Source: Aurelia coerulea (taxonomy: Eukaryota; Cnidaria; Scyphozoa; Semaeostomeae; Ulmaridae). From it: a stretch of DNA of 64,000 bases. The notes under the pieces were generated by a model. That model did not search any database. It saw nothing but the letters and a program-made list of their open reading frames with translations, and was not told where the DNA came from. Of the stretch, positions 1 to 64,000 are shown piece after piece. The stretch spans positions 13,589,511 to 13,653,510 of the forward strand of contig CM076956.1 in assembly GCA_039566865.1 (NCBI GenBank). Direction: 5' to 3'. The first letter of the stretch is position 1, and each line of letters opens with the position of its first letter. The translations under genes were made by a program, and so were the position numbers.

Positions 1-2185
1 GTTCTCTGCAAATGCAAGCTTTTAACTTTGCACAAACCGTTTAACGCTATTAGGCCTAGGGCATTTGATGCTCTTGTTTTATTTCTGTTCTGGTTGAATC
101 AATGAATGGTTGTGGGCGTAGACGTAACTTTTATTTAAGAAATTAGGTGCATTCATTCTAATATGATACAGAAAACTATTGAAAATAGAATATGCAAAGA
201 ATTATCTTGATTAAAATGATTAGTATCTTACGTTATATGTTCTCAGTACTGGAGTTTCTTAATTCCTTGACGATCTGTGAGTTGAATTTTTTATGGGCAG
301 TTTCTCATTAAAAAGATTCATATATTCACATTTATCTTGCATTGTGTCAGCAATGAAGGTCCAATCAGATGGCGTGTTGTACAGTCCTAAGTTTTATAAC
401 AATTGTGTTGTCAGAATAGAATCCTTTAGTCTCTTATTGCAGAATTCTCTTGCTTCTTCCTTTCAGTGAAACTCCCGAGAAGCACGATTAGAATAGACTG
501 GACAGAATGAACCATCTGTTGAGATTTAAGCGTTACAAAGGGTCTTAAATTAAGTTTTAAATATATTTTGTACTAGAAATCAATCTGGCTGGCAAATGGC
601 TATCATTTTGTTGTCTAGGGTAGTAATATTTTCAACATTTTATTGACTTTTATCAAGTACTGTTTTGGTTAGAAACTTGAGCAGTTGTAGCGAATTTTTG
701 GATAACTACTTGAGAGTTTGTTCTTGATAAAACTCCCAGAACTGACTTTTTGCAATGCAGAGAATTAAAGAATGTAGCCAACGTTTTTCTGACGTTCGAA
801 CTGTGATCATCTTGAACGAACTAGCATATGTTCCAAATTGAGGTGGATGTAAAATTATATGACCTATTTCTTTGAAATGAATTGCTGCAAAGAAATTTAG
901 CGACCCTGTTATAATTCTACCGTTGGACTCCTCAGGAATCTTGAATATTTTTTTTCAAAATTACAGCGATTTCTAAATCATAAGCCAGAAGATTGAAGAG
1001 TGAAAACTGTCTGCTTGATACCACCTTGTAAACATTTATAAAGTGTATTTTCTCGAAAATTATTGTATGATTCCTCAAAATGTTTAGAGATTGATTATGA
1101 TAGTTTTGAAGTTTTTTCCCAAGATTACTTATAGCGAAATAGCTCAAATTTCTTTGAAACCATGCAGTTCAAAGAACGTTCTTTGATTGCTTCAGGCCCT
1201 CGATTGGTCCAATTTTGAACAAACACAAAAAATGCAAAACGAAAACGAGGCCACGTTTGCAATCGATCAAATTTCCGGCTTCCGGCTGGAGGGCTATGGC
1301 CTAAAAAGCTGCGAGAAGCGGATGACCATAATAAATTCGGGAGCACTTCAAATGCCTTTCTGCAAATCGTGGAAACTATTCTTTGTTAGAGATGCTGGCA
1401 CTTCTTTCCTATGCCCTGACCACAAGAATACTTGCAAGCAGAACAATCTATCCCTTTTTAGGCCGGTGGTGACTGGTGATATGATTTTTACCCAGAATAT
1501 TAACAAAGAACATTGGAAAGAATTCAACTGAAAATTTCGAATTATGAAGAATTTTTTTTTGAAGACAGAGCAGACATTTTATTATCCCGAATTGCCTAAT
1601 CTTTCTGCAGCTTTGTCAAGTTTAAAGCCACAATAAAGCAGAGCTTTGGAAATGATGTTGGAACATTGCAGGGGATTATCCTAATCTGGACTGGATATGT
1701 CAAGAACTGGCATGAAAGTCCAGCACCTCCAGAATTTCAGAGAACATTTGCTCCAATCTGTTTTAAAACTGCTAACTTTGTCTTCTGCATAGAAGAGATC
1801 CCAAGCACACTTTAAATTTTCAAGAAAACTAACAATCAAGAGTTCATGCATAAAGATTTGAAAATCTGCAAATATTAAGTGTTTACAAACAAATCACCAA
1901 TTACTTTAAAAACTTGTTTGTGCAAATGTTAATCATTTGGAAAGGAAAATTTCTGTGTTCACTTAACAAAGTTAGCAGTTGGGATCTGTTGATGGAACAA
2001 GGACTTCTATCAAAAAATTGAACCTTGAGAAAGCTAAAAAATTTAGTTGAATTTGGGAACATTTTACAAAAGGCTGAATTAGTAATTTATATCTATATGT
2101 GAGAAAGACATTTAAAAAGACCAGCACTGGAATTTCTTGTTGTTTTTAATATTGCCACCATAGATCTTTATTGAAATGAAAGCAC

Positions 2186-2284
2186 AGTGAAAAGTATATT
2201 TTTGGGTTGATCTGATAACTTTATCAGATCTAACCTATCTCAAAAAAACCCTTTTGACCCAAAAATTCCCATTGACTTTTCACT
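2186..2284. repeat. small fold-back (MITE-like) element
   Basis: The outer arms AGTGAAAAGT (2186-2195) and ACTTTTCACT (2275-2284) are perfect reverse complements of 10 nt. Further in, TTTTTGGGT faces ACCCAAAAA. Near the left side is a perfect 9 bp hairpin, GATCTGATA (2209-2217) against TATCAGATC (2222-2230). The nested inverted repeats fit a short non-autonomous element. No target-site duplication is clear, so the class is unknown. Confidence 0.45.
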
Positions 2285-2641
2285 TCCTGATCAGAGTACC
2301 CATATGCAGGATGACATTTGTTCAAATAGCTGCAAAAGAAGTGGGACTTCCAAAAGGAATTTATGAAAAAAGCTAGCAAAACAAATTATTAGCTGTGGTG
2401 GGGACAATCTTCCTGAAGTGGGTAATAAATTTTGCAGACCCAGCAGCCATCCCCATTTTTGCCCTCAAAAGCTGAATTGGCACCTGACGCACCCTTCTTA
2501 TTGCCCTTTGCACAGTAAGACTTGTGTTTGGCTCAGTAATGTGATACATGAAAACTTATCCAGGAAGCATTGAAAATTACATTGCAAGCATGAACTCAGC
2601 TCTATATGTGCACCTGAATTCCACTTGTGATCCAAACTAAA

Positions 2642-2831
2642 CAGGGACGTAGGAAGGATCTCAAACTTGGGGGGCACAACACCTCAAGGGTATTTTTTCA
2701 TAAGCTAAGGGGGCACTAAGCTAGGAACAAGGGCACTAAACTAAGGGGGCACTACCTGAAAATAAGGAGGGCACTTCTTTGTTTATTGCAAAATCTTGTG
2801 CCCTCAGTGCCTCCCAGTTCCTACGTCTCTG
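2642..2831. mobile_element. hAT-like MITE, 190 bp
   Basis: The left end CAGGGACGTAGGAA (2642-2655) matches the reverse complement of the right end (2818-2831) at 13 of 14 positions, so the element runs CAG...CTG. The interior has several imperfect copies of a GGGGGCACTA motif between 2690 and 2770. CAG/CTG termini are common in hAT-type elements, which supports the assignment. However, the 8 bp on either side do not match, so the diagnostic hAT target-site duplication is missing or decayed. No coding capacity. Confidence 0.5.
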
Positions 2832-4264
2832 GATCCCAAAATGTTCAATTCAAAGCTGAATTTTGAAGTTGCAAAAAGTTGAGAAATAAAATTAAAGGCA
2901 TAATTTGAGACATTTTAAACCATGCCTTTGATGTGTATCTATACTTTATCCATTATGAGTATCACCCTTCACAAAATTCATGCTGTACAATTTCCAGACA
3001 TTGTTTCAAGTTCAAAGTAAACAACAAAAGCAACAGACAAGAGATATTTTTCTTAGGAGCTCCACAGATTTTTTGCATCAATTAGCTATACATTTCATAA
3101 AGACAACATCTTATCAAAATTAAATAAATCAATTTATTGTATAATATCACATACATGTATTTTTCACAAGAAATTAAGACCCTGGGCTGGTAGGCAGTTT
3201 CTTAAATTTTTGGGCCATTTTGCTACCAAAAGTTTCTTGTGTGTCTCTTATATTTTTAACACCAGAAGTAAAGAGTTAATTTAGTTTTTTCAAGAGGGCT
3301 CCCAAATTACTTGGTAAGATCTCAAAATAATTAAACATAATTCACACTCAAAATAATGTCCAAACAGTTGCGACACAGTACAGTGTCAAAACATTTTTGA
3401 GTGTACTGGGACAATTAAAACTGCAAATTACTAAAGAGTGCCTTCGCTTTTTAAATTCTGGCAGGGTTGTTTCTTAACTTTTGAAATATTGAGCCTACTG
3501 TTTCTTATAGAAAGCTGTCTCTTATAAAAAATACATGTACTGCAAACTTCAAGATAATAATAAGAGAATGAAATCTTTATCAACAGGCATTTCCTATGCA
3601 TTTGATAATAATAACCCAACAAACATGTCTTGTGTATAGTTGAATCATAGACTTTCCTTTTTACTTCTTCTTTGGAGAAGTCCAGAGTTCATCTTTCAAC
3701 CTCAATCACAATAATGTCAAAATGGTTCAAAGAGCTATCTTTACTTTTTTTGTCAAATCTATTTGGTTGCCAGAGCCCATTATCCTGATGATGATAAACC
3801 TGCAAAGAATTGATGAAAAATTCCATTTTGCACATGCACAGTTTAGAAATCATAGCATTGATACATGCAGAATTACAGTACTTGTCAGCTGTATGCAGGG
3901 TTGATTTCATAATTCATCTAACATCAAAGTATTAAGAAATGTTTGGAAATTCAAAACTTGAAAATTTATTAGGTACATAGATGGACTTAGGCCTAATTGT
4001 TGATTCTTCAAAAATTTGATAGAAAAGGCTATATTTATATGTATCAATATTCTTAAAAAGGAACAGGCTTGATGATCATTACACATTCCTTCATCACCGT
4101 TGTTTTTCTGCAGTCAATCCTCATTTCTGTTTGAACTTGTGTTGTTGTGGACAGGTGCAAGGTTTGTAGGCTTTAGTTAGGCCTAGTAAAGAATGCAATC
4201 ACTTCTGGTCGACAATGGAGAAAATAGGCCTAGATTTTCAATTTATAAAAATGTAAATATCGGG

Positions 4265-4750
4265 AGCAGGCAAATTTTCCCACATAATCGGACACCAGAG
4301 CAGCAAAGAATGACATGTTTATTTTAAGATTACAAAGTTTCGTTGAGAGGCCAGGTGGAAATTTTTGTTGGTACAGACCAAAAGAGCGGTTACTTTGAGC
4401 TTCATGAGAAGGCATCAAAATAGGTCCTCTGCAAAAACTTTAAATATTTTCCCATCCTGAAGAGCCAGGGTTGTGGTACTAGATTTACAAGAAAAGGGAT
4501 GACTTTTACTTTCTAGGGCCAATATATCAAACAGAAATTCGCAATGGTTGCGAAATAATCATAGGCTAAAGAAATGCCGTTTCGAACACAAGAAATTTGG
4601 ATGCCGTGACCTCCAGTAAGCACGACAATTAAATCCAAACTGGGCAAATTTTCCCAGATAACTCACCTGTGCCACCATCTTGGCCATATCTTGAAGGTGC
4701 TTTCAACAAAGTTTGATCGAGAGGCCAGGACCAGTTTTCTCGTAATATTA
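4265..4750 (+). repeat. pair of diverged direct repeats (about 4265-4380 and 4636-4750)
   Basis: Both segments begin with GGCAAATTTTCCCA. About 65 bp later both carry CAAAGTTT followed by GAGAGGCCAGG. Between these anchors the match is weak, with small indels. They look like two old copies of one interspersed repeat, or a local duplication, separated by about 370 bp. Full-length boundaries cannot be set by eye. Confidence 0.4.
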
Positions 4751-5556
4751 ATTCAAAAAATTGCTATTTTCAGGCAATTGTTACAGCAATTTGTAACAGC
4801 AATCAAAGCGTTTTCCGAGCCTGCAGCAGCCAATTTTTGAAGGATTTTCACATTGGCAGCTTCGTCGTCCTCCCATGTGACTGTTTAGATCCAGATCTGG
4901 CATAAATTTTGGCACGCACGCGGTGATCGGCGGCCACAAACCTTGGGGCCTACAGGCGGCTCCAACCCGGCCCGCCATAACTTTTCATGGATGGAAGCCT
5001 CGCGGCCAGCCTCGTTTTGCATTTTTTCTGTTTGTTCCAATTTTGTCCTTAATAGCACGAAGCAGCTCGATTGCTTTCGACGACATTTTTATCCTTTGAA
5101 AGATTATGTAATTTTCAACCGAAAGAAGCAGGATGAGGGAGGAGGGCGCTCTTAACGGGGGTCCCATTCAAAGAGAAAAATTTATAGGATTATTTTACGA
5201 TATCCAATTTTTCCTCCATAGTCGTAGGTTAATGTTTCCGTTCCGTTAGTTCCTATGCTTTATTTGTTTTTTATTGGTACTCATCCTTTGCGTGTTAAGC
5301 TTCTTTATGCACCAGCAGAGGTAACTTTACTTTGGTAGCAAACAATCTCTTGAAGACCCATTGCTAACCAGGATTCTTTTCGGAATGAAAAGCAGAATGA
5401 AAAGCAATGAAACAAAACTTCAACCAGAAATGACTTTCACACCATACGAAAATCGACCATGAAATTTCAAAGAACTATGGTTAGATATGGGTCTTTAACT
5501 ATGCAGTCTTGTGACTGATAATGTTTCTGGTCGCGTGTAGTGCAATTTACAATCAT

Positions 5557-5745
5557 AAACAACTAACTAAAGTGAAATATAAGCACTTTGATATGAATTG
5601 AATTAAGCACGACGTATCGAGCAGAGCCCGTTAGCAAGCTAGATAACTTGATAACGAGCTATAGTGCTGAAACTCGAAACTTCATGCTTAATTCAATTCA
5701 TATCAAAATGCTTCTATTTTGCTTTATTTAGTTTTTTATCTTTGT
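5557..5745. repeat. long fold-back (MITE-like) element
   Basis: A 27 nt arm at 5583-5609 matches the reverse complement of 5685-5711 with one mismatch. Weaker complementarity extends outward on both sides (around 5557-5582 and 5712-5745). The ~75 bp loop contains smaller inverted pieces such as TTAGCAAGCTAG. A palindrome of about 190 bp without an ORF fits a fold-back MITE. No target-site duplication was identified, so boundaries are approximate. Confidence 0.5.
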
Positions 5746-6404
5746 AACTAATCAATTGGATAAAAAGCAGATCATTTTACTTGAAAATGTGTTGCTAAAA
5801 TATTTTGATGTTTTTATTAGACACTTTTGCTAAAGCTCTGGTATACTGTTGATCAGAAGGTAGAATTTTCTGCTCTGTATCACTTTTTGAACTTGCTACC
5901 GTCAAAACCCGCGTATAAGAACCTACAATTTTGCAAGTCAGCCTTAATTTTGACAATTTGTTTCTTTGTCCACTAGGTCTTTTTATGCGAGGTTTTATTG
6001 TATTACTACCGTCGTATCTTTTCTTGCAACCATGAAACGTAAGCTTTATGTCAGTAGTTCTACAGGACATTTTACTAAAGCTCTGGGTTTTCATTGATTG
6101 CGAAAAACTTTATTGACAAATAATCAGGTTTTCGCATAGGCTTTAAACTCAGAATTCATCATTTTGCCTGAAACTTTTCTTACAAAATGCTGTAGATAAA
6201 GTAGATATTATCTGCGTTTTTATTGTAACTCTCGTTGATTATTTAGATTTCTCTGAAGAATCTCTTCTTTATTTTCAGTTGCTATTTTTCGTGAAAGGTC
6301 AGTCTTTTAAAAACATGTCAATTGTCAACTTTCATGAGTTTCGTAATACTAAACCTATTTATGATTCCCTTGGGAATATGTTTATAACGGTGTAAAATAT
6401 CCTT

Positions 6405-6740
6405 TTGAGCATAAATTGGTATTTTCGCAAAGGGCCTATTTTCGCGAAATTGTAAAGGCTATAGGCTTACTTTTTGGATAGAAATTGGTATTTTCAAAAA
6501 GGGCCTATTTTTGCGAAATTGTAAAGGCTATAGGCTTACTTTTTGGATAGAAATTGGTATTTTCAAAAAGGGCCTATTTTCGCGACATTGTAAAGGCTAT
6601 AGGCTTACATTTTGTATAGAAATTGGTATTTTCAAAATGGGCCTATATTTGCGAAATTTTAAAGGCTATAGGATTAATTTTGGATAGAAATTGGTATTTT
6701 CAAAAAGGGCCTATTTTCGCGAAATTGTAAAGGCTATAGG
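6405..6740 (-). repeat. edge of the 69 bp satellite in reverse orientation (about 5 monomers)
   Basis: The motif GGTATTTTC recurs at 6418, 6487, 6556, 6625 and 6694 (spacing 68-69 bp). The reverse complement of this unit reads AAAATAGGCCC...CCAAAAAGTAAG...CTATAGCC, which is the monomer of the main array. These are therefore diverged monomers lying opposite to the rest. The orientation changes at about 6735-6746, inside the palindromic GGCTATAG(G/C)C core. Confidence 0.85.
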
Positions 6741-7150
6741 CAGAAGTAAGGCTATACTTTTTGCTTTTTTGCAAAAATTAGAGATTTTCGGAAATCCCTA
6801 TTTTTTTTGCCAAAAAGTAAGGCTATACCCTTTGCTTGTTGGCAAGAAATAAGGAATATTCGAAAATCCCTAATTTTGGGCAAAAAGTAAAGCTATACCC
6901 TTTGCTTTTTGGCAATAATTAGGGATATTCGAAAATCCCTATTTTTGGCCAAAAGGTAAGGCTATACCCTTTGCTTTTTGGCAAAAATTAGCGATTTTCG
7001 GAAATCCCTATTTTTGGCCAAAAAGTAAGCCTATACCCTTTGCTTTATTGCAAAAATAAAAGATTTCCGGAAATCCCTACTCTTGGCCAAAAATAAGGCT
7101 ATACCCTTTGCTTTTTAGCAAAAATAAGGGATATTGGAGAATCTCTATTT
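6741..7150 (+). repeat. divergent edge variant of the 69 bp satellite
   Basis: These monomers keep the AAAAAGTAAGGCTATACCCTTTGC half. The usual AATAGGCCCATTTTGAAAAACC half is replaced by a compact inverted repeat, for example AGGGATATTC/GAAAATCCCT at 6921-6940. Five or six such units lie between the reversed edge and the main array. A single further unit of this type is embedded at about 15321-15355. Edge variants are expected where homogenisation is weak. Confidence 0.8.
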
Positions 7151-10100
7151 TTGGCCAAAATTTAAGGCTATACCCTTTGCTTTTTGGCAAAAATAGGCCC
7201 ATTTTGAAAAACCTGATTTTTGGCCAAAAAGTAAGGCTATAGCCTTTGCTTTTTGGCAAAAATAGGCCCATTTGGAAAAACTTGATTTTTGGCCAAAAAG
7301 TAAGGCTATAGCCTTTGCTTTTTGGCAAAAATAGGCCCATTTGGAAAAACTTGATTTTTGGCCAAAAAGTAAGGCTATAGCCTTTGCTTTTTGGCAAAAA
7401 TAGGCCCATTTGGAAAAACTTGATTTTTGGCCAAAAAGTAAGGCTATAGCCTTTGCTTTTTGGCAAAAATAGGCCCATTTGGAAAAACTTGATTTTTGGC
7501 CAAAAAGTAAGGCTATAGCCTTTGCTTTTTGGCAAAAATAGGCCCATTTGAAAAAACTTGATTTTTGGCCAAAAAGTAAGGCTATACCCTTTGCTTTTTG
7601 GCAAAAATAGGCCCATTTGGAAAAACTTGATTTTTGGCCAAAAAGTAAGGCTATACCCTTTGCTTTTTGGCATAAATTGGCCCATTTTGAAAAACCTGAT
7701 TTTTGTCCAAAAAGTAAGGCTATACCCTTTGCTTTTTGGCATAAATCGGCCCATTTTGAAAAACCTGACTTTTGACCAAAAAGTAAGGCTATAGCCTTTG
7801 CTATATGGCAAAAATAGGCCCATTTTGAAAAACCTGATTCTTGCCCAAAAAGTAAGGCTATAGCCTTTGCGTTTTGGCAAAAATAGGCCCATTTTAAAAA
7901 GCTTGATTTTTGGCCAAAAAGTAAGGCTATACCCTTTGCTTTTTGGCAAAAAATAGGCCCATCTTGAAAAACCTGATTTTTGCCCAAAAAGTAAGGCTAT
8001 ACCCTTTGCTTTTTGGCAAAAATAGGCCTATTTGCAAAAACTTGATTTTTGGCCAAAAAGTAAGACTATAGCCTTTGCTTTTTGGCAAAAATAGGCCCAT
8101 TTGGAAAAACTTGATTTTTGGCCAAAAAGTAAGGCTATACCCTTTGCTTTTTGGCAAAAATAGGCCCATTTGGAAAAACTTGATTTTTGGCCAAAAAGTA
8201 AGGCTATACCCTTTGCTTTTTGGCAAAAATAGGCCCATTTTGAAAAACCTGATTTTTGCCAAAAAAGGAAGGCTATACCCTTTGCTTTTTGGCAAAAATA
8301 GGCCCATTTTGAAAAACCTGATTTTTGCCCAAAAAGTAAGGCTATAGCCTTTGCTTTTTGGCAAAAATAGGCCCATTTTGAAAAACCTGATTTTTGCCCA
8401 AAAAGTAAGGGTATAGCCTTTGCTTTTTGGCAAAAATAGGCTTATTCTGAAAAACCTGATCATTGCCCAAAAAGTAAGGCTATAGCCTTTGCTTTATGGC
8501 AAAAATAGGCCCATTTTGAAAAACCTGATTTTTGCCCAAAAAGTAAGGCTATAGCCTTTGCTTTTTGGCAAAAATAGGCCCATTTTGAAAAAACGGATTT
8601 TTGCCAAAAAGTAAGGCTATAGCCTTTGCTTTTTGGCAAAAATAGGCCCATTTTGAAAAACCTGATTTTTGCCCAAAAAGTAAGGCTATACCCTTTGCTT
8701 TTTGGCAAAAATAGGCCCATTTTGAAAAACCTGATTTTTGCCCAAAAAGTAAGGCTATAGCCTTTGCTTTTTGGCAAAAATAGGCCCATTTTGAAAAACC
8801 TGATTTTTGCCAAAAAAGTAAGGCTATAGCCTTTGGTTTTTTGTAAAAATAGGCCCATTTTGAAAAAACTTGGATTTTTGCCAAAAAGTAAGGCTATAGC
8901 CTTTGCTTTTTGGCAAAAATAGGCCCATTTGAAAAACTTGATTTTTGGCCAAAAAGTAAGGCTATAGCCTTTGCTTTTTGGCAAAAATAGGCCCATTTGG
9001 AAAAACTTGATTTTTGGCCAAAAAGTAAGGCTATAGCCTTTGCTTTTTGGCAAAAAATAGGTCCATTTTGAAAAACCTGATTTTTGGCCAAAAAGTAAGG
9101 CAATACCCTTTGCTTTTTGGCAAAAATAGGCCCATTTTGAAAAACTGATTTTTGCCCAAAAAGTAAGGCTATAGCCTTTGCTTTTTGGCAAAAATAGGCC
9201 CATTTTGAAAATCCTGATTTTTGCCTAAAAAGTAAGGCTATAGCCTTTGCTTTTGGCAAAAATAGGCCCATTTTGAAAAAACTGATTTTTGCCAAAAAAG
9301 TAAGGCTATACCCTTTGCTTTTTGGCAAAAATAGGCCCATTTTAAAAAGCTTGATTTTTGGCCAAAAAGTAAGGCTATACCCTTTGCTTTTTGGCAAAAA
9401 ATAGGCCCTTCTTGAAAAACCTGATTTTTGCCCAAAAAGTAAGGCTATAGCCTTTGCTTTTTGGCAAAAATAGGCCCATTCTGAAAAACTTGATTTTTGG
9501 CCAAAAAGTAAGGCTATACCCTTTGCTTTTTGGCAAAAAATAGGCCCTTCTTGAAAAACCTGATTTTTGCTCAAAAAGTAAGGCTATACCCTTTGCTTTT
9601 TGGCAAAAATAGGCCCATTTTGAAAAACTTGATTTTTGGCCAAAAAGTAAGGCTATACCCTTTGCTTTTTGGCAAAAATAGGCCCATTTTGGAAAAACTT
9701 GATTTTTGGCCAAAAAGTAAGGCTATACCCTTTGCTTTTTGGCAAAAATAGGCCCATTTGGAAAAACTTGATTTTTGGCCAAAAAGTAAGGCTATACCCT
9801 TTGCTTTTTGGCAAAAATAGGCCCATTTTGAAAAACTTGATTTTTGCCAAAAAAGTAAGGCTATACCCTTTGCTTTTTGGCAAAAATAGGCCCATTTTGA
9901 AAAACCTGATTTTTGCCCAAAAAGTAAGGCTATAGCCTTTGCTTTTTGGCAAAAATAGGCCCATTTTGAAAAACCTGATTTTTGCCCAAAAAGTAAGGCT
10001 ATAGCCTTTGCTTTTTGGCAAAAATAGGCCCATTTTGAAAAACCTGATTTTTGCCCAAAAAGTAAGGCTATAGCCTTTGCTATATGGCAAAAATAGGCCC

Positions 10101-13100
10101 ATTTTGTAAATCCTGATTTTTGCCCAAAAAGTAAGGCTATAGCCTTTGCTATATGGCAAAAATAGGCCCATTTTGAAAAAAACGGATTTTTGCCAATAAG
10201 TAAGGCTATAGCCTTTGCTTTTTGGCAAAAATAGGCCCATTTTGAAAAACCTGATTTTTGCCCAAAAAGTAAGGCTATACCCTTTGCTTTTTGGCAAAAA
10301 TAGGCCTATTTTGAAAAACCTGATAATTGCCCAAAAAGTAAGGCTATAGCCTTTGCTTTATGGCAAAAATAGGCCCATTTTGAAAATCCTGATTTTTGTC
10401 CAAAAAGTAAGGCTATAGCCTTTGCTATATTGCAAAAATAGGCCCATTTTGAAAAAACGGATTTTTGCCAAAAAGTAAGGCTATAGCCTTTGCTTTTTGG
10501 CAAAAATAGGCCCATTTGGAAAAACTTGATTTTTGGCCAAAAAGTAAGGCTATAGCCTTTGCTTTTTGGCAAAAATAGGCCCATTTGGAAAAACTTGATT
10601 TTTGGCCAAAAAGTAAGGCTATAGCCTTTGCTTTTTGGCAAAAAATAGGTCCATTTTGAAAAACCTGATTTTTGGCCAAAAAGTAAGGCTATACCCTTTG
10701 CTTTTTGGCAAAAATAGGCCCATTCTGAAAAAACTGATCATTGCCCAAAAAGTAAGGCTATAGCCTTTGCTATATGGCAAAAATAGGCCCATTTTGTAAA
10801 TCCTGATTTTTGCCTAAAAAGTAAGGCTATAGCCTTTGCTATATGGCAAAAATAGGCCCATTTTGAAAAAACGGATTTTTGCCAAAAAAGTAAGGCTATA
10901 GCCTTTGCTTTTTGGCAAAAATAGGCCCATTTTAAAAAGCTTGATTTTTGGCCAAAAAGTAAGGCTATACCCTTTGCTTTTTGGCAAAAAATAGGCCCAT
11001 TTTGAAAAACCTGATTTTTGCCCAAAAAGTAAGGCTATACCCTTTGCTTTTTGGCAAAAATAGGCCTATTTGCAAAAACTTGATTTTTGGCCAAAAAGTA
11101 AGGCTATAGCCTTTGCTTTTTGGCAAAAATAGGCCCATTTGAAAAACTTGATTTTTGGCCAAAAAGTAAGGCTATACCCTTTGCTTTTTGGCAAAAATAG
11201 GCCCATTTGGAAAAACTTGATTTTTGGCCAAAAAGTAAGGCTATAGCCTTTGCTTTTTGGCAAAAATAGGCTTATTCTGAAAAACCTGATCTTTACCCAA
11301 AAAGTAAGGCTATAGCCTTTGCTTTTTGGCAAAAATAGGCCCATTTTGTAAATCCTGATTTTTGCCCAAAAAGTAAGGCTATAGCCTTTGCTATATGGCA
11401 AAAATAGGCCCATTTTGAAAAAACGGATTTTTGCCAATAAGTAAGGCTATAGCCTTTGCTTTTTGGCAAAAATAGGCCCATTTTGAAAAACCTGATTTTT
11501 GCCCAAAAAGTAAGGCTATACCCTTTGCTTTTTGGCAAAAATAGGCCCATTTTGAAAAACCTGATAATTGCCCAAAAAGTAAGGCTATAGCCTTTGCTAT
11601 ATGGCAAAAATAGGCCCATTTTGTAAATCCTGATTTTTGTCCAAAAAGTAAGGCTATAGCCTTTGCTACATTGCAAAAATAGGCCCATTTTGAAAAAACG
11701 GATTTTGCCAAAAAGTAAGGCTATAGCCTTTGCTTTTTGGCAAAAATAGGCCCATTTGGAAAAACTTGATTTTTGGCCAAAAAGTAAGGCTATAGCCTTT
11801 GCTTTTTGGCAAAAATAGGCCCATTTGGAAAAACTTGATTTTTGGCCAAAAAGTAAGGCTATAGCCTTTGCTTTTTGGCAAAAAATAGGTCCATTTTGAA
11901 AAACCTGATTTTTGGCCAAAAAGTAAGGCAATACCCTTTGCTTTTTGGCAAAAATAGGCCCATTCTGAAAAAACTGATCATTGCCCAAAAAGTAAGGCTA
12001 TAGCCTTTGCTATATGGCAAAAATAGGCCCATTTTGTAAATCCTGATTTTTGCCTAAAAAGTAAGGCTATAGCCTTTGCTATATGGCAAAAATAGGCCCA
12101 TTTTGAAAAAACGGATTTTTGCCAAAAAGTAAGGCTATAGCCTTTGCTTTTTGGCAAAAATAGGCCCATTTGGAAAAACTTGATTTTTGGCCAAAAAGTA
12201 AGGCTATAGCCTTTGGTTTTTGGCAAAAATAGGCCCATTTGGAAAAACTTGATTTTTGGCCAAAAAGTAAGGCTATACCCTTTGCTTTTTGGCAAAAATA
12301 GGCCCATTTTGAAAAACCTGATTTTTGCCCAAAAAGTAAGGCTATAACCTTTGCTTTCTGGCAAAAATATGCCCATTCTGAAAAACTTGATTTTTGCCCA
12401 AAAAGTAAGGCTATAGCCTTTGCTTTTTGGCAAAAATAGGCCCATTTTGAAAAACCTGATTTTTGCCGAAAAAGTAAGGCTATAGCCTTTGCTTTTGGCA
12501 AAAATAGGCCCATTTTGAAAAAACTGATTTTTGCCAAAAAGTAAGGCTATAGCCTTTGCTTTTTGGCAAAAATAGGCCCATTTTGAAAAACCTGATTTTT
12601 GCCCAGAAAGTAAGGCTATACCCTTTGCTTTCTGGCAAAAATAGGCCCATTTTGAAAAACCTGATTTTTGCCCAAAAAGTAAGGCTATAGCCTTTGCTTT
12701 ATGGCAAAAATAGGTCCATTTTGTAAATCCTGATTTTTGTACAAAAAGTAAGGCTATAGCCTTTGCTTTATGGCAAAAATAGGCCCATTTTGAAAAAATG
12801 GATTTCTGCCAAAAAGTAAGGCTATAGCCTTTGCTTTTTGGCAAAAATAGGCCCATTTTGAAAAACCTGATATTTGCCCAAAAAGTAAGGCTATAGCCTT
12901 TGCTTTTTGGCATAAATTGGCCCATTTTGAAAAACCTGATTTTTGCCGAAAAAGTAAGGGTATAGCCTTTGCTTTTTGGCAAAAATAGGCTTATTCTGAA
13001 AAACCTGATCATTGCCCAAAAAGTAAGGCTATAGCCTTTGCTATATGGCAAAAATAGGCCAATTTTGTAAATCCTGATTTTTGCCCAAAAAGTAAGGCTA

Positions 13101-14229
13101 TAGCCTTTGCTATATGGCAAAAATAGGCCCATTTTGAAAAATCTGATTTTTGCCAATAAGTAAGGCTATAGCCTTTGCTTTTTGGCAAAAATAGGCCCAT
13201 TTTGAAAAACCTGATTTTTGCCCAAAAAGTAAGGCTATACCCTTTGCTTTTTGGCAAAAATAGGCCCATTTTGAAAAACCTGATAATTGCCCAAAAAGTA
13301 AGGCTATAGCCTTTGCTTTTTGGCAAAAATAGGCCCATTTGGAAAAGCTTGATTTTTGGCCAAAAAGTAAGGCTATAGCCTTTGCTTTTTGGCAAAAATA
13401 GGCCCATTTTGAAAAACCTGATTTTTGCCCAAAAAGTAAGGCTATACCCTTTGCTTTTTGGCAAAAATAGGCCCATTTTGAAAAACCTGAATTTTGCCCA
13501 AAAAGTAAGGCTATAGCCTTTGCTTTTTGGCAAAAATAGGCCCATTTTGAAAATCCTGATTTTTGCCCAAAAAGTAAGGCTATAGCCTTTGCTTTTTGGC
13601 AAAAATAGGCCCATTTTGAAAAAACTGATTTTTGCCAAAAAGTAAGGCTATAGCCTTTGGTTTTTGGCAAAAATAGGCCCATTTTGAAAAACTTGATTTT
13701 TGGCCAAAAAGTAAGGCTATAGCCTTTGCTTTTTGGCAAAAATAGGCCCATTTTGAAAAACCTGATTTTTGCCCAAAAAGTAAGGCTATACCCTTTGCTT
13801 TTTGGCAAAAATAGGCCCATTTTGAAAAACCTGATTTTTGCCCAAAAAGTAAGGCTATAGCCTTTGCTTTTTGGCAAAAATAGGACCATTTTGTAAATCC
13901 TGATTTTTGCCCAAAAAGTAAGGCTATAGCCTTTGCTTTTTGGCAAAAATAGGCCCATTTTGAAAAAACTGATTTTTGCCCAAAAAGTAAGGCTATAGCC
14001 TTTGCTTTTTGGCAAAAATAGGCCCATTTTGAAAAACTTGATTTTTGGCCAAAAAGTAAGGCTATAGCCTTTGCTTTTTGGCAAAAATAGGCCCATTTTG
14101 GAAAAACTTGATTTTTGGCCAAAAAGTAAGGCTATAGCCTTTGCTTTTGGGCAAAAATAGGCCAATTTTGAAAAACCTGATTTTTGGCCAAAAAGTAAGG
14201 CTATCCCCTTTGCTTTTTGGCAAAAATAG

Positions 14230-14300
14230 GCCCATTTGGAAAAACTTGATTTTTGGCAAAAATAGGCCCATTTGGAAATACTTGATTTTTGGCCAAAAAG
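14230..14300 (+). repeat. half-monomer: precise loss of one hairpin from the satellite unit
   Basis: Here TTTTTGGC runs directly into AAAAATAGGCCC, so the ~35 bp palindrome that normally lies between two TTTTTGGC copies is absent. The same precise structure is seen near 14700, 23700, 26090, 28185, 36630, 36730, 36835, 41010, 46230, 47780 and 48780. The flanking direct repeat gives a simple slippage route. Confidence 0.85.
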
Positions 14301-15320
14301 TAAGGCTATACCCTTTGCTTTTTGGCAAAAATAGGCCCATTTTGAAAAACCTGATTTTTGCCCAAAAAGTAAGGCTATAGCCTTTGCTTTTTGGCAAAAA
14401 TAGGCCCATTTTGAAAAACCTGATTTTTGCCCAAAAAGTAAGGCTATAGCCTTTGCTTTTTGGCAAAAATAGGCCCATTTTGAAAAACCTGATTTTTGCC
14501 CAAAAAGTAAGGCTATAGCCTTTGCTTTTTGGCAAAAATAGGCCCATTTTGAAAAAACGGATTTTTGCCAAAAAGTAAGGCTATAGCCTTTGCTTTTTGG
14601 CAAAAATAGGCCCATTTTGAAAAACCTGATTTTTGCCCAAAAGTAAGGCTATACCCTTTGCTTTTTGGCAAAAATAGGCCCATTTGGAAAAACTTGATTT
14701 TTGGCAAAAATAGGCCCATTTTGAAAAACCTGATTTTTGCCCAAAAGTAAGGCTATACCCTTTGCTTTTTGGCAAAAATAGGCCCATTTTGAAAAACCTG
14801 ATCTTTGCCCAAAAAGTAAGGCTATAGCCTTTGCTTTTTGGCAAAAATAGGCCCATTTTGAAAATCCTGATTTTTGGCCAAAAAGTAAGGCTATAGCCTT
14901 TGCTTTTTGGCAAAAATAGGCCCATTTTGAAAAAACTGATTTTTGCCAAAAGTAAGGCTATAGCCTTTGCTTTTTGGCAAAAATAGGCCCATTTTGAAAA
15001 ACCTGATTTTTGTCCAAAAAGTAAGGCAATAGCCTTTGCTTTTTGGCAAAAATAGGCCCATTTTCAAAAACCTGATTTTTGCCCAGAAAGTAAGGCTATA
15101 GCCTTTGCTTTTTGGCAAAAATAGGCCCATTTTGAAAAACCTGATTTTTGCCCAAAAAGTAAGGCTATACCCTTTGCTTTTTGGCAAAAATAGGCCCATT
15201 TTGTAATTCCTGATTTTTGCCTAAAAAGTAAGGCTATAGCCTTTGCTTTTTGGCAAAAATAGGCCCATTTTGAAAAAACTGATTTTTGGCCAAAAAGTAA
15301 GGCTATACCCTTTGCTTTTT

Positions 15321-15355
15321 GGGAAAAATTAGAGATTTTCGGAAATCCCTATCTT
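15321..15355 (+). repeat. isolated edge-type satellite variant inside the array
   Basis: One monomer carries the TTAGAGATTTTCGGAAATCCC half found otherwise only at the left edge (6741-7150). It sits between ordinary monomers. It suggests that edge-type units were once dispersed, or that an edge fragment was moved inward by unequal exchange. Confidence 0.7.
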
Positions 15356-18300
15356 TAACCAAAAAGTAAGGCTATACCCTTTGCTTTTTGGCAAAAATAG
15401 GCCCATTTTGAAAAACCTGATCTTTGCCCAAAAAGTAAGGCTATAGCCTTTGCTTTTTGGCAAAAATAGGCCCATTTTGAAAAACTTGATTTTTGGCCAA
15501 AAAGTAAGGCTATAGCCTTTGCTTTTTGGCAAAAATAGGCCCATTTTGAAAAACCTGATTTTTGCCCAAAAAGTAAGGCTATACCCTTTGCTTTTTGGCA
15601 AAAATAGGCCCATTTTGAAAAACCTGATTTTTGCCGAGAAAGTAAGGCTATACCCTTTGCTTTTGGCAAAAATAGGCCCATTTTGAAAAACCTGATTTTT
15701 GCGCAAAAAGTAAGGCTATAGCCTTTGCTTTTTGGCAAAAATAGGCCCATTTTGAAAAAACTGATTTTTACCCAAAAAGTAAGGCTAGGCCCCTTTGCCT
15801 TTTGGCAAAAATAGGCCCTTTGCTTTTTGGCAAAAATAGGCCCATTTTGAAAAACCTGATTTTTGGCCAAAAAGTAAGGCTATACCCTTTGCTTTTTGGC
15901 AAAAATAGGCCCATTTGGAAAAACCTGATTTTTGGCCAAAAAGTAAGGCTATAGCCTTTGCTTTTGGGCAAAAATAGGCCAATTTCGGAAAAACTTGATT
16001 TTTGGCCAAAAAGTAAGGCTATACCCTTTGCTTTTTGGCAAAAATAGGCCCATTTGGAAAAACTGATTTTTGGCCAAAAAGTAAGGCTATACCCTTTGCT
16101 TTCTGGCAAAAATAGGCCCATTCTGAAAAACTTGATTTTTGGCCAAAAAGTAAGGCTATAGCCTTTGCTTTTGGGCAAAAATAGGCCTATTTGGAAAAAC
16201 TTGAATTTTGGCCAAAAAGTAAGGCTATAGCCTTTGCTTTTTGGCAAAAATAGGCCCATTTTGAAAAACTTGATTTTTGGCCAAAAAGTAAGGCTATACC
16301 CTTTGCTTTCTGGCAAAAATAGGCCCATTCTGAAAAACTTGATTTTTTGCCAAAAAGTAAGGCTATACCCTTTGCTTTTTGGCAAAAATAGGGCCCACTT
16401 TGAAAAACTTGATTTTTGCCAAAAAAGTAAGGCTATAGCCTTTGCTTTTTGGCAAAAATAGGCCCATTTTGAAAAACCTGATTTTTGCCCAAAAAGTAAG
16501 GCTATAGCCTTTGCTTTTTGGCAAAAATAGGCCCATTTTGAAAAACCTGATTTTTGCCCAAAAAGTAAGGCTATAGCCTTTGCTTTTTGGCAAAAATAGG
16601 CCCATTTTGAAAAACCTGATTTTTGCCCTAAAAGTAAGGCTATACCCTTTGCTTTCTGGCAAAATTAGGCCCATTTTGGAAATCCTGATTTTTGCCCAAA
16701 AAGTAAGGCTATAGCCTTTGCTTTTTGGCAAAAATAGGCCCATTTTGAAAAAACGGATTTTTGCCAAAAAGTAAGGCTATAGCCTTTGCTTTTTGGCAAA
16801 AGTAGGCCCATTTTGAAAAACCTGATTTTTGCCCAAAAAGTAAGGCTATACCCTTTGCTTTTTGGCAAAAATAGGCCCATTTTGAAACACCTGATAATTG
16901 CCCAAAAAGTAAGGCTATAGCCTTTGCTTTTTGGCAAAAATAGGGCTCACTTTGAAAAACTTGATTTTTGCCAAAAAAGTAAGGCTATAGCCTTTGGTTT
17001 TTTGTAAAAATAGGCCCATTTTGAAAAACTTGATTTTTGGCCAAAAAGTAAGGCTATACCCTTTGCTTTTTGGCAAAAATAGGCCCATTTGGAAAAACTG
17101 ATTTTTGGCCAAAAAGTAAGGCTATAGCCTTTGCTTTTTGGCAAAAATAGGTCCATTTTGAAAAACCTGATTTTTGCCCAAAAAGTAAGGCAATACCCTT
17201 TGCTTTTTGGCAAAATAGGCCCATTCTGAAAAACCTGATTTTGCCCAAAAAGTAAGGCTATAGCCTTTGCTTTTTGGCAAAAATAGGCCCATTTTGTAAA
17301 TCCTGATTTTTGCCTAAAAAGTAAGGCTATAGCCTTTGCTTTTTGGCAAAAATAGGCCCATTTTGAAAAAACTGATTTTTGCCAAAAAGTAAGGCTATAG
17401 CCTTTGCTTTTTGGCAAAAATAGGCCCATTTTGAAAAACCTGATTTATGGCTAAAATAGGCCCATTTGGAAAAACTTGATTTTTTGCCAAAAAGTAAGGC
17501 TATACCCTTTGCTTTTTGGCAAAAATAGGCCCATTTGGAAAAACTTGATTTTTGGCCAAAAAGTAAGGCTATACCCTTTGCTTTTTGGCAAAAATAGGCC
17601 TATTTGGAAAAACTTGATTTTTGGCCAAAAAGTAAGACTATAGCCTTTGCTTTTTGGCAAAAATAGGCCCATTTGGAAAAACTTGATTTTTGGCAAAAAA
17701 GTAAGGCTATACCCTTTTCTTTTTGGCAAAAATAGGCCCATTTTGAAAAACTTAATTTTTGCCAAAAAAGGAAGGCTATACCCTTTGCTTTTTGGCAAAA
17801 ATAGGCCCATTTTGAAAAACCTGATTTTTGCCCAAAAAGTAAGGCTATAGCCTTTGCTTTTTGGCAAAAATTGGCCCATTTTGAAAAACCTGATTTTTGC
17901 CCAAAAAGTAAGGCTATAGCCTTTGCTTTTTGGCAAAAATAGGCCCATTTTGAAAAACCTGATTCTTGCCCAAAAAGTAAGGCTATAGCCTTTGCGTTTT
18001 GGCAAAAATAGGCCCATTTTAAAAAACTTGATTTTTGGCCAAAAAGTAAGGCTATAGCCTTTGCTATGTGGCAAAAATAGGCCCATTTTGTAAAACCTGA
18101 TTTTTGCCCAAAAAGTAAGGCTATAGCCTTTGCTATATGGCAAAAATAGGCCCATTTTGAAAAAACGGATTTTTGCCAAAAAGTAAGGCTATAGCCTTTG
18201 CTTTTTGGCAAAAATAGGCCCATTTGGAAAAACTTGATTTTTGGCCAAAAAGTAAGGCTATAGCCTTTGCTTTTGGGCAAAAATAGGCCCATTTTGAAAA

Positions 18301-20269
18301 ACCTGATTTTTGGCCAAAAAAGTAAGGCTATACCCTTTGCTTTTTGGCAAAAATAGGCCCATTTTGAAAAACTTGATTTTTGGCCAAATAGTAAGGCTAT
18401 AGCCTTTGGTTTTTGGCAAAAATAGGCCCATTTTGAAAAACCTGATTTTTGCCCAAAAAGTAAGGCTATACCCTTTGCTTTTTGGCAAAAATAGGCTCAT
18501 TCTGAAAAACCTGATCATTGCCCATAAAGTAAGGCTATAGCCTTTGCTATATGGCAAAAATAGGCCCATTTTGAAAAAACTTGATTTTTGGCCAAAAAGT
18601 AAGGCTATAGCCTTTGCTTTTTGGCAAAAATAGGCCCATTTGGAAAAACTTGATTTTTGGCCAAAAAGTAAGGCTATAGCCTTTGCTTTTGGGCAAAAAT
18701 AGGCCCATTTTGAAAAACCTGATTAACGCTAAGGCCGCTCATTTTGTCAGCATAGACCCCCTGCGTTTGTTTAATCTCCTGCCCATACCCCTCGCTCCCA
18801 GTCCATGCATTCCTCATCGTGTTTGCATGCTTTCGGTTCGGACAAATCTTGTTCACGAAATTTGTTTTCAAGATGATATCCGAAGGTATCATTCGTATCA
18901 GAATGATGGCTCATGGTAGAATGCTCTATTTGAAGATGATTTTATCTCGCCGTGCAGCCATGTTGATGTTGGCCTAAAAGAGCATCACAGTTCGTAGTTC
19001 TGGATTCGCCTTCCATTGTCTAGGCCATTTGCCTTGCGTCACATAATCGATCAAGAACAGCGTGTTATCCATCACTCTCTCCTGGTTGCATTATTCATGG
19101 CATTTGTATATCAACTCCATCTGCTATTTCAATACCTGGAGAAAGATGATGCCTGAAGTGTAATGGACTAGAAAACCGAAGCTGGGACGAAGTGTAGCTT
19201 AGCTTATAGCCATTATTCCCAACCAACATCATCTGGCGCCACTCACACTGTCATATTCACGAACCCAAATTGAAAGAGGCGTTCCATTTGTTGTTGTGCC
19301 CATAAAGTACAAATTTCAAGCAAATAGAAATGCTTCACAATTTAATGACAATTCTCAACATCAGAGGTAGGATTCAAGAAGAAAATGTAAGAATAGCAAC
19401 TCATTGAAGGCCTGTCATCATACTTCTTGACAAAAACACAGATTGCTCTTATTATCTTTCACTTCATCATAGTCAACAACGTTAACGAAATCTTGTTATA
19501 TGTAAGTGGAAGTTGATAATGAAGCCAGACAAAATCTACCCAACCAAAAGCAGTCCCCAACAGGAGTAAGACATCAAGTACAGTTCCTGAGCAAATTAAC
19601 GGTGTGCTTTGTTTGGCATTCATCAGTGCAACTTTCAGCCAGACCACAATAACAATGTCAATACTCTATGGTTCTAAATGAATACAAGTGGCAACATTTA
19701 TTTACTGCTGGTGTACTGCTGACCACTCAGTTCTACCTTCTCCAAGTCAAATGCTTGTCAGTCGAATATTGGCATTATTTCTTGGGCAATTCATGCGAAG
19801 CAGGGATCTCAAATACTGCAACATGAAGATTTGGAAATATAAAGGTAATGTAATGAATGCCAAATGATAAAGTACAAATTCTTGTCCTTACAGGGCATTA
19901 GTGAGTTTCAATTTAAAGCAACAAGGGCCTACATTCTTTTTTTCAGCATATCGGTTTGATTCTAACGTTGTCAGTTGGCTCACTTTCCAAGCTGTACAAC
20001 AAGATCGTCTCATCAGCTTCACCAAGAGACCTACACAGAATGTCTCAGAATTATTTGCAGGAGGAAACCATAAAAATCTTCCAGCACATTCACCATGTGA
20101 AAGTAAACCTTTCCCTATCTTGTAACCCCAACTTATTCTTGCCAGTAGGTCACTTTCACAACCTTAAATCTTATTTGCTCTCAGAGAAGCACAAGAAATG
20201 ACCGTCAAATGAAACAACAGCAGTGACCAATGTTGACATGAAACATATGCAACCCACCCCCTCCCCTTC

Positions 20270-21216
20270 ACCTACCCCATACTTCTTTGTTTTCTTGCAG
20301 ATACAGTATACTGTACTTCAAACAATGATGCAAAGTTTAGGCAACACAAAAAATTGAAGTCTTTGCAAGGAATGAGATCTATTGATCTACTGTATCTACC
20401 TATTAATGTTCATTAACCAATTATAGGTTCATTAGGCACAGGTTCGTTACTGGTTGGCGACTATAACCTGCGCTAGATATATGGATAATATTATTTGCAG
20501 ATTATAGATTAAAAAATGTGTAGCAATTCAACAAAAGTAGGAAGGGTGCTCCAATATACAGTAAAGGTATATTAAACGCCAGCCCCTATTGAGCACTCCC
20601 CACCCCTCTCTTCTCTTCTTCTCTGCAGGTTCACACAAATGGGATTCATCATGTAATTGTCAGTAGTGTTTCAGGTACATAGAGAACAGAAACAATAGCC
20701 ACCCTCCTCCACCCCTTTGTTCTTTGTTTTCCTTGCAGCTCAAGTAGGTTCACAACTTCAATGCCTAAAGTGATAGGCCAACGACAAGAATTGAAATCCT
20801 TGTAAAAAAGAAGTTCAAAAGTAATGCAGGATTTTAAAGGAACATAATTGTGCAGTTCAATTTTCCCCCAGTTACCACCCCTCCTCTTTATGCATCTTTG
20901 TGTGTTTATTTATTTGCAGGCCTAACAGTCAACCAGCTCTATGCAAAGCCTTTCAGGCAGCAATCAAAGATAGATTTGATTGATAGAAAATATTCACAAC
21001 AATATGCCACAGAAAACTACAACAGAATGAAATTGTCATCAAATAGGAAGATTCCGCTAAATCAGCCTAACACCTGTCACACTGTCAAAACATATCAATG
21101 TACCCTCATTGTCCCATTTTTTCTAATGATTTCTTTGTTGCAGCTAGTGTCCCTTGATTTAAGCCAAAAGTTATTCTTAGACCAGCATATGCTCGCTTTT
21201 GCTATCTTTTCAACAG
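20270..21216 (+). other. ladder of splice-acceptor-like sites in L1
   Basis: Pyrimidine-rich tracts followed by CAG end at about 20300, 20628, 20738, 20919, 21143 and 21216. Typical forms are TTTGTTTTCTTGCAG and TTTTCCTTGCAG, often preceded by a C-rich run. The sequence after CAG is partly alike from site to site and matches the ladders in L2 and L3. They look like animal 3' splice sites, but use in splicing is only an inference. Confidence 0.5.
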
Positions 21217-21639
21217 GTTTACAGAGTTGCGAGAGACACACGTAGCTCACAAGGAAGACCACATGCAACTGGCTATGTCAGTCTATCCTGAGAAAGATTC
21301 AACAAGAAAAGGTGACTTTACTAGGACATCTCCACCGTACACATAAGGTACTCGCTAGTGATCAGGTGAAAGAACAGGAGAGGACGGCAAAGGGTTAACA
21401 ACGTTATGGAAAAAAAAAATGTTGCCTGGTTCTTTCCCGTGGTCCCCGTCCCCGGCCGCGGCTTCTTGCCAAGTCAAAAGTCAAGTAGTTCGTGGTTAGT
21501 CGGTCGGTCGGCAAAAAATCAAAGGCATGCTTTGGGGGTATCTTGGCAGTAGGGCCACCATTATGGTGGCTCTGAGAATATGATTTTGGTCACGATAGCA
21601 ATAAAGTCCAATCAACAGTCAACAGGCATGGCTATTAAT

Positions 21640-21835
21640 CACCGGTCTTGTTTAAAAGAGATCAGGGCAGCGTTGAAGAAAGTTGAAGCAAGCTGAAACC
21701 TGTGACCCCGGCAAGACACCGGTCTTGTTTCAAAGAGGCAGGGCAGCGTTGAAGAAAGTTGAAATAGGCTGTAACCTGTGACCCCGGCAAGACACCGGTC
21801 TTGTTTAAAAGAGGTCAAGGCAGCCATGAAATAAA
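21640..21835 (+). repeat. 77 bp minisatellite in the right arm of L1
   Basis: Two to three units share GACACCGGTCTTG, AGGGCAGCGTTGAAG and AAGTTGAA. The same repeat is longer in the neighbouring short element (22395-22775), where GACACC recurs 77 bp apart at 22415 and 22492 and again at 22663 and 22740. Confidence 0.85.
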
Positions 21836-21947
21836 GCATATGTACAAATGCCAAAGATACGACCCCAAAAGCTGCCAATGATAAGTGAAAAGGGGAATAC
21901 AGTCTCTTATTTTGTGTTGGGCGTTCTCAGCGGCCGTCGAGCGTTAA

Positions 21948-21975
21948 GTGCAGCATTCTACGCAGTAAATGTGTG
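21948..21975. other. 28 bp palindromic spacer, family 1
   Basis: It lies exactly between the TTAA ending L1 (21944-21947) and the TTAA starting S1 (21976-21979). It contains the stem CATTCTAC / GTAAATG around GCA, with one bulged C. Together with the converging inverted repeats it forms a larger imperfect palindrome of about 70 bp. The length and fold match the spacers of families 2 and 3. Confidence 0.85.
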
Positions 21976-22896
21976 TTAACGCTAAGGCCGCTCATTTTGT
22001 CAGCATAGACCCCCTGCGTTTGTGTAATCTCCTGCCCATACCCCTCGCTCCCAGTCCATGCATTCCTCATCGTGTTTGCATGCTTTCGGTTCGGCCAAAT
22101 CTTGTTCACGAAATTTGTTTTCCACCCTCCCTCCCTCGAGTCATGGCTATTGTTTACGGCCCGTAGTCCAGTACCCCATTGGGTCGTATCTGAAGTCCCT
22201 TAAATCACATATGGATTGCCCTAATAGGCAGTCCGTTATCCAACCCAGTAGGGCCACCATTATGGTGGCTCTGAGAATATGATTTTGGTCACGATAGCAA
22301 TAAAGTCCAATCAACAGTTATCCGTTCTGATGAGCGTCATTAATTAGTCTGTATTTAGCCTGTATGATAATTTGTTATGTTTAAAGAAATAGCTGTAACC
22401 CGTGATCCCGGCAAGACACCGGTCTTGTTTCAAAGAGATCAGGGCAGCGTAAAAGAAAGTTGAAGAAAGCTGGAACCCGTGATCCCGGCAAGACACCGGT
22501 CTTGTTTCAAAGAGATCAGGGCAGCGTAAAAGAAAGTTGAAAAAAAAAAAAAAAAAAAAAAAGCTGGAACCCGTGATCCCGGCAGGACACCGGTCTTGTT
22601 TAAAAGAGATCAGGGCAGCGTTGAAGAAAGTTGAAGCAAGCTGAAACCTGTGACCCCGGCAAGACACCGGTCTTGTTTCAAAGAGGTCAGGGCAGCGTTG
22701 AAGAAAGTTGAAATAGGCTGTAACCTGTGACCCCGGCAAGACACCGGTCTTGTTTAAAAGAGGTCAAGGCAGCCATGAAATAAAGCATATGTACAAATGC
22801 CAAAGATACGACCCCAAAAGCTGCCAATGATAAGTGAAAAGGGGAATACAGTCTCTTATTTTGTGTTGGGCGTTCTCAGCGGCCGTCGAGCGTTAA
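21976..22896 (+). mobile_element. family 1 short element (S1)
   Basis: It begins with the same 147 bp as L1 (two base differences seen) and ends with the same right arm and TTAA (22893-22896). Between them lies a 123 bp interior of its own (22123-22245) that starts CACCCTCCCTCCC and holds GGGTCGTATCT (22181). That motif is inverted as AGATACGACCCC at 22804-22815, 81 bp from the right end. The shared right arm starts CAGTAGGGCCACC, where an 8-1-8 perfect palindrome GCCACCAT-T-ATGGTGGC lies (22253-22269). A ~22 nt poly-A run interrupts the minisatellite at 22540-22562. No coding capacity. Confidence 0.85.
22395..22775 (+). repeat. 77 bp minisatellite in S1
   Basis: About five units with the conserved blocks CCGGCAAGACACCGGTCTTG, AGGGCAGCG and AAAGTTGAA. 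One unit is expanded by a poly-A run at 22540-22562. The block CACCGGTCTTG contains the palindrome ACCGGT. Confidence 0.9.
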
Positions 22897-25800
22897 CCTT
22901 TGCTTTTTGGCAAAAATAGGCCCATTTTGAAAAACCTGATTTTTGCCCAAAAAGTAAGGCTATACCCTTTGCTTTTTGGCAAAAATAGGCCCATTCTGAA
23001 AAACCTGATCATTGCCCAAAAAGTAAGGCTATAGCCTTTGCTATATGGCAAAAATAGGCCCATTTTGTAAATCCTGATTTTTGCCCAAAAAGTAAGGCTA
23101 TAGCCTTTGCTATATGGCAAAAATAGGCCCATTTTGAAAAAACGGATTTTTGCCAAAAAGTAAGGCTATAGCCTTTGCTTTTTGGCAAAAATAGGCCCAT
23201 TTGGAAAAACTTGATTTTTGGCCAAAAAGTAAGGCTATAGCCTTTGCTTTTTGGCAAAAATAGGCCCATTTTGAAAAATCTGATTTTTGCCCAAAAAGTA
23301 AGGCTATACCCTTTGCTTTTTGGCAAAAATAGAACCATTTTGAAAAACCTGATAATTGCGCAAAAAGTAAGGCTATAGCCTTTGCTATATGGCAAAATAG
23401 GCCCATTTTGTAAATCCTGAATTTTGCCCAAAAAGTAAGGCTATAGCCTTTGCTATATGGCAAAAATAGGCCCATTTTGAAAAAACGGATTTTTGCCAAA
23501 AATTAAGGCTATAGCCTTTGCTTTTTGGCAAAAATAGGCCCATTTGGAAAAACTTGATTTTTGGCCAAAAAGTAAGGCTATAGCCTTTGCTTTTTGGCAA
23601 AAATAGGCCCATTTTGAAAAACCTGATTTTTGGCCAAAAAGTAAGGCTATCCCCTTTGCTTTTTGGCAAAAATAGGCCCATTTGGAAAAACTTGATTTTT
23701 GGCAAAAATAGGCCCATTTGGAAAAACTTGATTTTTGGCCAAAAAGTAAGGCTATACCCTTTGCTTTTAGGCAAAAATAGGCCCATTTGGAAAAACTTGA
23801 TTTTTGGCCAAAAAGTAAGGTTATAGCCTTTGCCTTTTGGCAAAAATAGGCCCATTTTGAAAATCCTGATTTTTGCCCAAAAAGTAAGGCTATACCCTTT
23901 GCTTTTTGGCAAAATAAGGCCCATTCTGAAAAACCTGATCATTGCCCAAAAAGTAAGGCTATAGCCTTTGCTATATGGCAAAAATAGGCCCATTTTGTAA
24001 ATCCTGATTTTTGCCCAAAAAGTAAGGCTATAGCCTTTGCTATATGGCAAAAATGGGCCCATTTTGAAAAAACGGATTTTTGCCAAAAAGTAAGGCTATA
24101 GCCTTTGCTTTTTGGCAAAAATAGGCCCATTTGGAAAAGCTTGATTGTTGGCCAAAAAGTAAGGCTATAGCCTTTGCTTTTGGGCAAAAATAGGCCCATT
24201 TTGAAAAACCTGATTTTTGGCCAAAAAGTAAGGCTATACCCTTTGCTTTTTGGCAAAAATAGGCCCATTTGAGAAAACTTGATTTTTGGCCAAAAAGTAA
24301 GGCTATAGCCTTTGCTTTTTGGCAAAAATAGGCCCATTTTGAAAACCCTGATTTTTGCCCAAAAAGTAAGGCTATACCCTTTGCTTTTTGGCAAAAATAG
24401 GCCCATTTTGAAATACCTGATTCTTGGCCAAAAAGTAAGGCTATAGCCTTTGCTATGTGGCAAAAATAGGCCCATTTTGAAAAACCTGATTTTTGCCCAA
24501 AAAGTAAGGCTATAGCCTTTGCTTTTTGGCAAAAATAGGCCCATTTTGAAAACCCTGATTTTTGCCCAAAAAGTAAGGTATAGCCTTTGCTTTTTGGCAA
24601 AAATAGGCCCATTTTGAAAAACTTGATTTTTGGCCAAATAGTAAGGCTATAGCCTTTGGTTTTTGGCAAAAATAGGCCCATTTTGAAAAACCTGATTTTT
24701 GCCCAAAAAGTAAGGCTATACCCTTTGCTTTTTGGCAAAAATAGGCCCATTTTGAAAAACCTGATTTTTGCCCAAAAAGTAAGGCTATACCCTTTGCTTT
24801 TTGGCAAAAATAGGCCCATTCTGAAAAACCTGATTTTTGCCCAAAAAGTAAGGCTATACCCTTTGCTCTTTGCCAAAAATAGGCTCATTCTGAAAAACCT
24901 GATCATTGCCCATAAAGTAAGGCTATAGCCTTTGCTATATGGCAAAAATAGGCCCATTTTGAAAAAACTTGATTTTTGGCCAAAAAGTAAGGCTATAGCC
25001 TTTGCTTTTTGGCAAAAATAGGCCCATTTGGAAAAACTTGATTTTTGGCCAAAAAGTAAGGCTATACCCTTTGCTTTTTGGCAAAAATAGGCCCATTTTG
25101 AAAAACCTGATTTTTGCCCAAAAAGTAAGGCTATAGCCTTTGGTTTTTGGCAAAAATAGGCCCATTTGGAAAAACTTGATTTTTGGCCAAAAAGTAAGGC
25201 TATAGCCTTTGCTTTTTGGCAAAAATAGGCCCATTTTGAAAAACCTGATTTTTGCCCAGAAAGTAAGGCTATACCCTTTGCTTTCTGGCAAAAATAGGCC
25301 CATTCTGAAAAACCTGATCATTGCCCAAAAAGTAAGGCTATAGCCTTTGCTATATGGCAAAAATAGGCCCATTTTGTAAATCCTGATTTTTGCCCAAAAA
25401 GTAAGGCTATAGCCTTTGCTATATGGCAAAAATAGGCCCATTTTGAAAAAACGGATTTTTGCCAAAAAGTAAGGCTATAGCCTTTGCTTTTTGGCAAAAA
25501 TAGGCCCATTTGGAAAAACTTGATTTTTGGCCAAAAAGTAAGGCTATAGCCTTTGCTTTTTGGCAAAAATAGGCCCATTTTGAAAAATCTGATTTTTGCC
25601 CAAAAAGTAAGGCTATACCCTTTGCTTTTTGGCAAAAATAGAACCATTTTGAAAAACCTGATAATTGCGCAAAAAGTAAGGCTATAGCCTTTGCTATATG
25701 GCAAAATAGGCCCATTTTGTAAATCCTGATTTTTGCCCAAAAAGTAAGGCTATAGCCTTTGCTATATGGCAAAAATAGGCCCATTTTGAAAAAACGGATT

Positions 25801-28800
25801 TTTGCCAAAAATTAAGGCTATAGCCTTTGCTTTTTGGCAAAAATAAGCCCATTTGCAAAAACTTGATTTTTGGCCAAAAAGTAAGGCTATAGCCTTTGCT
25901 TTTTGGCAAAAATAGGCCCATTTGGAAAAACTTGATTTTTGGCCAAAAAGTAAGGCTATAGCCTTTGCTTTTGGGCAAAAATAGGCCCATTTTGAAAAAC
26001 CTGATTTTTGGCCAAAAAGTAAGGCTATCCCCTTTGCTTTTTGGCAAAAATAGGCCCATTTGGAAAAACTTGATTTTTGGCAAAAATAGGCCCATTTGGT
26101 AAAACTTGATTTTTGGCCAAAAAGTAAGGCTATACCCTTTGCTTTTAGGCAAAAATAGGCCCATTTGGAAAAACTTGATTTTTGGCCAAAAAGTAAGGTT
26201 ATAGCCTTTGCCTTTTGGCAAAAATAGGCCCATTTTGAAAATCCTGATTTTTGCCCAAAAAGTAAGGCTATACCCTTTGTTTTTTGGCAAAATAAGGCCC
26301 ATTCTGAAAAACCTGATCATTGCCCAAAAAGTAAGGCTATAGCCTTTGCTATATGGCAAAAATAGGCCCATTTTGTAAATCCTGATTTTTGCCCAAAAAG
26401 TAAGGCTATAGCCTTTGCTATATGGCAAAAATGGGCCCATTTTGAAAAAACGGATTTTTGCCAAAAAGTAAGGCTATAGCCTTTGCTTTTTGGCAAAAAT
26501 AGGCCCATTTGGAAAAGCTTGATTTTTGGCCAAAAAGTAAGGCTATAGCCTTTGCTTTTGGGCAAAAATAGGCCCATTTTGAAAAACCTGATTTTTGGCC
26601 AAAAAGTAAGGCTATACCCTTTGCTTTTTGGCAAAAATAGGCCCATTTGCGAAAACTTGATTTTTGGCCAAAAAGTAAGGCTATAGCCTTTGCTTTTTGG
26701 CAAAAATAGGCCCATTTTGAAAACCCTGATTTTTGCCCAAAAAGTAAGGCTATACCCTTTGCTTTTTGGCAAAAATAGGCCCATTTTGAAAAACCTGATT
26801 CTTGCCCAAAAAGTAAGGCTATAGCCTTTGGTTTTTGGCAAAAATAGGCCCATTTTGAAAAACCTGATTTTTGCCCAAAAAGTAAGGCTATACCCTTTGC
26901 TTTTTGGCAAAAATAGGCTCATTCTGAAAAACCTGATCATTGCCCATAAAGTAAGGCTATAGCCTTTGCTATATGGCAAAAATAGGCCCATTTTGTAAAT
27001 CCTGATTTTTGCCCAAAAAGTAAAGCTATAGCCTTTGCGTTTTGGCAAAAATAGGCCCATTTTAAAAAACTTGATTTTTGGCCAAAAAGTAAGGCTATAC
27101 CCTTTGCTTTTTGGCAAAAATAGGCCCATTTTGAAAAACCTGATAATTGCCCAAAGAGTAAGGCTATAGCCTTTGCTATATGGCAAAAATAGGCCCATTT
27201 TGTAAAACCTGACTTTTGCCCAAAAAGTAAGGCTATAGCCTTTGCTTTTTGGCAAAAATAGGCCCATTTGGAAAAACTTGATTTTTGGCCAAAAAGTAAG
27301 GCTATAGCCTTTGCTTTTTGGCAAAAATAGGCCCATTTTGAAAAATCTGATTTTTGCCCAAAAAGTAAGGCTATACCCTTTGCTTTTTGGCAAAAATAGA
27401 ACCATTTTGAAAAACCTGATAATTGCCCAAAAAGTAAGGCTATAGCCTTTGCTATATGGCAAAATAGGCCCATTTTGTAAATCCTGATTTTTGCCCAAAA
27501 AGTAAGGCTATAGCCTTTGCTATATGGCAAAAATAGGCCCATTTTGAAAAAACGGATTTTTGCCAAAAAGTAAGGCTATAGCCTTTGCTTTTTGGCAAAA
27601 ATAGGCCCATTTGGAAAAACTTGATTTTTGGCCAAAAAGTAAGGCTATAGCCTTTGCTTTTTGGCAAAAATAGGCCCATTTTGAAAAATCTGATTTTTGC
27701 CCAAAAAGTAAGGCTATACCCTTTGCTTTTTGGCAAAAATAGAACCATTTTGAAAAACCTGATAATTGCCCAAAAAGTAAGGCTATAGCCTTTGCTATAT
27801 GGCAAAATAGGCCCATTTTGTAAATCCTGATTTTTGCCCAAAAAGTAAGGCTATAGCCTTTGCTATATGGCAAAAATAGGCCCATTTTGAAAAAAACGGA
27901 TTTTTGCCAAAAATAAAGGCTATAGCCTTTGCTTTTTGGCAAAAATAGGCCCATTTGGAAAAACTTGATTTTTGGCCAAAAAGTAAGGCTATAGCCTTTG
28001 CTTTTTGGCAAAAATAGGCCCATTTGAAAAACTTGATTTTTGGCCAAAAAGTAAGGCTATAGCCTTTGCTTTTGGGCAAAAATAGGCCCATTTTGAAAAA
28101 CCTGATTTTTGGCCAAAAAGTAAGGCTATCCCCTTTGCTTTTTGGCAAAAATAGGCCCATTTGGAAAAACTTGATTTTTGGCAAAAATAGGCCCATTTGG
28201 AAAAACTTGATATTTGGCCAAAAAGTAAGGCTATACCCTTTGCTTTTAGGCAAAAATAGGCCCATTTGGAAAAACTTCATTTTTGGCCAAAAAGTAAGGC
28301 TATAGCCTTTGCCTTTTGGCAAAAATAGGCCCATTTTGAAAATCCTGATTTTTGCCCAAAAAGTAAGGCTATAGCCTTTGCTATATGGCAAAAATGGGCC
28401 CATTTTGAAAAAACGGATTTTTGCCAAAAAGTAAGGCTATAGCCTTTGCTTTTTGGCAAAAATAGGCCCATTTGGAAAAGCTTGATTTTTGGCCAAAAAG
28501 TAAGGCTATAGCCTTTGCTTTTGGGCAAAAATAGGCCCATTTTGAAAAACCTGATTTTTGGCCAAAAAGTAAGGCTATACCCTTTGCTTTTTGGCAAAAA
28601 TAGGCCCATTTGAGAAAACTTGATTTTTGGCCAAAAAGTAAGGCTATAGCCTTTGCTTTTTGGCAAAAATAGGCCCATTTTGAAAACCCTGATTTTTGCC
28701 CAAAAAGTAAGGCTATACCCCTTGCTTTTTGGCAAAAATAGGCCCATTTTGAAAAACCTGATTCTTGCCCAAAAAGTAAGGCTATAGCCTTTGGTTTTTG

Positions 28801-29138
28801 GCAAAAATAGGCCCATTTTGAAAAACCTGATTTTTGCCCAAAAAGTAAGGCTATACCCTTTGCTTTTTGGCAAAAATTGGCTCATTCTGAAAAACCTGAT
28901 CATTGCCCATAAAGTAAGGCTATAGCCTTTGCTATATGGCAAAAATAGGCCCATTTTGTAAATCCTGATTTTTGCCCAAAAAGTAAGGCTATAGCCTTTG
29001 CGTTTTGGCAAAAATAGGCCCATTTTAAAAAACTTGATTTTTGGCCAAAAAGTAAGGCTATACCCTTTGCTTTTTGGCAAAAATAGGCTCATTCTGAAAA
29101 ACCTGATCATTGCCCATAAAGTAAGGCTATAGCCTTTG

Positions 29139-32100
29139 CTATATGGCAAAAATAGGCCCATTTTGAAAAAACTTGATTTTTGGCCAAAAAGTAAGGCTAT
29201 AGCCTTTGCTTTTTGGCAAAAATAGGCCCATTTGGGAAAACTTGATTTTTGGCCAAAAAGTAAGGCTATAGCCTTTGCTTTTGGGCAAAAATAGGCCCAT
29301 TTTGAAAAACCTGATTTTTGCCCAAAAAGTAAGGCTATAGCCTTTGCTTTTTGGCATAAATTGGCCCATTTTGAAAAACCTGATTTTTGCCCAAAAAGTA
29401 AGGCTATAGCCTTTGCTTTTTGGCAAAAATAGGCCCATTTTGAAAAACCTGATTTTTGCCCAAAAAGTAAGGCTATACCCTTTGCTTTTTGGCAAAAATA
29501 GGCCCATTCTGAAAAACCTGATCATTGCCCAAAAAGTAAGGCTATAGCCTTTGCTATATGGCAAAAATAGGCCCATTTTGTAAATCCTGATTTTTGCCCA
29601 AAAAGTAAGGCTATAGCCTTTGCTATATGGCAAAAATAGGCCCATTTTGAAAAAACGGAATTTTGCCAAAAAGTAAGGCTATAGCCTTTGCTTTTGGGCA
29701 AAAATAGGCCCATTTTGAAAAACCTGATTTTTGCCCAAAAAGTAAGGCTATAGCCTTTGGTTTTTGGCAAAAATAGGCCCATTTTGAAAAACCTGATTTT
29801 TGCCCAAAAAGTAAGGCTATACCCTTTGCTTTTTGGCAAAAATAGGCTCATTCTGAAAAACCTGATCATTCCCTTTAAAGTAAGGCTATAGTCTTTGCTA
29901 TATGGCAAAAATAGGCCAATTTTGAAAAAACTTGATTTTTGGCCAAAAAGTAAGGCTATAGCCTTTGCTTTTTGGCAAAAATAGGCCCATTTGGAAAAAC
30001 TTGATTTTTGGCCAAAAAGTAAGGCTATAGCCTTTGCTTTTGGGCAAAAATAGGCCCATTTTGAAAAACCTGATTTTTGCCCAAAAAGTAAGGCTATAGC
30101 CTTTGCTTTTTGGCATAAATTGGCCCATTTTGAAAAACCTGATTTTTGCCCAAAAAGTAAGGCTATAGCCTTTGCTTTTTGGCAAAAATAGGCCCATTTT
30201 GAAAAACCTGATTTTTGCCCAAAAAGTAAGGCTATACCCTTTGCTTTTTGGCAAAAATAGGCCCATTCTGAAAAACCTGATCATTGCCCAAAAAGTAAGG
30301 CTATAGCCTTTGCTATATGGCAAAAATAGGCCCATTTTGTAAATCCTGATTTTTGCCCAAAAAGTAAGGCTATAGCCTTTGCTATATGGCAAAAATAGGC
30401 CCATTTTGAAAAAACGGATTTTTGCCAAAAAGTAAGGCTATAGCCTTTGCTTTTTGGCAAAAATAGGCCCATTTGGAAAAACTTGATTTTTGGCCAAAAA
30501 GTAAGGCTATAGCCTTTGCTTTTTGGCAAAAATAGGCCCATTTTGAAAAATCTGACTTTTGCCCAAAAAGTAAGGCTATACCCTTTGTTTTTTGGCAAAA
30601 ATAGAACCATTTTGAAAAACCTGATAATTGCCCAAAAAGTAAGGCTATAGCCTTTGCTATATGGCAAAATAGGCCCATTTTGTAAATCCTGATTTTTGCC
30701 CAAAAAGTAAGGCTATAGCCTTTGTTATATGGCAAAAATAGGCCCATTTTGAAAAAACGGATTTTAGCCAAAAATTAAGGCTATAGCCTTTGCTTTTTGG
30801 CAAAAATAGGCCCATTTGGAAAAACTTGATTTTTGGCCAAAAAGTAAGGCTATACCCTTTGCTTTTTGGCAAAAATAGGCCCATTTGGAAAAACTTGATT
30901 TTTGGCCAAAAAGTAAGGCTATAGCCTTTGGTTTTTGGCAAAAATAGGCCCATTTTGAAAAACCTGATTTTTGCCCAAAAAGTAAGGCTATACCCTTTGC
31001 TTTTTGGCAAAAATAGGCTCATTCTGAAAAACCTGATCATTGCCCATAAAGTAAGGCTATAGCCTTTGCTATATGGCAAAAATAGGCCCATTTTGAAAAA
31101 ACCTGATAATTGCCCAAAAAGTAAGGCTATAGCCTTTGCTATATGGCAAAATAGGCCCATTTTGTAAATCCTGATTTTTGCCCAAAAAGTAAGGCTATAG
31201 CCTTTGTTATATGGCAAAAATAGGCCCATTTTGAAAAAACGGATTTTAGCCAAAAATTAAGGCTATAGCCTTTGCTTTTTGGCAAAAATAGGCCCATTTT
31301 GAAAAACCTGATTTTTGGCCAAAAAAGTAAGGCTATACCCTTTGCTTTTTGGCAAAAATAGGCCCATTTGGAAAAACTTGATTTTTGGCCAAAAAGTAAG
31401 GCTATAGCCTTTGGTTTTTGGCAAAAATAGGCCCATTTTGAAAAACCTGATTTTTGCCCAAAAAGTAAGGCTATACCCTTTGCTTTTTGGCAAAAATAGG
31501 CTCATTCTGAAAAACCTGATCATTGCCCATAAAGTAAGGCTATAGCCTTTGCTATATGGCAAAAATAGGCCCATTTTGAAAAAACTTGATTTTTGGCCAA
31601 AAAGTAAGGCTATAGCCTTTGCTTTTTGGCAAAAATAGGCCCATTTGGAAAAACTTGATTTTTGGCCAAAAAGTAAGGCTATAGCTTTTGCTTTTGGGCA
31701 AAAGTAGGCCCATTTTGAAAAACCTGATTTTTGCCCAAAAAGTAAGGCTATAGCCTTTGCTTTTTGGCATAAATTGGCCCATTTTGAAAAACCTGATTTT
31801 TGCCCAAAAAGTAAGGCTATAGCCTTTGCTTTTTGGCAAAAATAGGCCCATTTTGAAAAACCTGATTTTTGCCCAAAAAGTAAGGCTATACCCTTTGCTT
31901 TTTGGCAAAAATAGGCCCATTCTGAAAAACCTGATCATTGCCCAAAAAGTAAGGCTATAGCCTTTGCTATATGGCAAAAATAGGCCCATTTTGTAAATCC
32001 TGATTTTTGCCCAAAAAGTAAGGCTATAGCCTTTGCTATATGGCAAAAATAGGCCCATTTTGAAAAAACGGAATTTTGCCAAAAAGTAAGGCTATAGCCT

Positions 32101-33243
32101 TTGCTTTTGGGCAAAAATAGGCCCATTTTGAAAAACCTGATTTTTGCCCAAAAAGTAAGGCTATAGCCTTTGGTTTTTGGCAAAAATAGGCCCATTTTGA
32201 AAAACCTGATTTTTGCCCAAAAAGTAAGGCTATACCCTTTGCTTTTTGGCAAAAATAGGCTCATTCTGAAAAACCTGATCATTCCCTTTAAAGTAAGGCT
32301 ATAGTCTTTGCTATATGGCAAAAATAGGCCAATTTTGAAAAAACTTGATTTTTGGCCAAAAAGTAAGGCTATAGCCTTTGCTTTTTGGCAAAAATAGGCC
32401 CATTTGGAAAAACTTGATTTTTGGCCAAAAAGTAAGGCTATAGCCTTTGCTTTTGGGCAAAAATAGGCCCATTTTGAAAAACCTTATTTTTGCCCAAAAA
32501 GTAAGGCTATAGCCTTTGCTTTTTGGCATAAATTGGCCCATTTTGAAAAACCTGATTTTTGCCCAAAAAGTAAGGCTATAGCCTTTGCTTTTTGGCAAAA
32601 ATAAGCCCATTTTGAAAAACCTGATTTTTGCCCTTAAAGTAAGGCTATACCCTTTGCTTTTTGGCAAAAATAGGCCCATTCTGAAAAACCTGATCATTGC
32701 CCAAAAAGTAAGGCTATAGCCTTTGCTATATGGCAAAAATAGGCCCATTTTGTAAATCCTGATTTTTGCCCAAAAAGTAAGGCTATAGCCTTTGCTATAT
32801 GGCAAAAATAGGCCCATTTTGAAAAAACGGATTTTTGCCAAAAAGTAAGGCTATAGCCTTTGCTTTTTGGCAAAAATAGGCCCATTTGGAAAAACTTGAT
32901 TTTTGGCCAAAAAGTAAGGCTATAGCCTTTGCTTTTTGGCAAAAATAGGCCCATTTTGAAAAATCTGATTTTTGCCCAAAAAGTAAGGCTATACCCTTTG
33001 TTTTTTGGCAAAAATAGAACCATTTTGAAAAACCTGATAATTGCCCAAAAAGTAAGGCTATAGCCTTTGCTATATGGCAAAATAGGCCCATTTTGTAAAT
33101 CCTGATTTTTGCCCAAAAAGTAAGGCTATAGCCTTTGTTATATGGCAAAAATAGGCCCATTTTGAAAAAACGGATTTTAGCCAAAAATTAAGGCTATAGC
33201 CTTTGCTTTTTGGCAAAAATAGGCCCATTTGGAAAAACTTGAT
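29139..33243 (+). repeat. higher-order repeat pair, period 2413 bp
   Basis: About 1.7 kb beginning at 29139 recurs at 31552 with the same order of variant monomers (TTTTGGGC, GGCATAAATTGG, CTATATGGC, AACGGATTTT and so on). The spacing of 2413 bp is close to 35 monomers. Further copies of all or part of this block begin near 35479 (shorter) and 39101. This implies amplification of a long segment rather than of single monomers. Confidence 0.8.
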
Positions 33244-36200
33244 TTTTGGCCAAAAAGTAAGGCTATAGCCTTTGCTTTTTGGCAAAAATAGGCCCATTTG
33301 GAAAAACTTGATTTTTGGCCAAAAAGTAAGGCTATAGCCTTTGCTTTTGGGCAAAAATAGGCCCATTTTGAAAAACCTGATTTTTGGCCAAAAAGTAAGG
33401 CTATCCCCTTTGCTTTTTGGCAAAAATAGGCCCATTTGGAAAAACTTGATTTTTGGCCAAAAAGTAAGGCTATACCCTTTGCTTTTTGGCAAAAATAGGC
33501 CCATTTGGAAAAACTTGATTTTTGGCCAAAAAGTAAGGCTATAGCCTTTGCCTTTTGGCAAAAATAGGCCCATTTTGAAAATCCTGATTTTTGCCCAAAA
33601 AGTAAGGCTATACCTCTTGCTTTTTGGCAAAATAAGGCCCATTCTGAAAAACCTGATCATTGCCCAAAAAGTAAGGCTATAGCCTTTGCTATATGGCAAA
33701 AATAGGCCCATTTTGTAAATCCTGATTTTTGCCCAAAAAGTAAGGCTATAGCCTTTGCTATATGGCAAAAATAGGCCCATTTTGAAAAAACGGATTTTTG
33801 CCAAAAAGTAAGGCTATAGCCTTTGCTTTTTGGCAAGAATAGGCCCATTTGGAAAAGCTTGATTTTTGGCCAAAAAGTAAGGCTATAGCCTTTGCTTTTG
33901 GGCAAAAATAGGCCCATTTTGAAAAACCTGATTTTTGGCCAAAAAGTAAGGCTATACCCTTTGCTTTTTGGCAAAAATAGGCCCATTTGAGAAAACTTGA
34001 TTTTTGGCCAAAAAGTAAGGCTATAGCCTTTGCTTTTTGGCAAAAATAGGCCCATTTTGAAGACCCTGATTGTTGCCCAAAAAGTAAGGCTATACCCTTT
34101 GCTTTTTGGCAAAAATAGGCCCATTTTGAAAAACCTGATTCTTGCCCAAAAAGTAAGGCTATAGCCTTTGGTTTTTGGCAAAAATAGGCCCATTTTGAAA
34201 AATCTGATTTTTGCCCAAAAAGTAAGGCTATACCCTTTGTTTTTTGGCAAAAATAGAACCATTTTGAAAAACCTGATAATTGCCCAAAAAGTAAGGCTAT
34301 AGCCTTTGCTATATGGCAAAATAGGCCCATTTTGTAAATCCTGATTTTTGCCCAAAAAGTAAGGCTATAGCCTTTGTTATATGGCAAAAATAGGCCCATT
34401 TTGAAAAAACGGATTTTAGCCAAAAATTAAGGCTATAGCCTTTGCTTTTTGGCAAAAATAGGCCCATTTGGAAAAACTTGATTTTTGGCCAAAAAGTAAG
34501 GCTATACCCTTTGCTTTTTGGCAAAAATAGGCCCATTTGGAAAAACTTGATTTTTGGCCAAAAAGTAAGGCTATAGCCTTTGGTTTTTGGCAAAAATAGG
34601 CCCATTTTGAAAAACCTGATTTTTGCCCAAAAAGTAAGGCTATACCCTTTGCTTTTTGGCAAAAATAGGCTCATTCTGAAAAACCTGATCATTGCCCATA
34701 AAGTAAGGCTATAGCCTTTGCTATATGGCAAAAATAGGCCCATTTTGAAAAAACCTGATAATTGCCCAAAAAGTAAGGCTATAGCCTTTGCTATATGGCA
34801 AAATAGGCCCATTTTGTAAATCCTGATTTTTGCCCAAAAAGTAAGGCTATAGCCTTTGTTATATGGCAAAAATAGGCCCATTTTGAAAAAACGGATTTTA
34901 GCCAAAAATTAAGGCTATAGCCTTTGCTTTTTGGCAAAAATAGGCCCATTTTGAAAAACCTGATTTTTGGCCAAAAAAGTAAGGCTATAGCCTTTGCTAT
35001 ATGGCAAAATAGGCCCATTTTGTAAATCCTGATTTTTGCCCAAAAAGTAAGGCTATACCCTTTGCTTTTTGGCAAAAATAGGCCCATTCTGAAAAACCTG
35101 ATCATTGCCCAAAAAGTAAGGCTATAGCCTTTGCTATATGGCAAAAATAGGCCCATTTTGTAAATCCTGATTTTTGCCCAAAAAGTAAGGCTATAGCCTT
35201 TGCTATATGGCAAAAATAGGCCCATTTTTAAAAAAAGGGAATTTTGCCAAAAAGTAAGGCTATAGCCTTTGCTTTTGGGCAAAAATAGGCCCATTTTGAA
35301 AAACCTGATTTTTGCCCAAAAAGTAAGGCTATAGCCTTTGGTTTTTGGCAAAAATAGGCCCATTTTGAAAAACCTGATTTTTGCCCAAAAAGTAAGGCTA
35401 TACCCTTTGCTTTTTGGCAAAAATAGGCTCATTCTGAAAAACCTGATCATTCCCTTTAAAGTAAGGCTATAGTCTTTGCTATATGGCAAAAATAGGCCAA
35501 TTTTGAAAAAACTTGATTTTTGGCCAAAAAGTAAGGCTATAGCCTTTGCTTTTTGGCAAAAATAGGCCCATTTGGAAAAACTTGATTTTTGGCCAAAAAG
35601 TAAGGCTATAGCCTTTGCTTTTGGGCAAAAATAGGCCCATTTTGAAAAACCTGATTTTTGCCCAAAAAGTAAGGCTATAGCCTTTGCTTTTTGGCATAAA
35701 TTGGCCCATTTTGAAAAACCTGATTTTTGCCCAAAAAGTAAGGCTATAGCCTTTGCTTTTTGGCAAAAATAGGCCCATTTTGAAAAACCTGATTTTTGCC
35801 CAAAAAGTAAGGCTATACCCTTTGCTTTTTGGCAAAAATAGGCCCATTCTGAAAAACCTGATCATTGCCCAAAAAGTAAGGCTATAGCCTTTGCTATATG
35901 GCAAAAATAGGCCCATTTTGTAAATCCTGATTTTTGCCCAAAAAGTAAGGCTATAGCCTTTGCTATATGGCAAAAATAGGCCCATTTTGAAAAAACGGAT
36001 TTTTGCCAAAAAGTAAGGCTATAGCCTTTGCTTTTTGGCAAAAATAGGCCCATTTGGAAAAACTTGATTTTTGGCCAAAAAGTAAGGCTATAGCCTTTGC
36101 TTTTTGGCAAAAATAGGCCCATTTTGAAAAATCTGATTTTTGCCCAAAAAGTAAGGCTATACCCTTTGTTTTTTGGCAAAAATAGAACCATTTTGAAAAA

Positions 36201-36589
36201 CCTGATAATTGCCCAAAAAGTAAGGCTATAGCCTTTGCTATATGGCAAAATAGGCCCATTTTGTAAATCCTGATTTTTGCCCAAAAAGTAAGGCTATAGC
36301 CTTTGTTATATGGCAAAAATAGGCCCATTTTGAAAAAACGGATTTTAGCCAAAAATTAAGGCTATAGCCTTTGCTTTTTGGCAAAAATAGGCCCATTTGG
36401 AAAAACTTTATTTTTGGCCAAAAAGTAAGGCTATAGCCTTTGCTTTTTGGCAAAAATAGGCCCATTTGGAAAAACTTGATTTTTGGCCAAAAAGTAAGGC
36501 TATAGCCTTTGCTTTTGGGCAAAAATAGGCCCATTTTGAAAAACCTGATTTTTGGCCAAAAAGTAAGGCTATCCCCTTTGCTTTTTGGC

Positions 36590-36890
36590 AAAAATAGGCC
36601 CATTTGGAAAAACTTGATTTTTGGCAAAAATAGGCCCATTTGGAAAAACTTGATTTTTGGCCAAAAAGTAAGGCTATACCCTTTGCTTTTTGGCAAAAAT
36701 AGGCCCATTTGGAAAAACTTGATTTTTGGCAAAAATAGGCCCATTTGGAAAAACTTGATTTTTGGCCAAAAAGTAAGGCTATACCCTTTGCTTTTTGGCA
36801 AAAATAGGCCCATTTGGAAAAACTTGATTTTTGGCAAAAATAGGCCCATTTGGAAAAACTTGATTTTTGGCCAAAAAGTAAGGCTATACC
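36590..36890 (+). repeat. cluster of three 1.5-monomer units (~103 bp)
   Basis: Three successive copies of a full monomer plus a half-monomer lacking the GGCTATAGCC hairpin occur here. A single such unit is present at the equivalent place in related blocks (for example 40990-41090). A hairpin-deleted unit has therefore itself been tandemly amplified. Confidence 0.8.
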
Positions 36891-39800
36891 CTTTGCTTTT
36901 TGGCAAAAATAGGCCCATTTGGAAAAACTTGATTTTTGGCCAAAAAGTAAGGCTATAGCCTTTGCCTTTTGGCAAAAATAGGCCCATTTTGAAAATCCTG
37001 ATTTTTGCCCAAAAAGTAAGGCTATACCTCTTGCTTTTTGGCAAAATAAGGCCCATTCTGAAAAACCTGATCATTGCCCAAAAAGTAAGGCTATAGCCTT
37101 TGCTATATGGCAAAAATAGGCCCATTTTGTAAATCCTGATTTTTGCCCAAAAAGTAAGGCTATAGCTTTTGCTATATGGCAAAAATAGGCCCATTTTGAA
37201 AAAACGGATTTTTGCCAAAAAGTAAGGCTATAGCCTTTGCTTTTTGGCAAGAATAGGCCCATTTGGAAAAGCTTGATTTTTGGCCAAAAAGTAAGGCTAT
37301 AGCCTTTGCTTTTGGGCAAAAATAGGCCCATTTTGAAAAACCTGATTTTTGGCCAAAAAGTAAGGCTATACCCTTTGCTTTTTGGCAAAAATAGGCCCAT
37401 TTGAGAAAACTTGATTTTTGGCCAAAAAGTAAGGCTATAGCTTTTGCTTTTTGGCAAAAATAGGCCCATTTTGAAGACCCTGATTGTTGCCCAAAAAGTA
37501 AGGCTATACCCTTTGCTTTTTGGCAAAAATAGGCCCATTTTGAAAAACCTGATTCTTGCCCAAAAAGTAAGGCTATAGCCTTTGGTTTTTGGCAAAAATA
37601 GGCCCATTTTGAAAAATCTGATTTTTGCCCAAAAAGTAAGGCTATACCCTTTGTTTTTTGGCAAAAATAGAACCATTTTGAAAAACCTGATAATTGCCCA
37701 AAAAGTAAGGCTATAGCCTTTGCTATATGGCAAAATAGGCCCATTTTGTAAATCCTGATTTTTGCCCAAAAGTAAGGCTATAGCCTTTGTTATATGGCAA
37801 AAATAGGCCCATTTTGAAAAAACGGATTTTAGCCAAAAATTAAGGCTATAGCCTTTGCTTTTTGGCAAAAATAGGCCCATTTGGAAAAACTTGATTTTTG
37901 GCCAAAAAGTAAGGCTATACCCTTTGCTTTTTGGCAAAAATAGGCCCATTTGGAAAAACTTGATTTTTGGCCAAAAAGTAAGGCTATAGCCTTTGGTTTT
38001 TGGCAAAAATAGGCCCATTTTGAAAAACCTGATTTTTGCCCAAAAAGTAAGGCTATACCCTTTGCTTTTTGGCAAAAATAGGCTCATTCTGAAAAACCTG
38101 ATCATTGCCCATAAAGTAAGGCTATAGCCTTTGCTATATGGCAAAAATAGGCCCATTTTGAAAAAACCTGATAATTGCCCAAAAAGTAAGGCTATAGCCT
38201 TTGCTATATGGCAAAATAGGCCCATTTTGTAAATCCTGATTTTTGCCCAAAAAGTAAGGCTATAGCCTTTGTTATATGGCAAAAATAGGCCCATTTTGAA
38301 AAAAACGGATTTTAGCCAAAAATTAAGGCTATAGCCTTTGCTTTTTGGCAAAAATAGGCCCATTTTGAAAAACCTGATTTTTGGCCAAAAAAGTAAGGCT
38401 ATACCCTTTGCTTTTTGGCAAAAATAGGCCCATTTGGAAAAACTTGATTTTTGGCCAAAAAGTAAGGCTATAGCCTTTGGTTTTTGGCAAAAATAGGCCC
38501 ATTTTGAAAAACCTGATTTTTGCCCAAAAAGTAAGGCTATACCCTTTGCTTTTTGGCAAAAATAGGCTCATTCTGAAAAACCTGATCATTGCCCATAAAG
38601 TAAGGCTATAGCCTTTGCTATATGGCAAAAATAGGCCCATTTTGAAAAAACCTGATAATTGCCCAAAAAGTAAGGCTATAGCCTTTGCTATATGGCAAAA
38701 TAGGCCCATTTTGTAAATCCTGATTTTTGCCCAAAAAGTAAGGCTATAGCCTTTGTTATATGGCAAAAATAGGCCCATTTTGAAAAAACGGATTTTAGCC
38801 AAAAATTAAGGCTATAGCCTTTGCTTTTTGGCAAAAATAGGCCCATTTTGAAAAACCTGATTTTTGGCCAAAAAAGTAAGGCTATACCCTTTGCTTTTTG
38901 GCAAAAATAGGCCCATTTGGAAAAACTTGATTTTTGGCCAAAAAGTAAGGCTATAGCCTTTGGTTTTTGGCAAAAATAGGCCCATTTTGAAAAACCTGAT
39001 TTTTGCCCAAAAAGTAAGGCTATACCCTTTGCTTTTTGGCAAAAATAGGCTCATTCTGAAAAACCTGATCATTGCCCATAAAGTAAGGCTATAGCCTTTG
39101 CTATATGGCAAAAATAGGCCCATTTTGAAAAAACTTGATTTTTGGCCAAAAAGTAAGGCTATAGCCTTTGCTTTTTGGCAAAAATAGGCCCATTTGGAAA
39201 AACTTGATTTTTGGCCAAAAAGTAAGGCTATAGCCTTTGCTTTTGGGCAAAAATAGGCCCATTTTGAAAAACCTGATTTTTGCCCAAAAAGTAAGGCTAT
39301 AGCCTTTGCTTTTTGGCATAAATTGGCCCATTTTGAAAAACCTGATTTTTGCCCAAAAAGTAAGGCTATAGCCTTTGCTTTTTGGCAAAAATAGGCCCAT
39401 TTTGAAAAACCTGATTTTTGCCCAAAAAGTAAGGCTATACCCTTTGCTTTTTGGCAAAAATAGGCCCATTCTGAAAAACCTGATCATTGCCCAAAAAGTA
39501 AGGCTATAGCCTTTGCTATATGGCAAAAATAGGCCCATTTTGTAAATCCTGATTTTTGCCCAAAAAGTAAGGCTATAGCCTTTGCTATATGGCAAAAATA
39601 GGCCCATTTTGAAAAAACGGAATTTTGCCAAAAAGTAAGGCTATAGCCTTTGCTTTTGGGCAAAAATAGGCCCATTTTGAAAAACCTGATTTTTGCCCAA
39701 AAAGTAAGGCTATAGCCTTTGGTTTTTGGCAAAAATAGGCCCATTTTGAAAAACCTGATTTTTGCCCAAAAAGTAAGGCTATACCCTTTGCTTTTTGGCA

Positions 39801-41385
39801 AAAATAGGCTCATTCTGAAAAACCTGATCATTCCCTTTAAAGTAAGGCTATAGTCTTTGCTATATGGCAAAAATAGGCCAATTTTGAAAAAACTTGATTT
39901 TTGGCCAAAAAGTAAGGCTATAGCCTTTGCTTTTTGGCAAAAATAGGCCCATTTGGAAAAACTTGATTTTTGGCCAAAAAGTAAGGCTATAGCCTTTGCT
40001 TTTGGGCAAAAATAGGCCCATTTTGAAAAACCTGATTTTTGCCCAAAAAGTAAGGCTATAGCCTTTGCTTTTTGGCATAAATTGGCCCATTTTGAAAAAC
40101 CTGATTTTTGCCCAAAAAGTAAGGCTATAGCCTTTGCTTTTTGGCAAAAATAGGCCCATTTTGAAAAACCTGATTTTTGCCCAAAAAGTAAGGCTATACC
40201 CTTTGCTTTTTGGCAAAAATAGGCCCATTCTGAAAAACCTGATCATTGCCCAAAAAGTAAGGCTATAGCCTTTGCTATATGGCAAAAATAGGCCCATTTT
40301 GTAAATCCTGATTTTTGCCCAAAAAGTAAGGCTATAGCCTTTGCTATATGGCAAAAATAGGCCCATTTTGAAAAAACGGATTTTTGCCAAAAAGTAAGGC
40401 TATAGCCTTTGCTTTTTGGCAAAAATAGGCCCATTTGGAAAAACTTGATTTTTGGCCAAAAAGTAAGGCTATAGCCTTTGCTTTTTGGCAAAAATAGGCC
40501 CATTTTGAAAAATCTGATTTTTGCCCAAAAAGTAAGGCTATACCCTTTGTTTTTTGGCAAAAATAGAACCATTTTGAAAAACCTGATAATTGCCCAAAAA
40601 GTAAGGCTATAGCCTTTGCTATATGGCAAAATAGGCCCATTTTGTAAATCCTGATTTTTGCCCAAAAAGTAAGGCTATAGCCTTTGTTATATGGCAAAAA
40701 TAGGCCTATTTTGAAAAAACGGATTTTAGCCAAAAATTAAGGCTATAGCCTTTGCTTTTTGGCAAAAATAGGCCCATTTGGAAAAACTTGATTTTTGGCC
40801 AAAAAGTAAGGCTATAGCCTTTGCTTTTTGGCAAAAATAGGCCCATTTGGAAAAACTTGATTTTTGGCCAAAAAGTAAGGCTATAGCCTTTGCTTTTGGG
40901 CAAAAATAGGCCCATTTTGAAAAACCTGATTTTTGGCCAAAAAGTAAGGCTATCCCCTTTGCTTTTTGGCAAAAATAGGCCCATTTGGAAAAACTTGATT
41001 TTTGGCAAAAATAGGCCCATTTGGAAAAACTTGATTTTTGGCCAAAAAGTAAGGCTATACCCTTTGCTTTTTGGCAAAAATAGGCCCATTTGGAAAAACT
41101 TGATTTTTGGCCAAAAAGTAAGGCTATAGCCTTTGCCTTTTGGCAAAAATAGGCCCATTTTGAAAATCCTGATTTTTGCCCAAAAAGTAAGGCTATACCT
41201 CTTGCTTTTTGGCAAAATAAGGCCCATTCTGAAAAACCTGATCATTGCCCAAAAAGTAAGGCTATAGCCTTTGCTATATGGCAAAAATAGGCCCATTTTG
41301 TAAATCCTGATTTTTGCCCAAAAAGTAAGGCTATAGCCTTTGCTATATGGCAAAAATAGGCCCATTTTGAAAAAACGGATTTTTG

Positions 41386-42623
41386 CCAAAAAGTAAGGCT
41401 ATAGCCTTTGCTTTTTGGCAAGAATAGGCCCATTTGGAAAAGCTTGATTTTTGGCCAAAAAGTAAGGCTATAGCCTTTGCTTTTGGGCAAAAATAGGCCC
41501 ATTTTGAAAAACCTGATTTTTGGCCAAAAAGTAAGGCTATACCCTTTGCTTTTTGGCAAAAATAGGCCCATTTGAGAAAACTTGATTTTTGGCCAAAAAG
41601 TAAGGCTATAGCCTTTGCTTTTTGGCAAAAATAGGCCCATTTTGAAGACCCTGATTGTTGCCCAAAAAGTAAGGCTATACCCTTTGCTTTTTGGCAAAAA
41701 TAGGCCCATTTTGAAAAACCTGATTCTTGCCCAAAAAGTAAGGCTATAGCCTTTGGTTTTTGGCAAAAATAGGCCCATTTTGAAAAACCTGATTTTTGCC
41801 CAAAAAGTAAGGCTATACCCTTTGCTTTTTGGCAAAAATAGGCTCATTCTGAAAAACCTGATCATTGCCCATAAAGTAAGGCTATAGCCTTTGCTATATG
41901 GCAAAAATAGACCCATTTTGTAAATCCTGATTTTTGCCCAAAAAGAAAGGCTATAGCCTTTGCGATATGGCAAAAATAGGCCCATTTGAAAAAACGGATT
42001 TTTGCCAAAAAGTAAGGCTATAGCCTTTGCTTTTTGGCAAAAATAGGCCCATTTGGAAAAACTTGATTTTTGGCCAAAAAGTAAGGCTATAGCCTTTGCT
42101 TTTGGGCAAAAATAGGCCCATTTTGAAAAACCTGATTTTTGGCCAAAAAGTAAGGCTATACCCTTTGCTTTTTGGCAAAAATAGGCCCATTTGAGAAAAC
42201 TTGATTTTTGGCCAAAAAGTAAGGCTATAGCCTTTGCTTTTTGGCAAAAATAGGCCCATTTTGAAGACCCTGATTGTTGCCCAAAAAGTAAGGCTATACC
42301 CTTTGCTTTTTGGCAAAAATAGGCCCATTTTGAAAAACCTGATTCTTGCCCAAAAAGTAAGGCTATAGCCTTTGGTTTTTGGCAAAAATAGGCCCATTTT
42401 GAAAAACCTGATTTTTGCCCAAAAAGTAAGGCTATACCCTTTGCTTTTTGGCAAAAATAGGCTCATTCTGAAAAACCTGATCATTGCCCATAAAGTAAGG
42501 CTATAGCCTTTGCTATATGGCAAAAATAGACCCATTTTGTAAATCCTGATTTTTGCCCAAAAAGAAAGGCTATAGCCTTTGCGATATGGCAAAAATAGGC
42601 CCATTTGAAAAAACGGATTTTTG
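41386..42623 (+). repeat. tandem duplication of 9 monomers (619 bp)
   Basis: The unusual run AATAGACCCATTTTG, then AAAAAGAAAGGC, then TTTGCGATATGGC occurs at 41910 and again 619 bp later at 42529. Neighbouring monomers match in the same order. The near identity suggests a recent unequal exchange. Ends are approximate. Confidence 0.8.
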
Positions 42624-43897
42624 CCAAAAAGTAAGGCTATAGCCTTTGCTTTTTGGCAAAAATAGGCCCATTTGGAAAAACTTGATTTTTGGCCAAAAAG
42701 TAAGGCTATAGCCTTTGCTTTTGGGCAAAAATAGGCCCATTTTGAAAAACCTGATTTTTGGCCAAAAAAGTAAGGCTATAACCTTTGCTTTCTGGCAAAA
42801 ATAGGCCCATTTTGAAAAACTTGATTTTTGGCCAAAAAGTAAGGCTATACCCTTTGCTTTTTTGTAAAAATAGGCCCATTTGGAAAAACTTGATTTTTGG
42901 CCAAAAAGTAAGGCTATAGCCTTTGCTTTTGGGCAAAAATAGGCCCATTTTGAAAAACCTGATTTTTTGCCAAAAAGTAAGGCTATACCCTTTGCTTTTT
43001 GGCAAAAATAGGCCCATTTGGAAAAACTTGATTTTTGGCCAAAAAGTAAGGCTATAGCCTTTGCTTTTTGGCAAAAATAGGCCCATTTTGAAAAACCTGA
43101 TTTTTGCCCAAAAAGTAAGGCTATACCCTTTGGTTTTTGGCAAAAATAGGCCCATTTGGAAAAACTTGATTTTTGGCCAAAAGGTAAGGCTATAGCCTTT
43201 GCTTTTTGGCAAAAATAGGCCCATTTTGAAAAACCTGATTTTTGGCCAAGAAAGTAAGGCTATACCCTTTGCTTTTTGGCAAAAATAGGCCCATTTGGAA
43301 AAACTTGATTTTTGGCCAAAAGGTAAGGCTATACCCTTTGCTTTTTGGCAAAAATAGGCCCATTTGGAAAAACTTGATTTTTGGCCAAAAAGTAAGGCTA
43401 TAGCCTTTGCTTTTGGGCAAAAATAGGCCCATTTTGAAAAACCTGATTTTTTGCCAAAAAGTAAGGCTATACCCTTTGCTTTTTGGCAAAAATAGGCCCA
43501 TTTGGAAAAACTTGATTTTTGGCCAAAAAGTAAGGCTATAGCCTTTGCTTTTTGGCAAAAATAGGCCCATTTTGAAAAACCTGATTTTTGCCAAAAAAGT
43601 AAGGCTATACCCTTTGCTTTTTGGCAAAAATAGGGCCATTTTGAAAAACCTGATTTTTGGCCAAAAAGTAAGGCTATAGCCTTTGCTTTTTTGGCAAAAA
43701 TAGGCCCATTTGGAAAAACCTGATTTTTGGCCAAAAAGTAAGGCTATACCCTTTGCTTTTTGGCAAAAATAGGCCCATTTTGAAAAACCTGATTTTTGCC
43801 CAACAAGTAAGGCTATACCTTTTGCTTTTTGGCAAAAATAGGCCCATTTTGAAAAACCTGATGATTGCCCAAAAAGTAAGGCTATAGCCTTTGCTAT

Positions 43898-43942
43898 AGC
43901 CTTATATTATATAATACTTTATTAATAATGTATTATACTATA

Positions 43943-43973
<31 letters not shown>

Positions 43974-44115
43974 TAATTTATAATAATGTATTATACTTTA
44001 TATTATGTAATTATTTTTAGTTGTAGTTGGTTTAAATTAGTTGATGTATATATTATGCTGATAACTATTGTAAATAACCAACTTTAAAGAATGCTAAAAT
44101 AAAAAAATGAATAAT
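43898..44115. mobile_element. AT-rich 218 bp insertion in the satellite
   Basis: The array is interrupted by AT-rich unique sequence flanked by the 5 bp direct repeat GCTAT (43893-43897 and 44116-44120), consistent with a target-site duplication. Inside is a (GAT/AAT)n microsatellite at about 43945-43978, a direct repeat TAATGTATTATACT on both sides of it, and an inverted pair AGTTGGTT/AACCAACT. No ORF or clear terminal inverted repeat was seen. The duplication could also be chance, because GCTAT occurs in every monomer. Confidence 0.5.
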
Positions 44116-47100
44116 GCTATATGGCAAAAATAGGCCCATTTTGAAAAACCTAATTTTTGCTCCAAAAGTAAGGCTATAGCCTTTGCTATATGGCAAAAAT
44201 AGGCTTATTTTGAAAAACCGGATTTTTGGCCAAAAAGTAATGCTATAGCCTTTGCTTTTTGGCAGAAATAGGCCCATTTGGAAAAACTTGATTTTTGGCC
44301 AAAAAGTAAGGCTATACCCTTTGCTTTTTGGCAAAAATAGGCCTATTTGGAAAAACTTGATTTTTGGCCAAAAAGTAAGGCTATAGCCTTTGCTTTTTGG
44401 CAAAAATAGGCCCATTTTGAAAAACCTGATTTTTGCCCAAAAAGTAAGGCTATACCCTTTACTTTTTGGCAAAATAGGCCCATTTGGAAAAACTTGATTT
44501 TTGGCCAAAAAGTAAGGCTATTGCCTTTGCTTTTTGGCAAAAATAGGCCCATTTGGAAAAACTTGATTTTTGCTCCAAAAGTAAGGCTATAGCCTTTGCT
44601 ATATGGCAAAAATAGGCTTATTTTGAAAAACCGGATTTTTGGCCAAAAAGTAATGCTATAGCCTTTGCTTTTTGGCAGAAATAGGCCCATTTGGAAAAAC
44701 TTGATTTTTGGCCAAAAAGTAAGGCTATACCCTTTGCTTTTTGGCAAAAATAGGCCTATTTGGAAAAACTTGATTTTTGGCCAAAAAGTAAGGCTATAGC
44801 CTTTGCTTTTTGGCAAAAATAGGCCCATTTTGAAAAACCTGATTTTTGCCCAAAAAGTAAGGCTATACCCTTTACTTTTTGGCAAAATAGGCCCATTTGG
44901 AAAAACTTGATTTTTGGCCAAAAAGTAAGGCTATTGCCTTTGCTTTTTGGCAAAAATAGGCCCATTTGGAAAAACTTGATTTTTGGCCAAAAAGTAAGGC
45001 TATACCCTTTCTTTTTGGCAAAAATAGGCCCATTTGGAAAAACTTGATTTTTGGCCAAAAAGTATGGCTATAGCCTTTGCTTTTGGGCAAAAATAGGCCC
45101 ATTTTGAAAAACCTGATTTTTGGCCAAAAAAGTAAAACTATACCCTTTGCTTTTTGGCAAAAATAGGCCCATTTGGAAAAACTTGATCTTTGGCCAAAAA
45201 GTAAGGCTATAGCCTTTGGTTTTTGGCAAAAATAGGCCCATTTTGAAAAACCTGATTTTTGCCCATAAAGTAAGGCTATAGCCTTTGCTATATGGCAAAA
45301 TAGGCCCATTTTGTAAATCCTGATTTTTGCCCAAAAAGTAAGGTATAGCCTTTGCTTTTTGGCAAAAATAGGCCCATTTTGAAAAACCTGATTTTTGCCC
45401 CAAAAGTAAGGCTATACCCTTTGCTTTTTGGCAAAAAAAGGCCCATTCTGAAAAACCTGATCATTGCCCAAAAAGTAAGGCTATAGCCTTTGCTATATGG
45501 GAAAAATAGGCCCATTTTGTAAATCCTGATTTTTGCCCAAAAAGTAAGGCTATAGCCTTTGCTATATGGCAAAAATAGGCCCATTTTGAAAAAACGGATT
45601 TTTGCCAAAAAGTAAGGCTATAGCCTTTGCTTTTTGGCAAAAATAGGCCCATTTGGAAAAGCTTGATTTTTGGCCAAAAAGTAAGGCTATAGCCTTTGCT
45701 TTTGGGCAAAAATAGGCCCATTTTGAAAAACCTGATTTTTGGCCAAAAAGTAAGGCTATACCCTTTGCTTTTTGGCAAAAATAGGCCCATTTGAGAAAAC
45801 TTGATTTTTGGCCAAAAAGTAAGGCTATAGCCTTTGCTTTTTGGCAAAAATAGGCCCATTTTGAAGACCCTGATTTTTGCCCAAAAAGTAAGGCTATACC
45901 CTTTGCTTTTTGGCAAAAATAGGCCCATTTTGAAAAACCTGATTCTTGCCCAAAAAGTAAGGCTATAGCCTTTGGTTTTTGGCAAAAATAGGCCCATTTT
46001 GAAAAACCTGATTTTTGCCCAAGAAGTAAGGCTATAGCCTTTGCTTTTTGGCAAAAATAGGCCCATTTGGAAAAACTTGATTTTTGGCCAAAAAGTAAGG
46101 CTATAGCCTTTGCTTTTGGTCAAAAATATGCCCATTTTGAAAAACCTGATTTTTGGCCAAAAAGTAAGGCTATCCCCTTTGCTTTTTGGCAAAAATAGGC
46201 CCATTTGGAAAAACTTGATTTTTGGCAAAAATAGGCCCATTTGGAAAAACTTGATTTTTGGCCAAAAAGTAAGGCTATACCCTTTGCTTTTTGGCAAAAA
46301 TAGGCCAATTTGGAAAAACTTGATTTTTGGCCAAAAAGTAAGGCTATAGCCTTTGCCTTTTGGCAAAAATAGGCCCATTTTGAAAATCCTGATTTTTGCC
46401 CAAAAAGTAAGGCTATACCCTTTGCTTTTTGGCAAAATAAGGCCCATTCTGAAAAACCTGATCATTGCCCAAAAAGTAAGGCTATAGCCTTTGCTATATG
46501 GCAAAAATAGGCCCATTTTGTAAATCCTGATTTTTGCCCAAAAAGTAAGGCTATAGCCTTTGCTATATGGCAAAAATAGGCCCATTTTGAAAAAACGGAT
46601 TTTTGCCAAAAAGTAAGGCTATAGCCTTTGCTTTTTGGCAAAAATAGGCCCATTTGGAAAAGCTTGATGTTTGGCCAAAAAGTAAGGCTATAGCCTTTGC
46701 TTTTGGGCAAAAATAGGCCCATTTTGAAAAACCTGATTTTTGGCCAAAAAGTAGGGCTATACCCTTTGCTTTTTGGCAAAAATAGGCCCATTTGAGAAAA
46801 CGTGATTTTTGGCCAAAAAGTAAGGCTATAGCCTTTGCTTTTTGGCAAAAATAGGCCCATTTTGAAGACCCTGATTTTTGCCCAAAAAGTAAGGCTATAC
46901 CCTTTGCTTTTTGGCAAAAATAGGCCCATTTTGAAAAACCTGATTCTTGCCCAAAAAGTAAGGCTATAGCCTTTGGTTTTTGGCAAAAATAGGCCTATTT
47001 TGTAAATCCTGATTTTTGCCCAAAAAGTAAGGCTATAGCCGTTGCTATATGGCAAAAATAGGCCCATTTTGTAAATCCTGATTTTTGCCCAAAAAGTAAG

Positions 47101-49539
47101 GCTATAGCCTTTGCTATATGGCAAAAATAGGCCCATTTTGAAAAAACGGATTTTTGCCAAAAAGTAAGGCTATAGCCTTTGCTTTTTGGCAAAAATAGGC
47201 CCATTTGGAAAAACTTGATTTTTGGCCAAAAAGTAAGGCTATAGCCTTTGCTTTTTGGCAAAAATAGGCCCATTTTGAAAAATCTGATTTTTGCCCAAAA
47301 AGTAAGGCTATACCCTTTGCTTTTTGGCAAAAATAGAACCATTTTGAAAAACCTGATAATTGCCCAAAAAGTAAGGCTATAGCCTTTGCTATATGGCAGA
47401 ATAGGCCCATTTTGTAAATCCTGATTTTTGCCCAAAAAGTAAGGCTATAGCCTTTGCTATATGGCAAAAATAGGCCCATTTTGAAAAAACGGATTTTTGC
47501 CAAAAGTTAAGGCTATAGCCTTTGCTTTTTGGCAAAAATAGGCCCATTTGGAAAAACTTGATTTTTGGCCAAAAAGTAAGGCTATAGCCTTTGCTTTTTG
47601 GCAAAAATAGGCCCATTTGGAAAAACTTGATTTTTGGCCAAAAAGTAAGGCTATAGCCTTTGCTTTTGGTCAAAAATAGGCCCATTTTGAAAAGCCTGAT
47701 TTTTGGCCAAAAAGTAAGGCTATCCCCTTTGCTTTTTGGCAAAAATAGGCCCATTTGGAAAAACTTGATTTTTGGCAAAAATAGGCCCATTTGGAAAAAC
47801 TTGATTTTTGGCCAAAAAGTAAGGCTATACCCTTTGCTTTTTGGCAAAAATAGGCCAATTTGGAAAAACTTGATTTTTGGCCAAAAAGTAAGGCTATAGC
47901 CTTTGCCTTTTGGCAAAAATAGGCCCATTTTGAAAATCCTGATTTTTGCCCAAAAAGTAAGGCTATACCCTTTGCTTTTTGGCAAAATAAGGCCCATTCT
48001 GAAAAACCTGATCATTGCCCAAAAAGTAAGGCTATAGCCTTTGCTATATGGCAAAAATAGGCCCATTTTGTAAATCCTGATTTTTGCCCAAAAAGTAAGG
48101 CTATAGCCTTTGCTATATGGCAAAAATAGGCCCATTTTGAAAAAACGGATTTTTGCCAAAAAGTAAGGCTATAGCCTTTGCTTTTTGGCAAAAATAGGCC
48201 CATTTGGAAAAGCTTGATTTTTGGCCAAAAAGTAAGGCTATAGCCTTTGCTTTTGGGCAAAAATAGGCCCATTTTGAAAAACCTGATTTTTGGCCAAAAA
48301 GTAAGGCTATACCCTTTGCTTTTTGGCAAAAATAGGCCCATTTGAGAAAACTTGATTTTTGGCCAAAAAGTAAGGCTATAGCCTTTGCTTTTTGGCAAAA
48401 ATAGGCCCATTTTGAAGACCCTGATTTTTGCCCAAAAAGTAAGGCTATACCCTTTGCTTTTTGGCAAAAATAGGCCCATTTTGAAAAACCTGATTCTTGC
48501 CCAAAAAGTAAGGCTATAGCCTTTGGTTTTTGGCAAAAATAGGCCCATTTTGAAAAACCTGATTTTTGCCCAAAAAGTAAGGCTATAGCCTTTGCTTTTT
48601 GGCAAAAATAGGCCCATTTGGAAAAACTTGATTTTTGGCCAAAAAGTAAGGCTATAGCCTTTGCTTTTGGTCAAAAATATGCCCATTTTGAAAAACCTGA
48701 TTTTTGGCCAAAAAGTTAGGCTATCCCCTTTGCTTTTTGGCAAAAATAGGCCCATTTGGAAAAACTTGATTTTTGGCAAAAATAGGCCCATTTGGAAAAA
48801 CTTGATTTTTGGCCAAAAAGTAAGGCTATACCCTTTGCTTTTTGGCAAAAATAGGCCAATTTGGAAAAACTTGATTTTTGGCCAAAAAGTAAGGCTATAG
48901 CCTTTGCCTTTTGGCAAAAATAGGCCCATTTTGAAAATCCTGATTTTTGCCCAAAAAGTAAGGCTATACCCTTTGCTTTTTGGCAAAATAAGGCCCATTC
49001 TGAAAAACCTGATCATTGCCCAAAAAGTAAGGCTATAGCCTTTGCTATATGGCAAAAATAGGCCCATTTTGTAAATCCTGATTTTTGCCCAAAAAGTAAG
49101 GCTATAGCCTTTGCTATATGGCAAAAATAGGCCCATTTTGAAAAAACGGATTTTTGCCAAAAAGTAAGGCTATAGCCTTTGCTTTTTGGCAAAAATAGGC
49201 CCATTTGGAAAAGCTTGATGTTTGGCCAAAAAGTAAGGCTATAGCCTTTGCTTTTGGGCAAAAATAGGCCCATTTTGAAAAACCTGATTTTTGGCCAAAA
49301 AGTAGGGCTATACCCTTTGCTTTTTGGCAAAAATAGGCCCATTTGAGAAAACTTGATTTTTGGCCAAAAAGTAAGGCTATAGCCTTTGCTTTTTGGCAAA
49401 AATAGGCCCATTTTGAAGACCCTGATTTTTGCCCAAAAAGTAAGGCTATACCCTTTGCTTTTTGGCAAAAATAGGCCCATTTTGAAAAACCTGATTCTTG
49501 CCCAAAAAGTAAGGCTATAGCCTTTGGTTTTTGGCATAG
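44116..49539 (+). repeat. main ~69 bp satellite array, right part of the central block
   Basis: It continues the array after the AT-rich insertion. It contains a 413 bp (6-monomer) tandem duplication marked by TTTTTGCTCCAAAAG at about 44155 and 44568. It also holds a 2551 bp (37-monomer) repeat relating 45461-46609 to 48012-49160. The last monomer breaks at TTTTTGGCATAG, where the family 2 composite begins. Confidence 0.95.
44161..44986 (+). repeat. tandem duplication of 6 monomers (413 bp)
   Basis: The variant TCCAAAAGTAAGG occurs at 44161 and at 44574, 413 bp apart. It is followed each time by the same succession of variants (AATAGGCTTATTTTG, AACCGGATTTTTGG, AAAAAGTAATGC, GGCAGAAATAGG). 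The duplication starts directly beside the AT-rich insertion. Confidence 0.8.
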
Positions 49540-49567
49540 TCGAAAATTCTACGCTCGTAAATTGAGC
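49540..49567. other. 28 bp palindromic spacer at the outer left end of family 2
   Basis: Identical to the spacer between L2 and S2 (52364-52391), but here preceded by satellite (TTTTTGGCATAG) instead of TTAA. The stem is AATTCTACG / CGTAAATT with one bulged C and a CT centre. Its position shows that the spacer belongs to the left side of each element rather than only to the junction. Confidence 0.85.
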
Positions 49568-52363
49568 TTAACGCCAAGGCCACCAAACCCATTTGTCTCA
49601 CCCCCAAACCCCCTGGTTGGTCCACTAGTACCAGGTCTCACCTCATGGCATTGCCAACGCCTGTATCGAGCATCGCAATTCTTCCTGTTGACTCTGCTTT
49701 GGTGGGTTTGGTAGATCAAAGATTTGTCGATTATTCTGTGTATCTGACCGCTGCAATATTCTTATGTTGGCGTTGAAGTATCCGTGCAACAAGGTGGCAG
49801 TGGAATTCTCAATGTTATCATATTGTTATGAGCAGCCATTTTGACAGGAAAGAGGGAAGAGATGTGCAAGCTGTTGTTTACCTGTCTCGCCCGATGGCCT
49901 ACCCAGTATCGCAAGAACCAAGCTCAAGCAATACGTGCAATTTGTTATCCTTCTCGGGTATGGCTTTATATCAGAAATAACACTTTCATTACTGGAACTG
50001 TGGTTGCAGATCACGACTGGTGTATGAGGCAGGCATGAAAAGCTACCATCGAATCCAGCTCATTAATCCAGCGTCGGGCATGGCGCCAAATATGCAGCAA
50101 CGAGGAGCAAATTGGTGCTTGAGTAAGACTTCCTTCAGAGTCACAAACTACTGCATCTCAACCGATTATCTAATCCCAGTAAGGTGCTTCAATTGCCGTT
50201 GATTATACAGCATCAACTTCATTAAGAATCAATGGGGGTAGCAATGGTGGAAATGAAGGTATCGAAAGCTGCCATATCATAGACATATCAAGTGCTGAGC
50301 AAACAAGAAAGAAGGGTCCAGAACTTGCGGGTTGTTGAAAAAAGGAACAATATTGTACTCTGGCTGATGTTGCCGCAGTTTACAATCATTATGTGCTGAG
50401 CACAGCTATAAACGTCAAAAGAAAAGAAAAGAAAAACAAAAAAGGGCATCTTTGTCAGCTGCTGGTTACAGCTGGTTACCCACTCAAGGCAAATTGGCAG
50501 CATTACAAACAGACAAGGTATCTGATCTTCAATTATCTGTCCTCCATTTACAAACCCCCGGTTATATAGATTTACTGCACAGCGAGTTTCCCTGTAGGAA
50601 TTTCCCACCTCTATTACATCACTTTCTAGCCTTCTTCAATTTAGTGGTGGTATGCAATAACCTTGCTTGAATTGAAAAGTCACTGTAATGACAGACATAT
50701 CCGTCAGCATTGAAGTTGCTCATTGAGTTTTAACCACATTGATAGAGTAGCATTGCTTAAAGCATACATTACACCATGCATGGCCTATGGTTGTAACACA
50801 AATATTGCAGGTTTTGTCCAGCTGTTCCATGGTCTATGGTCTACGCAATAGAATCTTATAAGTCTACATCATTTGCTATCATCCCAGTTACACTAGTTGT
50901 GCATTGTACAAGCACCTGGCTTCATTCATAATGCCAGGAGGTAAACGACTCTTCCAGTGTAGTGGTCAGGAGAAGGACACATGTTCTTCCAAATTCTCAA
51001 GTAGAGGATGATCACTGTTCAATTTAGAGCAATACTGACTAACCAACCCATCACCCCTCCCCCCCCCTCCTTTCCCTCACTTTTTCTTGCAGGTGCAGTA
51101 ATCCCACATTATCCTACCAGGTGTACTTTTTTGGGCATACCCTTGGGCAACGCTGCAACTTGTGCTCTTTGCAGAAAAAGAAAGTTTGTCACTTGATATG
51201 CAGTATTAGAAGTTAGGCTCAAGATAATTGTCCTTTGGGCCTAAACTGCTGCACAGAGATACTAATAGGATGACCACTGTTTTATGTTGATAAACGCACA
51301 TTCCCAGGTTTACCAACCCCCTTTCCCCATCCTTTATTTTGTTTCCTTGCAGGTACAGTAATCTCACAGCTTTATACACAGGGCCTTCATGCAATGCTAT
51401 CATTGACACCCCTTTGGGCATCAACACATTTTGATCCAGTGCAGGAAATGTCACTTAGACAAAATCATCAGGGGTTGAGTATAATATGTACATTTATCTA
51501 CAACAAGAACCACAGCAACAAATCACATACTACAGCAGATGGTTTAGTACAGTATTTCCCACAGTGAAACCCTTCATCTCCTCACAGATGTTGACACACA
51601 GTCTCAGCATATCATATAAACTCCTACCATTGCACCCTTTAGTTGCTCCCTGCTGTAGCTAATTGTATTTGAACCCTCAGCGATTGTTAGAACAGCCCAT
51701 GTGCTCGCTCTTGATTATCTTTCAACAGGTGTCCAAAGTTGCATGATGTAAAACAACTCAGAACCATCAGATGTGCTTCAAATTGTTCAACAGCATTCTC
51801 ACACAAATGGGACTTCACCGAAAGTGAATCTATGCAGAGCCACTTGTAGAATTTGAGTGAGGTAGATAAACATATGTTGTCAGTTAAAGTAGAAGTAATT
51901 CATCAGATGCCCAATGAGCTTGGTTGTACGAGGATACAAAAGTTGTGAGTTTATGTTATGGTCATATAAGGTCATCCTGGTGGCTTTGGGGTTACTTTGG
52001 CGGTTACTTTGGCGGTATGGCCGCACGTTTGCGGCTTTTATCTGAGATTTAGTTGTATGAGAAGAATTAATTGAAAAAGTATGAGGATTAGAGTTTGAGA
52101 TTTAGTTGCATGAGTCTCAAGAAATATGAGTCTCTAGAAGAATATGGCTCAAGAAAAGGCAATTGAAAAGTATCAGGCAGATGTTAAAAGAATGCCGTAT
52201 TAACAAGTATGAAGAAAGAAGTATCAGACTTTAGAAGTATATCACTTAAGAGTATGTGATTTAATGAAGGTTGTATTATATGCCAGATATGACCCCAAAA
52301 GCTGCCAAGGATGAAGGTTGTTATCTCTATTGTTCAGTCTGTTTGGTGGCCGCCCGGCGTTAA
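49568..52363 (+). mobile_element. family 2 long element (L2), TTAA-bounded, non-coding
   Basis: The left end reads TTAACGCC-AA-GGCCACCAAAC. The right end is the inverted GTTTGGTGGCC-GCCC-GGCGTTAA, with the same 2 nt and 4 nt internal spacing as family 1. Its first 162 bp plus the preceding hairpin (49540-49729) are identical by eye to 52364-52553, and its last 351 bp (52013-52363) match those of S2. The 2.3 kb interior is distantly related to L1 and L3, for example in a CTTTCAACAGGTGTCCAAAGTTGC segment near 51720. No transposase was found; short frames only. Confidence 0.85.
51040..51760 (+). other. ladder of splice-acceptor-like sites in L2
   Basis: Pyrimidine tracts ending in CAG lie at about 51092 (TTTTTCTTGCAG), 51352 (TTTCCTTGCAG), 51587 (TCTCCTCACAG) and 51728 (TCTTTCAACAG). 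The sequences after the first two are alike (GTGCAGTAATC and GTACAGTAATC). The last matches the final rung of L1 and L3. Function in splicing is inferred only. Confidence 0.5.
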
Positions 52364-52391
52364 TCGAAAATTCTACGCTCGTAAATTGAGC
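52364..52391. other. 28 bp palindromic spacer between L2 and S2
   Basis: It lies between TTAA 52360-52363 and TTAA 52392-52395, exactly 28 bp as in families 1 and 3. The stem is AATTCTACG / CGTAAATT. With the converging ends (GGCC..GGCGTTAA and TTAACGCC..GGCC) it makes a palindrome of roughly 75-80 bp. Confidence 0.88.
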
Positions 52392-54221
52392 TTAACGCCA
52401 AGGCCACCAAACCCATTTGTCTCACCCCCAAACCCCCTGGTTGGTCCACTAGTACCAGGTCTCACCTCATGGCATTGCCAACGCCTGTATCGAGCATCGC
52501 AATTCTTCCTGTTGACTCTGCTTTGGTGGGTTTGGTAGATCAAAGATTTGTCGCCCTCCCGCCTCCCTCAATTCAGTACCTTGTCCACAAGATCCGGGTC
52601 ATATCTCTGGTTTAAGTCCATAGTTGTACATAGTCAGAAGTGGTCTGGCCACTCACTTGCGGCCTTTCTCAGTATTATCCCATAACCCGCTCATAATTTT
52701 GTTCACTTAAATCGCATATCTTATGTAGTGCACGGGTTTGCTCAGGTGTTGCCTGTCTTGCCCCACAAGTGCACCCTCGCTTAGGCTTGGTATCACGTAT
52801 GCGTCTCACATAGTTGTATGAGCCTTACAATAGAATGAAGTCCAAGATGAAATTGAAAAAGTATGAGGTTTAAGTATTCGAGACTTAAAATGTATGAGTT
52901 TTAATAGTCTCGGGTAAAATGAGACTCTGAAATGAAATTGAAAAAGCATGAGACTTAAAATGTATGAAACTTAGAACTGTATGAGTATTAGAAATACGGG
53001 TATCTGGAAAGATGAGACTTAAGAAAATGAAATAGAAAAAGTATGAGTCTTAAAATGAATGAGACTTAGAATTGTACGAGTCTTAGAAATTCGAGTCTCT
53101 GGAAAGATGAGACTTGAGAAAATGAAATAGAAAAAGTATGAGACTTAAAATGTATGAGACTTAAAATGTATGAGACTTAGAATTGTATGAGTCTTAGAAA
53201 TACGAGTCTCTGGAAAGATGAGACTTGAGAAAGTGAAATTGAAAAAGTATGAGACTTAAAATGTATGAGACTTAAAATGTATGAGACTTAAAACGTATGA
53301 GACTTAGAATTGTATGAGTCTTAGAAATACCAGTCTCAGGAAGATGAGACTTGAGAAAATGAAATTGAAAAAGTATGAGACTTAAAATGTATGAGACTTA
53401 AAATGTATGAGACTTAGAATTGTATGAGTCTTAGAAATACCAGTCTCAGGAAGATGAGACTTGAGAAAATGAAATTGAAAAAGTATGAGACTTAAAATGT
53501 ATGAGACTTAAAATGTATGAGACTTAGAATTGTATGAGTCTTAGAAATACCAGTCTCAGGAAGATGAGACTTGAGAAAATGAAATTGAAAAAGTATGAGA
53601 CTTAAAATGTATGAGACTTAAAATGTATGAGCGTTAGAACTGTATGAGTCTTAGAAATACGAGTCTCTGGAAAGATGATACTTGCGAAAATGAAATTGAA
53701 AAAGTATGAGACTTAAAATGTATGAGTCTTAGAACTGTATGAGACTTAAAATGTATGAAATTAAAATGTCTCTGGAAAGATGAGACTTTGAAAAAGTATC
53801 AGACTTAGTGGTATGCGTTGAATAGTCTCTGAAGGGATGATGAGACTTTGAAATAATATGAGATTGAAGCCGGTATGGCCGCACGTTTGCGGCTTTTATC
53901 TGAGATTTAGTTGTATGAGAAGAATTAATTGAAAAAGTATGAGGATTAGAGTTTGAGATTTAGTTGCATGAGTCTCAAGAAATATGAGTCTCTGGAAGAA
54001 TATGGCTCAAGAAAAGGCAATTGAAAAGTATCAGGCAGATGTTAAAAGAATGCCGTATTAACAAGTATGAAGAAAGAAGTATCAGACTTTAGAAGTATAT
54101 CACTTAAGAGTATGTGATTTAATGAAGGTTGTATTATATGCCAGATATGACCCCAAAAGCTGCCAAGGATGAAGGTTGTTATCTCTATTGTTCAGTCTGT
54201 TTGGTGGCCGCCCGGCGTTAA
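52392..54221 (+). mobile_element. family 2 short element (S2)
   Basis: It has the same ends as L2 (left to 52553; right arm 53871-54221) with an interior of 1317 bp. The interior starts CCCTCCCGCCTCCC and includes GGGTCATATCT (52596), which faces AGATATGACCCC in the right arm (about 54143-54154). Most of the interior is a ~110 bp minisatellite. The right arm begins CGGTATGGCCGCA with the hairpin GCCGCA-CGTT-TGCGGC, equivalent to 52020-52035 in L2. The element ends at TTAA 54218-54221 directly against satellite. No coding capacity. Confidence 0.85.
52840..53860 (+). repeat. 110 bp minisatellite in S2
   Basis: Units contain GAAATTGAAAAAGTATGAG, repeated ATGAGACTTAAAATGT, and GAGTCTTAGAAATAC. 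GAAATTGAAAAAG recurs at 53361, 53471 and 53581 (period 110), while outer units are shorter and diverged. It is confined to S2; L2 has only the edge-like GTATGAGGATTAGAG in its right arm. Confidence 0.9.
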
Positions 54222-54590
54222 CTTTTTGGCAAAAATAGGCCCATTTGGAAAAACTTGATTTTTGCCCAAAAAGAAAGGCTATAGCCTTTGCGATATGACA
54301 AAAATAGGCCCATTTTGAAAAAACGGATTTTTGCCAAAAAGTAAGGCTATAGCCTTTGCTTTTTGGCAAAAATAGACCCATTTGGAAAAACTTGATTTTT
54401 GGCCAAAAAGTAAGGCTATAGCCTTTGCTTTTTGGCAAAAATAGGCCCATTTTGAAAAACATGCTTTTTGCCCAAAAAGTAAGGCTATACCCTTTGCTTT
54501 TTGGCAAAAATAGGCCCATTTTGAAAAACCTGATTCTTGCCCAAAAAGTAAGGCTATAGCCTTTGCTTTTTGGCAAAAATAGGCCCATTT
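54222..54590 (+). repeat. short satellite remnant between composites 2 and 3
   Basis: About five monomers in the main orientation. The part from about 54371 to 54590 is nearly identical to 59490-59710, including the rare AATAGACCCATTTGG and AACATGCTTTTTGCCC variants. The remnant therefore belongs to a duplicated segment that also includes the family 3 element. Confidence 0.9.
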
Positions 54591-56329
54591 TTTTTTAGCC
54601 TAAGAGTTTCTACTATAACGCGCTTTTCAAGACCAAGATTACGTTCGAAACTATCTTGTTGCATCAGAAGAGAAACGACTCCATTTGAAGTTCATTTTTC
54701 ACGCTGCGCAGACATGTTGGCATGAAAGAGCAAGGAACTTTGTTGTGTGGTTTCTTGGCACGTCTTCTAATGGTGAAATGGCCTAAGTAGGTAGGCTGAT
54801 TTCCGTCATAATGGCCGATGAAGAACAGCGAATATTCTCTCTTGCATTCTCTCATTAACGGATTTCATATCAAGTGGAACTGCGGTTTGAATCCCATGTG
54901 ACCAATGATGACCAAACCGTATGAAGCTCTGAGCTTACAGAACGATATAATTATGACTCGGTCAGGTCAAGTCATTCACGTTAATCTTCAACTGCACGAT
55001 CATGATCATTTTACATCACACAAATTTATAGTCTGGAATGGAAATTTGAATCATGTAACCAGATGAATTCCAGCCCTTGGAAGCATGGCCAACAGGAATA
55101 AGAAATCAAGGATAGTTTGAGAGTCGATAAAACACTTTGCTATTCAGTATTACTGTTTGTTGGTATTCATTCATCATTTGCTTCCACATCCATCACCACA
55201 TCGTCATTGACAAGCTGTATGGTTTTGAATGATTGAATACAAGTAAGTGGCAACATTGTTTGATGGCTGGTGAACTGCTAACCACTCAGCAACTTGCGTG
55301 ATGGAATTATCCATGGCAATTCATTGGAAAAGTGGGGATCTCAAATAAGGGGAACAAAAAGAATTTGAAAGCAGAAAGGTAATGCATTGAATCCTTGTTA
55401 ATAAAGTTTCTGTCTTTACAACTAACTAACTACAGGGCCTAAACCTTCTCGTCCAGCAGATCAATTGATCTAAGATTTTCAACCTTTATCAGCGTAATAA
55501 AACTACCAAAAATTTCACCAAGTCTTAGATGTGGAATTCAGTCAGCTCTCATAACCCGTTTAAAAATCTGAAAAGTTGTGTTATTTGGTAGTTACAGTAG
55601 GAGCCGTTATAGAGATCAATCTCAGGAAGTCTTTAGTTTTACCTAACCTTGAAGCCAATAATTTGCAGAGTGCTGCCAGACCAATCACAAAGTATGGCCA
55701 CGCTTCTATCGAGTCTACTGTCATGACACTTATTTTGCAATATTGTATTGTTCAAGCTACAATGTGTACCAAAAGAAGAAGGACATTATGGATATATGCC
55801 CTCTTTATACACTGTTTTTCCTCAGGTTTATGGCCATGTTACATTCACTTAACCACTTAACCAGTATAGTATTAGCGAACAAATCCTTTGCCCTGAGTTT
55901 TGTTTGTCTGTTTGTCAGCAACGATCCTCAATAATGTTAGCACAACAATAATATAGTAGTCACATGAGGTGTCAACCCAGGAATTCCAACTTTCTCATGT
56001 TTTAGTGTTACAATGCATATTCTCAAACGTGTTACTTAATTAGCTTATCAATCTATGACACAATCTTAGTTCTGCAGCTGCACAAGACACCTACACAGGT
56101 TGTCTCAGAATCTTGTGAAGTAGGACACCTATAATCTTCCAGCACAATCATGACGTGACAACGAACTTCCCTACTGCATTACCCCACCCTCATTCAGTGT
56201 GCTTCGTAATGACATTGTGTCACTTTCATAACCTTGATTTTGATTCACTCTAGGACAATCGCAAGAAGCATGCTAGGTGAAGCAATAATAACTACAAACC
56301 TTTGTCAGTCAAAATGTGCAATCCAACCC

Positions 56330-57490
56330 CCCCCTTTTTCATTTTCTCTTTCATTTTCAGGAATTTTCTCAGCTAAGCTTACATGTTAGTCTAATATAAG
56401 AAGATAGTCTAATAGTCTAATATATCTACGAAAGAACGCTTACAAGTATGAGTACACGAAAAACATTTAAAAAATTGCTGAAGAGGACAAGTAAAAATAA
56501 CTCATAATAAGCTTTCGAGCCATTTGCACTCCCTTTCACCTACATCACCCCTCCTTTTGTTTCTATTGCTGGAAGTTTCAGGATTGTTTAAACGGTCATG
56601 CACAGTCTTAGGATACACACACAGACACACACAGAAAAATAGAAATAACAAATTTATCATGACATCGCAGGGCTGGAAATTAGAAAGTATCACCTCAGCA
56701 ATGTCAGAAACAGGAAGGGTGCTCTAATACTCAGCAATTTGTATTACACCCCATCCCCTACTTGGCAGTCCCACCACCCTTCTCTCTCTCTCTCTTTATC
56801 TCATTATCTGCAGATTCAGAAGGCTCAGACAAAAGGAATTCATCAAGTACCAAAAGAATCCACCAGTATTGGTTCAGGTATAAAAGAGAGTAGCATAGAG
56901 AAGCAAAAACAAAAACAAACAAACAAACAATTAATCTAGATTAATCAATCCAAAGATTCACCATTATGCAACCCCCCCCCCACCCTTCCGCCTTTGTTTT
57001 TTCTTGCAGGTCAAGTAGGTTCACAACTTTATCCCAAACAATTCTTGACCACAACAAGCAGACCAACAAACGTACAAAAATACTGTTTTTAATTAAATAA
57101 AAAAACAAACAAACAAACAACAAATTCAATGCTCACCTGTCGCCACCCCTTGTTTATGTATCTCTATGAGTTTTTCTTTGCAGACCAAACAGTCAACCTA
57201 CTCACCTACTCTATGCAAAGCCTTGCAGGCAACAAACAAATGTTGACTTTATTACAGGAAAATGTTCACAACAAATGTCACAAATATATAACAACAACAA
57301 AATTATTATCAAATAGAACAAACCAGCTGAATCAGCCTGGCCTATGTTAATCAGGCAAAGTTTATCAATATATCCCTATTGTCCCACTCTCATTCAATTT
57401 CTTACGGATTGCAAATAAGGTTCCTTGTTTAAGGCCAAAATTATCATTAGTATGGCATATGCTCGCTCTCTCTCTTCTTTCAACAGGTCT
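56330..57490 (+). other. ladder of splice-acceptor-like sites in L3 copy 1
   Basis: Pyrimidine tracts ending in CAG lie at about 56360 (TCTTTCATTTTCAG), 56813 (TCTCATTATCTGCAG), 57009 (TTTTTTCTTGCAG), 57183 (TTTTTCTTTGCAG) and 57486 (TCTTCTTTCAACAG). The text after 57009, GTCAAGTAGGTTCACAAC, closely matches that after 20738 in L1. Copy 2 has the same set at about 62124, 62601, 62803, 63001 and 63304. Confidence 0.5.
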
Positions 57491-58095
57491 CCAGAGTTAC
57501 ATCATGCACACATAGTTCAAAATGAGGAACTCCGGCAACTGCCTGTATCAGAAGGTTATACAACAACAAAATTCAACAAGAAAAAGGGACTGTACAAGGA
57601 CCATACGGTATACATGATGTATCTATTAATAACCGGGCGAAAGGAAAAGATGCCAACAAAAACACATACCATCAAGCTTCAGAATTGGGGCATATGCGAC
57701 AGCAGCGTACATCCCTGTCTGGCTGATAAAAGTCCTGGGGCATTGGTCCACTAACTGCTTGAGGGGTATATTAGAGCACCTAGAAATATATTATATCAAG
57801 TTCCTGACATCCTAGCAGAAAACCAGTCCCAGCATCCACGGGCTGGTCCCCATACTAAGGGACCACCTGGGAATTTAGCAGTACGAATATGGTCAACTAC
57901 AGTGGTAGGGTCTAGGGTGCACAAATTTGGCTGTACTTTGGCGGTTTGGGCCACACAATAGGTGGCCAGGTTAACTATACTTGTTTGTACCTTAAGATAT
58001 AGGGATTTAATATGCCCCCTTAACTAGCCTCCCTATATTAACCAGTTGTTTTAGTTATTGATCTAGGTAGTTTATTGTAGTTTTAAGACAACTAC

Positions 58096-58470
58096 TACAA
58101 GGACGACTACTACTACCTCTCGCCGACTGCGGAGGAGATGTTCTACCTCGCACTGCGGTGGAGGAGAACGACTGCTACTACCTCATGCCGACGGCGGAGG
58201 AGAAATACTACCTCGCACTGCGGTGGAGGAGAATTACTGCTACTACCTCTCGCAGACTGCGGAGGAGAGGTTCTACCTTGCACAACGGTGGAGGAGAATC
58301 GACTGCTACTACCTCATGCCGACGGCGGAGGAGAAATACTACCTCGCACTGCGGTGGAGGAGAATTACTGCTACTACCTCTCGCCGACTGCGGAGGAGAA
58401 ATACTACCTCGCACTGCGGTGGAGGAGAATTACTGCTACTACCTCTTGCTGCGGCAGAGGAGAATTACAC
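58096..58470 (+). repeat. 65 bp GC-rich minisatellite in the right arm of L3a
   Basis: About six imperfect units of ~65 bp, each of two related halves built around TACTACCTC, GCGGAGGAG and GCACTGCGGTGGAGGAG. It stands out by GC content from its AT-rich surroundings. Overlapping frames of about 118-134 codons in more than one phase result from the repeat and are not considered genes. S3 carries the same repeat with no visible change (58915-59289). Confidence 0.9.
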
Positions 58471-58604
58471 CAAACTACTCGCACAAAACGTTAGTACTTA
58501 CCAGTATGTGTTATGTTACATATTTTGTGATATTTCAGATACGACCCCTAGACCGCCACTGAATTGTCTCTTTTAGAATCATTCTCCGGAGCCGCATGGG
58601 TTAA

Positions 58605-58632
58605 TAGCACATTTATGCCCCATAAATGTTTT
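58605..58632. other. 28 bp palindromic spacer between L3a and S3
   Basis: It lies between TTAA 58601-58604 and TTAA 58633-58636, exactly 28 bp. The stem ACATTTATG / CATAAATGT is perfect over 9 bp around CCC. An ungapped alignment with the family 1 spacer keeps GCA at positions 3-5 and TAAATGT at positions 19-25. Confidence 0.88.
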
Positions 58633-59423
58633 TTAACACACAGGCGGAGGTTAATTAATTTACCGTTCTGCGCACGCCATTTCCCGCGGTTTTTCATCTC
58701 CGGTCTTTCTTAGGATGCCTAGACAAATTTCTCTGGGTCGTATCTGTCCCCCCTTTGTATCGGTTTGGGCCACACAATAGGTGGCCAGGTTAACTATACT
58801 TGTTTGTACCTTAAGATATAGGGATTTAATATGCCCCCTTAACTAGCCTCCCTATATTAACCAGTTGTTTTAGTTATTGATCTAGGTAGTTTATTGTAGT
58901 TTTAAGACAACTACTACAAGGACGACTACTACTACCTCTCGCCGACTGCGGAGGAGATGTTCTACCTCGCACTGCGGTGGAGGAGAACGACTGCTACTAC
59001 CTCATGCCGACGGCGGAGGAGAAATACTACCTCGCACTGCGGTGGAGGAGAATTACTGCTACTACCTCTCGCAGACTGCGGAGGAGAGGTTCTACCTTGC
59101 ACAACGGTGGAGGAGAATCGACTGCTACTACCTCATGCCGACGGCGGAGGAGAAATACTACCTCGCACTGCGGTGGAGGAGAATTACTGCTACTACCTCT
59201 CGCCGACTGCGGAGGAGAAATACTACCTCGCACTGCGGTGGAGGAGAATTACTGCTACTACCTCTTGCTGCGGCAGAGGAGAATTACACCAAACTACTCG
59301 CACAAAACGTTAGTACTTACCAGTATGTGTTATGTTACATATTTTGTGATATTTCAGATACGACCCCTAGACCGCCACTGAATTGTCTCTTTTAGAATCA
59401 TTCTCCGGAGCCGCATGGGTTAA
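58633..59423 (+). mobile_element. family 3 short element (S3)
   Basis: The left end TTAACACACAGGCGGAGG is shared with L3 copy 2 (97 bp including the spacer, one difference seen). A 59 bp interior (58702-58760) holds GGGTCGTATCTG (58735-58746). The right arm (58761-59423) has the same 663 bp length as that of L3a and carries CAGATACGACCCC at 59355-59367, 56 bp from the end. It ends CCGCATGGGTTAA, then TAGGCCC of the satellite. No coding capacity. Confidence 0.85.
58915..59289 (+). repeat. 65 bp GC-rich minisatellite in S3
   Basis: The same units in the same order as 58096-58470, 819 bp downstream. The lack of visible differences in a repeat-rich segment implies very recent copying or gene conversion between the two right arms. 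Confidence 0.9.
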
Positions 59424-60150
59424 TAGGCCCTTTTCGAAAATACTGATTTTTGGGCAAAAGTAAGGCTATAGTCTTTGCTTTTTGGCAAAAATAGACCCAT
59501 TTGGAAAAACTTGATTTTTGGCCAAAAAGTAAGGCTATAGCCTTTGCTTTTTGGCAAAAATAGGCCCATTTTGAAAAACATGCTTTTTGCCCAAAAAGTA
59601 AGGCTATACCCTTTGCTTTTTGGCAAAAATAGGCCCATTTTGAAAAACCTGATTCTTGCCCAAAAAGTAAGGCTATAGCCTTTGCTTTTTGGCAAAAATA
59701 GGCCCATTTTGAAAAACATGCTTTTTGCCCAAAAAGTAAGGCTATAGCCTTTGCTATATGGCAAAAATAGGCCCATTTTGAAAAAACGGATTTTTACCAA
59801 AAAGTAAGGCTATAGCCTTTGCTTTTTGGCAAAAATAGGCCCATTTGGAAAAACTTGATTTTTGGCCAAAAAGTAAGGCTATAGCCTTTGCTTTTGGGCA
59901 AAAATAGGCCCATTTTGAAAAACCTGATTTTTGGCCAAAAAAGTAAGGCTATACCCTTTGCTTTTTGGCAAAAATAGGCCCATTTGGAAAAACTTGATTT
60001 TTGGCCAAAAAGTAAGGCTATACCCTTTGCTTTTTGGCAAAAATAGGCCCATTTGGAAAAACCTGATTTTTGGCCAAAAAGTAAGGCTATACCCTTTGCT
60101 TTTTCCTGAAAATAGGCCCCTTTTGATAATACCGATTTTTGGCCAAAAAG
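59424..60150 (+). repeat. satellite block between the two family 3 copies
   Basis: About ten monomers. The first (AATAGGCCCTTTTCGAAAATACTG) and the last two (TTTTTCCTGAAAATAGG; TTTTGATAATACCG) are diverged, edge-like units. From about 59490 it matches the remnant at 54371-54590. Confidence 0.92.
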
Positions 60151-60178
60151 TAGCACATTTATGCCCCATAAATGTTTT
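60151..60178. other. 28 bp palindromic spacer at the outer left end of family 3 copy 2
   Basis: The same sequence as 58605-58632, here preceded by satellite GGCCAAAAAG instead of TTAA, and followed by TTAA 60179-60182. The first bases TAG could be shared with the satellite AAAAAGTA, so the outer breakpoint is ambiguous by 2-3 bp. Confidence 0.86.
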
Positions 60179-62895
60179 TTAACACACAGGCGGAGGTTAA
60201 TTAATTTACCGTTCTGCGCACCCCATTTCCCGCGGTTTTTCATCTCCCTTCCCAGCATGCATTATAGTTGAGAGCACATGCAATGTTTCGTTTAGGCCAT
60301 TCGTTCCTGATTTTTTTTTAGCCTAAGAGTTTCTACTATAACGCGCTTTTCAAGACCAAGATTACGTTCGAAACTATCTTGTTGCATCAGAAGAGAAGCG
60401 ACTCCATTTGAAGTTCATTTTTCACGCTGCGCAGACATGTTGGCATGAAAGAGCAAGGAACTTTGTTGTGTGGTTTCTTGGCACGTCTTCTAATGGTGAA
60501 ATGGCCTAAGTAGGTAGGCTGTTTTCCGTCATAATGGCCGATGAAGAACAGCGAATATTCTCTCTTGCATTCTCTCATTAACGGATTTCATATCAAGTGA
60601 AACTGCGGTTTGAATCCCTTGTGACCAATGATGACCAAACCGTATGAAGCTCTGAGCTTACAGAACGATATAATTATGACTCGGTCAGGCCAAGTCATTC
60701 ACGTTAATCTTCAACTGCACGATCATGATCATTTTACATCACACAAATTTATAGTCTGGAATGGAAATTTGAATCATGTAACCAGATGAATTCCAGCCCT
60801 TGGAAGCATGGCCAACAGGAATAAGAAATCAAGGATAGTTTGAGAGTCGATAAAACACTTTGCTATTCAGTATTACTGTTTGTTGGTATTCATTCATCAT
60901 TTGCTTCCACATCCATCACCACATCGTCATTGACAAGCTGTATGGTTTTGAATGATTGAATACAAGTAAGTGGCAACATTGTTTGATGGCTGGTGAACTG
61001 CTAACCACTCAGCAACTTGCGTGATGGAATTATCCATGGCAATTCATTGGAAAAGTGGGGATCTCAAATAAGGGGAACAAAAAGAATTTGAAAACAGAAA
61101 GGTAATGCATTGAATCCTTGTTAATAAAGTTTCTGTCTTTACAATTAACTAACTACAGGGCCTAAACCCTCTCGTCCAGCAGATCAATTGATCTAAGATT
61201 TTCAACCTTTATCAGCGTAATAAAACTACCAAAAATTTCACCAAGTCTTAGATGTGGAATTCAGTCAGCTCTCATAACCCGTTTAAAAATCTGAAAAGTT
61301 GTGTTATTTGGTAGTTACAGTAGGAGCCGTTATAGAGATCAATCTCAGGAAGTCTTTAGTTTTACCTAACCTTGAAGCCAATAAGTTGCAGAGTGCTGCC
61401 AGACCAATCACAAAGTATGGCCACGCTTCTATCGAGTCTACTGTCATGACACTTACTTTGCAATATTGTATTGTTCAAGCTACAATGTGTACCAAAAGAA
61501 GGAGGACATTATGGATATATGCCCTCTTTATACACTGTTTTTCCTCAGGTTTATGGCCATGTTACATTCACTTAACCACTTAACCAGTATAGTATTAGCG
61601 AACAAATCCTTTGCCCTGAGTTTTGTTTGTCTGTTTGTCAGCAACACAGCCATCAGCTCTTGGTGGCTGATTAATATAGTCACATCCTCAATAATGTTAG
61701 CACAACAATAATATAGTAGTCACATGAGGTGTCAACCCAGGAATTCCAACTTTCTCACGTTTTAGTGTCACAATGCATATTCTCAAACGTGTTACTTAAT
61801 TAGCTTATCAATCTATGACACAATCTTAGTTCTGCAGCTGCACAAGACACCTACACAGGTTGTCTCAGAATTTTGTGAAGTAGGACACCTATAATCTTCC
61901 AGCACAATCATGACGTGACAACGAACTTCCCTACTGCATTACCCCACCCTCATTCAGTGTGCTTCGTAATGACATTGTGTCACTTTCATAACCTTGATTT
62001 TGATTCACTCTAGGACAATCGCAAGAAGCATGCTAGGTGAAGCAATAATAACTACAAACCTTTGTCAGTCAAAATGTGCAATCCAACCCCCCCCCCCCTT
62101 TTTCATTTTCTCTTTCATTTTCAGGAATATTCTCAGCTAAGCTTACATGTTAGTCTAATATAAGAAGATAGTCTAATAGTCTAATATATCTACGAAAGAA
62201 CGCTTACAAGTATGAGTACACGAAAAACATTTAAAAAAAAAAAAAAAACAAAAAACAAAAAAATTGCTGAAGAGGACAAGTAAAAATAACTCATAATAAG
62301 CTTTCGAGCCATTTGCACTCCCTTTCACCTACATCACCCCTCCTTTTTTTCTATTGCTGGAAGTTTCAGGATTGTTTAAACGGTCATGCACAGTCTTAGG
62401 ATACACACACAGACACACACAGAAAAATAGAAATAACAAATTTATCATTACATCGCAGGGCTGGAGATTAGAAAGTATCACCTCAGCAATGTCAGAAACA
62501 GGAAGGGTGCTCTAATACTCAGCAATCTGTATTACACCCCATCCCCTACTTGGCAGTCCCACCACCCTTCTCTCTCTCTCTCTTTATCTCATTATCTGCA
62601 GATTCAGAAGGCTCAGACAAAAGGAATTCATCAAGTACCAAAAGAATCCACCAGTATTGGTTCAGGTATAAAAGAGAGTAGCATAGAGAAGCAAAAACAA
62701 AAACAAACAAACAAACAATTAATCTAGATTAATCAATCCAAAGATTCACCATTATGCAATTCCCCCCCCCCCCCACCCTTCCGCCTTTGTTTTTTCCTTG
62801 CAGGTCAAGTAGGTTCACAACTTTATCCCATACAATTCTTGACCACAACAAGCAGACCAACAAACGTACAAAAATACTGTTTTTTAATTAAAAAA

Positions 62896-62926
<31 letters not shown>

Positions 62927-64000
62927 ACAAACAAACAACAAATTCAATGCTCACCTGTCGCCACCCCTTCTTTATGTATCTCTATGACTTTTTCTTTGCA
63001 GACCAAACAGTCAACCTACTCACCTACTCTATGCAAAGCCTTGCAGGCAACAAACAAATGTTGACTTTATTACAGGAAAATGTTCACAACAAATGTCACA
63101 AATATATAACAACAACAAAATTATTATCAAATAGAACAAACCAGCTGAATCAGCCTGGCCTATGTTAATCAGGCAAAGTTTATCAATATATCCCTATTGT
63201 CCCACTCTCATTCAATTTCTTACGGATTGCAAATAAGGTTCCTTGTTTAAGGCCAAAATTATCATTAGTATGGCATATGCTCGCTCTCTCTCTTCTTTCA
63301 ACAGGTCTCCAGAGTTACATCATGCACACATAGTTCAAAATGAGGAACTCCGGCAACTGCCTGTATCAGAAGGTTATACAACAACAAAATTCAACAAGAA
63401 AAAGGGACTGTACAAGGACCATACGGTATACATGATGTATCTATTAATAACCGGGCGAAAGGAAAAGATGCCAACAAAAACCCATACCATCAAGCTTCAG
63501 AATTGGGGCATATGCGACAGCAGCGAACATCCCTGTCTGGCTGATAAAAGTCCTGGGGCATTGGTCCACTAACTGCTTGAGGGGTATATTAGAGCACCTA
63601 GAAATATATTATATCAAGTTCCTGACATCCTAGCAGAAAACCAGTCCCAGCATCCACGGGCTGGTCCCCATACTAAGGGACCACCTGGGAATTTAGCAGT
63701 ACGAATATGGTCAACTACAGTGGTAGGGTCTAGGGTGCACAAATTTGGCTGTACTTTGGCGGTTTGGGCCACACAATAGGTGGCCAGGTTAACTATACTT
63801 GTTTGTACCTTAAGATATAGGGATTTAATATGCCCCCTTAACTAGCCTCCCTATATTAACCAGTTGTTTTAGTTATTGATCTAGGTAGTTTATTGTAGTT
63901 TTAAGACAACTACTACAAGGACGACTACTACTACCTCTCGCCGACTGCGGAGGAGATGTTCTACCTCGCACTGCGGTGGAGGAGAACGACTGCTACTACC
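60179..64000 (+). mobile_element. family 3 long element, copy 2 (L3b), truncated by the window end
   Basis: It has the intact left end TTAACACACAGGCGGAGG that copy 1 lacks. The interior (60248-63759) is nearly identical to copy 1. Visible differences are longer A and C runs (62232-62270, 62764-62776, 62890-62935), scattered substitutions, and a 38 bp insertion at 61646-61683. The right arm starts CGGTTTGGGCC at 63760, and the window ends inside the 65 bp minisatellite. Whether a spacer and an S element follow cannot be seen. Confidence 0.85.
62085..63310 (+). other. ladder of splice-acceptor-like sites in L3 copy 2
   Basis: Sites equivalent to copy 1, with CAG ending at about 62124, 62601, 62803, 63001 and 63304. 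The poly-C and poly-A tracts between rungs are longer here than in copy 1, while the acceptor-like motifs themselves are unchanged. Confidence 0.5.

Follow-up and report, generated by a model that had tools for sequence, protein, structure and literature searches.

Two non-coding elements of Aurelia coerulea adjoin head to tail, mostly in the same order, and probably move as a single Helitron-like unit

Two kinds of non-coding element, one long (L) and one short (S), lie next to each other head to tail at dozens of sites in the Aurelia coerulea genome, with one order preferred. We consider it likely that both are non-autonomous Helitron/Helentron-like units, that S and L adjoin head-to-tail without any gap, and that the pair moves as a heterodimer. 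Pairs from three families (F1, F2 and F3) lie within the window, that is, the whole stretch of 64,000 nt analysed here (Table 1), and searches were extended to the A. coerulea assembly (574 Mb).

Table 1. Positions of the L and S units, their parts and the surrounding satellite in the window.
Feature	Coordinates	Strand	Remarks
L1 unit	18723..21947	-	5' end at 21947; truncated 3' end at 18723 without the 28-nt tail; ends common to S1
S1 unit, including 28-nt 3' tail (21948-21975)	21948..22896	-	solitary S copies have the tail at the flank
S1 28-nt tail (earlier "spacer")	21948..21975	-	imperfect palindrome CATTTAC-TGC-GTAGAATG
L2 unit, own 28-nt tail 49540-49567	49540..52363	-	tail identical to 52364-52391
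S2 unit, 28-nt tail 52364-52391, central tandem repeats	52364..54221	-	
L3a unit	54592..58604	-	3' end missing; satellite takes over at about 54592
S3 unit, 28-nt tail 58605-58632, 65-bp tandem repeats	58605..59423	-	
L3b unit, tail 60151-60178	60151..64000	-	extends past window edge, then S
5' module common to L1 and S1	21547..21947	-	inner end is hairpin + 7 nt at 21547
5' module common to L2 and S2	52013..52363	-	inner end is hairpin + 7 nt at 52013
5' module common to L3a and S3	57942..58604	-	inner end is hairpin + 7 nt at 57942
L core, family 1	18870..21546	.	
L core, family 2	49730..52012	.	
L core, family 3, copy L3a	54592..57941	.	L3b copy at about 60248-63759
69-bp satellite, frequent insertion place	6744..18722; also 22897-49539, 54222-54591, 59424-60150	.	

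A preliminary description of this DNA had reported three L-28-S composites in which two TTAA tetramers are separated by exactly 28 bp, and all three junctions are as described: the tetramers at L1-S1, L2-S2 and L3a-S3 flank 21948-21975, 52364-52391 and 58605-58632. The window holds one further TTAA pair with this gap (n=4), within the S2 tandem repeat. An S likewise adjoins L3b, with a junction match from G000:C14:13653868 (about +64358 of the window). Within each family L and S have common ends, of 309 nt at 99.7% and 147 nt at 98.6% in F1, 351 nt at 99.7% and 162 nt at 100% in F2, and 663 nt at 100% (L3a versus S3) and 69 nt at 98.6% (L3b versus S3) in F3; the S units have central tandem arrays of 77-bp (S1), about 110-bp (S2) and 65-bp (S3) repeats. 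The ends had been said to differ between families. They are indeed diverged, yet the families are still homologous, each of the three carrying GGGGTCRTATCT at 57-82 nt from one end. The L cores of the three families are also related to one another. The argument that recent copying of one composite is insufficient stands across the three families, but within each family copying appears to have occurred.

The 28 bp, previously read as a fixed spacer, are the 3' terminus of the right-hand element. Identical copies of the family 28-mer lie to the left of L2 and L3b, and elsewhere the tail bounds L copies and five solitary F1 S copies. L1 is without its own 28-mer, but other F1 L copies (e.g. L009, L012 and L015) have the tail where L1 is cut, and L3a is without its left end. 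Since the 28 bp are S's own tail, L and S abut and the tail merely resembles a spacer. On the minus strand, a unit opens with the inverted repeat TTAAC... and closes with its 3' counterpart ...GTTAA, followed by the palindromic tail. The TTAA belongs to the inverted repeat of the element and not to the target site. The match between the 5' and 3' repeats has a background of 0.0007 in F1 and 0.0006 in F2; in F3 it is weak (0.018) and, with the TTAA removed, within chance (41% of shuffles). In all three families the tail palindrome occupies the same place, with stems of 7, 8 and 9 bp, against a background among 4000 non-satellite 28-mers of 3.75% for at least 7 bp, 1.2% for at least 8 bp and 0.35% for at least 9 bp. 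Tail folding energy is significant in F3 only and gives no backing to the tails of F1 and F2, and thus the case for a palindrome rests on the stem counts. A 5'-terminal hairpin above shuffles was found at 25, 35 or 45 nt in none of F1-F3. Inner hairpins at the L/S switch point exceed shuffles (F3 less so, 0.04); as equally good folds are reached by 11-20% of random 44-mers from the satellite-rich window, the case for these hairpins rests on their exact 7-nt spacing. A Pfam search of L1, L2 and L3a in six frames yielded a single sub-threshold match (RNA_pol_N, E 0.005), Rfam gave no match at gathering scores, and exact scans of viral and genome contig collections for the satellite, the ends and one junction gave no match.

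Insertion is precise, without target duplication, before a site of about HTWT (H = A, C, T; W = A, T). The flanks overlap by 0 or 1 nt at 15/15 composites. When flanks were joined into empty sites, the unshifted join fitted best, with ≤5 mismatches, at 11/18 loci (0 mismatches in 6), the remaining 7/18 being uninformative or better fitted when shifted. The last base of the 5' flank is variable (g6 a4 t3 c2 in 15 composites), as is position +1 of the 3' flank (c8 a4 t3), and position +2 is T in 15/15.

Across the assembly we identified about 82 junctions of the L-28-S type: 28 in F1, all with 0 mismatches, 24 in F2 and at least 30 in F3, the last from 40 of 127 candidates scored. L lies to the left and S to the right in 67 of the about 82. 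The preliminary description had suggested that L and S are kept together and had proposed counting solitary and paired copies; 28/33 F1 S copies have a junction and 5/33 are solitary, and the spacing at junctions is constant, which bears the suggestion out. By order, the 28 F1 junctions comprise 23 L-28-S, one S-28-S, one S-28-L and three with the left partner undetermined; none is L-28-L. Intact junctions are lacking from 11/32 F2 L copies. Over n=20 loci, pairwise distances between L cores are congruent with those between S cores (Mantel r 0.956, p<=0.0002). The two main clusters are identical for L and S cores, with partial agreement at three clusters (ARI 0.55). An earlier test of this congruence, made with a poor alignment, had yielded r 0.385 (p 0.0001); on that alignment L and S ends within a locus have a mean distance of 0.008 versus 0.043 to other loci, but most loci have another locus that is equally close, and therefore this likeness does not establish local conversion. 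Taken together, the congruence of the unshared cores at 20 loci and the exact rejoining of outer flanks at 11/18 suggest that the S-L pair probably moves as one unit.

Three other origins of the pairs were weighed. Cut-and-paste MITEs of the piggyBac or Kolobok type that target and duplicate TTAA, with 28 bp of host DNA between them, would agree with the earlier label "TTAA-bounded", which describes every window unit save for the cut end of L3a, and with the inverted repeats of F1 and F2. However, on the left side of L2 and L3b, and of those F1 composites whose outer tail is intact, flank meets tail without TTAA, the satellite, placed in register, has no TTAA at the S1, S2 and S3 sites, and the same 28-mer recurs at junctions on many contigs. 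The TTAA target-site duplication of piggyBac and Kolobok is thus absent here, and we rejected this origin, contradicted by flanks and empty sites, as having next to no likelihood. Spread of the composite by satellite amplification or segmental duplication, without transposition, gains from the 69-bp satellite on both sides of 10/20 F1-type composites (the window's own included) and from local composite clusters on C10 and C16. As a general account it is contradicted by composites on many contigs, in both orientations, in several satellite phases and outside the satellite, where joins are also precise (L017, L021b, L026 and L027), and we regard it as very improbable.

Repeated precise insertion of S at the 5' boundary of L, with S not travelling with L, is harder to dismiss. 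The TTAAC there resembles the target, its TTAA fitting HTW at target positions +1 to +3, and both solitary S copies and an S-28-S junction exist; precise outer flanks are compatible with it too. Against it stand the congruence of L and S cores, the scarcity of close F1 L copies without an intact S junction (3/25), and the order of the F1 junctions, with S-28-L seen once and L-28-L never. On balance we judge serial insertion unlikely.

For the heterodimer that we favour, we infer rolling-circle transposition, terminator bypass and a helper. A helper Rep-helicase would nick at the 5' end of S, read through the inner terminator of S and halt at the tail of L, so that the pair would be moved whole. 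A hairpin has been described as a bypassable terminator (PMC4778049). The first dimer probably formed by insertion of S in front of L's 5' TTAA, which resembles the target motif; an element whose own 5' end resembles about HTWT would account for head-to-tail joining. The assembly contains 124 Rep domain matches, some in open frames >1500 aa, and among 20 of these, searched about 1.5 kb each side (loci about 3.5 kb), no Rep-helicase with L/S ends was found. Inner and outer ends look identical, yet the pair outnumbers solo S, which counts against this mechanism.

The statement that no described element class has this plan was too strong, the anatomy being close to Helitron2/Helentron-type rolling-circle transposons. 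Bao and Jurka define Helitron2 by asymmetric terminal inverted repeats, the 3' copy 20-30 bp from the 3' end, and a 5' hairpin. Asymmetric repeats with the 3' repeat before a palindromic end, here at 28 nt, are present (the F3 match being weak), as is the 3'-terminal palindrome of Helitron2/Helentron, whereas a 5'-terminal hairpin involving the 5' repeat was not found in the L and S units of F1-F3. Insertion without target-site duplication is shared with the Helitron superfamily, and no coding capacity was found, as in non-autonomous Helitron2, Helentron and HINE elements. Helentron and HINE are reported to insert within a TT dinucleotide, and not before about HTWT as here; in mite HINE the repeats are 38-60 bp away from the 3' end. 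HINE (DINE-1-like) elements have central tandem repeats between two end modules, as S units do. As described, Cg_HINE of the Pacific oyster (PMC7492417) shares two end modules around satellite-like repeats, a subTIR, a 3' palindrome, lack of a TSD and ties to satellites, but consists of single elements without L/S pairing. Unlike Helitron2, Helentron and HINE, S-L pairs are common in this genome and a hairpin + 7 nt lies at the L/S switch. Tandem, neighbouring distantly related, composite or self-inserted Helitrons are also head-to-tail or adjacent and have been attributed to missed termination, circles or self-insertion (PMC4067079, PMC5148889, PMC5876387). As described there they are arrays, truncated copies or single cases, whereas here one unequal pair recurs, mostly in one order, at dozens of loci in three families. 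No report of a fixed-order L-S pair was found in the openly accessible literature searched; as far as that literature goes, the anatomy is of a known Helitron/Helentron kind and the fixed-order pair is the new part.

These pairs bear on how rolling-circle elements choose start and stop, offering identical ends inside and outside one unit in dozens of natural copies. Inner ends seem mostly passed over, and terminator bypass thereby becomes testable. Moreover, the pairs suggest a route for two elements with different cargo to become one heritable mobile unit. Tentatively, and at somewhat less than even likelihood, we propose a heterodimeric rolling-circle transposon of S then L with interchangeable ends, passed on together as a single mobile unit while at least three end families diverged, in which start and stop would be set by position (the outermost ends used, the inner passed) and L cores would have been exchanged between end families at the conserved internal hairpin + 7 nt. 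Unequal rates could alternatively have caused the differing groupings of the families, in which F1 and F2 are closest by their ends but F1 and F3 by their cores.

We searched the whole assembly (574 Mb, 294 contigs), of which the window is a 64-kb piece; splice-like signals, together with its satellite, suggest an animal source. The preliminary description had reported three 28-bp gaps between TTAA tetramers, and these proved exact when the window was rechecked; it holds four TTAA pairs with this spacing, three of them junctions between a long (L) and a short (S) element. Counting L and S ends and spacings over the assembly, as proposed there, showed that such junctions recur in all three end families (F1 to F3). 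There are 28 F1 junctions, all at 0 mismatches, and none in a control with the pattern reversed; an additional diverged junction (C15:9630606) was found in one of two junction searches. With orders called by position and sequence, 23 of the 28 are L-28-S, one is S-28-S, one is S-28-L, none is L-28-L, and the left partner of three was not assigned. All 33 candidate F1 S cores were scored: 28 have a junction and 5 are solitary. F1 L cores occupy at least 40 loci (the best 40 of 48 candidates). Of the 25 loci at 88% identity or more, S comes next to L in 22, while 3 lack an intact junction; the remaining 15, more diverged, show no F1 junction among the matches listed.

The F2 pattern gave 25 matches, of which 24 were accepted as junctions; the other (C19:8530607, 3 mismatches) sits at the expected right end of S and was rejected. 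Scoring of all 35 F2 L candidates left 32 loci, with 21 pairing with a junction and 11 not; 20 of the 21 derive from the 24 pattern matches and one (C2:19315308) was seen in a separate search only. F3 has at least 30 junctions (from the best 40 of 127 candidates), 29 of the 30 with S-core sequence immediately to the right. Among the matches listed, 24 of these 30 pair with an L locus (40 used, the best of 43 candidates), 3 show S-28-S-like spacing and 3 are unassigned. One F1-type locus on contig C10 (L023) is a chain, L-S-S-L-S, and another (L022) is a solo L.

The 28 bp had been described as a spacer. They are instead the terminus of the right-hand element, since the same 28-mer also bounds L copies and S copies that have no neighbour. 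Within the window, the F2 28-mer has two identical copies, at the L2/S2 junction and directly left of L2; the F3 28-mer likewise has two, one on the left side of S3 and one on that of L3b, a further F3 long element. In the assembly, the F1 28-mer marks the boundary between L copies and the adjoining DNA, whether satellite or not, and also borders five solitary S copies, the one on C21 being diverged with an altered tail. The window's F1 composite lacks the L1 tail, and 26 bp of satellite, judged in register, are also missing. All three tails have a palindrome in the corresponding position, of 7 bp in F1 and 8 bp in F2 (each with a bulge) and of 9 bp in F3. Of 4000 non-satellite 28-mers, 3.75%, 1.2% and 0.35%, respectively, contain a stem of that length or longer. 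By folding energy F3 alone stands out. The F1 and F2 tails are similar (equally good in 0.04% of shuffles), F1 and F3 less so (3%), and the F2 to F3 similarity is not significant (37%).

On the minus strand, the order within a unit is TTAAC (5′ repeat), 5′ module (which contains tandem repeats), core, 3′ module ending in GTTAA, and 28-nt tail. Between the 5′ and 3′ repeats the match exceeds background in F1 (0.0007) and F2 (0.0006) and is weak in F3 (0.018), where without TTAA it is at chance level. All three families share GGGGTCRTATCT, 57–82 nt from the 5′ end. Within a family both modules are common to L and S and the core differs. The shared 5′ module is closed in all three families by a stem of 6 or 7 bp exactly 7 nt ahead of the switch point, where L and S part; among 4000 element positions, 0.45% have a stem of at least 6 bp at this spacing. 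From the switch point on, the first bases of the L cores are CCAAGATA, CCAAAGTA and CCAAAGTA, one per family. Over 20 F1-type composites, in a test requiring exact matches, the switch point is identical in 14, at most 3 nt off in 3 and 7–18 nt further in in 3. The hairpin plus 7 nt appears to resemble a former terminator, and the difference between L and S may therefore lie in the sequence captured past it.

Pyrimidine-rich runs ending in TTGCAG or CAACAG, resembling splice acceptors, lie in the L cores, and several align by eye between L1 and L3a. A conserved frame is disfavoured because this alignment has indels; the L cores are possibly a captured spliced non-coding gene. G-runs before the 3′ module end the S1 and S2 cores and could form G-quadruplexes. 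By eye, GGGTCRTATCT near one S end opposes an inverted copy near the other in all three families.

A 69-bp satellite, broken up by L and S elements, fills much of the window. In 18 F1-type composites we joined the two outer flanks and compared them with uninterrupted DNA; the unshifted join was best, with at most 5 mismatches, in 11 (L009, L011, L012, L014, L016, L017, L020, L021b, L026, L027 and L028), 6 of them with 0 mismatches. A 1-nt shift was better by one mismatch at L015 and 2-nt shifts fitted better at L019; L010, L013, L018, L024 and L025 gave no information or had been rearranged. Therefore, there was neither target duplication nor target loss at the informative loci. TTAA is taken as element sequence because the in-register satellite consensus continues with C at S1 and S2. 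The 3′ flank approximates HTWT, with T at +2 in 15/15, A/T at +3 in 14/15 and T at +4 in 13/15 (15 of 20 composites, omitting L010, L013, L018, L023b and the window's own). T at +2 is also found at L010 and L013 (by eye), L022, five solitary S copies, L2 and L3b, these sites being partly non-independent, with several at one shared satellite site. Five F1 composites (L012, L014, L016, L020 and L028) occupy the same palindromic satellite point, between AGG and CTAT on the element strand, which is perhaps a preferred target.

L-core distances correlate with S-core distances over 20 composites (r 0.956, p≤0.0002), and both cores sort the loci into the same two main clusters. With a division into three, the groupings agree in part (ARI 0.55), on an S core of only ~122 nt. 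Gene conversion through the common ends cannot force this agreement, because the cores are unshared between L and S. S might possibly insert repeatedly beside L rather than travel with it, since the TTAAC at L's 5′ end agrees with the target motif at its first three positions. Core congruence, the prevalence of a single order and the precision of the outer flanks together favour joint movement of S and L as a heterodimer.

The L and S units work like non-autonomous elements of Helitron2/Helentron type, a likeness short of strict membership. Against the definitions in passages of PMC3627910, PMC4067079 and PMC7492417, a 5′ hairpin was looked for in F1–F3 units and not found, and the composites do not sit in a TT target. 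The assembly has 124 Rep domain matches; in the 20 loci covered, about 3.5 kb each, no helper was linked to the units. In passages of the literature, the 3′ hairpin of Helraiser is a terminator that can be bypassed (PMC4778049), Helitron tandem arrays are explained by circles or by a failure to terminate (PMC4067079, PMC5876387) and self-insertion gives composites (PMC5148889). The simplest account is that transposition would initiate at S, bypass its inner tail and terminate at L's tail, which leaves solo S as a minority product unexplained. Tandem, adjacent and composite Helitrons are already known; in the literature searched we found no report of two unequal elements paired predominantly in a single order as a frequent form in three diverged families.

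Coordinates of solitary copies and minor features
Feature	Position	Strand	Sequence or remark
69-bp satellite			AAGGCTATAGCCTT
Solitary F1 S copy with 28-mer	C10:11611733
Solitary F1 S copy with 28-mer	C13:17492572
Solitary F1 S copy with 28-mer	C12:10304520
Solitary F1 S copy with 28-mer	C10:587144
Solitary F1 S copy with 28-mer	C21:12716460
L-core pyrimidine-rich runs	window 20257-21220	plus
L-core pyrimidine-rich runs	window 51050-51730	plus
L-core pyrimidine-rich runs	window 56300-57500	plus
S1 G-run	window 22123-22140	minus	GAGGGAGGGAGGG
S2 G-run	window 52554-52570	minus	GAGGGAGGCGGGAGGG
S1 inverted pair	window ~22181/22807		GGGTCRTATCT
S2 inverted pair	window ~52596/54143		GGGTCRTATCT
S3 inverted pair	window ~58735/59357		GGGTCRTATCT
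Fold-back sequence	window 5547-5747		~200 bp, 77% inverted repeat, in non-satellite left flank
Short AT-rich insertion	window ~43900-44090		breaks 69-bp satellite
Cluster of Rep-domain matches	G000 (the assembly):C3:33057621-33426406	one strand	several of the matches lie within open frames of about 2000 aa
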